Below, in pieces: positions 1 through 64,000 of a DNA stretch of 64,000 nt. The notes under the pieces are model-generated. The model was not told the DNA's origin and did no database searches. It saw only the letters and a program-made list of their open reading frames with translations. Position 1 is the first letter of the stretch; the number at the start of each line of letters is the position of its first letter. The DNA comes from Rufibacter ruber (GTDB lineage Bacteria > Bacteroidota > Bacteroidia > Cytophagales > Hymenobacteraceae). A program made the position numbers and the translations under genes. The stretch spans positions 1 through 64,000 of the forward strand of contig NZ_LRMM01000021.1 of the NCBI RefSeq assembly GCF_001647275.1. The letters are read 5' to 3'.

Positions 1-1161
1 CCAGCTGGCCCAGAAGTCCACGTACAGCACCTTGCCCCGCTTCTTGGCCATCAGCTCCTCCAGGGGGAGCGTGGCGTCCTTCTGCCCCAGCAGCTGGTTA
101 CCCTCAAAGTTCTTGTTGATGGACTCCCGGTAGGCCAGCTCCTCCTTTAGGTGACTTGTGAAATCGGTATCTGGGTAGCGGGCGGCGTAGCCTAAAAGCT
201 GCTCTTTGTGGTTGTTAAGCTTCTGGTTGAGGGAATTATTCAAGAGTAAGTACTGCACCGGCTCCACCAATGAGCTGTCGAAGAAGGTTTTCACCAATGC
301 TAAGTTCTGATTGAGATTTTTCTCTTTAGAGGCGTTCTCGTTCTCCCGCTTTATTGCCGCGGCAGCAACATACCCTAAATTCACCGCCGAGGAGGCTATA
401 ATTCTAAAATCCGGAAAGTAGTAGGAAAAGCGTTTTTGGCTCTGCAGGTATTTGGAAAGGTGAGCGTAATATTCTTTCAATTCTTCTTCTGTCCCTCCTC
501 GGTTTATTATAGCAAAATACTTCTCAAAGTTTCCTTTATGGGAAAGGAACTGCTTAGACAGCTGAACTATTTCTGGCCTTAGCAAAGGATTTGAAGAATA
601 TTGCTCCAGTAAAGCCACTTGCTTGTCTCGTCTTTCAGTTAAAACCGAATCTGATCTGGCGAAACTTGCTTCTTTAAAATCTTTCAACGTTAAGCCTAGT
701 GATGTAAGGCTGAAATCTATGCCATCAGAAAGAACCATTTTGTTGAAGAGGTTCAGTTCAGCATTCCGGACGGGATCATTCGTTTCCATCACTAATCTCT
801 TAGCACTGTCTAATTTTACTTCTATCCTGTCATTGGGGAGTATGATAAACGGAGCACCCCCTTTGTAAGAATTATAAACTATTAAAAAATTCCTGAACAA
901 AACTGTAATGCTGTCATGTCCCTTTGAAGGTATTACATCTATGAAGGTATTCAGGTAGTCCTGGTATGCGAGTCTAATGTCACTATCCTTGCCTTCCTTG
1001 AATATAAGAGTAGCAGAAGAATTAGGGGCATAACCGCTGGTTGTATCAAGCACTACAGGCAACGGGGATTGGCTTGCTTTAATCTGCCCCTGCGCATTAC
1101 CGCAGCAGAAAAGACTCCAAAGAAACAGAAGCAGCGAAAGGGAAACTGAGGCAGTTTTCAT
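1..1161 (-). CDS. Thioredoxin-fold (TlpA-like) protein, 3' end cut by window edge
   Basis: An open frame of 387 codons reads leftward off the window with no stop. The start at 1161 was chosen because it begins a clear signal peptide (MKTASVSLSLLLFLWSLFCC) and lies just after AGGAGC; the frame stays open upstream to another ATG at 1383, but that would bury the signal peptide. After a long, mostly helical middle region the last visible residues are GKVLYVDFWASW. This is the start of a thioredoxin domain directly before the expected CxxC active site, which lies outside the window. Family knowledge: Bacteroidota have many exported TlpA/ResA-like thiol-disulfide oxidoreductases with such an N-terminal domain (DUF4369-like or unrelated). 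I do not recognise the N-terminal domain. A periplasmic redox role is inferred. Confidence 0.85.
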   Translation of the reverse strand, partial: MKTASVSLSLLLFLWSLFCCGNAQGQIKASQSPLPVVLDTTSGYAPNSSATLIFKEGKDSDIRLAYQDYLNTFIDVIPSKGHDSITVLFRNFLIVYNSYKGGAPFIILPNDRIEVKLDSAKRLVMETNDPVRNAELNLFNKMVLSDGIDFSLTSLGLTLKDFKEASFARSDSVLTERRDKQVALLEQYSSNPLLRPEIVQLSKQFLSHKGNFEKYFAIINRGGTEEELKEYYAHLSKYLQSQKRFSYYFPDFRIIASSAVNLGYVAAAAIKRENENASKEKNLNQNLALVKTFFDSSLVEPVQYLLLNNSLNQKLNNHKEQLLGYAARYPDTDFTSHLKEELAYRESINKNFEGNQLLGQKDATLPLEELMAKKRGKVLYVDFWASW

Positions 1162-1960
1162 CAGGTTGCTCCTATATGGGTAAAAGCACCTTCTGTTTCT
1201 GGAGTTAAAGGCTACAGTTGTAATATCTAAACCCAGCAGCTTATTCTCGGTTACCCTATTCATTCCAGAATTACCAACAGCCATAACGTCAGGAGAGAGT
1301 TTATTGTATTTGAGCAAGTAAACAATAGGCGGGAGCGCATGCAGCGGGCTAAAGTTGAAGAAAAGGAGCAGCAGATTTTTCATAAAATTCTCTATAAATT
1401 CCCTTACTATTTGTTGCCCCCGCAGATTGTGATCTCCACTGACTTAAGAAGTGGTTCATCTAATTCTTGGCACAGGCTTTACACAGAAGCCTGGAGGGGT
1501 ATTATATATAATCTTGGGGTAGGCAGTGGCCTAAATAATGTATTTACTATAGGTAATGAGAGCAGAGACAACTGTTTTATTTAATTTTCACCATTGCGGC
1601 AATACCTGATAATGTAGGTCAGATGCTTTTTAGATTCGTTAAGTATCCTCTAGATATTTATAGAACAACAAGAACAGCTGAGCTTTTTAAGCCTTTTTGC
1701 GCCATAGCACATCTATTCTTACTCTGGTAATCTGAATTTAAATTTTTTATAGATATTCTCTTGGTTCTTTGGCCAAGCTATTACTTCCCTAAGATATTGA
1801 CTTTATTAACTTATTGAAAGAAAATAATCTTATTTCTAACTTATACTGGAATAATCTTCGCAAATGTAACTGTAGATAAAAGACACTACTACTCTCCTCT
1901 CTTCAAGTCTATTACCATTAACAAACTATTACCTTAATAAAAGCTGTTTAAAGTTTTTAT

Positions 1961-2127
1961 TAAGAGCTTGTTTACATTTTGATTTAGCAAGTGAATACGG
2001 GGAGCGAAAGGTTCTGGCGAAGCGTTTTTTGAGCAGCATACGCCCCGCTATGGTGCGGAAAAAAAGCAAAGCCAGGTTCTTTTGATACCCGTTTGCAGCA
2101 CAAAAGACAAATTTAAACATGCTCTAA
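1961..2127. repeat. MITE-like element, copy M1
   Basis: The element starts TAAGAGCTTGTTTA and ends TAAACATGCTCTAA, giving imperfect terminal inverted repeats around roughly 165 bp. The interior (AAAGGTTCTGGC..., CCAGGTTCTTTTGATACCCG, TTGCAGCACAAAAGAC) recurs at 14671-14825, 15705-15883 and, shortened and inverted, at 18357-18455. It has no coding capacity, so a transposase supplied elsewhere would be needed if it moves. Confidence 0.65.
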
Positions 2128-2130
2128 GAC

Positions 2131-2237
2131 TATGGCGCAAGCATGCGCTTGTACCTTTAGGATTAGTAAGTTTCTGTTTTAGGGCTGGTTTTGCGAAAGA
2201 AGCCCCAAAACGAAGCCACAAGCACACCTTGCGCCAT
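2131..2237. repeat. Inverted repeat ATGGCGCAAG...CTTGCGCCAT enclosing an R1 palindrome
   Basis: The left arm at 2131-2152 and the right arm at 2218-2237 are inverted copies over ATGGCGCAAG and CTTGT. The same arms recur at 53481-53503 and 53667-53689, where they again enclose an R1 palindrome. Confidence 0.6.
2174..2212. repeat. R1 palindrome, copy 1 (family definition)
   Basis: Family consensus read by eye: CTGTTTT, then GGCCTGTTTT or GGGCTGTTTT, a 2-5 base loop, AAAACAGGCC or AAAACAGCCC, then AAAACAG. The two halves pair into a stem of about 17 bp. This copy has the arms AGGGCTGGTTTT and AGAAGCCCCAAAA and lies inside the inverted repeat at 2131-2237. Confidence 0.75.
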
Positions 2238-2529
2238 GACGGAGTCAGCCACAATCATAACCATAGAAAAAGGAAAAAACGCGAAACAGGCCCCTAAAAT
2301 AATTCCCGCTAAACCAAGCTGATAATTCTAATGAAAACTGGCACCACAGGGCGCTTCTAAATTTCAACCTTGCCCTGTTGCCTCTTTTCCGCAACTGAAC
2401 AAAAGCTAGAATATGCCCAACTCCCTCCTTCCCCTAACACTCCTTCTACCAAACCCCAACCCAAATCACCCCCAACTGCGTAAACAGCGGCAAACGCGCC
2501 TGCATCTTCTGCGTTGGCTCACCAAGCGG

Positions 2530-2569
2530 CTGTTTTTGGCCTACTTTTCCAAAAACAGACCTAAAACAG
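2530..2569. repeat. R1 palindrome, copy 2
   Basis: Arms GGCCTACTTTT and AAAACAGACC, 28 bases before the start of the Omp85-type gene, so it lies in that gene's leader. Confidence 0.75.
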
Positions 2570-2597
2570 AAGAAGAGGCTAATCAGCATCTTACTAT

Positions 2598-5500
2598 ATG
2601 AAACAACTCTTACCCCGCTGGGTAACCTTACTTTTGATAGGAGCTTGTTCGCTCGCAGCAACAGCAGAAAGCTGGGCACAGCTACCTTCTCTGCCAGCCG
2701 GCTCCCCTTCCCACACAGTACTTTTGGCAGGCCGCTGGTCGCCGGGGCAATCTGCCGCCGCCCCCTTGCCGCTGCTGCAGGCGCAGCTAAAGCAGGCCGG
2801 CGAGAAAAGCTCCCTGGTGTTTATAGGCAACCCGTTTCAACCCGCTACCCTGCCCGGCATTGCCGCGTCTGACCGCAAAACCCAGGAGGCGCAGCTCCAG
2901 CAGCAGTTGGCGTACCTGCAGGGGTACAAAGGCCAGATCATTCTCATGCCCGGCGAGCATGACGCCAAAGGCCGGGTGGTACAGGAAGTCAGAAACCAGG
3001 AACGGTTTATTGCCCAGTACCTGCAGAATGAGAAGCTTATCTTGCCAGAGAACCACTGCCCCGGCCCCGCTGAGGTAGCCGTCAATGAGGATGTGCACCT
3101 CATTCTCATGGACACGCAGTGGCTCATTCCTAACCGCCGCATAGATGAAGAAGAAGAGCAGCGGGGCTGCCCCACTACCGGCGGCACGGCCACCCTGGCC
3201 GCCCTGGATGACATTTTGCGCAGCAACGAAGACAAGAACCTGTTAATGGTCATGAGCGTCTCCCCAAAGATGAAAGGGTATGAGCACCGCCTCATGCACC
3301 GGCAGCTGGCGCACATGTATACCCAGCACCCCGGCCTGGTGCATGCAGAAGGCAACTCCCCCGCCCTGCAACACCTCACTAGAGACAGCATCCACTTCAT
3401 TGGGGCCGGCTTGGGGGCCTCCAATGTAAAACCCATCAAAGACGCCATTACCGCGTTTTCCCAGAACTTGCCCGGCTTCGCCAAGGTGCTGTATTACGCC
3501 AACGGCGAGGCGTGGCTGGAGATCTGGAGCGCACCAGATGTGAACAGCACTACCGGCCAGGTGGTACACCGCGCATTGCTTTCGCGCAAGCCTACCCTCA
3601 GGCAGGTAGAAGAGAACATCAAGCGCATGAACCTGAGCTTCGCCGGCAAAAAGGCGGCGCTTCCCGCCAGCCAGGTGTATGAGGCCAGCGGTTTTCACCA
3701 GTGGCTCATGGGCCAAAACTACCGCCCAGAGTGGAAACAGCCGGTCTCCCTGCCCGTCTTTGACATTGGCACCATGCACGGCGGCCTCAAGGTGGTGCAG
3801 CGGGGAGGTGGCTTCCAGACAGTGTCTCTGCGGCTGGAAGACAGCACCGGCCGCCAGTACGTGCTGCGCTCTGTTGAGAAATACCCAGACGCGGCCCTGC
3901 CCCGCATTCTGCGCGAAACCATTGCCGCCGACGTGGTGAAAGACCAGATCTCAGCGTCTCACCCGTACGGCGCACTGGTGGCCGCTCCGCTGGCCAACGC
4001 GGTGGGTGTGTACCATACCAACCCCCAATACTTCATCATTCCAGATGACCCGCGCTTTGGGCGTTACCTCAAGGGCTTCGCCAATACCATAGGGTTGTTT
4101 GAGGAACGGCCAGATGAAGACATGTCTGACATGGCCAGCATGGGGAACTCTAAGAATGTGGTGGGCACAGACAAAGTACTGGAAAACACCCGTGAAGACC
4201 AGAATGACGAAGTAGATCAGTTAAGTGTGCTGCGCGCGCGCCTGCTGGACTTCTTCATTGCCGACTGGGACCGCCATGATGACCAGTGGCGCTGGGCCGA
4301 ATTCAAAAAAGAAGGCAAGGGCAAGATCTACAAACCCGTTCCGCGGGACCGCGACCAGGCATTCTTCGTAAACCAGGGCGTCATTCCTAACATTGCCAGC
4401 CGGCGGTGGTTGCTGCCCAAAGTGCAGGGGTTTGATGAGAGCCTGCGTGATATCAAAGGCTTTAACTTCAACAACCGCTATTTTGACCGCTATTTCCTCA
4501 CGGAGCCTGACCGCGCCCAATGGCTGGCTATGGCAGACTCGGTACGCAGTAGCCTCACAGATGAAGCCATAGAGCAGGCCGTGCGCCAGCTTCCGCCAGA
4601 GATATACCAGAAGTCTGGCAAGCAACTGGAGGAGACCCTGAAAGCCCGCCGTGCGTACCTTAAGCGGGATGCCGAAGACTACTATGAGTTCCTGGCCCAG
4701 AAAGTAGACGTGGTGGGCACAGATGAGAAAGATTATTTTGAAGTTGAGCGGCAAGCCGATGGCGCCACCCTGGTTTCCATCTACAAACAACAACCGTTCA
4801 CGCCAGAGAACCAGATCTACCAGCGCCGTTTCATTTCACCAGACACCAGGGAGATACGGCTGTACGGGCTGGGCGGTGATGACGTCATGCACGTAACCGG
4901 CAAAGCCGAAGACGGTATCAGGCTCCGGCTCATTGGCGGCGAGGGTCAAGATGAAATAACTGACTCTTCTTTTGTTGACGGCCTGCGCCGGCTGACCTAC
5001 GTGTATGATCAACGCAACGGGGCCAAGCTGCAACTGGGCCCAGAGGCCAGAGACTACACCCGCCTTCGGCCCACGGCCAAGTATGACCGCCAGAGCTTCC
5101 GGTACAATTATCTTGGCCCCCTGGGCTCGTTTGAGTTCAACCGTGATGACGGCTTTCTGCTGGGGGCAGGTGCTTTGCTCAAAACCCAGTCGTTCCAGAA
5201 GGAGCCGTACGGCATGATGCACCGGCTGGTGGGCAGCTACGCTTTTGCCACCAACTCGTTCCTGATTGACTACGCCGCCCACTTTACCCGCGTACGGCTG
5301 GGGCTGGACGTGAAGGTGAACGTAAACTGGAAGAGCCCCGGCTTCTCAGACAATTTCTTCGGGCTGAGCAATGAGAGCTTGTACAACCCAGACATTGACA
5401 TTGACTACTACCGCTACCGCTCCACCCAATTCTACGCCAACCTGCTGGTAGGCCGAAAACTGGGCGAGTATGAGACGCTGTTTGTGGGGCCGGCCTTCCA

Positions 5501-6155
5501 GACGGTGAACGTAGAGCGCACGCCGGGCCGCTTCCTGCCAACCCAGCTGGAAACGTCAGACCGGTTGGCTGGCTACTATCAAGAGAAGGCCTATGCGGGG
5601 GTACGGCTGGAATATGTGCTGGACTCCAGAAACTCTGTGGCCCTGCCTGACCGCGGCATGTTCTGGAGCGTAGCCGGTGAGGCCATGAGGGGAACCAGCC
5701 AGACCGCCAGAGATGTGGCACGCGTGCACTCGCAACTGTCACTCTACAAGACGGTACGCATTCCGTTCAAGCTCACGCTGGCCACCCGCTTTGGCGGCGG
5801 CCACACCTTTGGCGACAACTTTGAGTTCTTCCAGGCCCAAACCCTGGACGGACTGGCCAATCTGCGGGGCTTCAGAAGAACCCGTTTCAGTGGCCAGAGC
5901 AGCTTTTACAACAACACAGAGGCGCGTCTGCGGCTGTTCAGCTTTACCACCTATCTGTTTCCCGCCTCTATTGGCATCTTCGGGTTCCATGATGTGGGCC
6001 GGGTGTGGGTAGACGGGGAGAACTCGAACAAGTGGCACAGGGGCTACGGCGGGGGCGTCTGGCTGTCGCCGCTGAACCAGGTGGTGATCTCTGTGGGCTA
6101 CACCGCGTCTGATGAAGACCAAATGCCGTTGATCAAAGCAGGTTTCTTCTTCTAA
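2598..6155 (+). CDS. Omp85/BamA-type outer-membrane barrel fused to a decayed metallophosphoesterase domain
   Basis: The 1185-residue protein opens with a signal peptide (cleavage near SWAQ). Residues about 40-290 follow the layout of calcineurin-like phosphoesterases, but the metal-binding motifs are altered: the usual GDN reads GNP, GNHDW reads GEHDA, HHP reads SVSP and GHEH reads AEGN. A long middle region precedes a C-terminal Omp85 (BamA/TamA) barrel ending in GFFF, the terminal aromatic typical of outer-membrane barrels. Phosphoesterase-Omp85 fusions are known in Bacteroidota. The gene stands alone, with a strong terminator at 6168. Likely role (inferred): an outer-membrane translocon or scaffold whose exposed or periplasmic domain binds rather than hydrolyses. 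The substrate is unknown. Confidence 0.88.
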   Translation: MKQLLPRWVTLLLIGACSLAATAESWAQLPSLPAGSPSHTVLLAGRWSPGQSAAAPLPLLQAQLKQAGEKSSLVFIGNPFQPATLPGIAASDRKTQEAQLQQQLAYLQGYKGQIILMPGEHDAKGRVVQEVRNQERFIAQYLQNEKLILPENHCPGPAEVAVNEDVHLILMDTQWLIPNRRIDEEEEQRGCPTTGGTATLAALDDILRSNEDKNLLMVMSVSPKMKGYEHRLMHRQLAHMYTQHPGLVHAEGNSPALQHLTRDSIHFIGAGLGASNVKPIKDAITAFSQNLPGFAKVLYYANGEAWLEIWSAPDVNSTTGQVVHRALLSRKPTLRQVEENIKRMNLSFAGKKAALPASQVYEASGFHQWLMGQNYRPEWKQPVSLPVFDIGTMHGGLKVVQRGGGFQTVSLRLEDSTGRQYVLRSVEKYPDAALPRILRETIAADVVKDQISASHPYGALVAAPLANAVGVYHTNPQYFIIPDDPRFGRYLKGFANTIGLFEERPDEDMSDMASMGNSKNVVGTDKVLENTREDQNDEVDQLSVLRARLLDFFIADWDRHDDQWRWAEFKKEGKGKIYKPVPRDRDQAFFVNQGVIPNIASRRWLLPKVQGFDESLRDIKGFNFNNRYFDRYFLTEPDRAQWLAMADSVRSSLTDEAIEQAVRQLPPEIYQKSGKQLEETLKARRAYLKRDAEDYYEFLAQKVDVVGTDEKDYFEVERQADGATLVSIYKQQPFTPENQIYQRRFISPDTREIRLYGLGGDDVMHVTGKAEDGIRLRLIGGEGQDEITDSSFVDGLRRLTYVYDQRNGAKLQLGPEARDYTRLRPTAKYDRQSFRYNYLGPLGSFEFNRDDGFLLGAGALLKTQSFQKEPYGMMHRLVGSYAFATNSFLIDYAAHFTRVRLGLDVKVNVNWKSPGFSDNFFGLSNESLYNPDIDIDYYRYRSTQFYANLLVGRKLGEYETLFVGPAFQTVNVERTPGRFLPTQLETSDRLAGYYQEKAYAGVRLEYVLDSRNSVALPDRGMFWSVAGEAMRGTSQTARDVARVHSQLSLYKTVRIPFKLTLATRFGGGHTFGDNFEFFQAQTLDGLANLRGFRRTRFSGQSSFYNNTEARLRLFSFTTYLFPASIGIFGFHDVGRVWVDGENSNKWHRGYGGGVWLSPLNQVVISVGYTASDEDQMPLIKAGFFF

Positions 6156-6167
6156 CGGTTACCCTTA

Positions 6168-6210
6168 AAAACAGGAGTGGCTGGTGCAATGCACCAGCCA
6201 CTCCTGTTTT
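6168..6210 (+). terminator. Intrinsic terminator after the Omp85-type gene
   Basis: A perfect 20-bp inverted repeat with a 3-base loop (AAT) ends in a TTTT run that also forms the left edge of R1 copy 3. Because both ends carry A or T runs it could work on either strand. Confidence 0.85.
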
Positions 6211-6242
6211 GGGGCTGTTTTTCTGAAAACAGGCCCAAAACG
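6204..6242. repeat. R1 palindrome, copy 3
   Basis: Its first CTGTTTT is shared with the terminator hairpin at 6168-6210. Confidence 0.75.
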
Positions 6243-6417
6243 GCATCCTCCTTTTTCATAGGTGATGGCCCCTAAAAGAAAGCAAAGGAGAAGGCAGACA
6301 TTTCTTTAGGGGAAAGCAGCCCACACGCGGCAAAACATTCCCTGGCATCTGCCAGCTCCTGAGGCATTCTGCCTTTCTGACTGACCATAGAAGGCGGCCC
6401 CTGCAAAGATGGCCATT

Positions 6418-6459
6418 AAAAACAGAAGGGCTAGCCGCACGGCTAGCCCTTCTGTTTTT
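6418..6459 (-). terminator. Bidirectional hairpin terminator before the 6491-6751 gene end
   Basis: Two perfect 19-bp arms (AAAAACAGAAGGGCTAGCC and its complement) with a GCAC loop. It lies downstream of the leftward gene at 6491-6751 and its edge runs into R1 copy 4. Confidence 0.8.
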
Positions 6460-6490
6460 GACCTGTTTTTCTGAAAACAGCCTGAAAACG
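6452..6490. repeat. R1 palindrome, copy 4
   Basis: Arms ACCTGTTTTT and GAAAACAGCCT. It abuts the stop codon of the leftward gene that ends at 6491. Confidence 0.75.
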
Positions 6491-6751
6491 CTAATTCAGA
6501 AAAATAGAGAACAGTTCAAACCGGTTGGAGGAGAAGCTCCAGTGAGACGGCGACGGGTGAATCTCCTCGCCTTCCTCATCAATGATGGTCACCGCCATTC
6601 CCTCTTCCTGGTTCAGGGGCTCTGTGAAATGCTTTACGGTGTACACATGACCTTCCTCAATCCATTCTTCTGGCTCAAAACCGGGCAGGGAAGCATCAAT
6701 ACATTTGGCATAGACTGCCATATAGCTGGGTGGATAGATCAAATTTACCAT
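6491..6751 (-). CDS. Small hypothetical protein (86 aa)
   Basis: The protein begins MVNLIYPPSYMAVYAKCIDA and carries the pattern 'PGFEPEEWIEEGHVYTV', then a run of acidic residues (IIDEEGEEI) and ends FELFSIFLN. It has no signal peptide or membrane segment. The pattern of a conserved Cys, a GHVY-type turn and a closing hydrophobic strand resembles small Bacteroidota proteins of unknown function that look like compact beta-barrels, but I cannot name a family. Codon use fits a real gene better than the opposite-strand frame, and an R1 palindrome and a terminator follow it as they follow other genes here. Confidence 0.65.
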   Translation of the reverse strand: MVNLIYPPSYMAVYAKCIDASLPGFEPEEWIEEGHVYTVKHFTEPLNQEEGMAVTIIDEEGEEIHPSPSHWSFSSNRFELFSIFLN

Positions 6752-7014
6752 ATCTTCTTAACTGTAATCTGGTGAGAAAAATTCCGGTGGCCGTACATAC
6801 TCCTGTTCTTCCTTTTACACAAAAACCTCGCCAAGATTCATGGCAGCCCACCCCCTTGATTTCATGACTAGTATAAGCATTGTATTTGAGCTTTGCAACC
6901 CCTGGCCAGAATTTAACCTGCCCCAACAGCACCCTCTTGCTTTTTTACTCGTACACCAAAGAGCCAGAATGACTGGCTTATTCAATGTTGTTACACCTAA
7001 ATAAATACCAGATC

Positions 7015-7275
7015 ATGGAAAAGGATAAGCAAGACCTAGACAATAAATATGATGAGAAAGACAAGTTGCCTAACGGAAAGTATTCTGCGGGTGACCTGAA
7101 GCAAACCTCAGAAGAGCCCGGCGCCAACGCCAAAGACCAGGCCAGTTTCCAGCAGGGCGGTCAGCAGCCCGGCAACAGCCAGGGAGGCCAGGGAGGCAAA
7201 ACCACAGACGGTGACAAAAACTCACGCCATGATGACGGTGATGAGATGAGTGTGTTTGGCCGCATGGATAGCTAA
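7015..7275 (+). CDS. Low-complexity hydrophilic protein (86 aa)
   Basis: The start at 7015 (MEKDKQDLDNKYDEKDKL) is preferred over an upstream ATG at 6985, which adds an unrelated-looking leader. The sequence is almost wholly charged or polar, rich in Asp, Lys, Gly and Gln, with a Gly/Gln stretch (QQGGQQPGNSQGGQGG), and should be intrinsically disordered. It resembles small stress-related hydrophilic proteins in this phylum by composition only. It ends 14 bases before the metallo-beta-lactamase gene, so the two are probably co-transcribed. Function unknown. Confidence 0.65.
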   Translation: MEKDKQDLDNKYDEKDKLPNGKYSAGDLKQTSEEPGANAKDQASFQQGGQQPGNSQGGQGGKTTDGDKNSRHDDGDEMSVFGRMDS

Positions 7276-7289
7276 TCTGTGACCAGCCT

Positions 7290-8384
7290 ATGCAAGACCA
7301 ACTGTCATCTGTTCTAAAACAAAAGCAGGAATCCTGTTTTATGGTAGCGCCCGGCGTCATGGGCATGGAGATTGTCTTTGTGAACCTGTTCTTTGTGGAG
7401 AACCCAGACAACTCATGGGTGTTGATTGACGCCGGACTCTACGGCTCTGCCGATAAAATCAGAAGGGCCGCCGAAGAAAAGTTTGGGAAGAACAATCCGC
7501 CCAAGGCCATATTGCTCACGCACGGGCATTTTGACCACGTGGGCGCCCTCCAGACCTTGGCCGACTACTGGCAAGTGCCGGTGTTTGCCCACCGTCTGGA
7601 GTTCCCGTACCTGACAGGCATCTCCAACTATCCGCCGCCAGACTCCAGTGTGGGTGGCGGCGGCATGGCCTACCTTTCCTTCATGTACCCCAAAAAGCCC
7701 ATCACGTTCAGAGGAAGACTGGAATTGTTGCCCTCAGACGGCTCAGTCCCTTTTCTACCTGAATGGCGGTGGCTGGAAACGCCCGGCCATGCCCCGGGGC
7801 ACGTATCTTTCTTCAGGGAGCATGACCGCGTGCTGATTGCCGGAGACGCCTTCGTGACCCGTAAGCCAGAGTCAGCGCTGGCGGTGCTGACCCAAAAGCA
7901 GGAAGTCTGCGGCCCGCCCGCTTACTTCACCCCAGACTGGATAGCCGCGCGGCATTCAGTCCAGAAATTGGCTAATCTGCAGCCAGAGGTGGCCGCTTCA
8001 GGGCACGGGCTGCCCATGCGCGGCGAGGCTCTGCACAAGGGCTTAAACGAACTGGCGCGGTTGTTTGACCAGCTGGCGGTTCCGCACCAGGGGCGCTATG
8101 TAAAGCAGCCGGCCATTACTGACAAGACGGGCGTTGTACAACTGCCGCCCAACGTGAGCAACACCGTTCCCAAGGTATTGGCGACAGCGGGCCTGGTGGC
8201 ATTAGCCGGCTTGGCCACGTACGCCTTCACCAAGAAACGGAAATCCCCTACCCATTCACGCATTAAAAAAACGTGGCCCGGCTACGCCAGCAGGCCTGGT
8301 TATGCGCATTCGCCGCAGGCAGAGGAGACAAACTCTTCTGTAAGGGCGCATGACCCCAACAGCACTACCAACAATTACCCGTGA
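7290..8384 (+). CDS. Metallo-beta-lactamase-fold hydrolase with C-terminal membrane segment
   Basis: The 364-residue protein carries the metal-binding motif HGHFDH near residue 80, a later GHAPGH, and GDAFVTRK, which together give the two-metal site of the MBL fold. The core ends near residue 260. A hydrophobic segment around residues 292-308 (VLATAGLVALAGLATYAF) is followed by a Lys-Lys-Arg-Lys stretch and a disordered tail, suggesting a C-terminal membrane anchor. There is no signal peptide. The substrate cannot be told from sequence; glyoxalase II-like thioesters or lactones are possible. It follows the small hydrophilic gene at 7015 closely. Confidence 0.85.
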   Translation: MQDQLSSVLKQKQESCFMVAPGVMGMEIVFVNLFFVENPDNSWVLIDAGLYGSADKIRRAAEEKFGKNNPPKAILLTHGHFDHVGALQTLADYWQVPVFAHRLEFPYLTGISNYPPPDSSVGGGGMAYLSFMYPKKPITFRGRLELLPSDGSVPFLPEWRWLETPGHAPGHVSFFREHDRVLIAGDAFVTRKPESALAVLTQKQEVCGPPAYFTPDWIAARHSVQKLANLQPEVAASGHGLPMRGEALHKGLNELARLFDQLAVPHQGRYVKQPAITDKTGVVQLPPNVSNTVPKVLATAGLVALAGLATYAFTKKRKSPTHSRIKKTWPGYASRPGYAHSPQAEETNSSVRAHDPNSTTNNYP

Positions 8385-8397
8385 GCGGGTTCTCTTA

Positions 8398-8437
8398 TAA
8401 AAGCGAAGCAGGCCATGATGGCCTGCCTTCCGCTTTT
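8398..8437 (+). terminator. Terminator of the MBL-fold gene
   Basis: A hairpin with arms AAAGCGAAGCAGGCC and GGCCTGCCTTCCGCTTTT starts 14 bases past the stop and ends in a T run. It sits between convergent genes and could serve both. Confidence 0.75.
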
Positions 8438-8446
8438 AAGGGCTTT

Positions 8447-8486
8447 CTGTTTTGGGCCTGTTTTTGGGAAAACAGCCCCAAAACAG
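8447..8486. repeat. R1 palindrome, copy 5
   Basis: Arms GGGCCTGTTTTT and AAAACAGCCCC, between convergent genes and 8 bases from the stop of the PRC-barrel gene. Confidence 0.75.
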
Positions 8487-8493
8487 AAAATTA

Positions 8494-9117
8494 TCAGAAG
8501 CCTATGGCTTTCCGCTTTAAGGCGGCAAACTCCTCTTGGGTGATGGTGCCTTCATTGAGCATCTGGCGCAAACGCTCAATGGCGGCAATGTCTTCCTGCA
8601 CCGGGTTTGCCCCTAAACCGCCGCTTTGCATCCGGTTCTGGTAGAAACGGTCCTCGTTGAAATGGTCCTGCCCGTAGAACTCGTCTGTGGGCTCAGCCGA
8701 AGACGGTGCCGTATAGGTTTCCTGCGGCTGGGTAATGGCGTGCATAACCCGGTACTCATAGTCAGAATCTACCACGCCGCCTCTGTAAAACGGGAACTGC
8801 CCCAACGCACTCTCTGTGAGGCTGGGCGCAAACACCTGGTCACTGTCAGCGTCCAGGTGGGCGGCGCCAATGGGCAGAATAATGTGCCGCAGGTCAGTGT
8901 CTGGCAGCAGCAGGTGCTTGTCAACGTCAATGTCCAGGTAGCGCACTTTCATGAGGTCGCGGTCTACAATGAGGTCATCTACCACGCCAATACGTTTGCC
9001 GTTTGCGCCAATCACTTCCCAGCCGCGCACGTCCAGGTTCTGTTTGGCTACTTTGAAGTCTGTTAAATCATGCAAGGGAGCCAGCCGTGCCGCTCCGGTG
9101 TTTCTATGCGTTGCCAT
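8494..9117 (-). CDS. PRC-barrel protein with C-terminal SHOCT-like domain
   Basis: The 207-residue protein has a central segment (about residues 25-110: VRGWEVIGANGKRIGVVDDL, then VRYLDIDVD, then ILPIGAAHLD) that matches the PRC-barrel fold of photosynthetic reaction-centre H subunits and stress proteins. The C-terminus (IERLRQMLNEGTITQEEFAA) is a SHOCT-like short oligomerisation domain. It has no signal peptide or membrane segment. Family knowledge: such stand-alone PRC-barrel proteins are found in general-stress gene sets, but their biochemical role is not settled. A small membrane protein gene lies 27 bases upstream on the same strand, so they may form an operon. Confidence 0.85.
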   Translation of the reverse strand: MATHRNTGAARLAPLHDLTDFKVAKQNLDVRGWEVIGANGKRIGVVDDLIVDRDLMKVRYLDIDVDKHLLLPDTDLRHIILPIGAAHLDADSDQVFAPSLTESALGQFPFYRGGVVDSDYEYRVMHAITQPQETYTAPSSAEPTDEFYGQDHFNEDRFYQNRMQSGGLGANPVQEDIAAIERLRQMLNEGTITQEEFAALKRKAIGF

Positions 9118-9144
9118 GTATGGTGCGTTTAGTGAAGAAAAGGG

Positions 9145-9339
9145 TTATAAGGTGAGGAAAGTAGGCACCAGCGGCAAGATCATACCGCTGGTGGGGGTGC
9201 CGGTCATTTCAGCGTCACCGCCCTGCGCGTTCTGAAACACATACACGTACAGCAGCCAGCCTATCAGGATGAGGGCCAGCACCACTATAATCCACACCCA
9301 CCCCGAGCGTTTTTTGGGTTCAACATTAATTTCAGCCAT
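9145..9339 (-). CDS. Small single-pass membrane protein (64 aa)
   Basis: The protein has a charged start (MAEINVEPKKRSG), one strong membrane helix (WVWIIVVLALILIGWLLYVY) and a short tail with VPTFLTL at the end. It is likely N-in with the basic residues in the cytoplasm. It precedes the PRC-barrel gene by 27 bases on the same strand. No named family is recognised. Confidence 0.7.
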   Translation of the reverse strand: MAEINVEPKKRSGWVWIIVVLALILIGWLLYVYVFQNAQGGDAEMTGTPTSGMILPLVPTFLTL

Positions 9340-9445
9340 AGTTTTATTTTGGTTAGGTCAAGGCCAAGGGCCAATGTTGTTAGTACGCAGCTACAAATGA
9401 GAGGTTTATACAGAAGAAGGCCGGCACCGGGAAATAAGGAGGTCT

Positions 9446-9485
9446 CTGTTTTGGAGCTACTTTCTGAAAAACAGCCCGAAAACAG
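9446..9485. repeat. R1 palindrome, copy 6
   Basis: Arms GGAGCTACTTTC and GAAAAACAGCCC, with CTGTTTT and AAAACAG edges intact. Confidence 0.7.
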
Positions 9486-9745
9486 AAACCGCTGACAGGC
9501 TCTTCTGCGCAGACAAGACGCCTGCGGGGCCACTAGACGCTACAGGGCCTGGCGGTGGTTCTGAGTCCTGAGTCACGATGAGATTGGGGCTTAGTTTGGG
9601 AAAGCAACTTAGAATCGTGTAAACCTCCCCTTATCCCTCCCGGGAGGGGAGTTAGCTGGCCTGCGCGGGGCAAGTGGCGGGTGACCGTGCATCTGCAATG
9701 CATGTCCTCGGCTGTCCGGGATTTGCCATTCTGGACCTACTACCT

Positions 9746-9838
9746 CCGGATTTGCAATCCGCGGCCCCTGCAGATTAAACGTGCCGCCGCGGGGATTGCA
9801 AATCCCCGTGTACCAGCTTCCGGATTGCAAATCCGGAA
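9746..9838. repeat. Array of three ATTGCAAAT-type palindromes
   Basis: Successive palindromes CCGGATTTGCAATCCG (9746-9762), GGGGATTGCAAATCCCC (9791-9807) and one flanked by TTCCGG/CCGGAA (9818-9838). The outer bases change between units but remain paired. Related units lie at 55287-55421. Confidence 0.7.
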
Positions 9839-10456
9839 GAGCTCGAGAGCACTGTGATTGGCAGAACGCAACGATATGCGGCAAGAAAGATTATTCAGCA
9901 ATGCGTGCCCTCCTGTGTCAACATCCCCCTTCGCCCCCTTCAAAGGGGGAGTAACGAAGTGAGTCCTGAGTCCTGAGTCCTAAGTCCTTTCTTTTCATCT
10001 TAGGCAATTCAACACGAATGAAGCAGCAATGCCTGGTTTCGCAGCCGTGCCGCGAGGGCAGCCAGAGACCGCCCGTCATCAGTAGGCACGCGTCCGGAGA
10101 CTCGCGCCAGCGCGGGATATCAGGTAGCGTTAGAAGGCACGGAAGTAACTTCCGCGCCATAGAGGGCAGAAGAAGCAAAAGTCATGTGAGGCTGCCGCCT
10201 CATGGAAGCTGAAAGCTTCCGCCACCACAGGTCCAGGTTGGAAACTTGAACCAGAGAAATCGGCAGGCAAGCAGCAATAAGTAAACAAACAACAATAAAC
10301 AATCAACACTTCTGCTAATGGCACCTCTGTTAATCAACCCTTCTGCTCTGACTGATGTGCGCAGCACGGGCTCATCTCAGGCTAGCGGGACAGCTGTGGT
10401 TACCTACTGGAACAGATGTAACCAGAGGAGCTGATCAGGAAAGGAACCCAAACCAG

Positions 10457-10539
10457 TCCTGGGGGTGAGCGCCTCTGTTAATACGGTGCCGAAGGCAACG
10501 CCAAAGGCGTAGTTTTAACAGCAGTGCTCACCCCCAGGA
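10457..10539. repeat. Long hairpin, possible structured RNA
   Basis: TCCTGGGGGTGAGC at 10457-10470 pairs perfectly with GCTCACCCCCAGGA at 10526-10539. Inside, CTGTTAA (10475-10481) pairs with TTAACAG (10515-10521). The left half recurs at 63932-64000 and is cut by the window edge. Two nested stems conserved between copies could be an RNA element or a recombination structure. Confidence 0.5.
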
Positions 10540-10883
10540 CGGGGCCCCGCGGCCGTGAGCGCTTACCGGAGGCAATGAAACAGCAATGGGATTTCGCACC
10601 GGAGCAAACCGCACTTCCAGGGGAATAGCTAACTACGGCAGCAGCCCAGCAGCAGCAACTAACTGGCAGTCACCAAATACAGCATCAAGCGCCGCAGCCA
10701 AGGGAACAGCAGACTACGCATTCCTGCCGCAGCCAAGGGAAACAGCAGACTACACATTGCCACTGCAACCACAGGGTCTTTGAAAAAAGTTTATCACTTA
10801 GGCACTACTACATCAAACCGCCACCGCCAGGGGAAACAGCGAACTATGCATTACCCCTTCAGCAGCAATGAATCCCTTCCAGG

Positions 10884-11891
10884 CTATTTCTCTAAACCCG
10901 GTATCTGGGGAAACTGGATAAACTCCCCTTCTGGGGAAAACAACATACTCATAGGTTCCTGCGGGTCCCGGAGAATGTCTTGGGCGGTGATACCCCAGCG
11001 CGCCCAGTACATGGCCAACATTTTGGCATAGGCGCTGCTGTCCCAGGGGTTGAAGATCACATTGGTGATGTCATCAATGAGGGAGTCCATGACCACGTGG
11101 TCATCTGTAGGTTTTACGGGGCGCAGCAGGTAATCTGGAATCACGTTGAACAGATAGCCGGAGTAAAACACGCGGGCGCTGAACTCGGCGGCCTGAATGG
11201 GCTGGAGCACCCGGGGCTCAATTTCAGCCCAGACGCGGTGCATAGACTGCTGAATGATGCCGTTGTCCAGCAGGCAGCAGATGATCAGGGCGTTGTCCAG
11301 GCGCAGGCTGAACATCATGGTAGAGAGTTCATCACGGTACTCAAAGCGGGAGGGCTCTGCGCTGGCGTCTACCTCCACAATAAACAGCGAACAGGGAATA
11401 AAGTCGGCAAACTGCATGGGCACCCGCAGCGACTGCAGCACGCGGTAGAACGCCTGAAACTTCATCAGCATTTTGGGTTGCTCGCTCACCGCGTATTCTG
11501 GCTTGATGAGCGGGTCCTGCTCTTTGATGAGCTCAGTGATGAGCGTACCGTAGAACATCTTGCCCAGCCACTGGAACAGCAGTTGCTCATCCAGCTCCCG
11601 GAGAGCAGCCACGCCCCCTTTCACCGCCTGCCGCATCTTCTCTTCCAGCGGTGCCAGATGGTGGGCCTGGCAGTGAGGGCAGCAGGGAATCTTGAGGTCC
11701 TGGTGCGCTACCACGCTCTGGTCCAGCAGCCTGAGCGGCAGCTCCCCAAACCCGTACTCCTCCATGAGCCACGCCGGAAAGACAGGGGTCTGGTGGTCTA
11801 AAGAGATGCCGGTGCCGCACAGAAAACAGATACGGTTGCCAAAGCGCATGCCCTCAAAGGGATCAAACAGGGTAAGGTTTTGCTGCTGCAT
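10884..11891 (-). CDS. Hypothetical protein with CxxC...CxxC zinc-finger, HNH-like N-terminus
   Basis: The start at 11891 (MQQQNLTLFDPFEGMRFGNR) is preferred; an ATG at 11906 adds five residues and further upstream frames are an artefact of the opposing gene region. Of 335 residues, 21-75 hold CFLCGTG, then DHQTPVFPAWL, then CCPHC. Two Cys pairs around an H..P.WL stretch is the layout of HNH-like zinc-finger proteins, where the second motif is usually EHVFPKWL. The nuclease His-Asn pair is not obvious, so catalytic activity is doubtful. The rest is a helical domain that I do not recognise. It is divergent from the SIMPL-domain gene. Confidence 0.75.
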   Translation of the reverse strand: MQQQNLTLFDPFEGMRFGNRICFLCGTGISLDHQTPVFPAWLMEEYGFGELPLRLLDQSVVAHQDLKIPCCPHCQAHHLAPLEEKMRQAVKGGVAALRELDEQLLFQWLGKMFYGTLITELIKEQDPLIKPEYAVSEQPKMLMKFQAFYRVLQSLRVPMQFADFIPCSLFIVEVDASAEPSRFEYRDELSTMMFSLRLDNALIICCLLDNGIIQQSMHRVWAEIEPRVLQPIQAAEFSARVFYSGYLFNVIPDYLLRPVKPTDDHVVMDSLIDDITNVIFNPWDSSAYAKMLAMYWARWGITAQDILRDPQEPMSMLFSPEGEFIQFPQIPGLEK

Positions 11892-12033
11892 AAAAAAAGG
11901 AAGCATGTTGCGAGCCGCAAAGATACAACGCAAATACGGGCACGCATACCAGGTGGCTCTTACCTCCGTTATACCACAAATATTAATTCGGCATAATACT
12001 TGCAATTGCCACGCTGTACTAACGTTTAAAACT

Positions 12034-12741
12034 ATGAGAACCCTACTTTCCCTTGCCTTAGCCGCCTTTCTTTCCTTCTTCTCTTTCACCGGCCATGCCC
12101 AGTCCGGCCAGTTGCCCCCTCTGGTGAGTGTCTCTGGCGTGGGTGAGGTGAAGGTGCAGCCAGACCAGGTCCAGTTTGTGGCTGGCGTAGAAGTACGCGA
12201 GCAAACCTTAGAAGACGCCCGCCGCAATGCAGACCAGCGCACCACCGCCATCATCAGCGCCCTCAAAAAGAGCGGCGTTGAGGAAAAGCACATCCAGACC
12301 GCCTACCTCTCCATACAGCCCATGTACACCGGCGAGTATGGACAGACCAAACCGCAGTTCTACCTGGCCACCCGCTCCATCTCAGTGACGCTGAACAAAC
12401 TGAACAAGTATGATGAAGTGATGTCTGCGCTTTACAAAGCCGGGGCCAACCAGGTACACGGCATCAGCTACCAGAGCAGCAACCTGAAGAAACACCAGGA
12501 GGAGGCCCGCCGGAAAGCAGTGCAGGAGGCCAAGCAGAAAGCCACCATGCTGGCTTCTGAGTTAGGGGCCAAAGTAGGCCGCGTGTACCAAATCAACGAA
12601 GGCGGCGCCAGCGCCCCAGGCCCCATCCTGTATGGCAAGATGGCCCTGCAGGAAAGAGCCATGGATGCCGGTGGCAGCACCATTGCCGCAGGCGAGATGA
12701 CCATCACCTCACAGGTAGAGGTAAGCTTTGTGCTGGAGTAA
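12034..12741 (+). CDS. SIMPL-domain (DUF541) periplasmic protein
   Basis: The start at 12034 gives a signal peptide (MRTLLSLALAAFLSFFSF, cleavage after GHAQ); the longer frame from 11692 overlaps the opposing gene and is rejected. The mature protein begins with VSVSGVGEVKVQPDQVQF, the hallmark start of SIMPL/DUF541 (oxidative stress defence YggE-like) proteins, and ends with VEVSFVLE. Its 235 residues fit the family's usual length. It is expected in the periplasm or outer membrane side. Family members form oligomers and some lower oxidative damage, but the mechanism is unclear. The R1-cored terminator follows. Confidence 0.85.
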   Translation: MRTLLSLALAAFLSFFSFTGHAQSGQLPPLVSVSGVGEVKVQPDQVQFVAGVEVREQTLEDARRNADQRTTAIISALKKSGVEEKHIQTAYLSIQPMYTGEYGQTKPQFYLATRSISVTLNKLNKYDEVMSALYKAGANQVHGISYQSSNLKKHQEEARRKAVQEAKQKATMLASELGAKVGRVYQINEGGASAPGPILYGKMALQERAMDAGGSTIAAGEMTITSQVEVSFVLE

Positions 12742-12779
12742 GCTTCTGCGCCAGCGCAAACTCTGGCGTTCACGAAGGG

Positions 12780-12839
12780 CCCTGTGGTTGCGTTTTCAGG
12801 CTGTTTTTCAGAAATTAGGCCAAAAACGCAGCCACAGGG
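12780..12839 (+). terminator. Terminator hairpin with an R1 palindrome as its core
   Basis: Outer arms CCCTGTGGTTGCG (12780-12792) and CGCAGCCACAGGG (12827-12839) pair with one mismatch, and the R1 core lies between them. TTTCTTTAT follows. It ends the SIMPL gene's transcript and lies 31 bases before the acetyltransferase start. Confidence 0.7.
12791..12828. repeat. R1 palindrome, copy 7
   Basis: Arms CAGGCTGTTTTT and AAATTAGGCCAAAAA form the core of the hairpin at 12780-12839. Confidence 0.75.
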
Positions 12840-12870
12840 TTTCTTTATACCCTTTGCAGCACACCAGCCC

Positions 12871-13362
12871 ATGCGCTACAGAGAAGCCCTCTTATCAGAT
12901 ATTCCGGGAATACAGCGGGTACGGCACGCGGTGAAGGAGAACATCTTGTCTGACCCCGCCCTGGTCACTGATCATGACTGCGCAGAGTATCTTACAAAAC
13001 GCGGCAAAGGCTGGGTGTGCCTGGTAAACGGGACAGTGGTGGGCTTTTCTATTGCAGACCTGCAAGGGCACAACATCTGGGCTCTGTTTGTAGACCCTGA
13101 CTTTGAGAAGAAGGGCGTAGGCCGAAAACTGCACGCCCTCATGCTGGACTGGTACTTTTCCCAAACCCGGCAAACGGTGTGGCTCAGCACTGACCCGGCC
13201 TCCAGAGCGCGCGGGTTCTACCTGGCAGCCGGCTGGAAGGAAGCGGGCCGGTATGGCAAGGGTGAAGTCAAACTTGAAATGGAATACTCTACCTGGCAGC
13301 AGAAGCAGGCCCCAGGCAGGGAAACACCTGTTTCTGGCCTCTTTTCTCGAAAACAGCCCTAA
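12871..13362 (+). CDS. GNAT-family N-acetyltransferase
   Basis: The start at 12871 (MRYREALLSDIPGIQRVR) is the natural GNAT start; the frame is open upstream only because it reads through the R1 repeat. The acetyl-CoA binding motif is seen as ALFVDPDFEKKGVGRKLHA near residue 80, followed by the motif-B strand TVWLSTDPASRARGFYLAAG. It would transfer an acetyl group from acetyl-CoA to an amine whose identity is unknown. The last dozen residues (TPVSGLFSRKQP) are encoded by R1 copy 8, so the C-terminus looks like an extension gained by repeat insertion. Cytoplasmic, 163 residues. Confidence 0.85.
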   Translation: MRYREALLSDIPGIQRVRHAVKENILSDPALVTDHDCAEYLTKRGKGWVCLVNGTVVGFSIADLQGHNIWALFVDPDFEKKGVGRKLHALMLDWYFSQTRQTVWLSTDPASRARGFYLAAGWKEAGRYGKGEVKLEMEYSTWQQKQAPGRETPVSGLFSRKQP

Positions 13363-13366
13363 AACG
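13328..13366. repeat. R1 palindrome, copy 8, overlapping a stop codon
   Basis: Arms GGCCTCTTTTC and GAAAACAGCCC. It supplies the last 11 codons and the stop of the acetyltransferase gene. Confidence 0.75.
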
Positions 13367-13429
13367 GCAACGCAGAGCCGCGGTTACACGTCAAGCAAAT
13401 GTCCTCTTTTTTGGATACCTTTGAAACGT

Positions 13430-14578
13430 ATGAAGGAACCTGCATTTGTCCTGGAAGGCAAACCCGTACATGTGGTACAGACCGCCGACGCGCTGCAAGC
13501 CGCCGCCGCCCACTTAGGCCAACAGCCTGAACTTGCCTTAGACCTTGAATTTGATCAACATCACTATACCTACGGCTTCACCCTCTGCCTGATCCAGATC
13601 TCAGACGGGAAGACTACCTTTTTGATTGACCCGTTTCCGCTGGAAGACCTGCAGCCCCTGTGGAACGTGCTGGAGAACCCGGCCATCACTAAGATTTTTC
13701 ACCACGCCAATAATGACCTCATGCTGCTGAGCATGCTGGGCTGCCAGGTCAGGAATCTGGTAGACACGGCCGTGGCCGCCAAAATCCTGAATTACTCCAA
13801 AGCCGCCCTGGGCACCCTGCTGGAAGAGGAACTGGGCCTCAAGCTGGACAAGTCCCAGCAGATGAGCAACTGGAACCAGCGGCCGCTTTCCAGAAAGCAG
13901 CTGGAATATGCCGCCCTGGACGTGCTGTACCTGCATGAGCTGAAAACCGCCATGGTAGGCAAGATCAAAGAACTGGACCGCATGGCGTGGCTGGAGGAAG
14001 AGGACAAACTTCTGGAGAGCATCATCTATACAGAGCAGGAAGACCCGCACCTGAAAATTAAGTTTCCGCAGCGGCTCACCCTGTTCCAGCAGTTTATTCT
14101 TAAACCCATTTATGCCTTCAGGGACGAGGTGGCGCAGAAATGGAATCTGCCCGCCGGCCAGGTCATTAACACCAACGCGCTCCTGCAGCTGCTCAACAAC
14201 CCTGAGCAGAGTATCAATGAGTGGCTGTACCATACCAAGGGCGTGCACGGCCGCCTGCAGCAAGACCGGTATGAGGGCCCGTTGCAACGTATTGTCAACG
14301 GCGCTGTGCAGGAAGCCAACAAACGCAAAATTCCGCACAGGCTGCCCCCTAACCCGTTCCCGCCTCGCCTGAAGACCCCAGAGACCGAGGCCCGTAAAGA
14401 ACTTCTGTGTACGGTTCAGAAAACATTGATAGAGCGGTACGGCGCGTATGCCACCCCTATGCTCTTAGACCAAAGCACCATCACCCAGTATAGCCAGACC
14501 GGCGAGCTGGTCATGCACAAGAAGTACGCGCGGGAGATTGTGCTGGCCACGGCCCGGGAAATGAAGATCAATCTGTAA
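13430..14578 (+). CDS. rnd: Ribonuclease D-like 3'-5' exonuclease with HRDC domain
   Basis: The start at 13430 (MKEPAFVLEGKPVHVV) is the first in-frame ATG after the repeat-containing leader. The DEDDy exonuclease motifs are present: LALDLEFD (residues about 32-39), ANNDLMLL and YAALDVLYL, the last with the Tyr that marks the DEDDy class. An HRDC domain follows near residues 215-290 (KPIYAFRDEVAQKWNLPAG). The 382 residues match the family length. It trims 3' ends of tRNA precursors and other structured RNAs in the cytoplasm. The gene name is given by homology class; the exact substrates in this phylum are inferred. Confidence 0.87.
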   Translation: MKEPAFVLEGKPVHVVQTADALQAAAAHLGQQPELALDLEFDQHHYTYGFTLCLIQISDGKTTFLIDPFPLEDLQPLWNVLENPAITKIFHHANNDLMLLSMLGCQVRNLVDTAVAAKILNYSKAALGTLLEEELGLKLDKSQQMSNWNQRPLSRKQLEYAALDVLYLHELKTAMVGKIKELDRMAWLEEEDKLLESIIYTEQEDPHLKIKFPQRLTLFQQFILKPIYAFRDEVAQKWNLPAGQVINTNALLQLLNNPEQSINEWLYHTKGVHGRLQQDRYEGPLQRIVNGAVQEANKRKIPHRLPPNPFPPRLKTPETEARKELLCTVQKTLIERYGAYATPMLLDQSTITQYSQTGELVMHKKYAREIVLATAREMKINL

Positions 14579-14670
14579 CCAGTAGAGGAACCCTGCCCGC
14601 CAGGCAGCCTCCCCCACAGAAACTTATCACCGTTAGCGCTTGTTTTACCAGCCGGGGTCTAGAAAGATTC

Positions 14671-14825
14671 TAAGAGCTACAGCTTGATTACATTTTGATT
14701 TTGCAGGCGAAAAGGGGGAGAAAAAGGTTCTTCTATCCCGTCTTTAAAACAGCATGGCAGCGCTATGCTAGGTTCTTTTGAGGCCCGTTTGCAGTGCATA
14801 AGAGAAATATAAACAAGCTCTAAGA
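14671..14825. repeat. MITE-like element, copy M2
   Basis: It opens TAAGAGCTACAGCTTGATTACA and closes ATAAACAAGCTCTAAG. The interior shares GGTTCTTTTGAGGCCCGTTTGCAG with copy M1 in modified form. It lies in the spacer between the RNase D gene and the next gene. Confidence 0.6.
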
Positions 14826-14865
14826 GAGAAGTACCGTTTGACAACAACAAGCCTTTGCTTTACCA

Positions 14866-15252
14866 ATGCCTAAAAAAAGTCTAGAATTTGGCCTGTACCC
14901 TTGGTTTCCGGGGTATGGCTACGCAACTATACACCCTGCCAACCGCCGTGAGTTTGAGTGGCTGGAACCCCATAACAAAGTGTTTGAGAAAATTGGGGAG
15001 ATAAACGGCTGGCTCCAGCTGCGCTACGCAGATGAGGAGTTTAAAGTACGCCCAGACCTCTTCTCCCCTGTCAAAGCGTTGCCCTTTACCTTTGGCGAGT
15101 GGGTTAAACCGGCTCACCAGGCCGCTGGCCCCGTGGCCGAAATCATGGACATTTTCTGGAATACGTCAGAAGATGCACCTTATTTTGGATTGCGGATTGG
15201 CAAACAGCGCCTGGAGGGGGTTTACCGGCAAGAGCAGCTAAGGCCGGCGTAG
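14866..15252 (+). CDS. Hypothetical protein (128 aa), DUF6960-like
   Basis: The protein starts MPKKSLEFGLYPWFPGYGYA, then has IHPANRREFEWLEP, GWLQLRYADEEFKVRPDLF and ends in EGVYRQEQL. There is no signal peptide or membrane segment. The motif pair GLYPWFP...IHP recalls a small family of unknown function found in Bacteroidota (I believe DUF6960), with its arrangement of short strands and conserved Trp residues. No reaction can be proposed. It stands alone between two repeat-bearing spacers. Confidence 0.75.
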   Translation: MPKKSLEFGLYPWFPGYGYATIHPANRREFEWLEPHNKVFEKIGEINGWLQLRYADEEFKVRPDLFSPVKALPFTFGEWVKPAHQAAGPVAEIMDIFWNTSEDAPYFGLRIGKQRLEGVYRQEQLRPA

Positions 15253-15276
15253 CAAATGAATCATCACCGCCATGAC

Positions 15277-15315
15277 CAGTTTGGGCCTGTTTTCAGAAAA
15301 ACAGGCCATAAACAG
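15277..15315. repeat. R1 palindrome, copy 9
   Basis: Arms GGGCCTGTTTT and AAAACAGGCC match exactly over GGCCTGTTTT. Confidence 0.75.
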
Positions 15316-15541
15316 GGTAAGCAGCTGTAAAATTTGCCGTTTGTGCTCCACATCCGGCCATAGCCAAAACCAGCCTTCCCGCTTTTCCCGCCTCCGGTGC
15401 GGGGCTATGGGGCTCTGACACGGCTATAGAAGCACCTTGCGCTGACTCTCTTTGCTGACAAACCCAAACAGTGAACCTGTTCAGCGTTTCCTCTTTCTGT
15501 ATCAGGAAGGTTTTATAAAGCACAAGCGGCTCCTGTGTTGC

Positions 15542-15580
15542 CGTTTCTGGGCTGTTTTTCAGAAAACAGCCCAGAAACAG
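15542..15580. repeat. R1 palindrome, copy 10
   Basis: One of the most regular copies: CTGGGCTGTTTT pairs with AAAACAGCCCAG without mismatch. Confidence 0.8.
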
Positions 15581-15704
15581 GGAGCTGGTCCACCTCCAGA
15601 CTCTAGCGGCTGCTTACACCTTGTATCAAACACAAATCTCTACACAGCTCTGTCCTTAAACATGCTCAAAGAGATGAATCTCCACCCCCTCTTTCGGCTT
15701 TGCC

Positions 15705-15883
15705 GATAAAGCCTGTTCAGGTAGTAGTGCTTCTATGCACCTTGGTTGGCAGGCGGGAAATGAGAGCGAAAGGATCTGGCGTGGCTTTTTTTGAGGAGCC
15801 AAGCAGTGCTACTGTGTAAGGGAATGGCAAAGGTTCTTTTATATTGTGTGCAGCGCTAAAGACAGCAGCCAATATGCTCTAAA
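15705..15883. repeat. MITE-like element, copy M3 (diverged)
   Basis: The interior GAGCGAAAGGATCTGGCG, AAAGGTTCTTTTATA and TGCAGCGCTAAAGACAGC lines up with copy M1, and the right end reads AATATGCTCTAAAA. The left end is unclear. Confidence 0.5.
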
Positions 15884-15885
15884 AA

Positions 15886-15915
15886 TAAATGCCCGACCAG
15901 GTGGCCGGGCATTTA
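15886..15915 (-). terminator. Terminator of the manganese catalase gene
   Basis: Arms TAAATGCCCG and CGGGCATTTA lie 9 bases past the leftward stop at 15925. The left arm is preceded by an A run, which reads as a T run on the minus strand. Confidence 0.8.
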
Positions 15916-15924
15916 CAAACACAA

Positions 15925-16797
15925 CTAAAGAGCATTCTTAATTTTATCCATCAGGCCACCGGCGGCACCGGTCATCTGCTCAGCCTGGGCGTGGCCTTCA
16001 GGGGCAGGTGGCGGCAAGATTGGAATGTCCCCCATTGGTTCTCCAGGCACCATAGAGAAGGTTCCTTTTCCGTCTATTGACGGCCCTTCTGCCCAGCGGC
16101 CATAGGCTTCCTGGTCTTTGAAGATGTTGGTGGTCACAAACGAGTAGTTGAACTGCTGGTTCTCTTCAGCTTGCGGGAAGCTGTTAGGGATGGGGTGGTT
16201 ATTGGTTGCACCGCCCAGTTCTTCCAGCACAGCCAGCCACTGGTTCTGGTGCATGGTGTCACGGGCAATCAGGAACGCCAGCATGTCTTTCATGCCATGG
16301 TCATCTGTGGCTTCCCACAGGCGGGTAGCCAGTACCCGGCCGGTAGACTCAGCCATCACGTTGGCGTGCATGTCTGCGGCAATGTTACCGCTGCCCACTA
16401 CCCAGGAACCGTTGAACGGAACCCCGTTTGAATCTGTTGCCATGGCGGCCAGCCCTGATGACAGGAAGTGGCGCGGGTCCATGCCTCCCATCACGGCACC
16501 TACCACTGGGTTAGAACCTACTATTTCATCTTTCAGGGAGTTAGTAGCGCCTTCCAGGTTGAGGGCTACCGCGGTGGCAAGCATCTCAATGTGACCTATT
16601 TCCTCCGTACCGGTTTCTAACAGCATGTTTTTATATTTGACAGGGCCTCTGCTTCCCCAGGCCTGGAACAGGTACTGTAAGCAAACCCGTATCTCCCCCT
16701 CAATACCGCCAATGGCTTGTTGTAACATTTTGGCAAAGGCCGGGTTTGGTTTATCTACCCGCACTTTGTACTGTAATCTCCGATCGTGATAGAACAT
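15925..16797 (-). CDS. Manganese catalase
   Basis: The start at 16797 gives MFYHDRRLQYKVRVDKPNPA, the usual N-terminus of the family; the ATG at 16821 would add eight residues. The four-helix di-manganese core shows EGEIRVCLQYLFQ, ETGTEEIGHIEM and MAESTGRVLATRL followed by DDHGMKD, giving the expected Glu and His ligands. The family converts hydrogen peroxide to water and oxygen without haem. At 290 residues it is of usual size, with a Pro/Gly-rich tail after residue 255. There is no signal peptide, so it is cytoplasmic. It stands alone with its own terminator. A role in peroxide defence is well supported by the family. Confidence 0.92.
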   Translation of the reverse strand: MFYHDRRLQYKVRVDKPNPAFAKMLQQAIGGIEGEIRVCLQYLFQAWGSRGPVKYKNMLLETGTEEIGHIEMLATAVALNLEGATNSLKDEIVGSNPVVGAVMGGMDPRHFLSSGLAAMATDSNGVPFNGSWVVGSGNIAADMHANVMAESTGRVLATRLWEATDDHGMKDMLAFLIARDTMHQNQWLAVLEELGGATNNHPIPNSFPQAEENQQFNYSFVTTNIFKDQEAYGRWAEGPSIDGKGTFSMVPGEPMGDIPILPPPAPEGHAQAEQMTGAAGGLMDKIKNAL

Positions 16798-17234
16798 AGT
16801 TTTATTTTTATGGTTTAACATGTGGTCAACCCAATTCTATACGGCCTTATCAGTTAAAAATATTTATGTTTTTTTTCTGTTAAACACAAATTATATCCCT
16901 ATAGTCAATTATATAGATTAGTACATATTACTGAAGTACAAATAGTTAACAGGAAATACTTATAGAGAAAATCTATAATAGATATTTAGAAGTGAAGCAG
17001 AAACAGTATTTATACGATACCCTTATTCGTGATAACCTTTGCCCAGGCATAGGAATAGGGACAACCCAATGAAAGTCGCTGGAAGATTCAAAACATTTTC
17101 TCAGAGGCTTTCTCTTTCTCCCGGTCTCGCTGGTGATGGCAGAAACTTTACTGTCTCCTCATGATATAGAAATACTTTAATCTTTCCGGTTTCTCTGCCG
17201 TATACTTCACCTATGACCACCAACCAGTAAGACT
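16798..17234. other. AT-rich divergent promoter region
   Basis: About 435 bases between the catalase and the lipoprotein-like gene, which point away from each other. It is very AT-rich from 16840 to 17000 and should hold both promoters, but I see no clear box pair and no repeat of the families named here. Confidence 0.5.
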
Positions 17235-17471
17235 ATGAAAAAAGTAACACATGTAGCGGCGGCAGCCTTATTGGCGCTGACTTTCGGGTTTGCCTCTTGT
17301 GAATCTAAGACCGCTCAAAACGTTGAAAACACAGCAGATGAGGTAGCAAATGATGCAGAGAATGCCTTTGATGAGGTAAAAGCCGAAGCTGATTCTATTT
17401 CTTTAGACTCTATTGAAGTGCGTGATGAACCCGTAAAAGATGGGGTTGCTGATAAGATAGAGAAGCAATAG
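17235..17471 (+). CDS. Small acidic lipoprotein
   Basis: The 78-residue product has a lipoprotein signal peptide (MKKVTHVAAAALLALTFGFA) with lipobox FASC, so Cys22 or so would be lipidated. The mature part is strongly acidic and helical (NTADEVANDAENAFDEVKAE), with a heptad-like pattern that could form a coiled coil. It resembles small Bacteroidota envelope proteins of unknown function. It is monocistronic with a terminator at 17511-17549. Confidence 0.75.
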   Translation: MKKVTHVAAAALLALTFGFASCESKTAQNVENTADEVANDAENAFDEVKAEADSISLDSIEVRDEPVKDGVADKIEKQ

Positions 17472-17510
17472 AAGGCAGTTCTTTTTACAGGAACAAAAAG
17501 TCTTTGAATA

Positions 17511-17549
17511 AAAGGGCCATGGATGTCAGCATCTTGGCCCTTTCTTTTT
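17511..17549 (+). terminator. Terminator of the small lipoprotein gene
   Basis: AAAGGGCCA pairs with TGGCCCTTT, followed by CTTTTTG. It starts 40 bases past the stop. Confidence 0.8.
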
Positions 17550-17612
17550 GCCTACACCTAGGCAAATAATTCAAATTTTTTTTGGCATAATACCAAACAA
17601 TAGAAAATAACG

Positions 17613-17620
17613 TATCTTTG
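17613..17620 (+). promoter_or_regulatory. Candidate -7 box (TATCTTTG)
   Basis: The box matches the Bacteroidota TAnnTTTG consensus and lies 49 bases before the start of the next gene. No TTTG box is seen at the expected 19-base distance. Confidence 0.45.
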
Positions 17621-17669
17621 TGCTCCCCTCCTCCCCCCTTTAATGCAGTAAGTAGTAGAAGCCTGATCT

Positions 17670-18125
17670 GTGGAACAGCAGTACCAGTTATCCCCGTTTA
17701 CCCGTATCTCCCTGTATCCTGATGCCAAAGCATTACAGGTGGAATGCGAAGGCTTTGTCTCCAGCGCCACCTACCGCAACCTCATGCTGCGAGGGCTTGA
17801 ACTGATCAAGGCCTATGACATCAACTATGTTGTCTACAACAAGAAAATCTTAGCGCCCCTTACACCAGATGACCATGACTGGCTGGCAGAAGAGATGCTG
17901 CCACAGCTGTTCACCACCTCTCTCCAGAAGGTAGCCATCATAGAAGCCCAGGGCGGCCTGGACCACCTTACCCTGCGCAATATGGTTTATGCCCCGTATC
18001 TGTCCCTCAGCTTTGAAGTCCAGTATTTTGATGAAGTCTCTGTAGCGCTGGAGTGGTTCAAACAGGAAGAAGCCTCCACCATAAATGTCACAACAGAAAT
18101 GCCGGTGGAGAAATCTTCTGGTTAA
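17670..18125 (+). CDS. Hypothetical protein (151 aa), STAS/SpoIIAA-like fold
   Basis: The gene appears to start with GTG at 17670 (MEQQYQLSPFTRISLYPDAK), as no in-frame ATG precedes it. The pattern of alternating strands and helices (LQVECEGFVSSATYRNLMLR, then YDINYVVYNKKIL, then KVAIIEAQGG, then FEVQYFDEVSVALEWF) fits the STAS/SpoIIAA-like fold seen in many small Bacteroidota proteins with unknown roles. No catalytic motif stands out. The last 15 residues are low in structure. R1 copy 11 begins 9 bases past the stop. Confidence 0.7.
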   Translation: MEQQYQLSPFTRISLYPDAKALQVECEGFVSSATYRNLMLRGLELIKAYDINYVVYNKKILAPLTPDDHDWLAEEMLPQLFTTSLQKVAIIEAQGGLDHLTLRNMVYAPYLSLSFEVQYFDEVSVALEWFKQEEASTINVTTEMPVEKSSG

Positions 18126-18134
18126 CCTCTGTTT

Positions 18135-18173
18135 CTGTTTTTGGCCTGTTTTCAAGAAAAACAGCAAAAACAG
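18135..18173. repeat. R1 palindrome, copy 11
   Basis: Arms TTTGGCCTGTTTT and AAAAACAGCAAAAA, with outer pairing GTTTCTG/CAGAAAC, so it could act as the terminator of the gene ending at 18125. Confidence 0.75.
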
Positions 18174-18356
18174 AAACACACAACTCAGAGTGACAAAGGC
18201 CAGAGGTGTCCCTGACTTGCCCTTTGTGGCCCATGTGACACAGCCCAACCCGCTTACCCGCCTGCCTTTACGTGACTGTCACCAAACCCGGGACCTGCCT
18301 CTGCGGCACCTTTCCCTGACAGAGCGCACCTAAAACAGGTTATTACAACAGCAGTT

Positions 18357-18455
18357 TTAGAGATTGTTTAGTCTTTTGCGCTGCAAACGGGTATCAAAAG
18401 AACCTGGCTTCGCCTTTTTCGCTTGCAAAATCAAAATTTAAAACAAGCTCTTAGA
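18357..18455. repeat. MITE-like element, copy M4 (short, inverted)
   Basis: Read on the minus strand it begins TAAGAGCTTGTTTTAAATTT and contains GCCAGGTTCTTTTGATACCC and TTTGCAGCGCAAAAGAC, matching M1 but lacking about 60 internal bases. It ends 4 bases from the stop of the dehydrogenase gene. Confidence 0.65.
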
Positions 18456-18459
18456 GGGC

Positions 18460-19695
18460 TTAACCTTTTACCGGTTTTTTTTCGCCGCGGGCGTAGTCTT
18501 CCAGATACCGGTACCGCTCACACAGCTCCCCGTCTTGGGTGATGGTGGCTCTTTTTAAAACCCCTTCTTTGTCACCGTTCAGCAGGTGCGGGATCACCTG
18601 GTCAATCAATTGTCGGCCAAAATCACGGGAGGCGTTACGGGGCAGCTCACACGGCAGGTTGTCTACCGCCATAACGGTAAGGTTCTTTTTGGAGCTGTAA
18701 GCCGGCTCCAGCTTCTCTGACCACGGGTTGTAGTCAAAGGCAGGGTCAGCAATGGTAGACACCCGTTTGGTGCAGGGAATAGAGCCGTCTACATCACAGG
18801 TAATGTCAGCAATGGTGTTGATTTTGAAATCGGGTTCGCGCATGTCCTCCTCTGTGAACAGCACGGGGGCACCGGGGTTCCAGTAGGCGCAGGCCATGAG
18901 CAGGTCAGTGGCTTTGGCAAATTTCCTGAAGGTAGACTGGTAGAGGTGCGGGTTCTGGTAAAAGTCCTGCGAGTCCCACACGGCCACATCTGGCCGCACG
19001 TGGTAGTCTGAGGACCGCAGCTGCGTATACACCGGCTCGCCAAACTCTTTGTACAGGTAGTCAAACACGCTCACCCGCCTAATGCCCATGCGGTTGAGCA
19101 CCTCTACCGCCCCCTCGGCCACCCTACCGCCGCCGGTCACGGCAATCTTGATGTTGGGCAGAAACTTCACCTTGAAAAACTCCTCCTGCATGTCTTCCAT
19201 GTCCAGGCACTGGTGGGCGGGCTTGAGGTGGAACAGGTTCCATTTGCGGCCATAGGTCAGGAGCCCGTTGTAGGCGCCCACAATCCCGGCCCATCGGCCG
19301 AAGGCCACCACCCGCTCCCCCTTCTCATTGGTGATGGTTTCATAGTCAATCAACGTAATCTTCTTCTCCAGAATGGCCTGCAGCAGCTTCTGGTTGTGCG
19401 CCTGTTTCTTAATGGTGTGTGAGAAGAAAAAATACGTCTTATTAGGGATCAGCTGGTCAATGGGCACCTCTTTCACGCCCATGAGCACGTCACACCGGCC
19501 CAGGTCCTCTTTGAGCGGAATGCCCAGATCTGTGTATTCCTGGTCTGAAAAGCACCGGAACGGGCTGGGCTGTACCACCAGCTGCACTTGCGGGAAGGCC
19601 TGCAGCACCTCCAGGCATTTCTTGGGGGAGAGGGGCACGCGTTTATCAACCGGCACTTTCCCTTCGCGCAGCACGCCAATTTTCAATCTGTCCAT
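18460..19695 (-). CDS. NAD(P)-dependent dehydrogenase of the alanine/saccharopine dehydrogenase class
   Basis: The N-terminal domain (MDRLKIGVLREGKVPVDKRV, then PLSPKKC) matches the alanine dehydrogenase/transhydrogenase N-terminal family, and the nucleotide-binding turn is seen at IAVTGGGRVAEGAVEVL near residue 188. Length (411) and the later motif TIADITCDVDGSIP fit the saccharopine dehydrogenase (LYS1-type) branch rather than true alanine dehydrogenase. Members interconvert lysine plus 2-oxoglutarate and saccharopine, but many bacterial homologues are uncharacterised, so the substrate is uncertain. Cytoplasmic. It is divergent from gcvP, with R1 copy 12 in between. Confidence 0.8.
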   Translation of the reverse strand: MDRLKIGVLREGKVPVDKRVPLSPKKCLEVLQAFPQVQLVVQPSPFRCFSDQEYTDLGIPLKEDLGRCDVLMGVKEVPIDQLIPNKTYFFFSHTIKKQAHNQKLLQAILEKKITLIDYETITNEKGERVVAFGRWAGIVGAYNGLLTYGRKWNLFHLKPAHQCLDMEDMQEEFFKVKFLPNIKIAVTGGGRVAEGAVEVLNRMGIRRVSVFDYLYKEFGEPVYTQLRSSDYHVRPDVAVWDSQDFYQNPHLYQSTFRKFAKATDLLMACAYWNPGAPVLFTEEDMREPDFKINTIADITCDVDGSIPCTKRVSTIADPAFDYNPWSEKLEPAYSSKKNLTVMAVDNLPCELPRNASRDFGRQLIDQVIPHLLNGDKEGVLKRATITQDGELCERYRYLEDYARGEKKPVKG

Positions 19696-19720
19696 GTGAA
19701 ACTTATTCTGTGGTAAAGTG

Positions 19721-19759
19721 GTGTTTTCAGCCTGTTTTCAGAAAAATAGCTCCAAAACG
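19721..19759. repeat. R1 palindrome, copy 12
   Basis: Arms CAGCCTGTTTTC and AAAAATAGCTCC are less regular. It lies 25 bases upstream of the dehydrogenase start, in the shared divergent region, where a terminator role for that gene is not possible. Confidence 0.65.
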
Positions 19760-19824
19760 GCCAGGCGGCAACTACCCCGCCTGCAATTTAAAAGCTTAGG
19801 TTATATATAGTGAATTTTAACCTG

Positions 19825-19832
19825 TACTTTTG
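19825..19832 (+). promoter_or_regulatory. Candidate -7 box (TACTTTTG) of gcvP
   Basis: Matches TAnnTTTG and lies 73 bases before the gcvP start. The upstream TTTG element is weak or absent. Confidence 0.5.
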
Positions 19833-19905
19833 TGTAATAAGGTAAGACAAACGCTTGTTTCTCTTGTTATAACCGAACACCTACACCACGCTAATACATA
19901 TTTCC

Positions 19906-22821
<2,916 letters not shown>

Positions 22822-22843
22822 GCCTATCCCTTTTTCAGCTATA

Positions 22844-22880
22844 AGAAACGCCTGGGCAGTTGCTCAGGCGTTTCTGTTTT
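22844..22880 (+). terminator. Terminator of gcvP
   Basis: AGAAACGCCTG pairs with CAGGCGTTTCT, followed by GTTTT, which is also the left edge of R1 copy 13. Confidence 0.85.
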
Positions 22881-22914
22881 CGGGCTGTTTTGGCCAAAAA
22901 CAGCCCGAAAACAG
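22874..22914. repeat. R1 palindrome, copy 13
   Basis: A perfect copy: GTTTTCGGGCTGTTTT pairs with AAAACAGCCCGAAAAC around the loop GGCC-like centre, and it overlaps the gcvP terminator tail. Confidence 0.8.
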
Positions 22915-22979
22915 GATACCTTCCAGCTCCTGATGGGAAAAGGATGAGGGTTTAGAGAAAAAAGTGGCTATGATTCTGC

Positions 22980-23168
22980 CTATCTGCAATGCACGTAGCA
23001 AAGCACTTTCTCGCACTTGCCCCATTGGCGGTTCTTGCATTGCTTTTTGGTAGACTTCGCGATGGCCTCACATTGCGGGTTGAACGCAGAACCTGCCAAT
23101 GGCGCAGAGGCTGAGGACAGCAAGGTGAGCGAAACAAAACAGAACAGGGTGATGAGCACGTTTTTCAT
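22980..23168 (-). CDS. Small secreted Cys-rich protein (62 aa)
   Basis: The start at 23168 gives a signal peptide (MKNVLITLFCFVSLTLLSSA); the longer frame upstream adds an unlikely leader. The mature part holds CEAIAKSTKKQC, then KCEKVLCYVHC, a spacing of Cys residues and a closing C..H that recalls the small C..T..QC......YC..H domain (DUF5763-like) seen in many bacterial proteins. It might bind a metal or form disulfides. Function unknown. It stands alone between gcvP and the PorV-like gene. Confidence 0.65.
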   Translation of the reverse strand: MKNVLITLFCFVSLTLLSSASAPLAGSAFNPQCEAIAKSTKKQCKNRQWGKCEKVLCYVHCR

Positions 23169-23286
23169 AAAAAGTTTGTAAGGGTTTGGGAAGGAGCGAA
23201 AAATAAATGTACAAAAGTTAAACAAGATTTAATAGTACTTTCTGTAGAGAATTGCGTAGAAAACCCATTGGCCAACCCGCCCGCCT

Positions 23287-24117
23287 ATGCAGCATGTTCT
23301 ACGGTTTTGTCTGCTTCTTTTTCTTTTGCCAACTGCTTATTCCGCTGAGGCGCAAATCAACAATGCCCCCGTGGGGGCCAGAGCGGCAGGTTTGGGCGGT
23401 GCGGCCGTTACGCTGCCAGACGTGTGGGCCCTCAGCAACAATCCGGCGGGCATGGCGGCGCTGAAAAAGCTGGAGCTGGGCGCCTACGCCTTCAACCGTT
23501 TCTCTCTGGCAGAACTGACCTCCATTGGTCTGCTGGCCGTGTACCCCACTCAAAAATTAGGGACGGTGGGCGTGGATTTGCAGCGGTTTGGCGGCGAGCT
23601 GTACAATGAGCAGCGGCTGGGTATTGGGCTGGCGCACCAGTTGGGCGTGGTCAGGCTCGGCCTGAAGGCCGATGTGCTGCAGGTGCGCGTGAAGGAGTGG
23701 GGCAGCCGCAAAGCCGTGGCCTTGAGTCTGGGCGGACAGTCAGAAGTGATTCCCAGGCTGGTGTTTGGGGCGCATATCTACAACGTGAACCAGGCCAAAC
23801 TGGCCGAATTTGAGGATGAGCGCGTGCCCACCGTCATGAAGATGGGGCTGAGTTACCAGGCCGCCGCCAAGGTGCTGCTGGTGGCAGAGGTGGAGAAGGA
23901 GTTGGAGTTTCCGGCGGCGGTGAAGGCGGGCGTAGAGTACCGGGTGCTGCCCGCGCTGGGGCTGCGGGGCGGTTTCCATTCGGGTACCCGTTCCGGCACG
24001 GCGGGCGTAGACGTAAAGTTCAGGCAGTTCCAGGTGGCGTATGCGCTGGGCGCGCAGCACCAGCTGGGCGTGAGCAACTACCTGAGCGTTGCCTATCAAG
24101 TTCCGCAGAAACTATGA
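23287..24117 (+). CDS. PorV/PorQ-like outer-membrane barrel protein
   Basis: A signal peptide (MQHVLRFCLLLFLLPTAYS) is followed by the family signature APVGARAAGLGGAAVTLPD and LSNNPAGMAAL, which marks the FadL-like PorV/PorQ group of Bacteroidota. Alternating strands run to the end, where the protein closes YLSVAYQVP. Members act as outer-membrane shuttles or docking proteins of the type IX secretion system, but many paralogues have no known role. The 276-residue length is short of PorV and closer to PorQ-like or stand-alone barrels. Its stop overlaps the next gene's ATG by four bases, so the two are translationally coupled. Confidence 0.75.
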   Translation: MQHVLRFCLLLFLLPTAYSAEAQINNAPVGARAAGLGGAAVTLPDVWALSNNPAGMAALKKLELGAYAFNRFSLAELTSIGLLAVYPTQKLGTVGVDLQRFGGELYNEQRLGIGLAHQLGVVRLGLKADVLQVRVKEWGSRKAVALSLGGQSEVIPRLVFGAHIYNVNQAKLAEFEDERVPTVMKMGLSYQAAAKVLLVAEVEKELEFPAAVKAGVEYRVLPALGLRGGFHSGTRSGTAGVDVKFRQFQVAYALGAQHQLGVSNYLSVAYQVPQKL

Positions 24118-26194
24118 AAGTGCGTTTCTGGCTTGTTTTTCTGATTTTAGCCCTAAAACAGGGGGCCGCTGCACAAGACGTTCCGCGCCCGGCGGTAGAC
24201 GTGGAGCTGCTGGTAGAGGAGCTTTTCGCGCAGCAGAGTGACGAGAACAGCGTGGCCTATGAAGACCTGTATGAGACGCTGCTGCAGTACTACCGCCAGC
24301 CGCTGGACCTTAACCGCGCCACCCGCGAAGAACTGCGCAGCCTCTTTTTGCTCTCAGAAAACCAGATTTCGGCGTTGCTCCAGCATATTTCAGACAACGG
24401 CCGGCTGTTGAGTCTGTATGAACTGCAGGCGGTTCCCGGGTTTGATTTGCTATCCATCCGGCGGCTGTTGCCGTTTGTGAGCGTACAGAGCCTGGGGCAG
24501 ATTGGCCAGCGCACCTGGCGCGAACGGCTCAAGAATTCCGCCAACCACTCGCTGCTGCTGCGCTATGACCGCACCCTGCAGGAGCAGCGCGGCTACACCC
24601 CGCCCCAAGGCCGTTCCACCACCCGCTACCTGGGCTCCCCAGACAAATACCTGCTGCGCTACCGCCTGAGCCAGCCGCGGGACTTCAGCTTTGGCGTGAC
24701 CGCCGAAAAAGATGCGGGCGAGCAGTTCGCCTGGAACCCTGGCCAGCGGCTCTATGCCTTTGATTTCCTGTCTGCGCACGCGCAACTGTATGACCGGGGC
24801 GCGTTCAAGACCATCGCCGTGGGCGATTACCAACTCCAGTTTGGGCAGGGGCTACTGCTTTCCAGCGGGTTCAGCGTAGGCAAGGGCGGCGAAACCATCA
24901 CCACCATTCGGCGCAGCCAGCTGGGCATACGGCCGCACACCTCGGCGCTGGAGGCCAACTTTTTCAGGGGAGCCGCCGCCACCCACCGCTACAAAAGGAT
25001 TGAGACCACCCTCTTTTACTCCAACCGCCGGGTTGACGCCTCAATGGGCGACGTGCTGGCCGATGACACCACGTTGCTCACCTTAGGCGGCATCCAGACC
25101 TCAGGCCTGCACCGCACGCCCACTGAACTTGCCAACCGCCAGCGGGCGCGGGAACAGGTCATGGCGGTGACGTGACCTACCGGAACCCAAGGCAGACGCT
25201 GAGCGTGGGGGTAACGGCGCTGCACACGTGGTATAATGTGGCGCTGCAGCAACGGCCGGAGCTGTACAATCTCTTCGCTTTCAGCGGAAGTCAAAACACG
25301 GGTGTTGGTCTGCACTACAGCTATCTGTGGCAGAACCTGAACTTTTTTGGGGAGACGGTGCGGTCTGGCAACGGGGCGCTGGGTACGGTGAACGGGATTC
25401 TGGCAAGCCTTTCTGAGCGGGTGGAGCTGTCAATGGTGTACCGCCACTACGCCAGAGATTTCCAGAGCATGTACGGGGCCGCCTTCGGCGAAGCCAGCCG
25501 CAACCAGAACGAGCGCGGGCTGTACACGGGCCTCAAGGTGAAGTTCAGCAACCGCTGGCAGCTCACCGGCTACTATGACCGGTTCAGTTTTCCGTGGCTG
25601 CGGTACCGGGTAGACGCGCCCTCAGACGGCGAGGAATACCTGCTGCGGCTGCAGTTCATGCCCGGCAAGACCACGCTGCTCTACGGCCAATACCAGCACG
25701 AGCGCAAAGCCCGCAATGAGACGATAGCCGGCGAGGCGCTAAGGCAGGTGAATCCCACGTTTTCGCACCGTTATTTACTGTTGTTAGATGTGAGTCCGGT
25801 GCCTACGCTGCGGCTGCGTTCACGGGTGCAGGTGAGCCAGTTTAGGCAGAGCGGTCCGCAGCGCACCGGCTATTTCATGGGGCAGGACGTGACCTGGGAG
25901 CGCAACTACACCCGCCTCAGCGCCCGCTACGCTCTGTTTGATTCTGATGACTATGACACCCGCCTCTACGTACCTGAGCAGGATGTGCTGTACGGGTTCT
26001 CCATTCCGGCATTTTTTGGGCGGGGCACGCATGTGTACCTGCTGGCGCAGCAGCGCATGACCAGAAACCTGGAGATCTGGTTTAAACTCAGCCACACCCA
26101 CTACCGCGACCAGCGTACCGTGAGCACCGGTCTGGAGCAGATAGAAGGCCCCAGGCGTACTGATGTGCGGGTGCAGGCGCGCTACCGTTTTTGA
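24114..26194 (+). pseudogene. Helix-hairpin-helix outer-membrane-like protein, interrupted by one frameshift
   Basis: Two frames (24114-25175 and 25172-26194) together make one protein of about 693 residues. The first part has a signal peptide (MKVRFWLVFLILALKQ, encoded by an R1 repeat) and helix-hairpin-helix motifs (PLDLNRATREELRSL and LYELQAVPGFDLLSIRRL). The second is barrel-like to the end RYRF. At 25161-25168 the text ATGGCGGTGACGTG should read ATGGGCGGTGACGTG, which restores MGGDVTYRN. Such proteins are common in this phylum next to PorV-like genes, perhaps in DNA uptake or outer-membrane assembly. The single missing G may be an assembly error rather than a real break. Confidence 0.8.
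24123..24161. repeat. R1 palindrome, copy 14, inside a signal peptide
   Basis: It encodes the residues VRFWLVFLILALKQ of the helix-hairpin-helix protein's signal peptide. Arms TGGCTTGTTTTT and GATTTTAGCCC are partly degraded, as expected of a repeat under coding constraint. Confidence 0.7.
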
Positions 26195-26224
26195 CCTGTT
26201 CTTGGAAAAACAGCCCGGAAACAG
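26186..26224. repeat. R1 palindrome, copy 15, overlapping a stop codon
   Basis: It supplies the last codons and stop (CGTTTTTGA) of the helix-hairpin-helix gene. Arms GACCTGTTCTT and AAAACAGCCC. Confidence 0.75.
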
Positions 26225-26331
26225 AGACTTTGGTTTTGGCCTGAGTGGGGGTGGGGGAAAGCACTGTGTGGCATCTTCAACCCATTCGGCCGAAAGGCGG
26301 GTATGTGTTGGTAAACGAACGGCAGGTACGT

Positions 26332-26368
26332 CTGTTTTTGCCTGTTTCGCCAAAACAGGCCAAAAACG
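26332..26368. repeat. R1 palindrome, copy 16
   Basis: Arms TTTTTGCCTGTTTC and AAAACAGGCCAAAAA. It lies 11 bases past the stop of the leftward flavin reductase gene. Confidence 0.75.
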
Positions 26369-26378
26369 CAACGGTGTT

Positions 26379-27029
26379 CTATTCTGGCACCGGCGCCTCT
26401 GCCGCCTGTAGGGGCGCATCTGGCTGCGGGGCGGGCAAACGGCCCAGGCGTTGGGTGACGTGGTAGCTGTTGAGGCCCGAGGCGGTCATGGTTTCGGCTT
26501 TCTCCAGGTCTACATAGCCGTCTTGCTGCAGGCAGTCTTGGGGAACCAGGGCCTCTACCACTTCGCCAATGACCAGAATGGTGCCGTTGAGCTTGATGTA
26601 CGTGCGCTGCACCAGCTTAAGGCCTACCTTGATGTTGGCCTCCCGCACGTACGGGGCGGGATGGTTCTCTGAAAACTGCGGGGTGAAGCCGCAGAGGTCA
26701 AACTCTGACTGGCTGTGGTGGGCGCTGGTGTGGTGGGCGGCCTGGTAGAAACTTGGCTTTACGTGGTTGAGCGTGTAGTGCCCGGTCTTGATGATGTTGT
26801 TGAGGGTGTCGCGCACCACGCTGTCTGGCCGCACAATCATGCCAATGAGCGGCGGGTTGGCCCCTACATGGAACACCTGCGTGTACACGCTCAGGTTGGT
26901 GGTGCCTTTGCCGTCTACGGTACCCACCAGGCACAGGCTCTTGAAGCCCGAAAGCGAGGTGACAAAGTTGGCCCGGTAGGCTAGTTCCATCCCCAGAATA
27001 TCTGACGTGGAAAAATGGCTGTCTGACAT
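26379..27029 (-). CDS. Flavin reductase-like (FMN-binding split-barrel) protein
   Basis: The start at 27029 (MSDSHFSTSDILGMELAYR) is preferred over the upstream ATG at 27107. The 216-residue chain follows the flavin reductase-like split barrel: FVTSLSGFKSLCLVGTVDGK, NLSVYTQVFHVGANPPLIGM and TGHYTLNHV. It is likely to bind FMN and use NAD(P)H, but whether it reduces flavin for a partner or acts on its own substrate is not visible. The C-terminal 20 residues are Pro/Ala-rich and disordered. Cytoplasmic, monocistronic, divergent from umuD. Confidence 0.82.
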   Translation of the reverse strand: MSDSHFSTSDILGMELAYRANFVTSLSGFKSLCLVGTVDGKGTTNLSVYTQVFHVGANPPLIGMIVRPDSVVRDTLNNIIKTGHYTLNHVKPSFYQAAHHTSAHHSQSEFDLCGFTPQFSENHPAPYVREANIKVGLKLVQRTYIKLNGTILVIGEVVEALVPQDCLQQDGYVDLEKAETMTASGLNSYHVTQRLGRLPAPQPDAPLQAAEAPVPE

Positions 27030-27393
27030 GGTGCTCAATACGCTGAAAACAGAGTGATCTACTATTCCCCTTCCGCCGGAAAGGACGGGAAAGTTAAGAA
27101 AAATCACGAACGCGGCCTAATGTGCCAGCCAGTCTTTAGCCCTGCCATGCACGGCTGCCTTGTAGCCTGAAGTAGGGCTGCCGCGCATGGCGGGCGGGAG
27201 GAGAAGCATACATGCCTCCTGTACTTTTGCCAAACCTAGATGATAGATTTTACTAATTAAATTAGTTTTAAGCAAGGTTTAATCAGTGTAAAAACGGCTG
27301 TGGATAAATTTATAGTGGTATATGTTAAACTATATGCTAAAATTATTAGTAAAATTGACCTGAAAACGATTATTACCCTTTGTCAACGTTGCT
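27030..27393. other. Divergent regulatory region upstream of umuD
   Basis: About 360 bases between the flavin reductase start and umuD. It turns strongly AT-rich from 27230. It holds a TACTTTTG box at 27222-27229 and the operator-like palindrome at 27252-27266. Confidence 0.5.
27252..27266. promoter_or_regulatory. Operator-like palindrome ACTAAT-TAA-ATTAGT
   Basis: A perfect 6+6 inverted repeat with a 3-base centre lies 128 bases before umuD. Similar half sites (ATTAGT) occur again at 27344-27349. A damage-response regulator site is a guess from its position. Confidence 0.4.
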
Positions 27394-27891
27394 ATGTCTA
27401 TTGACGAATTCTACGCGCCAGAACAAGATGATGCAGCGGCAGGAGCCGCACTGGTTAAGAAACTCCAGCCTACCGGGTTTCCTTCGCCGGCGGCGAACTA
27501 TGCGTCTGTTTCCATTAACCTGAATGAATATCTCAATATCAGGGCCTCGTCCTGCTTTCTGGCGCGGGTAAAGGGCGGGGGCATGTTAAAAGACATACAC
27601 CCAGACGATTTGCTGGTGATTGACCGGTCGCTGCCCCTGCAGAACCAATGCCTTGTGCTGGCCACGCTGAATGATGAGTTTGTGGTGCGCCGCTACTGTG
27701 AAACTGCCGGCAAGAAAACACTGGAGACAGAAGGAGAGGGTAAGGTGGCGATAGAGTTGGTAGCAGGGACCGAGTACTCTATTTGGGGGGTAGTCTCTTG
27801 GGTGGTGCACCGGTGCCTGCCAGAGGCAAAGAGAACGGGAAAGAGCGGTGCGCAGGCGAGCCGTTCAAAGGCATCTGGGCAAGTTAAGTAA
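27394..27891 (+). CDS. UmuD-like protein lacking the catalytic Ser-Lys pair
   Basis: The 165-residue protein aligns with UmuD: the cleavage-site region GFPSPAANY (residues 28-36), then LNEYLNIRASSCFLARVKG, and a closing WGVVSWVVH. In active UmuD the nucleophile lies in GDSM and the general base in FTVKK. Here those positions read GGGM (Gly63) and FVVRR (Arg99), so both catalytic residues are replaced. It should not be able to cleave itself and may act only as a partner or brake of the polymerase encoded next. The tail after residue 145 is basic and extra to the family. UmuD and UmuC form DNA polymerase V in other bacteria. R1 copy 17 lies between the two genes. Confidence 0.8.
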   Translation: MSIDEFYAPEQDDAAAGAALVKKLQPTGFPSPAANYASVSINLNEYLNIRASSCFLARVKGGGMLKDIHPDDLLVIDRSLPLQNQCLVLATLNDEFVVRRYCETAGKKTLETEGEGKVAIELVAGTEYSIWGVVSWVVHRCLPEAKRTGKSGAQASRSKASGQVK

Positions 27892-27938
27892 AAGTGCGTT
27901 TTTGCTGTTTTGCTGAAAACAGGCCAAAAACGCACTTT
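27891..27938 (+). terminator. R1-cored hairpin between umuD and umuC
   Basis: AAAGTGCG (27891-27898) pairs with CGCACTTT (27931-27938) outside an R1 core. It begins with the last base of the umuD stop codon. If it stops RNA polymerase, umuC expression would depend on read-through or on its own promoter. Confidence 0.6.
27897..27932. repeat. R1 palindrome, copy 17
   Basis: Arms TTTTTGCTGTTTT and AAAACAGGCCAAAAA. It is the last copy before the 21.9-kb gap. Confidence 0.75.
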
Positions 27939-27971
27939 CCCTCTATTTTCTGGTATCTAAAAAACTTTGAT

Positions 27972-29240
27972 ATGTACGCACTGGTAGACTGCAACAACTT
28001 TTACGCATCTTGTGAGCGTGTCTTTAACCCAAGCCTGCGCGGGAAGCCCATTGTAGTACTTTCTAACAATGATGGCTGCGTTATTTCCCGGTCACAGGAG
28101 GCGAAAGATTTAGGGGTGAAGATGGGGGAGCCCTATTTTAAGCAGCGGGAGTGGTTTAAAGAGCAAGGGGTGCAGGTGTTTTCGTCAAATTACGCGCTCT
28201 ACGGAGACATGTCCAGGCGGGTGATGATGGAGCTTTCTACCTTTACGCCTGAGCTGGAAGTGTACTCTATAGATGAAGCATTCCTGAACCTGAAGGGATT
28301 TGAAAAGCATTATGACTTGGCTGCGTATGCCGAGCAAATAAGGCAGCGCATTAAGCAATGCCAGGGGGTGCCGGTCTGTGTTGGCATTGGGCCTACCAAG
28401 ACCCTGGCTAAAGCGGCGAACCATCTGGCCAAAAGACACAAAGACAGCCAGGGCGTGTGGGTGATTGATACCGAGGAGGCCCGAGAACAGGCGCTGAGGA
28501 ATATCCCGGTCAAAGAGATCTGGGGCATAGGCCGCAAGAAAGCCGTGACCTTAGAGGGCGCGGGTGTAGAAACTGCATGGAAGCTCACTAAGCGCTCAGT
28601 AGAGTGGGTGAGTCAATACCTGGGCGGCGTGGTAGGGGTGCGTCTGCTGAAAGAACTGCGTGGCCATGCTTGCCTGCAAACAGTGTTGCCCCAGGAAAAG
28701 AAAAACATTGCTTTCACCCGCTCCTTTGGGAAAGTGGTTACCTGTTCTGACTATTTGGAGCAAGCGGTAACCCTGTACGCTTCTAAGGCCGCTGAGAAAC
28801 TGCGGCAGCAAGGGTCTGTGGCAGGTGCTATCACTGTTTTTGCCCATACCCAGCGGTACAGCCTGGCAGAGCCCTATTTTAAAAGCAGCACCATAGAACT
28901 GCCCAGCGCCACAGACAGTACGTTAGAGCTAGTCAAGGCCGCCGCGGCCGGTATGCGGGGTATTTTCAAGGAAGGGATTAAATTTGGGAAAGCGGGGGTG
29001 ATTCTCTCAGACCTTAGGCCTAACCAGCACGTGCAGATTCACCTGTTTCAGGAATCTACGGTACTTGAACATAGAGGACTGATGCAGGCACTGGATTCCA
29101 TCAACACGTTTTGGGGCAATGATGTGGTGAAAGTAGCCTCTGCCGGGACTAACCAGCAGCAACGGGAGTGGCAGATGCTAAATCAGCTGTGCTCGCCCAG
29201 GTACACCACGCACATTGGGGAGGTATTGATGGTGCGGTGA
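27972..29240 (+). CDS. umuC: Y-family DNA polymerase, UmuC subunit of polymerase V
   Basis: The start at 27972 (MYALVDCNNFYASCERVF) is the standard UmuC start; the frame is open upstream only through the repeat. Palm acidic residues are seen in ALVDCNNFY and SIDEAFLNL. Fingers, thumb and little-finger regions follow, then a C-terminal DUF4113 (LDSINTFWGNDVVKVASAG) typical of UmuC rather than DinB. At 422 residues it has full length. It copies past damaged bases at the cost of mutations. It forms a likely operon with the UmuD-like gene 80 bases upstream. Confidence 0.93.
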   Translation: MYALVDCNNFYASCERVFNPSLRGKPIVVLSNNDGCVISRSQEAKDLGVKMGEPYFKQREWFKEQGVQVFSSNYALYGDMSRRVMMELSTFTPELEVYSIDEAFLNLKGFEKHYDLAAYAEQIRQRIKQCQGVPVCVGIGPTKTLAKAANHLAKRHKDSQGVWVIDTEEAREQALRNIPVKEIWGIGRKKAVTLEGAGVETAWKLTKRSVEWVSQYLGGVVGVRLLKELRGHACLQTVLPQEKKNIAFTRSFGKVVTCSDYLEQAVTLYASKAAEKLRQQGSVAGAITVFAHTQRYSLAEPYFKSSTIELPSATDSTLELVKAAAAGMRGIFKEGIKFGKAGVILSDLRPNQHVQIHLFQESTVLEHRGLMQALDSINTFWGNDVVKVASAGTNQQQREWQMLNQLCSPRYTTHIGEVLMVR

Positions 29241-29247
29241 CGGGCAA

Positions 29248-29275
29248 GCCTAAGGGCAGCCCTTAGGCAGGTTTT
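29248..29275 (+). terminator. Terminator of umuC
   Basis: GCCTAAGGG pairs with CCCTTAGGC and is followed by AGGTTTTA, 8 bases past the stop. Confidence 0.75.
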
Positions 29276-29447
29276 ATCTGAAATGGAATCTTTTCCTGAC
29301 AAATATTGTCTAGGCTGCTTATGGTATGAAGGTAAGGGGTTGACTAATAAAGCTATATTTTTAGACCATGGGCTGAGATTTTGGCAGGTCCAGAGCTGAA
29401 TTAATATAGTTTTAACAATATCTTTAAACCTTATCGAGTATATGTCG

Positions 29448-29455
29448 TACCTTTG
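29448..29455 (+). promoter_or_regulatory. Candidate -7 box (TACCTTTG) of asnB
   Basis: Matches TAnnTTTG and ends 8 bases before the asnB ATG, so transcription would begin almost at the start codon and the mRNA would be nearly leaderless. TTTA at 29423-29426 lies where TTTG is expected. Confidence 0.55.
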
Positions 29456-29463
29456 CGTCAACT

Positions 29464-31371
29464 ATGTGCGGAATTTCAGGAATCTACGCTTTTACTGATA
29501 TAGGCCGTGAGGTCATTCAACGTTTGCCAGACTCTACAGAGGCATTACAGCTGCGCGGGCCAGACTCCGGGGGGCATTTTACCCATGGCTCTGTCGGCTT
29601 AGGACACCGTAGATTGTCTATCATTGATGTAAGCGATGTCGCCTGCCAACCTATGGTGGATGAGCAGGAACGGTATACTATCATCTTCAACGGGGAGATC
29701 TTTAACTACCAGGAGCTGAAGAAGCAGCTGGTAGACAAAGGGTATACGTTCTTCTCGCAGTCTGACACCGAGGTGTTGCTGAAGTTCTACATAGAAGAAG
29801 GTCCCTCTTTCCTGAAGAAGCTAAACGGGTTCTTTGCCTTCGCCATTTATGACAAAGAAAACGAGTCTCTGTTTGTAGCGCGTGACCGTTACGGGGTAAA
29901 GCCTCTTCTAATGTTTCAGGACGAGGATAAGCTGGTGTTTGCCTCAGAGATGAAGTCATTGATGGCGTTTGGGATTCCGCGCAAGCTGGATTATGCCTCC
30001 CTGTATGAATACCTGCAGCTGAACTACATTCCTGGGCCTGCCTCTATTTTTAAAGGGGTGAAGAAGCTCATGCCGGGGCACTACCTGATGATCACTAAGA
30101 ATGGAAAGGTAGAGAACAACCGGTGGTATAAGATCCCCTATGATGAGAAGAAAGTAAGAGAAAATAGCCTGTCTTATGAGGCCCAGCAGAAAAAGCTGGT
30201 AGACCTGATGGACGGAGCCGTGCAGCGCCGTATGATTGCTGATGTGCCGCTGGGCGCTTTCCTGAGCGGGGGAATTGATTCTTCTGTGATTGTGGCCCTG
30301 GCTTCGCGCCATACCCAGCAGCTGAACACCTTCTCTATTGGCTACAAAGACGAACCTTTCTTTGATGAAACCAAGTACGCCAAATTGGTGGCTGACAGGT
30401 ACAAGACGAACCATACCGTCTTTTCGCTGACAAATAATGATTTGTATGAGCACCTGTTCCGGGCGCTTGACTATATAGATGAGCCTTTTGCCGACTCTTC
30501 GGCCTTGGCCGTGAACATTCTGAGCCATTACACCCGTCAGAAAGTAACCGTAGCCTTGTCTGGAGACGGCGCCGATGAGCTTTTTGCCGGCTATAACAAG
30601 CACATGGCGGAGTACAAGGTGCGCAAAGGGGGATTTGCCGCAGAAGCAGTTGCAGCCTTACTCCCTGTGTGGGAAATGCTTCCCAAATCGCGTAACTCTG
30701 CCTTAGGAAACCGCATCCGGCAGTTCCAGCGCTTTGGAGAAGGCATGAACCTTTCAGCCAAAGACCGCTACTGGCGCTGGGCCTCGTTTGCCACAGAAGA
30801 GGATGCCAAGTCGTTACTCAGCGGGAAGTCTAAGCGTATTCTTTCCAAAAACACCTACAAGAAACGCCGCGAGAAGATCCTGAGCCATCTTTCTAAAAAG
30901 GGTGACATCAATGAGGTGCTGTACACAGACATGCAATTGGTACTGCCCAATGACATGCTCACCAAAGTAGACTTGATGTCAATGGCGAACAGCCTGGAGG
31001 TGCGCACGCCGTTCCTGGATTATAAAGTAGTGAACTTTGCCTTCTCTCTTCCTGAGTCCTCTAAGATAGATGGCGGTATGAAGAAGAAGATTGTGCAGGA
31101 TGCCTTCAGGGACATGCTGCCGGCCGAGCTTTATAAACGCCCCAAGCATGGCTTTGAGGTGCCGCTGCTCAAATGGTTCCAGAATGAGCTGAAGCCTATG
31201 ATTGTAGAAGATCTGTTGTCAGATGCCTTTGTGGAGGAGCAGGGGATCTTTGATTTGAAGGAGATCCAGCGTTTAAAGGCGCAGCTTTTCTCTAATAATC
31301 CGGGTGACATTCATGCCCGTATCTGGGCGCTGGTGGTGTTCCAGCACTGGTATAAGAAATGGATGGTGTAA
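29464..31371 (+). CDS. asnB: Asparagine synthase (glutamine-hydrolysing)-like amidotransferase
   Basis: The 635-residue chain has the N-terminal nucleophile Cys2 (MCGISGIYAF) of class II glutaminases and the synthetase PP-loop GAFLSGGIDSSVIVAL near residue 260. Together these hydrolyse glutamine and transfer ammonia to an ATP-activated carboxyl group. It opens the polysaccharide cluster. AsnB homologues in such clusters (WbpS type) can amidate uronic acids instead of aspartate, which fits the uronic-acid genes downstream; this is an inference. The gene is richer in GC than the genes after it, so it may belong to the host backbone. Confidence 0.88.
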   Translation: MCGISGIYAFTDIGREVIQRLPDSTEALQLRGPDSGGHFTHGSVGLGHRRLSIIDVSDVACQPMVDEQERYTIIFNGEIFNYQELKKQLVDKGYTFFSQSDTEVLLKFYIEEGPSFLKKLNGFFAFAIYDKENESLFVARDRYGVKPLLMFQDEDKLVFASEMKSLMAFGIPRKLDYASLYEYLQLNYIPGPASIFKGVKKLMPGHYLMITKNGKVENNRWYKIPYDEKKVRENSLSYEAQQKKLVDLMDGAVQRRMIADVPLGAFLSGGIDSSVIVALASRHTQQLNTFSIGYKDEPFFDETKYAKLVADRYKTNHTVFSLTNNDLYEHLFRALDYIDEPFADSSALAVNILSHYTRQKVTVALSGDGADELFAGYNKHMAEYKVRKGGFAAEAVAALLPVWEMLPKSRNSALGNRIRQFQRFGEGMNLSAKDRYWRWASFATEEDAKSLLSGKSKRILSKNTYKKRREKILSHLSKKGDINEVLYTDMQLVLPNDMLTKVDLMSMANSLEVRTPFLDYKVVNFAFSLPESSKIDGGMKKKIVQDAFRDMLPAELYKRPKHGFEVPLLKWFQNELKPMIVEDLLSDAFVEEQGIFDLKEIQRLKAQLFSNNPGDIHARIWALVVFQHWYKKWMV

Positions 31372-31430
31372 GTAGACCATTTTTAAATAGTTTTGTAACT
31401 ATTATCATCTGATATAAATAATTATTACCC

Positions 31431-32783
31431 ATGAAAATTGCTGTAGTAGGAACAGGATATGTAGGCCTGGTAACTGGCACTTGCTTTGCTGAAGTAGGTA
31501 TTGACGTGACATGTATTGATGTAAATGTCAAGAAAATAGAGGACCTGAAACAAGGTGTCTTGCCAATTTATGAACCTGGTCTTGAAGAGATGGTGTTGCG
31601 TAATGTTGCAAAGGAGCGCCTTCATTTTTCAACAGACTTAGCTACAGCTATTAAGGGTTGTGATGCTGCGTTTATTGCGGTAGGTACTCCTCCAGGGGAA
31701 GACGGTAGTGCTGATTTAAAGTATGTGCTTGGTGTTGCTCGGGAAATTGGTCAGCACATGAATGATTACTTGGTGGTAGTGACTAAGAGTACCGTACCAG
31801 TAGGTACTGCTAAGAAAGTAAAACAGGCAGTAACAGAAGAATTGGAAAAACGTCAATCAGCTTTGAAGTTTGATGTAGCCTCTAACCCTGAGTTCTTAAA
31901 AGAGGGAGCTGCCATTGACGACTTCTTAAAGCCGGACCGTATTGTGATTGGCGTGGAGTCTGAGCAGGCAGAAGAGGTGATGCAAAAGCTTTACAAGCCT
32001 TTCCTATTAAATGGACACCCTATTATTTTCATGGATGTGCCTTCTGCTGAGATGACTAAATATGCGGCTAACTCTATGTTAGCTACTAAGATCAGCTTTA
32101 TGAATGACATTGCCAACTTATGTGAGATCATGGGAGCAGATGTCAACATGGTGCGGCGTGGTATCGGCTCTGATACTCGTATTGGTAATAAATTTATTTA
32201 CCCTGGTATTGGTTATGGAGGGTCTTGTTTCCCTAAGGATGTAAAAGCATTAATCAAAACAGCCTCTGAAAATGGGTATACTATGCAGATTTTACAGGCA
32301 GTAGAGTCTGTGAATGAGAACCAGAAGGAGGTACTTTTTAATAAAGTTATCAAGCATTTCGGTAATGAGCTGGCAGGTAAAACCTTTGCATTGTGGGGGC
32401 TTTCCTTCAAGCCGAAGACAGACGATATGCGTGAAGCGCCTTCTTTGGTAATTATAGAAAAGCTTTTAGCGGAAGGAGCTAGTGTAAAAGCTTATGATCC
32501 GGTTGCTATGAAAGAAGCCCAACATATGATTGGCGAAAACGACAGAGTAACCTACGCTAAAGATGAGTATGAGGCTTTGATTGACGCTGATGCTTTGCTA
32601 ATAGTAACTGAGTGGCCAGAGTTCCGTTCTCCTAATTTCCAAGTAATTAGCAAATTGCTGAAAAACAAAGTGATTATTGATGGGCGTAATATTTATGAAG
32701 CCAAAGAAATGCAAAACCTTGGCTTTGCCTATTATGGAATTGGGGTGCAAGAGGTACAACCTGTAACAGAAATGACGAACTAA
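31431..32783 (+). CDS. ugd: UDP-glucose 6-dehydrogenase
   Basis: The N-terminus has the NAD-binding turn [10 protein letters not shown] and the domain end [12 protein letters not shown]. The catalytic Cys lies in [15 protein letters not shown] near residue 265. It oxidises UDP-glucose in two steps to UDP-glucuronate, using two NAD. At 450 residues it has the usual length. The stop lies three bases before the decarboxylase gene, so the pair forms a pathway: glucose to glucuronate to xylose. Base use here becomes clearly more AT-rich than in asnB. Cytoplasmic. Confidence 0.94.
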
Positions 32784-32786
32784 AAC

Positions 32787-33761
32787 ATGTCTGAAGTAAG
32801 AAAACGTGTTCTTGTTACAGGTGGTGCTGGTTTCTTAGGCTCCCATTTATGTGATAGGTTTATCAAAGAAGGGTATCATGTTATTGCCATGGATAACCTA
32901 ATCACTGGAGATCTAAAAAACATCGAACATCTCTTTAAGCTGGAGCAATTTGAGTTTTATAATCATGATGTATCTAAATACGTGCATGTGCCGGGTCATT
33001 TAGATTATATTTTACATTTTGCTTCGCCAGCCTCACCCATTGATTATTTAAAAATCCCTATTCAAACTTTGAAGGTTGGCTCTTTGGGAACCCATAACTT
33101 GTTAGGATTAGCCAAAGTAAAAAATGCCAGGATGTTGATTGCATCTACTTCTGAGGTGTACGGAGACCCAAAGGTGCACCCTCAGGTTGAAGAATACTGG
33201 GGAAATGTCAACCCTGTAGGCCCTAGAGGCTGCTATGATGAGGCAAAGCGTTTTCAGGAAGCCATTACCATGGCGTATCACATGCACCACGGGTTAGAAA
33301 CCAGAATTGTGCGCATTTTCAATACGTATGGCCCTAGAATGCGATTGAATGATGGCCGCGTGCTACCAGCCTTCATGAGTCAAGCTCTTAGGGGAGAGGA
33401 ACTCTCAATTTTTGGAGACGGATCCCAAACTAGGTCTTTCTGCTATGTAGATGATTTGATAGAGGGTATCTACCGGTTGCTGCTGAGTGACTATGCGCTG
33501 CCAGTAAATATTGGCAACCCCTCTGAGGTGACTATCAAAGAATTCGCAGAAGAAATTTGTAAGTTAACGGGGGGTGAACTAAAACTCGGTTATCAACCCC
33601 TGCCAGAGAATGATCCTCAAAAGCGTAGGCCTGATATCTCAAAGGCAAAGGAAATTCTTGGGTGGGAACCTAAAGTAGACAGAGCCGAGGGGCTAAAGAG
33701 AACGTTAGAATATTTTAAAGAGCATATTGATATCTCTGATTTAGAGCACAAGAGCTTTTAA
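32787..33761 (+). CDS. UDP-glucuronate decarboxylase (UDP-xylose synthase)
   Basis: An extended short-chain dehydrogenase of 324 residues: NAD turn [10 protein letters not shown], active-site YDEAK (Tyr-x-x-x-Lys), and the UXS-type segments STSEVYGDP and [10 protein letters not shown]. It removes CO2 from UDP-glucuronate to give UDP-xylose. It follows ugd directly. A UDP-glucose epimerase is an alternative, but the Pro/Gly pattern around FASPASP is that of UXS. A perfect 18-bp hairpin follows the gene. Confidence 0.88.
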
Positions 33762-33771
33762 AGTAAAACGA

Positions 33772-33813
33772 GTGTATGTGCTAAAATTCAATGTAGAATT
33801 TTAGCACATACAC
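33772..33813. terminator. Perfect 18-bp hairpin between sugar genes
   Basis: GTGTATGTGCTAAAATTC (33772-33789) pairs fully with the segment at 33796-33813 across an AATGTA loop. There is no T run after it, so it may be an mRNA stability or attenuation element as much as a terminator. Confidence 0.6.
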
Positions 33814-33859
33814 CTTCTGAACAACGAACAAATATAAACTTAGTAATAATTGCAGTAGT

Positions 33860-34807
33860 ATGCAGAAACTTGTATCTGTAATTATCCCGGCATATAATGC
33901 GGAGGAGTTTATAGAAGAGGCAATTGACAGTATTCTTAACCAAACATATAAGGCAATAGAAGTCTTGATTGCTGATGACTGTTCCAAAGATTCTACCAAA
34001 AAGATTATTGATCGGTACACAGATCCTAGGGTAAAGGCGTATCATAATGACGTCAATCTTGGCTATCTCAAAACATGTAATAAACTATTCGCCCTATGCC
34101 AGGGTGATTACATCACGTTCCAAGACGCTGATGACTATTCTGATCTTACTAGAATAGAGAAGCAGGTTAACGCGTTTCAGTTGGATAAGGAGTTAGGTAT
34201 TTGTGGCACATTTGCAGAATATTTTGATTATAAAACTAGAGAAGTAGTCAGATTTAAAGAAATTGAGACAGAGCACGCTAACATTTTAGAAGGTCAATAT
34301 AAGAGATTCCAATTTTGTGGTGCTTCTATGATGGTGATTAGAGAAGCCTTGGCAACTGTAGGACCTTACCGCGACTACTTTAATGGGATAGCGAATGAGC
34401 ATTATGATTGGGCTATTTTGATAGTAGAAAAGTTTAAGTCTAAAAACATTGCGGAACCCCTTTATAAAGTAAGAACTACTCCTAATTCTTTGTCAAGAAA
34501 TATTAATGACAGAAGAAAGCTCTTTAGTGATAAAATTGTAAGATTCTTGGCTGAGCAGAGACGAAAGTCAGGCAAAGATGCTCTAATGGAGGGAGGGAAT
34601 ATGAAAGAATTGCAAGCGTATGTGGCTGAATTAGAGAAACCTTATTTACAAGATGCTTCATTAATGTTTAGGGAGGCGGCCATTAAGAACTTCTATAGTA
34701 ATCTATTAACCAACTCCATCAACAACTGCATTCTGGCTATTAAAGCTAATCCGTATAAGCTGCTAAACTATAGGCTGTTATTTTTTTATTTAAGGAAGAT
34801 GATATAG
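33860..34807 (+). CDS. Glycosyltransferase family 2
   Basis: The GT-A fold start is SVIIPAYNAEEFIEEAI, with ADDCSKDST as the nucleotide-binding Asp pair and YITFQDADDYSD as the DxD metal motif near residue 90. It transfers a sugar from a nucleotide donor to the growing polymer or lipid carrier on the cytoplasmic side. At 315 residues there is no obvious membrane helix. The next gene starts within 40 bases. Donor and linkage cannot be told. Confidence 0.88.
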   Translation: MQKLVSVIIPAYNAEEFIEEAIDSILNQTYKAIEVLIADDCSKDSTKKIIDRYTDPRVKAYHNDVNLGYLKTCNKLFALCQGDYITFQDADDYSDLTRIEKQVNAFQLDKELGICGTFAEYFDYKTREVVRFKEIETEHANILEGQYKRFQFCGASMMVIREALATVGPYRDYFNGIANEHYDWAILIVEKFKSKNIAEPLYKVRTTPNSLSRNINDRRKLFSDKIVRFLAEQRRKSGKDALMEGGNMKELQAYVAELEKPYLQDASLMFREAAIKNFYSNLLTNSINNCILAIKANPYKLLNYRLLFFYLRKMI

Positions 34808-34843
34808 ACGTTGTTTATATCAATACCAAAGGAATTGAGTACA

Positions 34844-36619
34844 ATGGGTGAGAATGTCATAGTATCTAGCTTTAAAAGCTTAAGGGAGCATTTAGACGAG
34901 CAAAGTAAGAGGAGAGGAATCTTAGTTCTTTGTTTGATATTTATTTCGTCTATCCTTGATGTATTTGGTTTAGCGTCACTAATCCCCGTAATTTTAGCTG
35001 CTTCTAAACCAGGGTTTATTCATACAAACAAATATTTCAATTATTTCTATGAGTCATTAGGCTTTACCAATGAGAAAAATTTTTTAGTTTTTCTCATATC
35101 TGCTGTTTTTGTATTCTTTCTTGTTAAAAATCTATTCTCACTTTGGATTTATTACAAGCAAGCAAAATTTACAGCATCTGTGGGATTAAAGCTAAATGAC
35201 AAGCAATTTACTAAATACTACAGTTTACCCTTTTGGGAATTCAACCATGTGGGCTCTTCTAAAATCATGAGCCATGTAAACCAAGCGCCTAACGCTTTTG
35301 TAACAGGTATTCTGCAGCCTTTGATTGTTTTTATTTCAGAAACAACTATGGTGGCCATTATTGTAATAGGAATAGCTGTCTACCAGCCTAGTCTGTTTGT
35401 CATCTTGGCAATTGTACTGGGACCATCTACTTATCTTATCTTCAGGTACCTTAAAAATAGATCCTCAGTAATAGGCTATCAGTTAGAGCAGATGAGAATT
35501 GTAGACTATAGTGTCTTGAATGATTCTTTTATGGGGTATGTAGAGTTGAAATTAGCCAATAAACAGGCATTTTTTCAAAACAAATACATCCAGAACCAAG
35601 CACAGACGCAAAAATTGAAAGCTGATTTCTATCTCTATAATTTAATTCCAGCAAAGGCAATTGAAACCATTGCAGTATTGGGTGTGGTAACAATATTCCT
35701 TTTTTCTCTCTTCTTTAGCAATGATCCTGCTCAATTGATTACTCTGATAGGATTATTTGCGGCAGCCGCTTATAGATTGATGCCTTCCATCAATAAAATA
35801 TTGTCGGCATTGATGTCAATGAGAAATAGCCAGTATACTATAGACATTCTCAACCTTTTCTCAGAGGAAGCGAAAGAGAATCATGCAAAAATTAAAAATC
35901 AACTAGGCACTTTGCACTTTGCTTCAACTATTGAATTTAAAAATATCACCTTTTATTTTCCTAAAGCTGAAAGTCCTGCCCTTAAGAATATATCACTACA
36001 AGTGAACAAAGGTGACAAAATAGGGCTGATAGGTACATCAGGGTCTGGCAAGACTACTTTGATGAACGTGTTGTTGCGCTTCTATATTGAGCAAGAAGGA
36101 GAAATAGTAGTAGATGGCCATAAACTACAATACAACAATATTAATGCGTGGCGTGACTTAATTGGGTACGTAAAGCAAGATATTTTTGTCATGAATAGCT
36201 CATTGAAAGATAATATCACACTCGGAGATAAAGCCCCAGATTTAAAAAGAATACAGCAAGCGGTAGAATTGGCTTCTCTTGGAGAATTTGTGAAAAGCTT
36301 GCCTGAAGGGATTGAGACTAAACTTGGAGAAAAAGGGTCTAGATTGTCTGGAGGGCAAAGACAACGTATTGGCATTGCTAGGGCTTTGTATAAGAACTCT
36401 GAAATCTTGGTTTTAGATGAGGCAACTAGTGCCCTTGATAATGAAACGGAGCGTGAAGTGACAGAGGCAATTTATAACCTTTCTTCTACTGATATTACCA
36501 TGTTCATTATTGCCCACCGTATCACTACTTTGAAAGACTGCAATAAAATATATGAATTGAAGAATGGGGAAATCATAAAGGAACACATTTATGCTGACCT
36601 GATCAGTAAAATGGTATAG
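34844..36619 (+). CDS. ABC transporter with fused membrane and ATPase domains, candidate flippase
   Basis: The start at 34844 (MGENVIVSSFKSLREHLDEQ) is chosen over an upstream TTG. Residues 20-330 hold six membrane helices. The ATPase part has Walker A GTSGSGKTT, signature LSGGQRQR and Walker B ILVLDEATSALD. The order and size (591 residues) fit the MsbA/PglK exporter type. As no Wzx-type flippase is present in the window, it could flip the lipid-linked sugar unit across the inner membrane, as PglK does for N-glycans. This is an inference from context. Confidence 0.88.
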   Translation: MGENVIVSSFKSLREHLDEQSKRRGILVLCLIFISSILDVFGLASLIPVILAASKPGFIHTNKYFNYFYESLGFTNEKNFLVFLISAVFVFFLVKNLFSLWIYYKQAKFTASVGLKLNDKQFTKYYSLPFWEFNHVGSSKIMSHVNQAPNAFVTGILQPLIVFISETTMVAIIVIGIAVYQPSLFVILAIVLGPSTYLIFRYLKNRSSVIGYQLEQMRIVDYSVLNDSFMGYVELKLANKQAFFQNKYIQNQAQTQKLKADFYLYNLIPAKAIETIAVLGVVTIFLFSLFFSNDPAQLITLIGLFAAAAYRLMPSINKILSALMSMRNSQYTIDILNLFSEEAKENHAKIKNQLGTLHFASTIEFKNITFYFPKAESPALKNISLQVNKGDKIGLIGTSGSGKTTLMNVLLRFYIEQEGEIVVDGHKLQYNNINAWRDLIGYVKQDIFVMNSSLKDNITLGDKAPDLKRIQQAVELASLGEFVKSLPEGIETKLGEKGSRLSGGQRQRIGIARALYKNSEILVLDEATSALDNETEREVTEAIYNLSSTDITMFIIAHRITTLKDCNKIYELKNGEIIKEHIYADLISKMV

Positions 36620-36650
36620 TTGAAATTGCTGATCGCCATAAACACCTGCC

Positions 36651-37889
36651 ATGAACATAGCCTTTCTTGTTAATGTGTTCCCAAGCACTTCAGAAACCTT
36701 TGTATTAAACCAAATTACCGGTCTATTAGACAGAGGTTGTACTGTAACCATATTTGCCTTAAGTTCTCAAAAAGACAAGGTAATTCATCCAGATGTGATT
36801 AATTATGGTTTGTTAGAAAAAACGGTATATCTAAATCATCCTCAATTTAATGCAGTCTATTACCTTAAAAAGTTTGTTAAATCATTCTTCTCTAAAAAGA
36901 TAAGTAATAGATTTCTCTTTAAAACAATAAATATATTTAAGTATGGGCCCCAAGTTCTAAGATTAGGAATTTTTAAAGAAGTATTTCCTTTTATTGAGTT
37001 AGGTAAGTCTTTTGATTTACTACATTGTCAATTTGGAAATTTAGGATACAAAGGGGTTTTTTTAAAAGAGCTAGGAGCAACTGATGCAAAAGTGATAGTA
37101 TCAATGAGAGGGTATGACATCACTAAGTTTGTCTATGAAAATGGCGAAGGGGTATACAAAGAATTATTTACAAAGGCAGACCTATTCCTGCCGGTTTGTG
37201 AATATTTCAAAACATTATTAGTAAGATTAGGCTGTCCAGCCTCCAAAATTCTAGTTCATCATAGTGGAATTGATGTTAAAAAGTTTGAATTTCACCCAAG
37301 TGCGAAGAGTAAAAGCGGGGAATTTAAGATTTTGACCGTTGGCAGACTTGTAGAAAAAAAAGGCATTTACTACGGATTATATGCTGTAAAGCATCTCAAA
37401 GCGATATCTCCTCAACTCTCTTTTTGTTATCAGATCATTGGCGATGGGCCTTTGTTAGAGGATTTAAAACAGTTAGCCGCAGAACTTAATATAGAGGAGC
37501 ATGTAATTTTTTCAGGGGCTATGGGTCAGCAAGATGTAGTAGCTTCCTTATTAGCCTCAGATGTTTTCTTAGCTCCGCATGTAACAGCTAGTAATCAAGA
37601 CCAAGAAGGCATACCTAACGTGCTAAAAGAAGCAATGGCAGTAGGAGTGCCGGTTGTAAGCACATACCATAGCGGACTGCCAGAGCTTGTACAAGATGGG
37701 GTGACAGGCTATTTGGTGCAAGAGCGAGATCCTGAAGGGCTTGCTGAAGCCTTGTTGAAAGTTTTTAATCAGTCAGGAAACCATTTCTTAATGGAACAGC
37801 GAGCAAGAGAATATGTGGAACAAAAGTTTAATATAGAAAACTTAAACGCAGAATTGATAAGAATATATGCGAATTTACTGCTTGCATAA
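36651..37889 (+). CDS. Glycosyltransferase family 4
   Basis: The 412-residue GT-B chain ends with the family 4 donor-site pattern EGIPNVLKEAMAVGVPVVS, with the EX7E glutamates about seven apart. The middle has ILTVGRLVEKKGIYYGLYAV, the domain-opening strand. It uses an NDP-sugar and retains the anomeric form. It lies 31 bases after the ABC gene. Donor unknown. Confidence 0.87.
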   Translation: MNIAFLVNVFPSTSETFVLNQITGLLDRGCTVTIFALSSQKDKVIHPDVINYGLLEKTVYLNHPQFNAVYYLKKFVKSFFSKKISNRFLFKTINIFKYGPQVLRLGIFKEVFPFIELGKSFDLLHCQFGNLGYKGVFLKELGATDAKVIVSMRGYDITKFVYENGEGVYKELFTKADLFLPVCEYFKTLLVRLGCPASKILVHHSGIDVKKFEFHPSAKSKSGEFKILTVGRLVEKKGIYYGLYAVKHLKAISPQLSFCYQIIGDGPLLEDLKQLAAELNIEEHVIFSGAMGQQDVVASLLASDVFLAPHVTASNQDQEGIPNVLKEAMAVGVPVVSTYHSGLPELVQDGVTGYLVQERDPEGLAEALLKVFNQSGNHFLMEQRAREYVEQKFNIENLNAELIRIYANLLLA

Positions 37890-37944
37890 GTACTTGTCTT
37901 TGTGTTCTTTGTCCCGTCATTTGATGTTTTAGATAATCACCTAT

Positions 37945-38814
37945 ATGAATGTTGCTTTTTTAATACTAGCGCATAATAATTATAATCATTTAAGAAAACT
38001 TATTTCCTCTCTTCAAGGAGCTGAAAGTAAATTTTACGTTCATATTGATAAAAAGTCTACGCTTCCTAGAGAGCAATTTGAGTCAAATGTCTACCTCTTA
38101 GAAGACAGAGAGGCAGTTTATTGGTACGGTTATTCAACTGTAAGGGCTACCATTAAATTACTTAAAAAAGCTGTTGAAGATACCGCTAATGATTATTTTT
38201 TATTGTTGAGTGGGGTAGACTATCCTATTCGACCCAGGGCAGAACTTTTCTCATTATTGCAAGAAGGAGGCGAGTTTATTAATATTTTGAAAGGATCTCA
38301 ACCTAATAAACCTCTTTCACGCTTTGAGTATTATTATTTCGACGGGTTTGACAGAAGGAGCACATCATTCAAAACCAAAGTTTTTATTCTGGCAGAGAAA
38401 GCACTACAAAAGCTTAAATTAAAGAAGAAGATTCCTTTTCAAATCTTTGTGGGATCACAGTGGTTTGCGTTGAGCCGTTCTTGCGTTGAATTTATTTTAA
38501 AAGAAGTTGCTGAGAATCCTTCTTATGAAGCATTTTTTAAAAACAGCTTAGTACCAGATGAATCTTTCTTTCAGACTATCATTGGTAACTCAAAATTCTT
38601 TGCCCAAACAAAGGCTAATCTTACCTATACTGACTGGAGTACTAAACCAGCCCCAGCAATTATTACTGAAAAGCATGTGGAATTTTTTAAATTAAATAGA
38701 ATCTTAGAAGGTGTTTATGGAAAATCTTCTCCTTTTTTTGCGCGTAAGTTTGATGATGATTCTAGTGAACTTGTAAAAAGGATTGATTCTGAGCTAAGGG
38801 GTGTTGATTTATGA
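37945..38814 (+). CDS. Beta-1,6-N-acetylglucosaminyltransferase-like (GT14, core-2/I-branching) protein
   Basis: The start MNVAFLILAHNNYNHLRKLI with FYVHIDKK and YFLLLSGVDYPIRP matches the core-2/I-branching (GT14) family, which in bacteria transfers xylose or N-acetylglucosamine. Together with the UDP-xylose genes, a xylosyl transfer is possible. It has 289 residues and no membrane helix. The flanking gene spacing (55 bases) suits the same operon. Confidence 0.8.
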   Translation: MNVAFLILAHNNYNHLRKLISSLQGAESKFYVHIDKKSTLPREQFESNVYLLEDREAVYWYGYSTVRATIKLLKKAVEDTANDYFLLLSGVDYPIRPRAELFSLLQEGGEFINILKGSQPNKPLSRFEYYYFDGFDRRSTSFKTKVFILAEKALQKLKLKKKIPFQIFVGSQWFALSRSCVEFILKEVAENPSYEAFFKNSLVPDESFFQTIIGNSKFFAQTKANLTYTDWSTKPAPAIITEKHVEFFKLNRILEGVYGKSSPFFARKFDDDSSELVKRIDSELRGVDL

Positions 38815-38909
38815 TTATATTAAATTATAGTTGCTTTTGTGTCTAACATATCTTAATGAGTAGCAATAGTACTCATAAACATTTGTTCAATTCTCTAATT
38901 AAGATTTTT

Positions 38910-38917
38910 TATCTTTG
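38910..38917 (+). promoter_or_regulatory. Candidate -7 box (TATCTTTG) before the acyltransferase
   Basis: Matches TAnnTTTG and lies 25 bases before the ATG at 38942. A TTTG at 38882-38885 is about five bases too far for the usual spacing, so this is weaker than the others. Confidence 0.4.
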
Positions 38918-38941
38918 TGATTTGCATAATAACTTTGATTG

Positions 38942-40237
38942 ATGACTAAAACTTTAAGTTTAACTCAAGATCATATAGTGTCACAGTCCGATAGTAATAA
39001 AGAGTTTTCCTTTAATTTAGAGGCAATGAGAGGATTTGTTGCCCTAGCGGTCGCACTTCATCACGTTGAAAACTACGAATTTTACCTTGATCCGAACTAT
39101 TTTCCCATCGGTGTAGACGCAATACGACTTCCTGGACACCTCGGAGTACTCATATTCTTTGTTTTATCAGGCTATGTTATTGGCCTCAGTAGTAAAAGGC
39201 TTAGTTCTTGGCAAGAAATTCTTCTTTATGTGAAGAAAAGGCTAGTTCGCCTTTACCCTATCTATGTACTTTGCATAGCATTCACATTAATCATTGCTCA
39301 ATCCTCATACAGTTTTGAAACAATAGTATCTAACCTAACATTTGGCCAAATCTTCTTTACTCCAATAATTAATGAAATTACACCTATTTGGTCTTTACAG
39401 TACGAAGTAATATACTATTTATTATTTATACCTATCTCATATTATAGAATACCTCCACTGGTCGTCGCTATAATTTCGGTAGTTGTAGGAGTCGGAAATT
39501 ATTTTATCGAGCCACTGCTGCATATGCCTGCATTGACATCTTACGCTCTTGGACTAGCTTTTTGGACATCTGGTTTGGCTTTAGCAAAAGGCTTGCCTCG
39601 GTCGTCATCTAAGATTAATTGTCTCAGACTTATAAGTATGGTCTTTCTAATGCTTAGTATAGTCTATTTCAATACTATCACTTTGGTTACGGGCAAAGCA
39701 ATGGATGTTATATTTGGGCATAGAATCAAATTTGAGGGATTATATTTATTTAAATCAATCAATGAAGTTATTGATTTAACATATCTCCCATATTGCCTAC
39801 TCTTTATAGCTTCATTTGCTAATATTAAGTTTAAATACCTTAACCACTTAACTTTACTGCTGTTGCTGTTGCCTGTATTAAATATTCTTGTAGTAATGAG
39901 AAATTCGCAGTATGGAGTCTTGTCAGTGAGATTTCTATTTCCTTTTATTTGTTACATTATTAGTTTGATCCTTTATTTTCTAAAAGGTAAAATCCTTTTA
40001 GAAAATATGGGAAAAACCGTAGTTAATGCTGGGATTTGGCTGGGTAGTATCTCATATGGGATCTATATCATTCATTTTCCAATTCTGATCATTTTCCGGC
40101 AAACAGAATATTTCAGTGGTACACTCATATCCTTTGTTGTACGCCTATGTTTATATATGATTTTTGTTATTCTCGCAAGTGTTTTTCTTGAAAAGAAGGT
40201 GCAGCCAATAGCAAAGCGTTTTTTAATGAGGAATTAA
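38942..40237 (+). CDS. Acyltransferase family 3 membrane protein
   Basis: The start at 38942 is the first ATG of the frame. The family 3 acyltransferase signature lies early (LEAMRGFVALAVALHHVENY) with His residue in LHHV as the likely catalytic base. About ten membrane helices follow to residue 425. It moves an acetyl or succinyl group onto sugars from the cytoplasmic side or across the membrane. It sits in the middle of the glycosyltransferases, so its target is probably the same polymer. Confidence 0.87.
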   Translation: MTKTLSLTQDHIVSQSDSNKEFSFNLEAMRGFVALAVALHHVENYEFYLDPNYFPIGVDAIRLPGHLGVLIFFVLSGYVIGLSSKRLSSWQEILLYVKKRLVRLYPIYVLCIAFTLIIAQSSYSFETIVSNLTFGQIFFTPIINEITPIWSLQYEVIYYLLFIPISYYRIPPLVVAIISVVVGVGNYFIEPLLHMPALTSYALGLAFWTSGLALAKGLPRSSSKINCLRLISMVFLMLSIVYFNTITLVTGKAMDVIFGHRIKFEGLYLFKSINEVIDLTYLPYCLLFIASFANIKFKYLNHLTLLLLLLPVLNILVVMRNSQYGVLSVRFLFPFICYIISLILYFLKGKILLENMGKTVVNAGIWLGSISYGIYIIHFPILIIFRQTEYFSGTLISFVVRLCLYMIFVILASVFLEKKVQPIAKRFLMRN

Positions 40238-40529
40238 GTGGATAATGAATTTAATGTTTATCTATAAGGCCAATTAGTTTTATAAATATGCTTTAAGGTT
40301 ATAAGTGAAGTAACCCTACTTATGGGATCTATATTTATTTGTCTCCATGATGGGCTATGGAAAATAATATCAATATTACTTTTACAAATATGCTATTATT
40401 TCGTAACGTGGTCGGTTTCTCAATTTTTGACTTTATGCTGTTGTTTTCATTTCCTTATTTTATTTATAGGCTGTCATGCAGAAAGGTTGGCAAGTCGAAT
40501 AGTGGTTTTAAGTCAAAATTTCAATAAAA
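40238..40529. other. Spacer without a supported gene
   Basis: About 290 AT-rich bases between the acyltransferase and a glycosyltransferase. A short frame at 40322-40579 has no family resemblance and overlaps the next gene. No repeat is seen. Confidence 0.55.
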
Positions 40530-41594
40530 ATGATCTCTGCTTCACCATGCGTGTCTATTATTGTACCTGTTTACAATAGGCGTGAAACAATCAAAGAAAC
40601 AATTACTTCAGTTCAGAAGCAAATATATCAATTTTGGGAGTTAATTCTTATAGATGATGGCTCAACAGATGGTGCAGAATCTATTATTAATTCATCTATT
40701 AGACTGGATAATCGAATACATTATTTTAAAAGAAATAGACTACCTAAAGGAGCTCCTACTTGTCGAAATATAGGCTTATCAGAGTCAAAGGGTACCTATG
40801 TTATCTTTCTTGATTCGGATGATATTTTAGCCCCTTATTGTTTAGAGCAGAGGGTAACTTATATGATCAATAATCCTAAACTTGATTTTGCTGTGTTTCC
40901 AATGTTGCTATTTAAGCAGAAGCCAGGAGATTCTTTTGTCTTTTGGAATATTCAGACAACCGAAGCAGATTTGGAGCGTTTTCTAAGTTTTGATGCTCCT
41001 TGGCAAACATCTTGTCCTATTTGGAGATCTGAAGCATTGCGCTCAATTGGAGGGTGGGATGAAAACGCCTTAACGTGGCAAGATTGGGAGTTTCATATAA
41101 AAGCCTTGGCTTTGGGTCTCAAATATGCCACGCCTAACTTTTTGCCAGACTGTTTTCTTAGAAGGGATGAATCAGAAGGTAGAATTAGTAGTGCGGACAC
41201 TGCAGAGCCTCGCTTTCTATCTAGGTTAGGAACCTTTGATGCCACGTATCATTTACTAAAAAAGCAAGGTTTATTAAGCGGAAAGATAGAAAATCTATTT
41301 GCCAGGCTGTACTTTGTAAATGCAGAAAAGGCTGCATTACTAGGCAAGAGATTAGTGGTGCAAGCTTTTATCAAGTCTATAAGAGAGAAAAAGTTTTGTG
41401 AAGGAATTATCTACCCTTATCTCAATGCATTAATAGCGTTTAAGAAAATGAATGTACCTTTTACTCTTTCAGCAGCTTACAGGTTTTTGAGGATATTCTT
41501 GCCAGTATCTCTCACTCAAATACATACAAATTTATTTAAACATACATTGAATCCTGAAGATCAGAAACAGATTCAGGCACTTTTAAAGAATTGA
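40530..41594 (+). CDS. Glycosyltransferase family 2
   Basis: The chain begins MISASPCVSIIVPVYNRRET, with LILIDDGSTDGAE and YVIFLDSDDILA as the donor-binding Asp pair and DxD motif. The 354 residues include a C-terminal helical tail. Its stop overlaps the next gene's start (TGATG), showing coupled translation. Donor and acceptor unknown. Confidence 0.88.
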   Translation: MISASPCVSIIVPVYNRRETIKETITSVQKQIYQFWELILIDDGSTDGAESIINSSIRLDNRIHYFKRNRLPKGAPTCRNIGLSESKGTYVIFLDSDDILAPYCLEQRVTYMINNPKLDFAVFPMLLFKQKPGDSFVFWNIQTTEADLERFLSFDAPWQTSCPIWRSEALRSIGGWDENALTWQDWEFHIKALALGLKYATPNFLPDCFLRRDESEGRISSADTAEPRFLSRLGTFDATYHLLKKQGLLSGKIENLFARLYFVNAEKAALLGKRLVVQAFIKSIREKKFCEGIIYPYLNALIAFKKMNVPFTLSAAYRFLRIFLPVSLTQIHTNLFKHTLNPEDQKQIQALLKN

Positions 41595-42628
41595 TGGAGT
41601 TCAAAAAAGGAATTAGTGTTGTTATTTGTTGCTATAACAGTGCTACAAAAATTTCGCATACCCTTGCACACCTTGCTGCCCAAAAGGCAAACACACTTTC
41701 TTGGGAGATTGTAGTTGTAAATAATGCTTCAAAGGATAATACTAGAGACGTAGCTGTTAAGGCATGGCATGACCTAAATTCAGATGTCACGTTCACTATA
41801 GTAGACCAGGATATTCCCGGATTAAGTGCTGCCCGTGATAAAGGAATAGCTACTGCAAGTTATGAATATATTTTGTTTTGTGATGATGACAACTGGCTGC
41901 AAGAAGACTTTCTACAAAGAGCATTCAATTGCATGGAGCAGAATCCTGCTATCGGTATTTTAGGAGGGCAATCAGAGGCTGCCGCAGATATTTTAATCCC
42001 TGAATGGTTTTCAAATAAATCGCTGGTGTTTGCTGTTGGAAAGCAAGCGGCGAAATCTGGACTATTAAGAGGTGTCAACCAAAATTTATATGGGGCGTGC
42101 ATGGTAGTTAGAAGGTCGGGCTTACAGGTGTTGGATAATTGTGGATTCAGCTTCCTGAATAGCGGTCGCTTCGGTGATAAACTTACTGGGGGAGAAGATA
42201 TTGAGTTAGGCAAAGCGTTTAGATTAGCTAATTATCAGCTTTATTATGATGAATCCTTAAAGTTTAAACATTACATGCCTGCTGACCGTATTAACTGGCC
42301 CTACTTTTTGAGACTAGGGAAGGGAAGTGCGAGTTCTGGGATTCCGATTTTTATTTATGACCAGTTTTTGAGAAAAGGTTCTATAACTAAACGTGAATTT
42401 AGAGTTACTTACTGGAAATATGTGGGCGTTGTAGGATTAAAAATAGCCAAAAGACCTTTCACTTTTCTTAAATATATAAAAGGGAATGCAAAAGAAGGCG
42501 ACTTGGCTTATTTTGAAATGATGAGGCTGGTAGAGACATGGAATGTCTTTAGCACACGATATACGTTTGCTGAATACTGTTTTGAACAAATAAAAAAGTT
42601 CAAGGAGAAAGTTTATAAACTACGGTAA
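41594..42628 (+). CDS. Glycosyltransferase family 2
   Basis: The start at 41594 overlaps the previous stop. The motifs are ISVVICCYNSATKISHTLAH, IVVVNNASKDNT and YILFCDDDNWL, where DDD replaces the usual DxD. The segment GGQSEAAADI and the later LTGGEDIELGKAFRL with ED before the helix are typical of GT2 acceptor and base sites. 344 residues. Confidence 0.87.
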   Translation: MEFKKGISVVICCYNSATKISHTLAHLAAQKANTLSWEIVVVNNASKDNTRDVAVKAWHDLNSDVTFTIVDQDIPGLSAARDKGIATASYEYILFCDDDNWLQEDFLQRAFNCMEQNPAIGILGGQSEAAADILIPEWFSNKSLVFAVGKQAAKSGLLRGVNQNLYGACMVVRRSGLQVLDNCGFSFLNSGRFGDKLTGGEDIELGKAFRLANYQLYYDESLKFKHYMPADRINWPYFLRLGKGSASSGIPIFIYDQFLRKGSITKREFRVTYWKYVGVVGLKIAKRPFTFLKYIKGNAKEGDLAYFEMMRLVETWNVFSTRYTFAEYCFEQIKKFKEKVYKLR

Positions 42629-42727
42629 CAGCTTAAACCAGCCATAATAGAATTACCAATAAAATGGCGTTCAATATATAATTGTTCCCTGCATAAATCT
42701 GTCTTTTTTTGCTCCTTTAGTTATAGT

Positions 42728-43555
42728 ATGGCTATTTTCTCTGCTTTGGTTTCTATTATTATGCCAGCTTACAATGCAGGTAAATATGTGCGTGAATCTA
42801 TTCAATCAGTTCTGAAACAAACATATTCTAATTGGGAACTCATTATAATCAACGACGGTAGCCTAGATGATACAGAGGAGGAGGTGCTAAAGTTTAAAGA
42901 CGATAGAATAAAATACGTGCGCCAAGAGAACGCGGGGGTTTCAGCCGCCCGAAACAAAGGTTTGTCTCTTATGCAAGGAGATTATTTCTGCTTTTTAGAT
43001 GCAGATGATATCTTCCCGGAGAAGAGCCTAGCAAGTAGGTTAGAGGTTTTTCATCATGACAGTTCTCTCAGTTTTGTTGACGGTAGAGTATTTGTTATGA
43101 ATGTAGACCTAAAAAACGTAAAGCGAGATTACCTTCCCGTATTCAGAGGGAATCCTTTCCCAAAACTTGTTAGAATTAGCGGAGAATGCTTTTTAGGCAA
43201 CACGTGGATGATTAAACGGCAAGAAGGCTACTTGTACCAATTCAGAAAAGGCCTTACCCACGGAGAAGACAGGCTATTTTTTTTAGACATAGCTGACCAG
43301 GGGAATTATTCGTTCACAGAGGAAGTGATTCTATTGTACAGGACAGGGCATGCATCTGCTATGAAGAACCTGAAAGGCTTAGAAAAAGGTTATATAAACT
43401 TGTACAATATTATTAAAAACGAATTTGCGTCAGTGAATCCGCAAGATTTGCTGTACTTAAAATATAAGATCACTCGTATAATGGTTCTTTCTTACTTAAA
43501 GAACCGTGACTATATACCGGCAGTTAAAGCATTTCTGCACCTAAGTTCGCTTTAG
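42728..43555 (+). CDS. Glycosyltransferase family 2
   Basis: The chain starts MAIFSALVSIIMPAYNAGKY and has LIIINDGSLDDTEEE, then AARNKGLSLMQGDYFCFLDA and DD. At 275 residues it is on the short side of the family. A 99-base AT-rich spacer separates it from the previous gene, so it may have its own start site of transcription. Confidence 0.87.
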   Translation: MAIFSALVSIIMPAYNAGKYVRESIQSVLKQTYSNWELIIINDGSLDDTEEEVLKFKDDRIKYVRQENAGVSAARNKGLSLMQGDYFCFLDADDIFPEKSLASRLEVFHHDSSLSFVDGRVFVMNVDLKNVKRDYLPVFRGNPFPKLVRISGECFLGNTWMIKRQEGYLYQFRKGLTHGEDRLFFLDIADQGNYSFTEEVILLYRTGHASAMKNLKGLEKGYINLYNIIKNEFASVNPQDLLYLKYKITRIMVLSYLKNRDYIPAVKAFLHLSSL

Positions 43556-43601
43556 GGGCATTAAATTTCGTAATTTAGGGCAAATTTTCAAAAAGGTTTA
43601 A

Positions 43602-44561
43602 ATGGCTAAGATATTGGTTACCGGTGCAGCCGGGTTTATTGGTTCAAATCTGGTTGAAAGACTGCTAGATTTAAAAAATGTGGTAATAGGGGTAGATAAC
43701 TTTGATCCATTTTATTCAAGGGATATAAAACAGCAGAACCTTCAAGGTCTATTAAGGCATCCTGGCTTTTCTTTTTACGAATTTGATTTAGGAGAAGCTG
43801 GTAACATAGAAACCATTACTGAACCAATAGACATTGTAGTGCATTTGGCTGGGAAAGCTGGAGTAAGGCCTTCTATTGATGATCCAAATGGTTATATCAA
43901 AGCCAACATCACAGCCACAAATAATATCTTAGAATGGATGCAGAAACGGAATATTAAAAAGCTGGTCTTTGCATCTTCGTCTTCTGTGTATGGTAACAAC
44001 AAGAAAGTACCTTTTGAAGAAACTGATTTGGTAGATAATCCAATTTCTCCTTACGCCTTCACCAAGAAAGCATGTGAATTATTGAATCACGTATATCACA
44101 GCTTATATAAAATGGATATCATCAATCTTCGCTTCTTTACTGTTTATGGTCCTCGTCAACGTCCAGATTTGGCAATCCATAAATTTGTGAAGATGATTGA
44201 CAATAATATTCCTTTAACGGTTTATGGTGATGGAAGTACTGCAAGGGATTATACGTTTGTAGAGGACACTGTTTCTGGCATTATCAGTTCAATTGAATTT
44301 GTCTCCAGAAATATAAATGTATTTGAGGTGGTGAACTTAGGAAACAGCACGCCCGTCAAGCTGTTGGATTTGATTAATCATATCTACACCATCATGGACA
44401 AGGAGCCGCAAATTGAATACTTGCCTATGCAGCCCGGTGACGTCGACATCACATATGCCAGTATAGACAAGGCCACCAAATTAATAAATTATAATCCTCA
44501 AACTCCTATTGAGGCTGGTTTGAAGAAGTTTGTAGAGTGGTATAGAAGTCATAAGAAATAG
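43602..44561 (+). CDS. NAD-dependent UDP-sugar epimerase, probably UDP-glucuronate 4-epimerase
   Basis: An extended short-chain dehydrogenase of 319 residues: GAAGFIGSNLVERL, FASSSSVYGNN, and YAFTKKACELL with the active Tyr-x-x-x-Lys. It most resembles the CapI/LpsL group that turns UDP-glucuronate into UDP-galacturonate, shown by PRQRPDLAIHKFVKMI. The ugd gene upstream would supply its substrate. A UDP-glucose 4-epimerase role cannot be excluded. It ends three bases before the next glycosyltransferase. Confidence 0.83.
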   Translation: MAKILVTGAAGFIGSNLVERLLDLKNVVIGVDNFDPFYSRDIKQQNLQGLLRHPGFSFYEFDLGEAGNIETITEPIDIVVHLAGKAGVRPSIDDPNGYIKANITATNNILEWMQKRNIKKLVFASSSSVYGNNKKVPFEETDLVDNPISPYAFTKKACELLNHVYHSLYKMDIINLRFFTVYGPRQRPDLAIHKFVKMIDNNIPLTVYGDGSTARDYTFVEDTVSGIISSIEFVSRNINVFEVVNLGNSTPVKLLDLINHIYTIMDKEPQIEYLPMQPGDVDITYASIDKATKLINYNPQTPIEAGLKKFVEWYRSHKK

Positions 44562-44564
44562 AGA

Positions 44565-45803
44565 ATGAGTAATTCTGATAGAATAAAGGTTCTGTACTTA
44601 TCTTTAGACGGCATGACAGACCCACTAGGGCAGTCACAGGTAATAGCCTATCTAAAGCGAATTAGCGCTAAGAACGTTGAGTACGATATAGTGAGTTTCG
44701 AGAAACCAGATGTTTATCAGCAACGGAAAACTAGAATTGAAAAAGAGATAGCAGGTACCTCTATTACTTGGCACCCGTTAGAATATTCGAATAAATATTC
44801 CTTCTTATCTACTTATTTTCTTTTACAGAAAGGTTGGAAAAAAGTAGAGGAGCTGCACAAGATAAAGAATTTTGACATTGTACACTGCAGAGCCCAGCTG
44901 GTTGCTTCATTAGGCTGCAAATTGAAGGATAGGTATGGGGTTAAGTTTATCTTTGATATGCGTGGGTGGTGGACAGATGAAAAGTTTGAGAGTGGGGCTA
45001 GAAGCGGAGCTCTCTACCGGCCATTATATAAATATCTCAAAAATCAGGAGCAAAAATTTTTCAGAACTGCAGATACAGTGGTTTCCCTTACACATGTAGG
45101 TAAAGAAGAGATTGTAAGGCACCATTGGTCTACAGAGAGCACTGTTGGTGTCATTCCTACATGTGTAGATTTTGAAACGTTTCAGCCTTTTTCACAGGGA
45201 ATTAGAAACGAGATAAGAGCCCAACTAGGAATTCCAGAAGATGCCTTTGTTTTGATCTATAGTGGGTCCTTGGGAGGTGCCTATAATGTGGGAGATATCC
45301 TCCGGATTTACAAGGTTCTGCAGAGTATTGAACCTGGTGCACAACTTTTGCTTTTGGCTAAAACAGTACAGGGCAACGTGAAAGAGGAGATAAATACATT
45401 TAATTTAACAGCTAAACATAAAGTTAAGATTACCTCTGCAGAGTATAAAGATGTACACAAATACTTGATGAGCGCTGATTTAGGGCTTATCTTATACGAA
45501 ATGACTTATTCTGTAATTGGCCGCAGCCCTACTAAATTAGGCGAGTACTGGTCAAGCGGAATTCCAGTTTTATCTCCGGCCGGTATTGGTGATGTAGACT
45601 ATATCATCAACCGGTTTCCCCATTCCGGAGCTTTAATAAAGCAGTTAAATTCAGATGGTTCTATCAAGGAGGCATTACAGTTTATTATGCAGGAGGCTGC
45701 TTCCAAAGATACTTTGCGTAATTATGCCGTCGAATATTATGACATCAACAATGGGGTCGATTTCTATTATAACATTTATACATCTTTAAAAGAGCAACGG
45801 TAA
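44565..45803 (+). CDS. GT-B glycosyltransferase (family 4-like)
   Basis: The N-terminal half begins KVLYLSLDGMTDPLGQSQV, a pattern shared with a group of family 4 enzymes, and has FDIVHCRAQLVASLGC. The C-terminal donor site reads GRSPTKLGEYWSSGIPVLS, with Lys and Glu in the expected places. 412 residues, no signal peptide. It starts three bases after the epimerase. Confidence 0.83.
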   Translation: MSNSDRIKVLYLSLDGMTDPLGQSQVIAYLKRISAKNVEYDIVSFEKPDVYQQRKTRIEKEIAGTSITWHPLEYSNKYSFLSTYFLLQKGWKKVEELHKIKNFDIVHCRAQLVASLGCKLKDRYGVKFIFDMRGWWTDEKFESGARSGALYRPLYKYLKNQEQKFFRTADTVVSLTHVGKEEIVRHHWSTESTVGVIPTCVDFETFQPFSQGIRNEIRAQLGIPEDAFVLIYSGSLGGAYNVGDILRIYKVLQSIEPGAQLLLLAKTVQGNVKEEINTFNLTAKHKVKITSAEYKDVHKYLMSADLGLILYEMTYSVIGRSPTKLGEYWSSGIPVLSPAGIGDVDYIINRFPHSGALIKQLNSDGSIKEALQFIMQEAASKDTLRNYAVEYYDINNGVDFYYNIYTSLKEQR

Positions 45804-45995
45804 AGTGCCGCCTCTGGTAGTTTGAAGTAAGCAAAACTTTACTGGGCAGACATACTTTCGCTACTCATTAGTGCTGCAGAATAATTAGGTGAAGGTTTGG
45901 ATACTACCGGTAATAGGAGAAATCTTCCTAGGATGTGTAGCTCCTTGGGTTTGTTGTTCTAGAATAAATAATTAAAGGTGGTGGAGAAGTAAGTT

Positions 45996-47063
45996 ATGCC
46001 AACTATTCTTTTTGTGGTTCCATATCCTGAAGGAAAAGCTCCTTCACAGCGATTCAGGTTTGAGCAATATTTTTATATTTTAACTGAGGCAGGATATACT
46101 TTTACTATATCTTCTTTCATGGATTCAGCTACATGGGATATCCTTTATAAGCCAGGACATACGGTAAAGAAAGCTCTCGGAACAATAAAGGGGTTTTTAA
46201 AGCGGTTTTTTCTGCTGTTTTCAGTTTCAAAATACGATTACGTATTTGTTCACAGAGAGGCAACACCTGTAGGACCACCATTGTTTGAATGGGCGGTAGC
46301 AAAGGTATTTGGTAAAAAGATTATCTACGATTTTGATGATGCCATCTGGATACCTAATACCTCTGAAAATAATAAGATAGTAGCAGGTATAAAGTGGCAT
46401 CAAAAAGCAGGGAATATTTGTCGTTGGGCTTATAAAGTAAGTTGTGGCAACTCCTTTTTGCAGGCATACGCACAACAGTTTAACCCAGCCGCGTTCGTCA
46501 ATCCTACCACTATCAACACCTTAGGGCACCACAACAAAATAAAGGAGCAGAATACATCTGATGTTGTCATCGGGTGGACGGGTACTCACTCTACCATGAA
46601 ATACTTGCTTCCTTTGATACCCGTTATAGAGCAGCTTGAACAGAAATATACCTTCACCTTCCTGATCATCTCTAATCAGGAACCGGATTTAAAATCTAGA
46701 TCAGTACACTTCCTCCCTTGGCGTAAAGAAACCGAGATCTCTGACCTTCTTAAATTCAATGTTGGTGTTATGCCATTGGTTGATGACCCATGGGCTAAGG
46801 GAAAATGTGCGTTTAAGGCTTTGCAATATATGGCGTTAGGTATACCTGCTATTGTGTCACCTGTAGGTATGAACGTTGAGGTAGTAGATGAAGGAATAAA
46901 TGGATTTATCTGCGATACTCCTGAACAGTGGTATTCTGCTCTGGAGAAAGTTATTCTGGATTCCCATCTTCGCTATACCTTGGGGCAGCAGGCACGGCTT
47001 AAAATAGAACAGAATTACGCCGTTACCGCAAACCGCCTTAATTTCTTAGGTCTCTTCAAATAA
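45996..47063 (+). CDS. GT-B glycosyltransferase (family 4-like)
   Basis: The chain starts ILFVVPYPEGKAPSQRFRFE and has VFVHREATPVGPPLFEW and KIIYDFDDAIW, hallmarks of a GT-B group near family 4. The donor site reads GKCAFKALQYMALGIPAIVS. It has 355 residues. Its last 49 bases overlap, head-on, the end of the opposite-strand membrane gene. A 190-base spacer without repeats precedes it. Confidence 0.83.
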   Translation: MPTILFVVPYPEGKAPSQRFRFEQYFYILTEAGYTFTISSFMDSATWDILYKPGHTVKKALGTIKGFLKRFFLLFSVSKYDYVFVHREATPVGPPLFEWAVAKVFGKKIIYDFDDAIWIPNTSENNKIVAGIKWHQKAGNICRWAYKVSCGNSFLQAYAQQFNPAAFVNPTTINTLGHHNKIKEQNTSDVVIGWTGTHSTMKYLLPLIPVIEQLEQKYTFTFLIISNQEPDLKSRSVHFLPWRKETEISDLLKFNVGVMPLVDDPWAKGKCAFKALQYMALGIPAIVSPVGMNVEVVDEGINGFICDTPEQWYSALEKVILDSHLRYTLGQQARLKIEQNYAVTANRLNFLGLFK

Positions 47064-48349
47064 GCCTGCATAATGTAGAGGGCAGATAGGTAAAAAGGCA
47101 TAAGCGGTATTTTATACCTCACTAAGGTGCCAAAGTTACCGCTGTTGGTTCCTACACCAAAAGCAAATACAAGTGAGAATACCATACAAAAGGTAAGTAT
47201 AGGCTTGGTGCTTATAATCTTAATCATTTTAAAGAGGCCAATCTTTCTAATGATGACAAAAGTCAGATATATAAACATCATCGCCTCTAATGCACTCAAG
47301 GCCATAATAGGGCTTCTTACCTCCCAAATAAAAGGCCTGTATAAAGAAACAATAATAGCCTGGGGGGCAACGGCAATCATACTGCCTATAGAACCGTCAA
47401 AGGTACCAATATGGTATGCTGACCCAGAAGCTTGCTGCTCTGATAAGTACAAACTGTTTATTCTAGTTCTTTCTCCAATATTATCTAAATCATAATTCGC
47501 GTTACCTTCTGTTAAGGTTGTTGCACCAATCAAAGCAATACCAAAACCAAAGACTATAAAAATAGGTTTTAATATAAGACGGAGAGATTTATTTTTTATT
47601 CGGTTATTATTCTCAATGAATACCCAGAGGGCGGCTGGTGGTAAAAAAGATAATAAAATGTATACTTTTACAGAATATATGACATAAGCGGCAAAAAAGG
47701 AGATAATGATGTTTCTTAAAATATTTCTTTTTTCAACTAATGCTCCGTAAAAGCCATAAAAAAGCCATCCTAACGCACCAATGGTGAGAGTATCTTTCAT
47801 TAAGCCTGAGCCCCAAAAGAAAACAGAAGGAATAAAAAATATCGCTATGGCAAATTCCTTGTATAAAGACGGATGAATCTTTATAAAGGTCTTGTACATG
47901 GCCCATATACCCGTAAAGCTAGACACAGCAAAAAGTAAAGAAATAACCGTATAGTTGCCAAAGCAAAGGAACCCAAACACTGTAGCTGCTCTCACTACAA
48001 AATATTCTGTGGATGATCTGTACCAATTCATTTTCTTTATGTATGGTAATAAATCTAGGATACGATTACCATCTCCAAAGAATAAACGAATACCGTCTGA
48101 AAATGAATTCTCAAATGCGCTCATAACTACTTTTGCATGATAAAAATATTCTGAAGTGTCTCCTCCTCCGTAGTAAAATTGAAAGATTAATCCAAAAGCT
48201 ATAGAACCAATAATCTTAACTGTAAGTGCAGGAATAAAGTATCTTCTGATATTTTTAGTTTTTATAGAAGCTTTAAATCTAAAAGCTATCACATAAATGA
48301 TAATAAGGTATATTGGTGTTAATAATAGGTCTGCTAGAGTAATATACAT
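47015..48349 (-). CDS. Multi-pass membrane protein, candidate polysaccharide polymerase
   Basis: The 444-residue protein has about ten to eleven hydrophobic helices with a loop after the second (FYYGGGDTSEYFYHAKVV) and a larger outside loop near residues 270-330. This layout recalls Wzy/EpsG-type polymerases, but no defining motif is seen, so the role is inferred from the cluster lacking another polymerase. It is the only leftward gene in the sugar cluster and its end overlaps the preceding glycosyltransferase gene. Base use is AT-rich like its neighbours. Confidence 0.7.
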   Translation of the reverse strand: MYITLADLLLTPIYLIIIYVIAFRFKASIKTKNIRRYFIPALTVKIIGSIAFGLIFQFYYGGGDTSEYFYHAKVVMSAFENSFSDGIRLFFGDGNRILDLLPYIKKMNWYRSSTEYFVVRAATVFGFLCFGNYTVISLLFAVSSFTGIWAMYKTFIKIHPSLYKEFAIAIFFIPSVFFWGSGLMKDTLTIGALGWLFYGFYGALVEKRNILRNIIISFFAAYVIYSVKVYILLSFLPPAALWVFIENNNRIKNKSLRLILKPIFIVFGFGIALIGATTLTEGNANYDLDNIGERTRINSLYLSEQQASGSAYHIGTFDGSIGSMIAVAPQAIIVSLYRPFIWEVRSPIMALSALEAMMFIYLTFVIIRKIGLFKMIKIISTKPILTFCMVFSLVFAFGVGTNSGNFGTLVRYKIPLMPFYLSALYIMQAYLKRPKKLRRFAVTA

Positions 48350-48404
48350 TTCTTAATTAAATTAACTTCAATTGAATTGATAAAATATTAAGAGTTTTAT
48401 TCCT

Positions 48405-49688
48405 TTATTGGTCTCTTTTATTCTTCCTCAAATAAGCCCTCGCCTCTTTCTCTGAAGCAGACTTACTATCAGATAACTTGACCACGGTCTCATAGTACTG
48501 TTTCGCCTGCTTCACATTCTTCTCCTTGTCACTGATCCGGGCCAGGTTCACAAAGGAGGAGATGTAATACCCAGATTCTTTCTCCCCACTCTGCTCAGCA
48601 AAGCTAATACATTGTTGGTAATAAGCCTTGGCTTTAGCTAAATCCCGGGTGCGGTGCTGGTGAATGTAGCCTAAAAAGAAGCTGGCGTAGCGGCCACTGA
48701 TGGCTTCGTACCCAAATACCTTCTGGTTGATCTTCTCCAGAATTTGCAAGGATAGCTGCTCTGCCACCCCAAAGTTGCCTTCAGAAAACGCCATGCGGGC
48801 GTAAAACCGCTGAAAGTAGGGGTTGTCTGGGTAGGTGCTGGCCAGGTATTGGGACAAGGCCATGGCCGCCGACCCGTTTCTGGAGTCATTGGCATAAATC
48901 TTCATCAGAAAAAACTTGGCCTCTGTGCCGGTGTAAAACCCGTTAAAGGCCACTTGCTGCAGCTGCTGCAGGCCTAATTTCTTATTGCCTTTGGGGAAGA
49001 AGAAGAGAACCGGCCGCAGCAGCGGATAATGCTCATGAATCCAGACGGCGTAGTAGTTGAAAAGTGCCTCGCCAAAAAGAAACTCATCACTCAGGCCGTT
49101 GGCTTTGCGGCTTTTCTGCAGGTATTCCAGGGCTTCTTTGCTCATAATGGCGGCCTTGCGCCAGTTCTTGCGCTCAGAGTGCAGGCGGGCGCCAAAGCCG
49201 TTGGCCGCCGACAAAAAGAAAGCGGCCTCTAAATTCTTGTTGTCTTTGTCATAAAGGTCTTCGGCCAGGGTAATGGTGGTGTCCATGTACGCCAGAAAGA
49301 CCTCGTCAAAGCGGGTGTCATTGATGTTAGAGGGCACCATTTTCCACCAGTTGCTCAGCCCCAGCAGAAAGTACGGCATGGGGTGGCTGGGGTAGCGTCT
49401 GCGCAATGATTTGAACTGCCGCTCCGCCTTCTCAAACTTGAAGTTGTACATGTTGTCCACCGCGCCGCTCAGCTCATCCATGATGGTTTCATTGAGCAGA
49501 AGCCAGCCTTTTATGTTCAGTGCCTGCGGAACAATCTCAACCGAGTCCAGCAGAATACTGGCCTGCAAAGAGTCCAGCAGTTTCTGGTCAATCTGTTTGG
49601 TAGAATCCTGTCTGGTGGAGTCAGGCACCTGGGCTTTCGCATGAAAGAAACCTAAGAGCAGGAGGAGCAGGAAAAGGGTCTTTTTCAT
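48405..49688 (-). CDS. TPR-repeat exported protein
   Basis: The start at 49688 gives a signal peptide (MKKTLFLLLLLLGFFHAKA); the frame upstream is longer but lacks it. The mature protein (about 408 residues) is a chain of helix pairs with TPR-type spacing, for example YNFKFEKAERQFKSLRRRYP and AKAYYQQCISFAEQSG, ending in KQYYETVVKLSDSKSASEKE. It probably lies in the periplasm and acts in protein-protein contacts. No fixed partner is visible. GC content returns here to the level of the window's flanks. Confidence 0.8.
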   Translation of the reverse strand: MKKTLFLLLLLLGFFHAKAQVPDSTRQDSTKQIDQKLLDSLQASILLDSVEIVPQALNIKGWLLLNETIMDELSGAVDNMYNFKFEKAERQFKSLRRRYPSHPMPYFLLGLSNWWKMVPSNINDTRFDEVFLAYMDTTITLAEDLYDKDNKNLEAAFFLSAANGFGARLHSERKNWRKAAIMSKEALEYLQKSRKANGLSDEFLFGEALFNYYAVWIHEHYPLLRPVLFFFPKGNKKLGLQQLQQVAFNGFYTGTEAKFFLMKIYANDSRNGSAAMALSQYLASTYPDNPYFQRFYARMAFSEGNFGVAEQLSLQILEKINQKVFGYEAISGRYASFFLGYIHQHRTRDLAKAKAYYQQCISFAEQSGEKESGYYISSFVNLARISDKEKNVKQAKQYYETVVKLSDSKSASEKEARAYLRKNKRDQ

Positions 49689-49814
49689 TAACTTCATTAA
49701 AACTGCCTGAGCCGCGTTATCTGGTTGTAAGTATGGGTGAACGCGCGGCCGGTGGTCGCCCACACAACAAGCGTTGCCCAAAGTAGGTTTCAATTTACGT
49801 ACTAATACGTATGC

Positions 49815-49852
49815 CGTTTTCGGCCTGTTTTTACAAAAGTAGCCCCAAAACG
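49815..49852. repeat. R1 palindrome, copy 18
   Basis: Arms TCGGCCTGTTTTT and AAAGTAGCCCC. It is the first copy after the 21.9-kb gap and lies between divergent genes. Confidence 0.7.
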
Positions 49853-49900
49853 CACAGTTCTTCCCAAAAGAAATCCCTTACTTTGAAAAAACGAACAACT

Positions 49901-50815
49901 ATGGAATTATTGCACCAGCTCTGCCAGATACATGCGCCGTCAGGCAATGAGGTGAAGATGAAAGAGTTTCTGCTCCACCATGTGCAGGAGCAGCAGGCGC
50001 GCTGGAAAGCCCGGCCCCAAATCCTTCACGGCAAAGGGTTTCAGGACTGTCTGCTGCTAGTCTTCGGGGAACCCCGCACGGTCATCTTTGCCCACATGGA
50101 CTCCATTGGCTTTATGGTACGGTACGGCAAACAACTGATAAAGATTGGCGGCCCCGTGGCCGAAGCCGGGTATACGCTGGTGGGCGAAGACAGCCAGGGC
50201 AAGATTGAGTGCACACTGGAGGTAGACGAAGAAGAGCACGAGCTGCGCTACCACTTTGAGCGGGAGATTGAGCGGGGCACCGAGCTGGTTTTTAAATGTG
50301 ATTTCCGGGAGACTGAAGACACCGTACAAAGCTGTTACCTGGACAACCGCTTGGGCGTCTGGAGCGCCCTGCAGGTGGCCCAGACACTGGAAAACGGCAT
50401 TATCGCCTTCGGGTGCTGGGAAGAGACGGGCGGCGGCTCAGTGGGCTATCTGGCCAAATACATTTATGAGACGTATGGCGTCACACAAGCCCTCATCTCT
50501 GATATTACGTGGGTCACCGAGGGGGTGCGTGCCGGCGAAGGCGTGGCCATCTCGCTGCGCGATTCTTTGATTCCGCGCCGGAGCTTTGTGCAGAAGATCA
50601 TCCAACTGGCCAGAGAGGCGAATATTCCGCACCAGATAGAGGTGGAGAGCGTCGGCGGGTCAGACGGTAAGGAGCTGCACTACGGCCCAATTCCCTGGGA
50701 CTGGTGCTTTATTGGCGCGCCCGAAGACAATGTGCATTCCCCAGACGAGCTGGTGCACAAAAAAGACATATACGCCATGGTAGACCTCTATAAACACCTG
50801 ATGCAGAAACTGTAG
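49901..50815 (+). CDS. M42-family metallo-aminopeptidase
   Basis: The start at 49901 (MELLHQLCQIHAPSGNEVKM) is preferred; upstream codons come from the R1 repeat. Metal ligands and catalytic residues appear in order: AHMDSIGF, YLDNRLGVWS, CWEETGGGS, SDITWV and NVHSPDELV. Family members are dinuclear cytoplasmic peptidases that cut N-terminal residues from peptides, often as large tetrahedral assemblies. The 304-residue length is a little short, mostly in the dimer-forming domain. Monocistronic. Confidence 0.85.
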   Translation: MELLHQLCQIHAPSGNEVKMKEFLLHHVQEQQARWKARPQILHGKGFQDCLLLVFGEPRTVIFAHMDSIGFMVRYGKQLIKIGGPVAEAGYTLVGEDSQGKIECTLEVDEEEHELRYHFEREIERGTELVFKCDFRETEDTVQSCYLDNRLGVWSALQVAQTLENGIIAFGCWEETGGGSVGYLAKYIYETYGVTQALISDITWVTEGVRAGEGVAISLRDSLIPRRSFVQKIIQLAREANIPHQIEVESVGGSDGKELHYGPIPWDWCFIGAPEDNVHSPDELVHKKDIYAMVDLYKHLMQKL

Positions 50816-50968
50816 AAGAAGCCGTATAGAATATAAAACCTATTTGTTTTTTTGCGGAGAAACCTTAGCTTGCACAACAGACCTAGGTAAGGTCTAAGAG
50901 TTAAATTCAGTTTTATTCCTGCTAATGATTTGATTTTTATTTTGATCTAAGGCAGCCTTAAAGCCACC

Positions 50969-51006
50969 CGTTTTTGGCCTGTTTTCTGAAAAAACAGCAA
51001 AAACAC
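50969..51006. repeat. R1 palindrome, copy 19
   Basis: Arms TTTTTGGCCTGTTTTC and GAAAAAACAGCAAAAA, in the leader region of the pyrophosphatase gene. Confidence 0.75.
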
Positions 51007-51136
51007 ACAGCAGAGATTATACATCTGTGTAACGGCAACCGGGCGAAAGAGAAGTAGAGGGTTAGGCCATTGGCAGGGCAGAAGTAGCTTACGAGTACGC
51101 TTACAACCGTTCAACTAACAAACAAACCGTTACTCT

Positions 51137-53378
51137 ATGCAGACAATTCTCTACGCCATTCCCGCTTTTGGGCTGGTAGCCTTGTTGTACACCGCCATCA
51201 AATCAGCGTGGGTCACCAAACAAGATGCCGGTGATGAAAAAATGAGCACCATTGCCCGGTACATTGCGGAGGGGGCCATGGCCTTCCTGAAGGCAGAATA
51301 CAAGGTGCTCACCTACTTTGCCATCATCGCCTCCATTTTTCTTTTCTATTTAGGGTACGTAGGGGAGAAGTCCTCACCTATAATTGTCGGCGCTTTCCTG
51401 ATTGGTTGTATCTTTTCGGCCCTGGCCGGGTTCATAGGCATGCGCATTGCCACCAAAGCCAACGTGCGCACCGCCCAGGCTGCTAAAACCAGCTTGTCCA
51501 GAGCCTTGAATGTGTCGTTTACCGGCGGCGCGGTCATGGGCATGGGCGTGGCGGGTTTGGCCGTGCTGGGCCTTGGCTCCCTGTTCATTGCCTTCTACTA
51601 CTGGTTTGTGCAGCGCTCAGGCGCAGCGCCAGCAGTGAGGAGATGGAGATTGCGCTGGAAGTGCTCACCGGTTTCTCGCTGGGTGCGGAAAGCATTGCCC
51701 TCTTCGCCCGGGTGGGCGGCGGGATCTACACCAAAGCCGCCGACGTGGGCGCTGACCTGGTGGGGAAAGTAGAAGCCGGAATCCCCGAAGACGACCCCCG
51801 CAACCCCGCCACCATCGCTGACAACGTAGGAGACAACGTGGGCGACGTGGCCGGGATGGGCGCTGACTTGTTCGGCTCGTACGTGGCTACCATCTTAGCC
51901 ACCATGGTGCTGGGCCGTGAAATCACCGTGACAGACAACTTTGGCGGCTTGTCGCCCATCATTCTGCCCATGCTCATTGCGGGTCTAGGCATTATCTTCT
52001 CCATGATAGGCACGCTGTTCGTGCGCGTGAGCGAAGGCGGAAACGTGCAGGCGGCCCTGAACATGGGCAACTGGTCTTCAGTGGCTTTGACGGCCATTGC
52101 CTCTTACTTTGTGATTGACTGGCTCATGCCCGAGACCCTGAACCTGCGCGGCTATGAGTTTACCTCCATGGGCATTTTCTGGGCGGTCATTATTGGTCTC
52201 ATTGTGGGTACGCTCATCTCTATCATCACTGAGTACTACACCGCCATGGGCAAGAAGCCAGTGATGTCCATTGTGCAGCAATCCTCTACGGGGGCGGCTA
52301 CCAACATCATCTCTGGCTTAAGCGTGGGCATGATGAGCACGGCCCTACCCATTATTGTTTTGGCGGCCGGAATTGTATTCTCGTATTCGGTGGCGGGGCT
52401 TTACGGGGTGGCCATTGCCGCCGCCGGTATGATGGCTACCACCGCCATGCAGCTGGCCATTGACGCCTTTGGGCCCATAGCCGACAACGCCGGGGGTATT
52501 GCCGAAATGAGCGAACTGCCCAAAGAGGTGCGCGAACGCACTGATATTCTGGACGCTGTTGGCAATACCACCGCCGCCACGGGCAAAGGCTTTGCCATTG
52601 CCTCGGCGGCCTTGACGTCGCTGGCCTTGTTTGCGGCGTTTGTGGGTATCTCGGGTATCAGCACCATTGACTTGTACAAAGCGCCGGTGTTGGCAGGTTT
52701 GTTCATTGGCGGCATGATTCCGTTCGTGTTTTCGGCCTTGGCCATTAGTGCGGTGGGCCGGGCGGCCATGGCCATGGTGCAAGAAGTACGCCGTCAGTTC
52801 CGGGAGATTCCGGGCATTATGGAAGGTACGGGCAAGCCCGAATACGACAAATGCGTGGCCATCTCTACCAAAGCGGCCATCAGGGAAATGATGTTGCCCG
52901 GTGCCATTGCCTTGATAGTGCCGCTGATCATTGGCTTCGGGTTGAGAGGCGTTTTTGAGGAGGTGTCCAGCGCTGAGATTCTGGGCGGCGTTTTGGCGGG
53001 TGTGACCGTGGCCGGCGTGCTCATGGCCATTTTCCAGTCAAACGCGGCGGGGCCTGGGACAACGCCAAAAAGTCATTTGAGAAAGGCGTGATGATCAACG
53101 GCGTGATGGAGTACAAAGGCTCAGAGCCGCATAAAGCTTCGGTAACCGGAGACACCGTGGGTGACCCCTTCAAAGATACCTCCGGCCCGTCTATGAACAT
53201 CTTGATTAAACTGATGTCTATTGTGTCACTGGTGATTGCCCCGCACATTGCGGTACGCGAAACGCCGCCACCGGCCCCTGAAACCCGTCCTGATTTGGAA
53301 GGTGCTATTCAGCGGGTGGAGAAAGCTGCGCCAGCGGCCACTGCCCAGTACCCGGTCCCTGCTAAGCAGGTGAATTAG
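51137..53378 (+). pseudogene. hppA: Membrane-bound ion-pumping pyrophosphatase, interrupted by two frameshifts
   Basis: Three frames (51137-51772, 51643-53091, 53088-53378) make one protein of about 746 residues. The substrate site [20 protein letters not shown] and [20 protein letters not shown] are intact, and [12 protein letters not shown] with Ala marks the potassium-dependent type, which often pumps sodium. It couples pyrophosphate cleavage to ion export. Break 1 lies near 51618-51630 (one base short before [14 protein letters not shown]). Break 2 lies at 53043-53052, where GCGGCGGGG should be GCGGGCGGGG to give [17 protein letters not shown]. The intact motifs on both sides of each break suggest assembly error more than real decay. 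Confidence 0.88.
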
Positions 53379-53392
53379 TAGCTTTTACCAGC

Positions 53393-53454
53393 AGCACGTT
53401 CCGTTTTCGGCCTGTTTTTCCAAAAACAGACTGAAAACGGAACGTGCTTTTTTG
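53393..53454 (+). terminator. R1-cored terminator of the pyrophosphatase gene
   Basis: AGCACGTTCCG (53393-53403) pairs fully with CGGAACGTGCT (53438-53448), the R1 core lies between, and TTTTTTG follows. The clearest example of the repeat serving as an intrinsic terminator. Confidence 0.85.
53402..53439. repeat. R1 palindrome, copy 20
   Basis: Core of the terminator at 53393-53454. Arms TCGGCCTGTTTTT and AAAAACAGACTGA. Confidence 0.8.
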
Positions 53455-53480
53455 TACAAATCAATTTAAGCAATCTCTTT

Positions 53481-53689
53481 CATGGCGCAAGGGTCCGCTT
53501 GTGCCCGTACGCATTGCCTTAACTCAAACCTGTAAGACTTCCAAAACCTCACAGGTTTTCCGTTTCTGGGCTATTTTTTCCAAAACAGGCTGAAAACAGA
53601 TTTCCGGAAAATTAGGAGTTATTCCAATAAGTAAATCTTGATGAAGTTAATAAAGAAATGCGTGGACACAAGCGGACGCTTGCGCCATG
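53481..53689. repeat. Inverted repeat ATGGCGCAAG type enclosing an R1 palindrome
   Basis: Left arm 53481-53503 (CATGGCGCAAGGGTCCGCTTG) and right arm 53667-53689 pair with one or two mismatches. A second hairpin (AAACCTGT...ACAGGTTT, about 53526-53559) and R1 copy 21 lie inside. The spacer 53379-53835 holds no gene. Confidence 0.65.
53561..53599. repeat. R1 palindrome, copy 21
   Basis: Arms CTGGGCTATTTTTT and AAAACAGGCTGA, inside the inverted repeat at 53481-53689. Confidence 0.75.
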
Positions 53690-53835
53690 AATCTGAGAAA
53701 AGAAAATAGTTAAGCTTATGGCAAACAGCCAGCCAAACCGTCGGCCTTTTTGGACCTGCCACGGCAGAAAAGGCCTTTTTACTTTTATTTTCCCCCTCTA
53801 TTCCCCAAATTTGATGCTCCCTACTTAAACAACCC

Positions 53836-54375
53836 ATGCACCACCCACCGGTAACCATTCACGACAAGCAGTTCAGTATCTATCTTCCAGAGCGTAAAAT
53901 CCTACACAGCGTAGAGATTGTGGCCGCCCGCCTCAGCCATGACTACCGCGGCAAGCGGCCGTTGTTCCTGGCGGTGCTGAACGGCTCGTTCATGTTTGCC
54001 GCAGACTTGATGAAAGAGATGAGCACGCCCTGTGAGATTTCGTTCATCAGGCTGGCCTCTTACACAGACATGCAGAGCACCGGCAGCGTGAAAGAAATCA
54101 TGGGCCTGAACGAAGACATCAAAGACCGGCACGTGGTGGTGTTGGAAGACATTGTAGACACCGGCCATACCGTGGCGGCGCTGCTGCCGCAGCTGCGCCA
54201 GCAAGGTCCAGCCTCGCTGGAGGTGGCCACCCTGCTGATCAAACCAGAGAGCCTGCAGCACAACCTCGTGATCAAGTACCCGGCCATGTCTATTGCCAAT
54301 GACTTTGTGGTGGGCTACGGTCTGGACTACAACGGCCTGGGCCGAAACCTGCGGGATATCTACAAGGTGATGTAG
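53836..54375 (+). CDS. hpt: Hypoxanthine phosphoribosyltransferase
   Basis: The PRPP-binding motif VVVLEDIVDTGHT lies near residues 98-110, preceded by VLNGSFMFAADL and followed by the later YPAMSIANDFVVGYGLDY, which places the purine. It makes IMP or GMP from hypoxanthine or guanine and PRPP in the cytoplasm. The 179-residue length is usual. It is followed by R1 copy 22 and adk; hpt, adk and obgE neighbour each other in many Bacteroidota. Confidence 0.93.
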   Translation: MHHPPVTIHDKQFSIYLPERKILHSVEIVAARLSHDYRGKRPLFLAVLNGSFMFAADLMKEMSTPCEISFIRLASYTDMQSTGSVKEIMGLNEDIKDRHVVVLEDIVDTGHTVAALLPQLRQQGPASLEVATLLIKPESLQHNLVIKYPAMSIANDFVVGYGLDYNGLGRNLRDIYKVM

Positions 54376-54378
54376 TTT

Positions 54379-54419
54379 CTGTTTTGGAGCTGTTTTCTGG
54401 AAACCAGCCCCAAAACAGG
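54379..54419. repeat. R1 palindrome, copy 22
   Basis: Arms TGGAGCTGTTTTC and GAAACCAGCCCCA. It starts 3 bases past the hpt stop. Confidence 0.75.
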
Positions 54420-54474
54420 AGTAGACGGCGCAACCTTGTGCCCTGAAAAACTGGGGTTTCCAAGATTTTCTTCT

Positions 54475-54482
54475 TACTTTTG
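54475..54482 (+). promoter_or_regulatory. Candidate -7 box (TACTTTTG) of adk
   Basis: Matches TAnnTTTG and lies 22 bases before the adk ATG. No clear TTTG is seen at the usual distance. It implies that adk has its own promoter after the hpt terminator. Confidence 0.5.
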
Positions 54483-54504
54483 TCATCTCACAATTCAAAT
54501 ACCC

Positions 54505-55086
54505 ATGCTGAATATCGTACTCTTCGGTCCTCCGGGCGCAGGCAAAGGCACGCAAAGCCAGAAACTGATACAGAAATACGGACTCATTCACCTCTCTACC
54601 GGTGATTTGTTACGCTCTGAGATTGCCCAGGGAACCGAGTTAGGACTCAAGGCGAAAGGTCTTATGGATGCTGGTTTGCTGGTACCCGATGAGGTGGTGA
54701 TTGGCATGATTGAGTCTAAGCTGGCCCAGAACCCCAACGCCGCCGGTTTCATTTTTGACGGCTTCCCGCGCACCGTGCCCCAGGCCGAGGCGCTGGACCA
54801 ACTGCTCCAAAAGTACGACCAGGGCATTAGCTGCATGGTAGCCCTTGAGGTGCCAGAAGAAGAATTGGTGAAACGCCTCTTGCTGCGCGGCCAGACCTCC
54901 GGTAGACCAGATGACGCCGATGAGGTTTTGATTCAGAAGCGCGTGGTGGAGTATAATACCAAAACTGCTCCCGTGGCCAACTACTACGCCCAGCAGAACA
55001 AATTCTACGCCATCAACGGCATTGGCGAGATTGATGAAATCTTCAACAAAAGCTGCGAAGTGATTGAAGCTTGCCAGGCGGTTTAA
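54505..55086 (+). CDS. adk: Adenylate kinase
   Basis: The start at 54505 (MLNIVLFGPPGAGKGTQ) opens on the P-loop; the upstream in-frame codons are promoter sequence. NMP-binding HLSTGDLLR, the pattern GFPRTVPQAEAL and a short LID (LLLRGQTSGRPDD) without zinc Cys residues follow. At 193 residues it is the short-lid type. It interconverts ATP plus AMP and two ADP. A terminator follows at 55114. Confidence 0.95.
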   Translation: MLNIVLFGPPGAGKGTQSQKLIQKYGLIHLSTGDLLRSEIAQGTELGLKAKGLMDAGLLVPDEVVIGMIESKLAQNPNAAGFIFDGFPRTVPQAEALDQLLQKYDQGISCMVALEVPEEELVKRLLLRGQTSGRPDDADEVLIQKRVVEYNTKTAPVANYYAQQNKFYAINGIGEIDEIFNKSCEVIEACQAV

Positions 55087-55113
55087 GCAGCCTGGCACCA
55101 TATAAAACCACAG

Positions 55114-55147
55114 AAACCATCTGATAAGAAATTGTCAGATGGTTTTT
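55114..55147 (+). terminator. Terminator of adk
   Basis: AAACCATCTGA pairs with TCAGATGGTTT and is followed by TTAG; it starts 28 bases past the stop. Confidence 0.85.
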
Positions 55148-55286
55148 AGTTCCTGAGCGAATCTTCCTGCCCCGCAGGGTGTTATGGGCTTCTGTAGGGG
55201 AAACGCATAAACCTAAAATGACCTCCGCAAAGCGGAAATCTGGTTCTGGAAGGATTGGGTTGGGTTTTTACTGAGGTGTTTTCACC

Positions 55287-55421
55287 AACTCTGCTGTTCG
55301 GGAGTTGCAATCCCGAACTAAGTACTTGCGGAGTTGAGATCCGCGGCGCGTGCTGATTAAAATTGCAATAACGGGAATTGCAACGCCCCAGAATATTGAC
55401 TTCCGGATTACAAATCCGGAA
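55287..55421. repeat. Array of ATTGCAAAT-type palindromes
   Basis: TTCGGGA...TCCCGAA (55287-55307) and TTCCGGATT...AATCCGGAA (55401-55421) frame a degenerate middle unit (GGGAATTGCAACG). They match the array at 9746-9838 in structure. Confidence 0.65.
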
Positions 55422-55579
55422 GAGCAGAGAGAACAGAGGCAGACGGAAACACAGAGCAGTGAGAAAAAGCAATTTCCGTCAGTGGCGGAGCAACATCATC
55501 CGCAATGCGGAAGGAAAATTCCCCTCCTTGGAGGGGTAGGTTCACGTTTCATGAGCTAACTCCTTGATAGGAACAAACC

Positions 55580-55618
55580 CGTTTTTGGCCTCTTTTTCAG
55601 AAAACAGGTCAAAAACAG
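55580..55618. repeat. R1 palindrome, copy 23
   Basis: Arms TTTTTGGCCTCTTTTT and GAAAACAGGTCAAAAA, 68 bases before the obgE start. Confidence 0.75.
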
Positions 55619-55685
55619 AACGTTAAAAGAAGGGCCTTCGGCGTGCGCCGAAACCAGTCACACACAAGAATTTAAGAGACCAGCT

Positions 55686-56680
55686 GTGTCAACATCAAAC
55701 TTTATAGATTACGTTAAAATCTGCTGCCGCTCCGGCCACGGCGGAGGCGGCTCTGCCCACCTGCACCGCGACAAGAAAACGGCCAAAGGCGGCCCAGACG
55801 GCGGCGACGGCGGCCGCGGCGGCCACATCATCCTGAAAGGCAACGCCCAGCTCTGGACGCTCCTGCACCTGCAGTACCAGAAGCACGTGATTGCCGAGAA
55901 CGGCGGCAACGGCGGACCCAGCCACTCCAGCGGCGCCTTCGGGAAGGACATCATTCTGGAGGTTCCCATCGGCACCATCGCCCGTGACGCCGAGACCGGT
56001 GAAATAAAAGCAGAAATCACGCAAGACGGCCAAACCGAAATCATCACGCCTGGCGGGCGTGGCGGCTTGGGCAACGCCCATTTCAAGTCGCCCACGAACC
56101 AGACGCCCATGTACGCCCAACCCGGCGAGCCCGGCCTGGAGGAATGGACTGTTCTGGAGCTGAAACTGCTCGCAGATGTGGGTCTGGTAGGGTTCCCTAA
56201 CGCCGGTAAATCCACGCTGCTGTCGGTGGTTTCGGCCGCGCGGCGAAGATTGCCAACTACCCGTTCACCACGCTGGTGCCTAACCTGGGCGTAGTGGCGT
56301 ACCGCGACTACAAGTCATTTGTAATGGCAGACATTCCCGGTATTATTGAGGGCGCGTCTGAAGGCAAAGGGTTGGGCATCAGGTTCTTGAAACACATTGA
56401 GCGCAACTCCATTCTGCTGTTCATGATTTCGGTGGAGAGCCCAGACATTGCCGCCGAGTACGAGATTCTGGTGAACGAACTGCGCACCTACAACCCCGAG
56501 CTGCTGCACAAACAGCGCCTGCTGGCCATCACCAAAACAGATTTGATTGATGACGAGCTGGAGGCCGAAATGCGCGAGACGTTGCCCAAGGATTTGTCCA
56601 CGGTGTTCATCTCCAGCATGACCAACAAGAACATCACCCAACTCAAAGACATGATCTGGAAAGCGCTGAACACCGCGTAA
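55686..56680 (+). pseudogene. obgE: GTPase Obg, interrupted by one frameshift (probably an assembly error)
   Basis: Two frames (55686-56294 and 56276-56680) make one protein of about 331 residues, starting with GTG. The Gly-rich Obg fold ([14 protein letters not shown]) is followed by the G1 motif [11 protein letters not shown], then DIPGIIEGA (G3) and TKTDLID (G4). At 56238-56246 GCGCGGCGAAG lacks one G; GCGCGGGCGAAG restores [15 protein letters not shown]. Obg acts in late 50S ribosome assembly and is essential in most bacteria, so a real break is unlikely. The gene follows hpt and adk. Confidence 0.93.
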
Positions 56681-56722
56681 AGACCTCACCCCCGGCCCCT
56701 CTCCCGTGGAGAGGGGAGGTTT

Positions 56723-56761
56723 CTGTTTTGGGGCTGTTTTTCTGAAATCAGCCCCAAAACG
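56723..56761. repeat. R1 palindrome, copy 24
   Basis: Arms TTGGGGCTGTTTTT and GAAATCAGCCCCAA, in the left arm of the inverted repeat that begins right after obgE. Confidence 0.75.
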
Positions 56762-56949
56762 GAAAAGCCCTCCTTCAAGTTTGAGCGCAGCGGTAACTTG
56801 GAGGGAGTATGACTGCCAGTTTCAACTGGCGGAAGTAGGGATTGGGGAATGTAAGTCGCCAGTTGAAAACTGGCATCACCCTTAGCCACAAGTTACGCTG
56901 TCGCTAAACTTGCGGCAGCAAAATTACCCTAGGAGAAACGCGGTAAATT

Positions 56950-56989
56950 AGTTTTGGGCCTGTTTTCACCAAAACAGGCCCAAAACAGG
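56950..56989. repeat. R1 palindrome, copy 25
   Basis: A perfect copy: TTTTGGGCCTGTTTT pairs with AAAACAGGCCCAAAA. Confidence 0.8.
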
Positions 56990-57272
56990 AAAGCGGCATT
57001 CCCTCTCCCTGGAGGGTGAGGGGGCAGCAGTAGTTCTTGGGTAAAAAAGAAACGAGAACTGAAGCCCTTGTCTCTGCTTTGCTTGTGCATTTGCAACTTG
57101 AACCTGATTATTACCCTCATCCTAACCTTCTCCCAAAGAGAGAAGGAACTCCGCAGTAGACGGTTGGCAAGTACTTCTTTCAGGTTTAAGCACATGGGTA
57201 ACTTGAGGGGGAAATGATTGGCAGTTTTAACTGGCATAACCCGCGGCAGCGGAAAAAGGAAGTTTCTATTTG

Positions 57273-57310
57273 CGTTTTGGGGCTATTTTCAGAAAAACAG
57301 CCCCAAAACC
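57273..57310. repeat. R1 palindrome, copy 26
   Basis: Arms TTTGGGGCTATTTTC and GAAAAACAGCCCCAAA, in the right arm of the inverted repeat. Confidence 0.75.
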
Positions 57311-57491
57311 AAAACTCCCCTCTCCGTGGGAGAGGGGCCGGGGGTGAGGTCTCTGTCAGTCCTGTCATTCGCAAGGGGCGGAGAATTTGCCCGAAAATGC
57401 CACTTTGGCATAAAAGCCGGTTTGGCAAAATTGTTGCCAAGAATGAGGCACGAGTTAGAAGCATCAACATCTGAAAAGAGTAAAAAGATAT

Positions 57492-58082
57492 ATGAGTACC
57501 ACAGCTGAACAAAATACTCCGGAACAAGAGAATTTACAGCCTGAGAACCAGGAGGCAACCGAGCAAACCGCCTCTGAGCAACCGGCGGCCGGGCAGGCAG
57601 AAGGACAGGGCGAGGAAACAGAAGGCGAAACTAAAACTTCTGAAAACGGCTCTGCCGAACTGGACGAGTTGCGGGACAAATACCTTCGGCTGCAGGCCGA
57701 GTTTGACAACTTCAGACGCCGCACCTCTAAAGAGCGCCTGGAACTGTTCAAGACCGCCAACCAGGAGCTGATGGTGGCCCTGATTCCGGTGCTGGACGAT
57801 TTGGAGCGTGCGCAGGCGGCCATGAAAGACGCGCAAGACGTGAACGCGGTGCGCGAAGGCGTGGAGCTGATTTTCAACAAGTTCCAGAGCCTGTTGCAGC
57901 ATAAGGGGCTGAAGGCCATGGAGGCCGTTGGCCAACCGTTTGACGCCGATGTGCACGAGGCCATCACGCAGATTCCGGCTCCAAGTGAAGACATGAAGGG
58001 AAAAGTGATTGACCAAGTAGAGAAAGGATATTACCTCAATGACAAAGTGGTTCGCTTTGCCAAAGTGGTGATTGGAGCATAA
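57492..58082 (+). CDS. grpE: Nucleotide exchange factor GrpE
   Basis: The protein begins with a Glu/Gln-rich disordered stretch (residues 1-50), then a coiled coil ([20 protein letters not shown]), and the beta domain with the family closing motif [16 protein letters not shown]. It drives ADP release from DnaK. At 196 residues it is full length. The dnaJ gene follows within 4 bases, so the two form a heat-shock operon; dnaK is not in the window. Confidence 0.95.
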
Positions 58083-58086
58083 GACC

Positions 58087-59241
58087 ATGGCAACCAAAAG
58101 AGACTATTACGAAATACTGGGCGTAGCCAAAGGGGCCTCGCAGGACGAGATAAAGAAGGCGTACCGCAAAATCGCCATCAAGTATCACCCTGACAAGAAC
58201 CCAGACGACCCATCCGCCGAGGACAAGTTCAAGGAAGCCGCAGAGGCCTACGAGGTTCTGAGCGACGAGCAGAAGCGCCAGCGCTACGACCAGTTCGGGC
58301 ACCAGGGCGTGAACGGCGGCGGCTTCGGTGGCGGTGGCGGCATGAACATGGAAGACATCTTCTCCCAGTTCGGTGACATCTTCGGCGGCGGAGGCGGCGG
58401 TTTTGAAAGCTTCTTCGGGGGTGGAGGCCAGCGCGGCGGCAAACGCATGCGCAAAGGCAGTAACCTGCGCATTAAGCTCAAACTCAACCTGGAGGAAGTC
58501 GCCAAAGGCGTTGAGAAGAAAATCAAAGTGAAGCGCTACGAGTCTTGCCAGGTCTGCGACGGTAACGGTTCTAAGAACGGGTCTTCTTTGCAAACTTGCG
58601 GTACCTGTCAGGGCCAGGGCCAGGTGAAACGCGTGGTGAACACTATGCTGGGCCAAATGGTCTCCAGCAGCACCTGCCCTACCTGCCACGGCGAAGGCAA
58701 GATGGTGACTCAGAAATGCGACGCCTGCCACGGTGAAGGCCGTCAGCTGCGCGAGGAGGTCATCTCTATCAACGTGCCCGCCGGCGTAGCCGATGGCATG
58801 CAGCTTTCCATGAGCGGCAAAGGCAACGTACCGGAGCGCGGCGGAATCCCAGGTGACTTGCTCATTCAGATTGAAGAGGAACACCACCCAACCCTTCGCC
58901 GCGACGGCAACAACGTCATGTTTGAGCAGTACGTGAGCTTTGTAGACGCTACGTTAGGTGCTAGTGTGGAGGTGCCAACCATTGAAGGCAAGGTGAAAAT
59001 CAAGATTGACCCCGGCACCCAGTCCGGTAAAATCCTGCGCCTGCGCGGAAAAGGAATTCCAGACATCAACGGTTACGGCCGCGGTGACCAACTCATTCAC
59101 ATCAACGTCTGGACGCCTAAGAACGTGAACGCCGAGGAACGCCAAATCTTGGAAAGACTGCGTGATTCCCAGAATTTCACGCCCAACCCCGGCAAGAACG
59201 AGAAAGGCTTCTTCGAGAAAATGAAGGAGTACTTTCAATAA
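58087..59241 (+). CDS. dnaJ: Chaperone protein DnaJ
   Basis: The start at 58087 ([18 protein letters not shown]) opens the J domain, with HPD in [10 protein letters not shown] Gly/Phe-rich region (residues about 75-120) leads to four zinc motifs: [24 protein letters not shown] and CDACHGEG. The C-terminal substrate domains follow to residue 384. It delivers unfolded proteins to DnaK and stimulates its ATPase. It lies directly after grpE. Confidence 0.96.
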
Positions 59242-59298
59242 GGAGTTAAACTGAGAGTTCTGAGTCTTGAGTCCAGAGTTCTGAGATTAGATAAATCT

Positions 59299-59343
59299 GA
59301 AAATGCCTGATTTCCGAGAAGGAAGTCAGGCATTTCTGTTTTA
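59299..59343 (+). terminator. Terminator of dnaJ
   Basis: AAATGCCTGATTTCC pairs with GGAAGTCAGGCATTT and is followed by CTGTTTTAG; it starts 58 bases past the stop. Confidence 0.8.
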
Positions 59344-59353
59344 GTTTAATCAA

Positions 59354-59521
59354 CATGTAGCGTCGTTACCCTGTAACGACGTGGCTCTATGAAACACTAT
59401 CTTCTCTGTTTGCCCTAATTGTGCCACACAGCTGGTCCTACTTTTGCAGGTCAGGTTCACAAGAATGGGCACTTTTACTGCTGCGAGGAACTGCGTCGTT
59501 ACAGGGTAACGACGCTACATG
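59354..59521. repeat. Perfect 28-bp inverted repeat, each arm itself a palindrome
   Basis: The arm at 59354-59381 (CATGTAG + CGTCGTTACCCTGTAACGACG) returns exactly inverted at 59494-59521. Within each arm CGTCGTTA pairs with TAACGACG. The 112 bases between carry a TACTTTTG box at about 59446 but no gene. Confidence 0.75.
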
Positions 59522-59564
59522 TCTGTTTATAACCAGGCCGAAACACAAAACCGTCCACTCCAAA

Positions 59565-59598
59565 GACCTCGTAGCGTCCGGAGGACCTGCGAGCGTCT
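59565..59598. repeat. 34-bp dispersed repeat, inverted copy at 63392-63425
   Basis: The segment with GTAGCGTCCGGAGGACCTGC is an exact reverse complement of 63392-63425, about 3.8 kb away. Confidence 0.75.
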
Positions 59599-59793
59599 AT
59601 GCCAACGGCCGCCGTTACCTAACTAATTTCCCTGCCGCAAGTTTAGCGCTAGCGTAACTTGTGGTTTATGATACGGCCAGTTTTCAACTGGCGATTTGCA
59701 TTCATAGAAATCCAATTCCGCCAGTTACAAACTGGTGACCATATTCCCTGCCAAGTTACCGCTGCGCTCAAACATGAAGGAGCCAGGCCTTTC

Positions 59794-59831
59794 CGTTTTC
59801 GGCCTGTTTTCCCAAAAGCAGGCCAAAAACG
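59794..59831. repeat. R1 palindrome, copy 27
   Basis: Arms TTTCGGCCTGTTTTC and AAAAGCAGGCCAAAA, 62 bases before the ABC ATPase start. Confidence 0.75.
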
Positions 59832-59892
59832 CAACAACACCAGTTTGCACGGGCAAAGTCTTTCGCGTAGCTTTATCCAACGCAAACTAACT

Positions 59893-60816
59893 GTGAAACC
59901 CTTGCCACCAATTCTGCAAATACAAGGCGTAAGCAAACGCTATGAGGCGCACCAGGCCCTGAACCAAGTCTCGTTTGACGTGCCCAAAGGCAGCATCTTC
60001 GGGCTGCTGGGACCCAACGGCGCGGGCAAGACCTCGCTCATCAGAATCATCACCCAAATCACCGGTCCGGACGAGGGGCAGGTGCTGTTTGAGGGACAGC
60101 CGCTGCAACCCAACCACGTGAAACAGATTGGCTATTTGCCTGAGGAGCGCGGTCTGTACAAGAAGATGAAAGTAGGCGAGCAGCTCCTGTATCTGGCCCG
60201 CCTGCGCGGATTGACCAAGGAGGAGGCCACCGTGAAAATAAAGGCCTGGGCCGACCGGCTGGATTTGAAAACCTGGCTCAACAAGAACGTGGAAGACCTG
60301 TCAAAAGGCATGCAGCAGAAAGTGCAGTTTATCTCCTGCGTGCTGCATGAGCCCAAACTGCTGATTCTGGACGAACCTTTTTCGGGGTTTGACCCGGTGA
60401 ATGCCAACATCATCAAAGATGAAATCCTGAAACTACGGGAGCAGGGCTGCACCATTATTTTCTCCACGCACAGAATGGAATCTGTGGAGCAGCTGTGTGA
60501 TGACATTGTGCTGATTAACCGGTCGCAGATTGTGCTGTCAGGGAGCGTGAAAGAGGTGCGGGCGCGGTTTCGGGCGCAGACCTACCACGTAGAAGGGCTG
60601 GGGAAACTGCTCATCACCTCGCCAGATTTCAAGGTGCTGCAGCAAACCCAGCAGGGCAACGAGTTTAAAGCTGAAATCCAATTGGAGAACAACACCGGCC
60701 CCAATGATTTGCTCCGGTACCTGATTGAGCGCGTAGAGGTGCACCTGCTGCAGGAGAAAGTGCCCAGCATTCATGACATTTTTGTACAGACCGTAACCCA
60801 ACCCACCCATGGATAA
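59893..60816 (+). CDS. ABC transporter ATP-binding protein (NatA-like)
   Basis: The GTG at 59893 (start of KPLPPILQIQGVSKRYEAHQ) is the best start; the upstream frame runs through repeats. The motifs are Walker A GPNGAGKTS, signature LSKGMQQK, Walker B LLILDEPFSG and the switch His in STHRME. A C-terminal domain of about 90 residues follows, as in the NatA/DUF4162 group. It forms the export pump with the permease encoded next, whose start overlaps its stop by eight bases. Sodium or drug export is typical of the group, but the substrate is unknown. Confidence 0.9.
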   Translation: MKPLPPILQIQGVSKRYEAHQALNQVSFDVPKGSIFGLLGPNGAGKTSLIRIITQITGPDEGQVLFEGQPLQPNHVKQIGYLPEERGLYKKMKVGEQLLYLARLRGLTKEEATVKIKAWADRLDLKTWLNKNVEDLSKGMQQKVQFISCVLHEPKLLILDEPFSGFDPVNANIIKDEILKLREQGCTIIFSTHRMESVEQLCDDIVLINRSQIVLSGSVKEVRARFRAQTYHVEGLGKLLITSPDFKVLQQTQQGNEFKAEIQLENNTGPNDLLRYLIERVEVHLLQEKVPSIHDIFVQTVTQPTHG

Positions 60817-62119
60817 GATTTGGCTAGTGTTTCAGCGCGAGTACCTGGTGCGCGTGCGCAAGAAAAGCTTCATTGTCATGACCATTCTGGGGCCGCTGCT
60901 CATGGCGTTGGTCATGGTGGTGCCCATTGGCATTATGATGATGTCTGATGACACCAAAACCATTCAGGTGCTGGATGAGAGCGGTTTTCTGGCCGGTAAA
61001 TTCACGTCTACAGACGAATTCAAATATGTAACCGTGGGCGGCCCCCTGGAAAAGGCCAAGGCCGACTATCTTAAAACCGAAGACGCGGCGCTGCTCTATA
61101 TTCCCAAGCTGGACTTAGATAAACCCGAAGGCATTCAGCTCTTCTCCCAGAAAAGCGCGAGCATCACGGTTATCTCCTCTCTGGAGAAACAGGTAAAGCA
61201 GGAGATTGAGGCCATCAAATTCAATAAATCAGGCATCAATCAGCAGGTACTGGACCAAATCAAAACCAAGGTCAACATCAGAACCGTGAACCTGAGCGCC
61301 GAAGGCGAGAGGAGCAGCAACGCGGGCGTGACCTCCATTGCCGGTTTTATAGGGGCGTTCCTGATTTACCTCTTCATCTTCCTGTACGGTGCCCAAATCA
61401 TGCGCGGGGTCATTGAAGAGAAAACCAGCCGAATTCTGGAGGTGATGGTGTCTTCAGTGAAACCGTTCCAGCTCATGGCGGGCAAAATCATGGGCATTGC
61501 GGCAGTGGGTCTCACGCAGTTCCTGCTCTGGATTGTGCTTACCTCTGCTATTTATGTGGGCGTGTCTTCTGCGTTTGACCTGGAGCGCTTTTCCCAAGAC
61601 CGCTTCTCGCAAACCATGCAGACCATGCAAAACCCGCAAGATATGTCGCAGGCGCAGGAGGTACATGACATCATGAGCGGGTTAGAGAGCCTGAACGTGC
61701 CTTTGCTGGTGGGCGGCTTCCTGTTCTATTTCCTGGGCGGTTACTTGCTGTACGGTGCGTTGTTCGGGGCCGTGGGCGCGGCCGTTGACTCTGAAACCGA
61801 CAGCCAGCAGTTCATGCTGCCCATCACCATTCCGCTCATTCTGTCGTTTGTGGTGGCGCAGACCATCATCATGAAAGACCCCAACGGCGCGGTAGCCTTC
61901 TGGATGTCCATGATTCCGTTCACCTCGCCGGTGGTCATGATGCTGCGGCTTCCGTTTGGCGTGCCGGCCTGGGAACTGGCGTTGTCTATGTTTCTGCTGG
62001 TAGCAGGTTTTATTGGTACCATCTGGGTGGCGGCCCGCATCTACCGCGTGGGTATACTCATGTACGGCAAGAAGATTACCTATAAGGAACTGTCTAGGTG
62101 GTTGTTCTATAAAGGCTAA
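60809..62119 (+). CDS. ABC-2 type permease (NatB-like)
   Basis: One helix near residue 25 is followed by a large outside domain (residues about 50-170), then five helices between 180 and 420. The motif EEKTSRILEVMVSS after the second helix is the hallmark of the ABC-2 permease 3 group that includes NatB. At 436 residues it has full length. It overlaps the ATPase gene by eight bases. The pair forms an inner-membrane exporter. Confidence 0.88.
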   Translation: MDKIWLVFQREYLVRVRKKSFIVMTILGPLLMALVMVVPIGIMMMSDDTKTIQVLDESGFLAGKFTSTDEFKYVTVGGPLEKAKADYLKTEDAALLYIPKLDLDKPEGIQLFSQKSASITVISSLEKQVKQEIEAIKFNKSGINQQVLDQIKTKVNIRTVNLSAEGERSSNAGVTSIAGFIGAFLIYLFIFLYGAQIMRGVIEEKTSRILEVMVSSVKPFQLMAGKIMGIAAVGLTQFLLWIVLTSAIYVGVSSAFDLERFSQDRFSQTMQTMQNPQDMSQAQEVHDIMSGLESLNVPLLVGGFLFYFLGGYLLYGALFGAVGAAVDSETDSQQFMLPITIPLILSFVVAQTIIMKDPNGAVAFWMSMIPFTSPVVMMLRLPFGVPAWELALSMFLLVAGFIGTIWVAARIYRVGILMYGKKITYKELSRWLFYKG

Positions 62120-62131
62120 TGCAGTGGTTCT

Positions 62132-62383
62132 ATGGCTGGGTTCTTAAAAACGAAGTGGTGCAAATATCTCCTTGTGCTCCTGTTCCTAGCATCATGTATT
62201 GAAGCCTTTGCTTATGTGAATGTACTGGTTAGCCTCAAATATGAAACGGATGCCCCCGCAGCATGTATATCCAACGTGACGGGTCAGGATTTATGCAGAC
62301 AATTGAATAGAAGTAAAGCTGTTGCTCTCTCTGCGTTTGCCTCTGCCGTTATCCTGCTGTTTCTCAGATTTAGAAGCTTCTAA
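62132..62383 (+). CDS. Small membrane protein (83 aa)
   Basis: Two hydrophobic segments (KYLLVLLFLASCIEAFAYVN and AVALSAFASAVILLFLRFRS) flank a loop with two Cys residues (CISNVTGQDLC), which may form a disulfide outside. It starts 12 bases after the permease gene and may belong to the same operon. No family is recognised. Confidence 0.6.
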   Translation: MAGFLKTKWCKYLLVLLFLASCIEAFAYVNVLVSLKYETDAPAACISNVTGQDLCRQLNRSKAVALSAFASAVILLFLRFRSF

Positions 62384-62396
62384 GCCTACTTACTTT

Positions 62397-62433
62397 CTGT
62401 TTTTCGCCTCTTTTCCGGAAAACTGCTCCAAAA
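62397..62433. repeat. R1 palindrome, copy 28
   Basis: Arms TTCGCCTCTTTTC and GAAAACTGCTCCAAAA. Its end touches the ATG of the ChaN-like gene, so it would cover the ribosome site of that mRNA. Confidence 0.7.
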
Positions 62434-62434
62434 C

Positions 62435-63313
62435 ATGAAGAAGATATTTTCGGCCTTGGCCGCGTTCATCCTTTTAAGCTCTTTTACCATGGACAAACCT
62501 GCTTACCGCCTTTTCACCGGCTCTGGCAAAGTGATAGACTACGGGAAGATGCTCAAAGAACTGGCTGCCGCCGATGTGGTGTTTTTTGGGGAACAGCACA
62601 ACGACCCCATTGCCCATTGGCTTCAGCTGGAGCTGGCCAAAGACCTCTACCAGCAGCACGGCCGGCAGCTCGTGCTAGGCACTGAAATGTGGGAAGCCGA
62701 CACCCAGGCTGCGGTTGATTCCTTTCTGCTGGGCCTGGTTGATGAGCCTTCCTTCACCCAAACCAGCCGCGCCTGGCCCAATTTTGCCACTGATTACAAG
62801 CCGGTGCTGCTTTTCGCCAAAGCGAAAGGGCTACAAGTAATTGCTACCAACGCGCCCCGCCGTTCTGCCCGCATAGTGGCCAAAGAAAGCCTGCAGGGTT
62901 TAGACGCGCTGCCGCCCTCTGAAAAACAATGGCTGCCTTTGCTCCCCATTACGGTTGACCTGGAACTGCCGGCCTACAAGCGCATGCTCAGCATGTTTGG
63001 CAGTGACACCCACGGCGCCTCGGCGGCGGGCTCAACTAAAATAGTGGAAGCCCAGGCTCTGAAAGATGCCACCATGGCCCATTTTATCAGCAAGAACCTG
63101 AAAACAGGGCAGCACCTGCTCCACCTCAACGGCGCCTACCACTCAGACCACCACGAAGGCATTCTCTGGTATCTGAAGCGCCTTCGGCCCGAATTGAAAA
63201 TCAAGACCGTCACCACCGTTCTGCAGCCGCAACTGGAGAAGCTGGAAAAAGAGCACCTGCAGCGGGCAGATGTGGTGTTAGCCGTGCCCGAAACCATGAC
63301 AAGGACGTATTAG
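62435..63313 (+). CDS. ChaN-like (DUF399) protein
   Basis: A signal peptide (MKKIFSALAAFILLSSFTM) is followed by the family's conserved VVFFGEQHNDPIAHWLQLEL and LVLGTEMWEADTQAAVD. Later come NAPRRSARIVAK and HLNGAYHSDHHEGI, which supply His and Glu residues near the proposed haem or metal site. ChaN is a haem-binding outer-membrane lipoprotein in other bacteria; here no lipobox Cys is seen, so the protein is probably periplasmic. 292 residues. It is the last gene of the window. Confidence 0.82.
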   Translation: MKKIFSALAAFILLSSFTMDKPAYRLFTGSGKVIDYGKMLKELAAADVVFFGEQHNDPIAHWLQLELAKDLYQQHGRQLVLGTEMWEADTQAAVDSFLLGLVDEPSFTQTSRAWPNFATDYKPVLLFAKAKGLQVIATNAPRRSARIVAKESLQGLDALPPSEKQWLPLLPITVDLELPAYKRMLSMFGSDTHGASAAGSTKIVEAQALKDATMAHFISKNLKTGQHLLHLNGAYHSDHHEGILWYLKRLRPELKIKTVTTVLQPQLEKLEKEHLQRADVVLAVPETMTRTY

Positions 63314-63341
63314 TTTTTCTTTAGAGCCAACTGCCCAGGTT

Positions 63342-63381
63342 CTGTTTTCGGGCAGTTTTGGAAAAAATAGCCCGGAAACAG
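63342..63381. repeat. R1 palindrome, copy 29
   Basis: Arms TTTTCGGGCAGTTTTG and AAAAAATAGCCCGGAAA, 28 bases past the stop of the ChaN-like gene. Confidence 0.7.
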
Positions 63382-63391
63382 AAGTTGGTAG

Positions 63392-63425
63392 AGACGCTCG
63401 CAGGTCCTCCGGACGCTACGAGGTC
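63392..63425. repeat. 34-bp dispersed repeat, inverted partner of 59565-59598
   Basis: Exact reverse complement of the segment at 59565-59598. Confidence 0.75.
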
Positions 63426-63470
63426 TTTTGAGCGGCAGTATTGCAGTGGCAGGCGTATGTAACCCACCCC

Positions 63471-64000
63471 TACCCCTCCCGGGAGGGGAGTATCAGACCT
63501 GCGTGGAGCAAGTGGCGGGTTAAAGTCCCTCTGGCATGCGTGGACCGGCAGGTGTCAACATCCCCCTTCGCCCCCTTCAAAGGGGGAGTAACAAAGTTAG
63601 TCCTGAGTTATGAGTCTTGAGTTCTGAGTCTCTTCTTTGCCCCCTTAAGGATTCAATACGCACGAAGCAGCAATGCCTGGTTTCGCCGCCCCGCCGCGAG
63701 AGCAGCCAGAGACCGCCCTCATCTATAGGTACGCGTCTGGAGACTCGCGCCAGCGCGTGATGTGGGAAACCATTCGCAACAGGCAAGCAACAATGAACCA
63801 TGAACCATCAACACTTCTGCCCCTGGCTGATGTGCGCAGCACGGGCTCGCCTCAGGCTAGCGGATCAGCAGTAGTTACCTACTGAAACAGACAGAGCAAG
63901 TAAGGCTGATCAGGAAAGGAACCGAAACCAGTCCTGGGGGTGAGCGCCTCTGTTCATACGGTGCCGAAGGCAACGCCAAAGGCGTAGTTTTAACAGCAGT
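63471..64000. repeat. Composite dispersed repeat, copy B (cut by window edge)
   Basis: It follows the block order of copy A (9621-10540) and stops inside the long hairpin, whose left arm TCCTGGGGGTGAGC begins at 63932. It lacks about 170 bases that copy A holds near 10120-10290. Confidence 0.75.

Follow-up and report, generated by a model that had tools for sequence, protein, structure and literature searches.

The ends of transcription units in Rufibacter ruber, most regularly those between convergent genes, are marked by a 44-bp palindrome (R1), which is best explained as a conserved recognition site of two-fold symmetry, read as duplex DNA by a putative symmetric protein with a likely topological or insulating role, rather than as a REP driven by a RAYT transposase or chiefly as an RNA hairpin; in this explanation we place about even confidence. 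R1 occurs throughout the genus, in sequence variants that differ between species, independently of RAYTs and with arms that vary almost independently of each other.

Anatomy and copy number of R1

Each R1 unit consists of two 20-nt arms (TTCTGTTTTNGGSCTGTTTT in the own genome) separated by a spacer, which was 4 nt long in 312 of 325 copies. The half-sites each carry two T-tracts at a distance of 11 bp, i.e., one helical turn, and periodicity in the flanks outside R1 was weak. In the window, i.e., the entire analysed stretch of 64,000 nt, 28 copies were located between positions 2172 and 63383 with arm-model scores of 30–65 bits (Table 1). The interval from 27,936 to 49,811, where the low-GC sugar island lies, holds none of them. 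The original prediction had counted 29 copies; one further, degenerate candidate was located within a called gene near 24120. Sampling of 673,291 bp of the own genome yielded 325 copies at ≥20 bits vs. none, even at 10 bits, in a first-order Markov shuffle. The predicted dense family of palindromes, under constraint and biased towards gene borders, was confirmed. Extrapolation from the sample gives about 2,600 copies per genome. Exact SCTGTTTTN(3-6)AAAACAGS sites numbered 1,050 in the 5.50 Mb genome, and the reversed version of this pattern 0. Inside called genes, 4 of the 325 copies were found; solo half-sites showed no excess in the own-genome sample, and a comparison of the window with Rfam gave no match. 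R1 falls within the broad-sense definition of repetitive extragenic palindromes (20–40 bp class, many copies, extragenic). The two pairing subtypes proposed earlier appeared as a tendency and not as a clean division, the S position (n = 324 copies) being matched in 192, a C/G mixture in 120, and another letter in 12.

Table 1. Copies of R1 in the window, with arm-model scores and genomic context
Element	Positions	Strand	Score (bits)	Context
R1, 44 bp	2172..2215	.	30.4	flanked by two GGCGC-type REPs; nearest gene boundary 383 nt
R1	2528..2571	.	38.0	start 27 nt away
R1	6202..6245	.	61.1	47 nt past stop; outer arm extends strong upstream hairpin 6168-6210
R1	6450..6493	.	53.7	preceded by hairpin 6418-6459
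R1	8445..8488	.	64.9	convergent gene pair; stop 6 nt away
R1	9444..9487	.	41.4	
R1	12788..12831	.	36.0	47 nt past stop
R1	13326..13369	.	47.0	likely rnd-like start 61 nt downstream
R1	15274..15317	.	40.0	22 nt past stop
R1	15539..15582	.	54.5	
R1, 5-nt spacer	18133..18177	.	47.4	convergent gene pair; 8 nt past stop
R1 in divergent ald/gcvP gap	19719..19762	.	41.5	orthologous site occupied in 14/16 genomes
R1 after gcvP, 5-nt spacer	22872..22916	.	63.2	preceded by terminator-like hairpin; orthologous site occupied in 16/16 genomes
R1	26183..26226	.	44.7	overlaps stop codon
R1, 3-nt spacer	26329..26371	.	37.4	stop 8 nt away
R1	27892..27935	.	39.5	stop codon immediately before
R1 in divergent gap	49812..49855	.	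39.9	start 19 nt away
R1, 5-nt spacer	50966..51010	.	46.9	
R1	53399..53442	.	55.3	21 nt past stop
R1	53558..53601	.	47.8	
R1, hpt-adk gap	54377..54420	.	51.9	2 nt past hpt stop; orthologous gap occupied in 16/16 genomes
R1	55577..55620	.	50.9	
R1	56721..56764	.	55.3	41 nt past stop; orthologous gap occupied in 14/16 genomes
R1	56947..56990	.	53.7	
R1	57270..57313	.	45.4	
R1	59791..59834	.	53.2	
R1	62395..62438	.	33.7	abuts called start
R1	63340..63383	.	43.8	27 nt past stop; orthologous site occupied in 10/15 genomes

Position relative to genes

Genes were predicted with a home-made caller, whose coding fraction of 0.70 in the own genome means that genes were missed inside some long gaps. Convergent gaps of at least 80 bp held R1 in 57 of 60 cases (56 of 61 with the refitted model). 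Compared with uniform placement, R1 was present in 61 of 69 convergent gaps (29.6 ± 2.8 expected), 146 of 239 tandem gaps (88 ± 5 expected), and 31 of 77 divergent gaps (26.7 ± 2.3 expected), and this trend by orientation had the same direction in an independent repeat in three further species. Distances from stop codons peaked at 1–2 nt downstream. The bias towards gene borders is real, but the earlier statement that nearly all copies lie no more than 100 bases from a start or stop codon was too strong: in the window this held for 20 of 28, and in the sample for 229 of the 315 classified, with gene starts being partly uncertain. R1 is not always situated at unit ends, since 38 of 325 copies were found in divergent gaps, a conserved one among them at 24 nt from the ald start. 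Three of four tRNAs had R1 within 400 nt downstream, a sample too small to be interpreted.

Distribution and conservation in the genus

The sequence model rests on an alignment of 109 copies out of 144 drawn at random, 35 having been dropped by eye for brevity or coding-like appearance; the genus-wide arm model was trained on intergenic gaps. R1 was detected in 16 of 16 genomes of the genus at 32–61 copies per 100 kb of sampled sequence, the relatives being scored partly on blocks that had trained the model, with an independent repeat in three relatives. Extrapolated from the sampled stretches, copy numbers were well above 1,000 per genome in every species examined, each with its own dialect of the sequence, a CTCATTT type among them. 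Outside the genus, none of the 22 samples scanned contained R1 (a 23rd, of 4.6 kb, was omitted); three of the 22 came from the 80 named gcvP loci. Whole-genome searches there, scoring at most 150 or 31 candidates, returned only strays. The best named relative by gcvP was Hymenobacter (76%), which probably places the host in the Hymenobacteraceae. Because other genera of the family are without R1, its function is not a general one.

The four best of 14 orthologous gaps were occupied in 16, 16, 14, and 14 of 16 genomes. At these sites the arms were 59–76% identical and most flanks 26–36%. R1 stays put at many orthologous gene ends despite randomised flanks.

Pairing of the arms and the proposed recognition site

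On average, 14.88 of 20 arm positions were paired vs. 14.41 with re-paired arms. The z score of the pairing excess was about 2 (genome G006), 4 (G008), 5 (G012), and 7 (G000); in small samples of species (n = 16), z ranged from −1.0 to 2.7. Perfect palindromes numbered 16 vs. 1.4 expected, and together with the pairing excess this gives some part to structure or to arm-to-arm correction. Near stop codons, no clear preference for G-U (170) over A-C (154) was seen on the sense strand, with one tandem distance class inclined to G-U (37 vs. 23). Of the selection on hairpin structure in the original prediction, the small pairing excess in four species stood, but the near-independence of the arms and the wobble counts did not agree with it; structure appears to be a minor constraint, and the symmetry would come from the presence of the half-site in two copies rather than from pairing.

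In the duplex reading, two 20-bp half-sites would face each other over the 4-bp centre and be bound by a symmetric protein of the genus (dimer or tetramer), which may hold or shape the DNA at transcription-unit ends, chiefly between convergent genes. Positive supercoiling gathers between convergent genes. The role would likely be topological or insulating, comparable to the proposal for gyrase-binding BIMEs of E. coli, and the recognised sequence may drift between species with many sites drifting along. E. coli gyrase sites and BIME-2 resemble R1 in anatomy and position (4-bp centre, symmetric arms, phasing of about 10–11 bp), and gyrase is enriched downstream of transcription units; as described in PMC6379681, however, the gyrase motif is degenerate and extends over 130 bp, and what draws gyrase to downstream regions is not fixed by the sequence, whereas R1 is sharp, 44 bp long, and genus-specific.

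Alternative explanations

R1 might instead descend from REP-like selfish palindromes that entered the genus ancestor via non-RAYT machinery, with old copies slowly corrected or replaced, e.g., by template switching between arms, which we consider rather unlikely. Under a null that replaced an earlier one breaking within-arm linkage, 14 element pairs were alike at 40 of 40 arm bases (1.2 expected) and 38 at ≥39 (12.5 expected), a modest signal of whole-element copying. The surplus of perfect palindromes and the gains and losses of R1 at several orthologous gaps are in line with such an origin, as are several contig ends inside R1, a kind of break that strong palindromes may cause. Against it, pairs alike at 34 of 40 bases were fewer than expected (3,660 vs. 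4,749), clear target-site duplication, a trait of MITEs, was not seen (one of 40 offset/length tests stood out as a weak signal, 15 vs. 5.6), and copies keep their place over a divergence that randomises flanks. Solo arms yielded no recognisable longer autonomous relative: none of the 25 inspected out of 27 looked like the end of a longer element, and six of the 25, including the four best, lay ≤45 nt from a contig end that truncates the unit before its partner arm.

An RNA element, whose transcribed hairpin would end, trim, or protect messages from both sides, would fit the tight placement past stop codons, the frequent presence of R1 in convergent and tandem gaps, and a mean predicted fold of −17.9 kcal/mol. 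Among tandem ends, hairpins resembling intrinsic terminators were also fewer where R1 lay within 60 nt (10 of 89) than where it did not (21 of 88), but a broader count and the other species showed similar rates whether or not R1 was present, and overall a use of R1 as a terminator substitute is unsupported. The consensus of the own-genome copies has no T-tract outside the arms, unlike an intrinsic terminator, and a separate strong hairpin was followed by the outer arm of R1 on 26 of 630 sides. With no overall G-U preference on the sense strand, copies also in divergent gaps, and stems that begin 1–2 nt past the stop codon, where a terminating ribosome would cover them, the RNA explanation appears improbable.

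Very doubtful is a palindromic uptake signal, by which R1-bearing DNA would be taken up preferentially and biased recombination would keep the sites. DUS and USS likewise have very many copies and lineage dialects, and R1 is dense and even in all 16 species and almost absent from coding DNA; its helically phased T-tracts are reminiscent of the extended USS. Known uptake signals are, however, short, without an obligate dyad, and common within genes, whereas R1 is a 44-bp obligate dyad whose half-sites are not in surplus, and the strong link to convergent gaps is unneeded by such a role.

REP and BIME elements of the GTAG and CGTC superfamilies are short, high-copy, intergenic palindromes, mostly between convergent or same-direction genes (PMC3733652), as is R1. 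Unlike these, R1 has no dedicated RAYT, an unpaired GTAG or CGTC tag is absent from its symmetric consensus, its positions are conserved in 16 species, and the arms of its dyad are nearly independent. For RAYT subclass 2.6 (group 5), PMC6006769 reports atypical REPs in Bacteroidetes, the phylum of the R1 host; of the 16 genomes of the genus, 15 had RAYTs of this type. The search for the predicted REP-type transposase gene in the own genome found three full-length RAYTs, but each was flanked on both sides by GGCGC-tagged palindromes differing from R1. R1 lay 40–165 nt from two of them and was absent within 500 nt of the third, as would be expected from the general density of R1. In G006 (one contig, 99% complete), no RAYT match was obtained, and R1 was at full density (37 per 100 kb). 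Spread by a REP-type transposase is thus not supported, as the RAYTs have their own palindromes and G006 has R1 without a RAYT, and the idea that the RAYTs of the genus have R1 as their cognate REP, contradicted by the present data, is hardly credible.

Implications

Extending the recognition-site explanation, we tentatively propose, below even confidence, that almost all ends of transcription units across the genus carry a 44-bp dyad as a mark, which a putative symmetric protein would read in duplex form. The specificity of this protein would shift between species along with at least about 1,500 sites per genome, i.e., a boundary code for chromatin, topology, or uptake. In the titles and abstract openings returned by literature searches, no description of R1 or of such a code was found. 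R1 sets dense extragenic palindromes apart both from RNA hairpins and from the RAYT model, and 16 species with conserved sites constitute a natural experiment. Should a protein prove to read R1, the dialects would make it possible to follow how a DNA-binding protein co-evolves with its very many targets, and R1 would provide a test of what bacterial gene ends require besides a terminator.

Abundance and anatomy of R1

R1 copies were scored with a model of the arm whose training set consisted of exact copies of the palindrome. It identified 28 copies in the window, with scores between 30 and 65 bits; the family of the original prediction is thus present, at 28 copies rather than the 29 originally counted. 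In a sample of 673,291 bp of the R. ruber genome, the same model retrieved 325 copies at a minimum of 20 bits and 336 at a minimum of 10 bits, compared with none at 10 bits in a Markov shuffle of the sample, confirming a dense palindrome family. The density of about one copy per 2.1 kb extrapolates to roughly 2,600 copies in the 5.50 Mb genome, in which the exact core occurs at 1,050 sites and its reversed pattern at 0. An Rfam search of the window returned no match. The sample has 22 contig ends, six of which lay inside or adjoined an R1 arm (contigs C4, C7 (both ends), C9, C90, and C112), as if strong palindromes had broken the assembly there.

The unit comprises 44 bp, i.e., two 20-nt arms (consensus TTCTGTTTTNGGSCTGTTTT) and a spacer, which measured 4 nt in 312 of the 325 sampled copies. 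Since solo arms showed no excess away from palindromes in the sample, the dyad is the unit, and since composition is equal in both arms, it has no direction. The motif CTGTTTT occurs twice per arm, 11 bp apart, and GC content alternates inside the element and weakly beyond it (uncorrected p ~0.01 near a 10-bp period).

Watson–Crick pairs per element amounted to 14.88 of 20, against 14.41 after re-pairing arms of different copies; a marked excess was confined to arm position 10 (z = 7.9) and to the S position (z = 4.2), with a lesser excess at positions 1–2. Dialect-specific models of four larger samples gave 14.79 vs 14.28 re-paired (sd 0.07) for G000, R. ruber itself, and 16.36 vs 15.76 (sd 0.13), 11.35 vs 10.28 (sd 0.24), and 14.42 vs 14.14 (sd 0.14) for the genus relatives G012, G008, and G006, respectively, a small but significant excess. 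In smaller sets of 10 to 34 copies from each of 16 species, z ranged from −1.0 to 2.7; pooled, 72.2% of cells paired vs 68.7% shuffled, which shared dialects alone would give likewise. Perfect 20/20 palindromes numbered 16, with 1.4 expected. Taken together, the small excess and the perfect palindromes indicate that the symmetry is nearly all that of two copies of one half-site, and that a minor extra process makes the arms match, for which template-switch correction is our guess. Near stop codons (159 copies, transcription-oriented), G-U mismatches numbered 170 and A-C mismatches 154, with 80/76, 37/23, and 111/123 in tandem-only classes. Selection on structure, as originally proposed, is mostly unsupported, given arms that vary nearly independently and no clear preference for G-U in these counts; the small excess in pairing is genuine.

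Placement at gene ends

Gene positions were taken from a home-made gene caller, and gaps of at least 44 bp were compared with uniform placement. R1 was found in 61 of 69 convergent (29.6 ± 2.8 expected), 146 of 239 tandem (88 ± 5), and 31 of 77 divergent gaps (26.7 ± 2.3), and 4 of 325 copies lay inside called genes (10 unplaceable), in agreement with the predicted bias to gene borders. Convergent gaps of at least 80 bp carried R1 in 57/60 cases (56/61 with a refitted model), and the stop-to-R1 distance peaked at +1 (12 cases) and +2 (13 cases). In 200 kb each of G006, G012, and G008, the corresponding counts for gaps of at least 80 bp were 16/21, 11/12, and 12/14 (convergent), 35/62, 46/61, and 22/50 (tandem), and 9/21, 11/16, and 5/16 (divergent).

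RAYT genes and terminators

Spread by a REP-associated transposase (RAYT), as originally suggested, was rejected. Three full-length RAYTs (182–183 aa) are encoded in the genome, with the motifs NHLH (two) or SHVH (one), FWQ, and YIHQNP, YLHQNP, or YVHTNP; these features fit subclass 2.6 as described in PMC6006769. Each is bordered on both sides by a GGCGC-tagged palindrome of its own; for one subtype of these, the genome contains 32 exact sites, frequently arranged as inverted pairs. Two RAYTs have R1 on either side at no more than 165 nt, and the third has none within 500 nt, as the general density of R1 predicts. RAYT alignment detected relatives in 15/16 genus genomes and none in G006 (one contig), which has R1 at normal density.

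A role as replacement terminator found no overall support. No T-tract was found outside the arms of the 325 copies, and terminator-like hairpins with vs without R1 numbered 25/74 vs 7/36 at convergent and 17/113 vs 18/81 at tandem ends of the R. ruber genome. Rates were broadly similar with and without R1 both there and in the three relatives, among which the largest difference was 6/36 vs 7/19 (G012, tandem). With a narrower cut, hairpins were fewer at tandem ends with a close R1 (10/89 vs 21/88), without such a deficit at convergent ends (18/59 vs 10/41); the sister-genus genome G017, without R1, had 8/28 and 8/63. A strong hairpin abuts R1 at 26 of 630 element sides, where the outer arm can act as its T-tract.

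Distribution and orthologous sites

R1-like elements were present in 16/16 genus genomes (37–61 per 100 kb in first stretches, 32–50 in the four larger samples; by extrapolation some 1,500 to 3,400 each) and absent from 22 samples outside the genus and from 200 kb of G017. Among 200 family genomes searched, the 16 genus members had at least 31 matches each, and 33 of the other 184 had 1 to 8 (both strands counted). In four of these 33 viewed by eye, some copies lay near transposase-like genes or attC-like sequences, and this context suggests a possible acquisition of stray copies by transfer. At L219 and L221, loci of sister genus g3, R1-like pairs about 70–80 bp apart adjoin sequences that look attC-like by eye, and perhaps came with transferred gene cassettes.

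Scoring of 14 orthologous gaps, with a model trained on those same gaps, recovered R1 in 118 of 209 gap sequences at a minimum of 10 bits (0.3 expected from shuffles). R1 starts 50–59 nt beyond the gcvP end in 15/16 genomes; gcvP fourfold sites share 49–61% identity with the window. Across five gaps with high occupancy, identity was 59–76% in arms and 26–36% in flanks, apart from 57% in the left flank of gcvP and 44% in that of q-r. Identity between copies was 62% for one site compared across species, 62% for different sites within a species, and 59% otherwise; species dialect (e.g., CTCATTT in G012, GTTTAGGGGCT in the relative G004) weighs about as much as descent.

Features of the window and genome, and R1 occupancy of orthologous gaps
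Feature	Position	Observation
RAYT gene, subclass 2.6 type	L047 1824–2372	own pair of GGCGC-tagged atypical REPs
RAYT gene, subclass 2.6 type	L048 2034–2585	own pair of GGCGC-tagged atypical REPs
RAYT gene, subclass 2.6 type	L049 2071–2622	own pair of GGCGC-tagged atypical REPs
GGCGCAAGC-type REPs	window 2132–2155, 2216–2240	flank R1 copy 2172–2215
GGCGCAAGC-type REP	window 53669–53686	
Predicted sugar island	window ~31,400–48,000	35–39% GC, no R1 copy
H+-pyrophosphatase gene	window 51137–53091	seemingly split into two overlapping frames; family matches of longer ORF begin only at ~position 145–169
Gap after gcvP		R1 in 16/16 genomes
Gap hpt-adk		16/16
Gap ald/gcvP		14/16
Gap o-p		14/16
Gap q-r		11/16
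Gap s-t		10/15
Gap after t		10/15
Gap a-rnd		9/16
Remaining six gaps		1 to 5 of 14–16

Interpretation

R1 sites are under purifying selection or are maintained by a similar force. An uptake signal and a selfish origin are both possible. Symmetry with little covariation and the lack of transcript-strand preference, together with helical phasing and a centre fixed at 4 bp, favour a reading of R1 as duplex DNA that a putative symmetric protein would recognise at transcription-unit ends. The most concrete version of this reading would be a topological role, by analogy with that proposed for gyrase at BIMEs.
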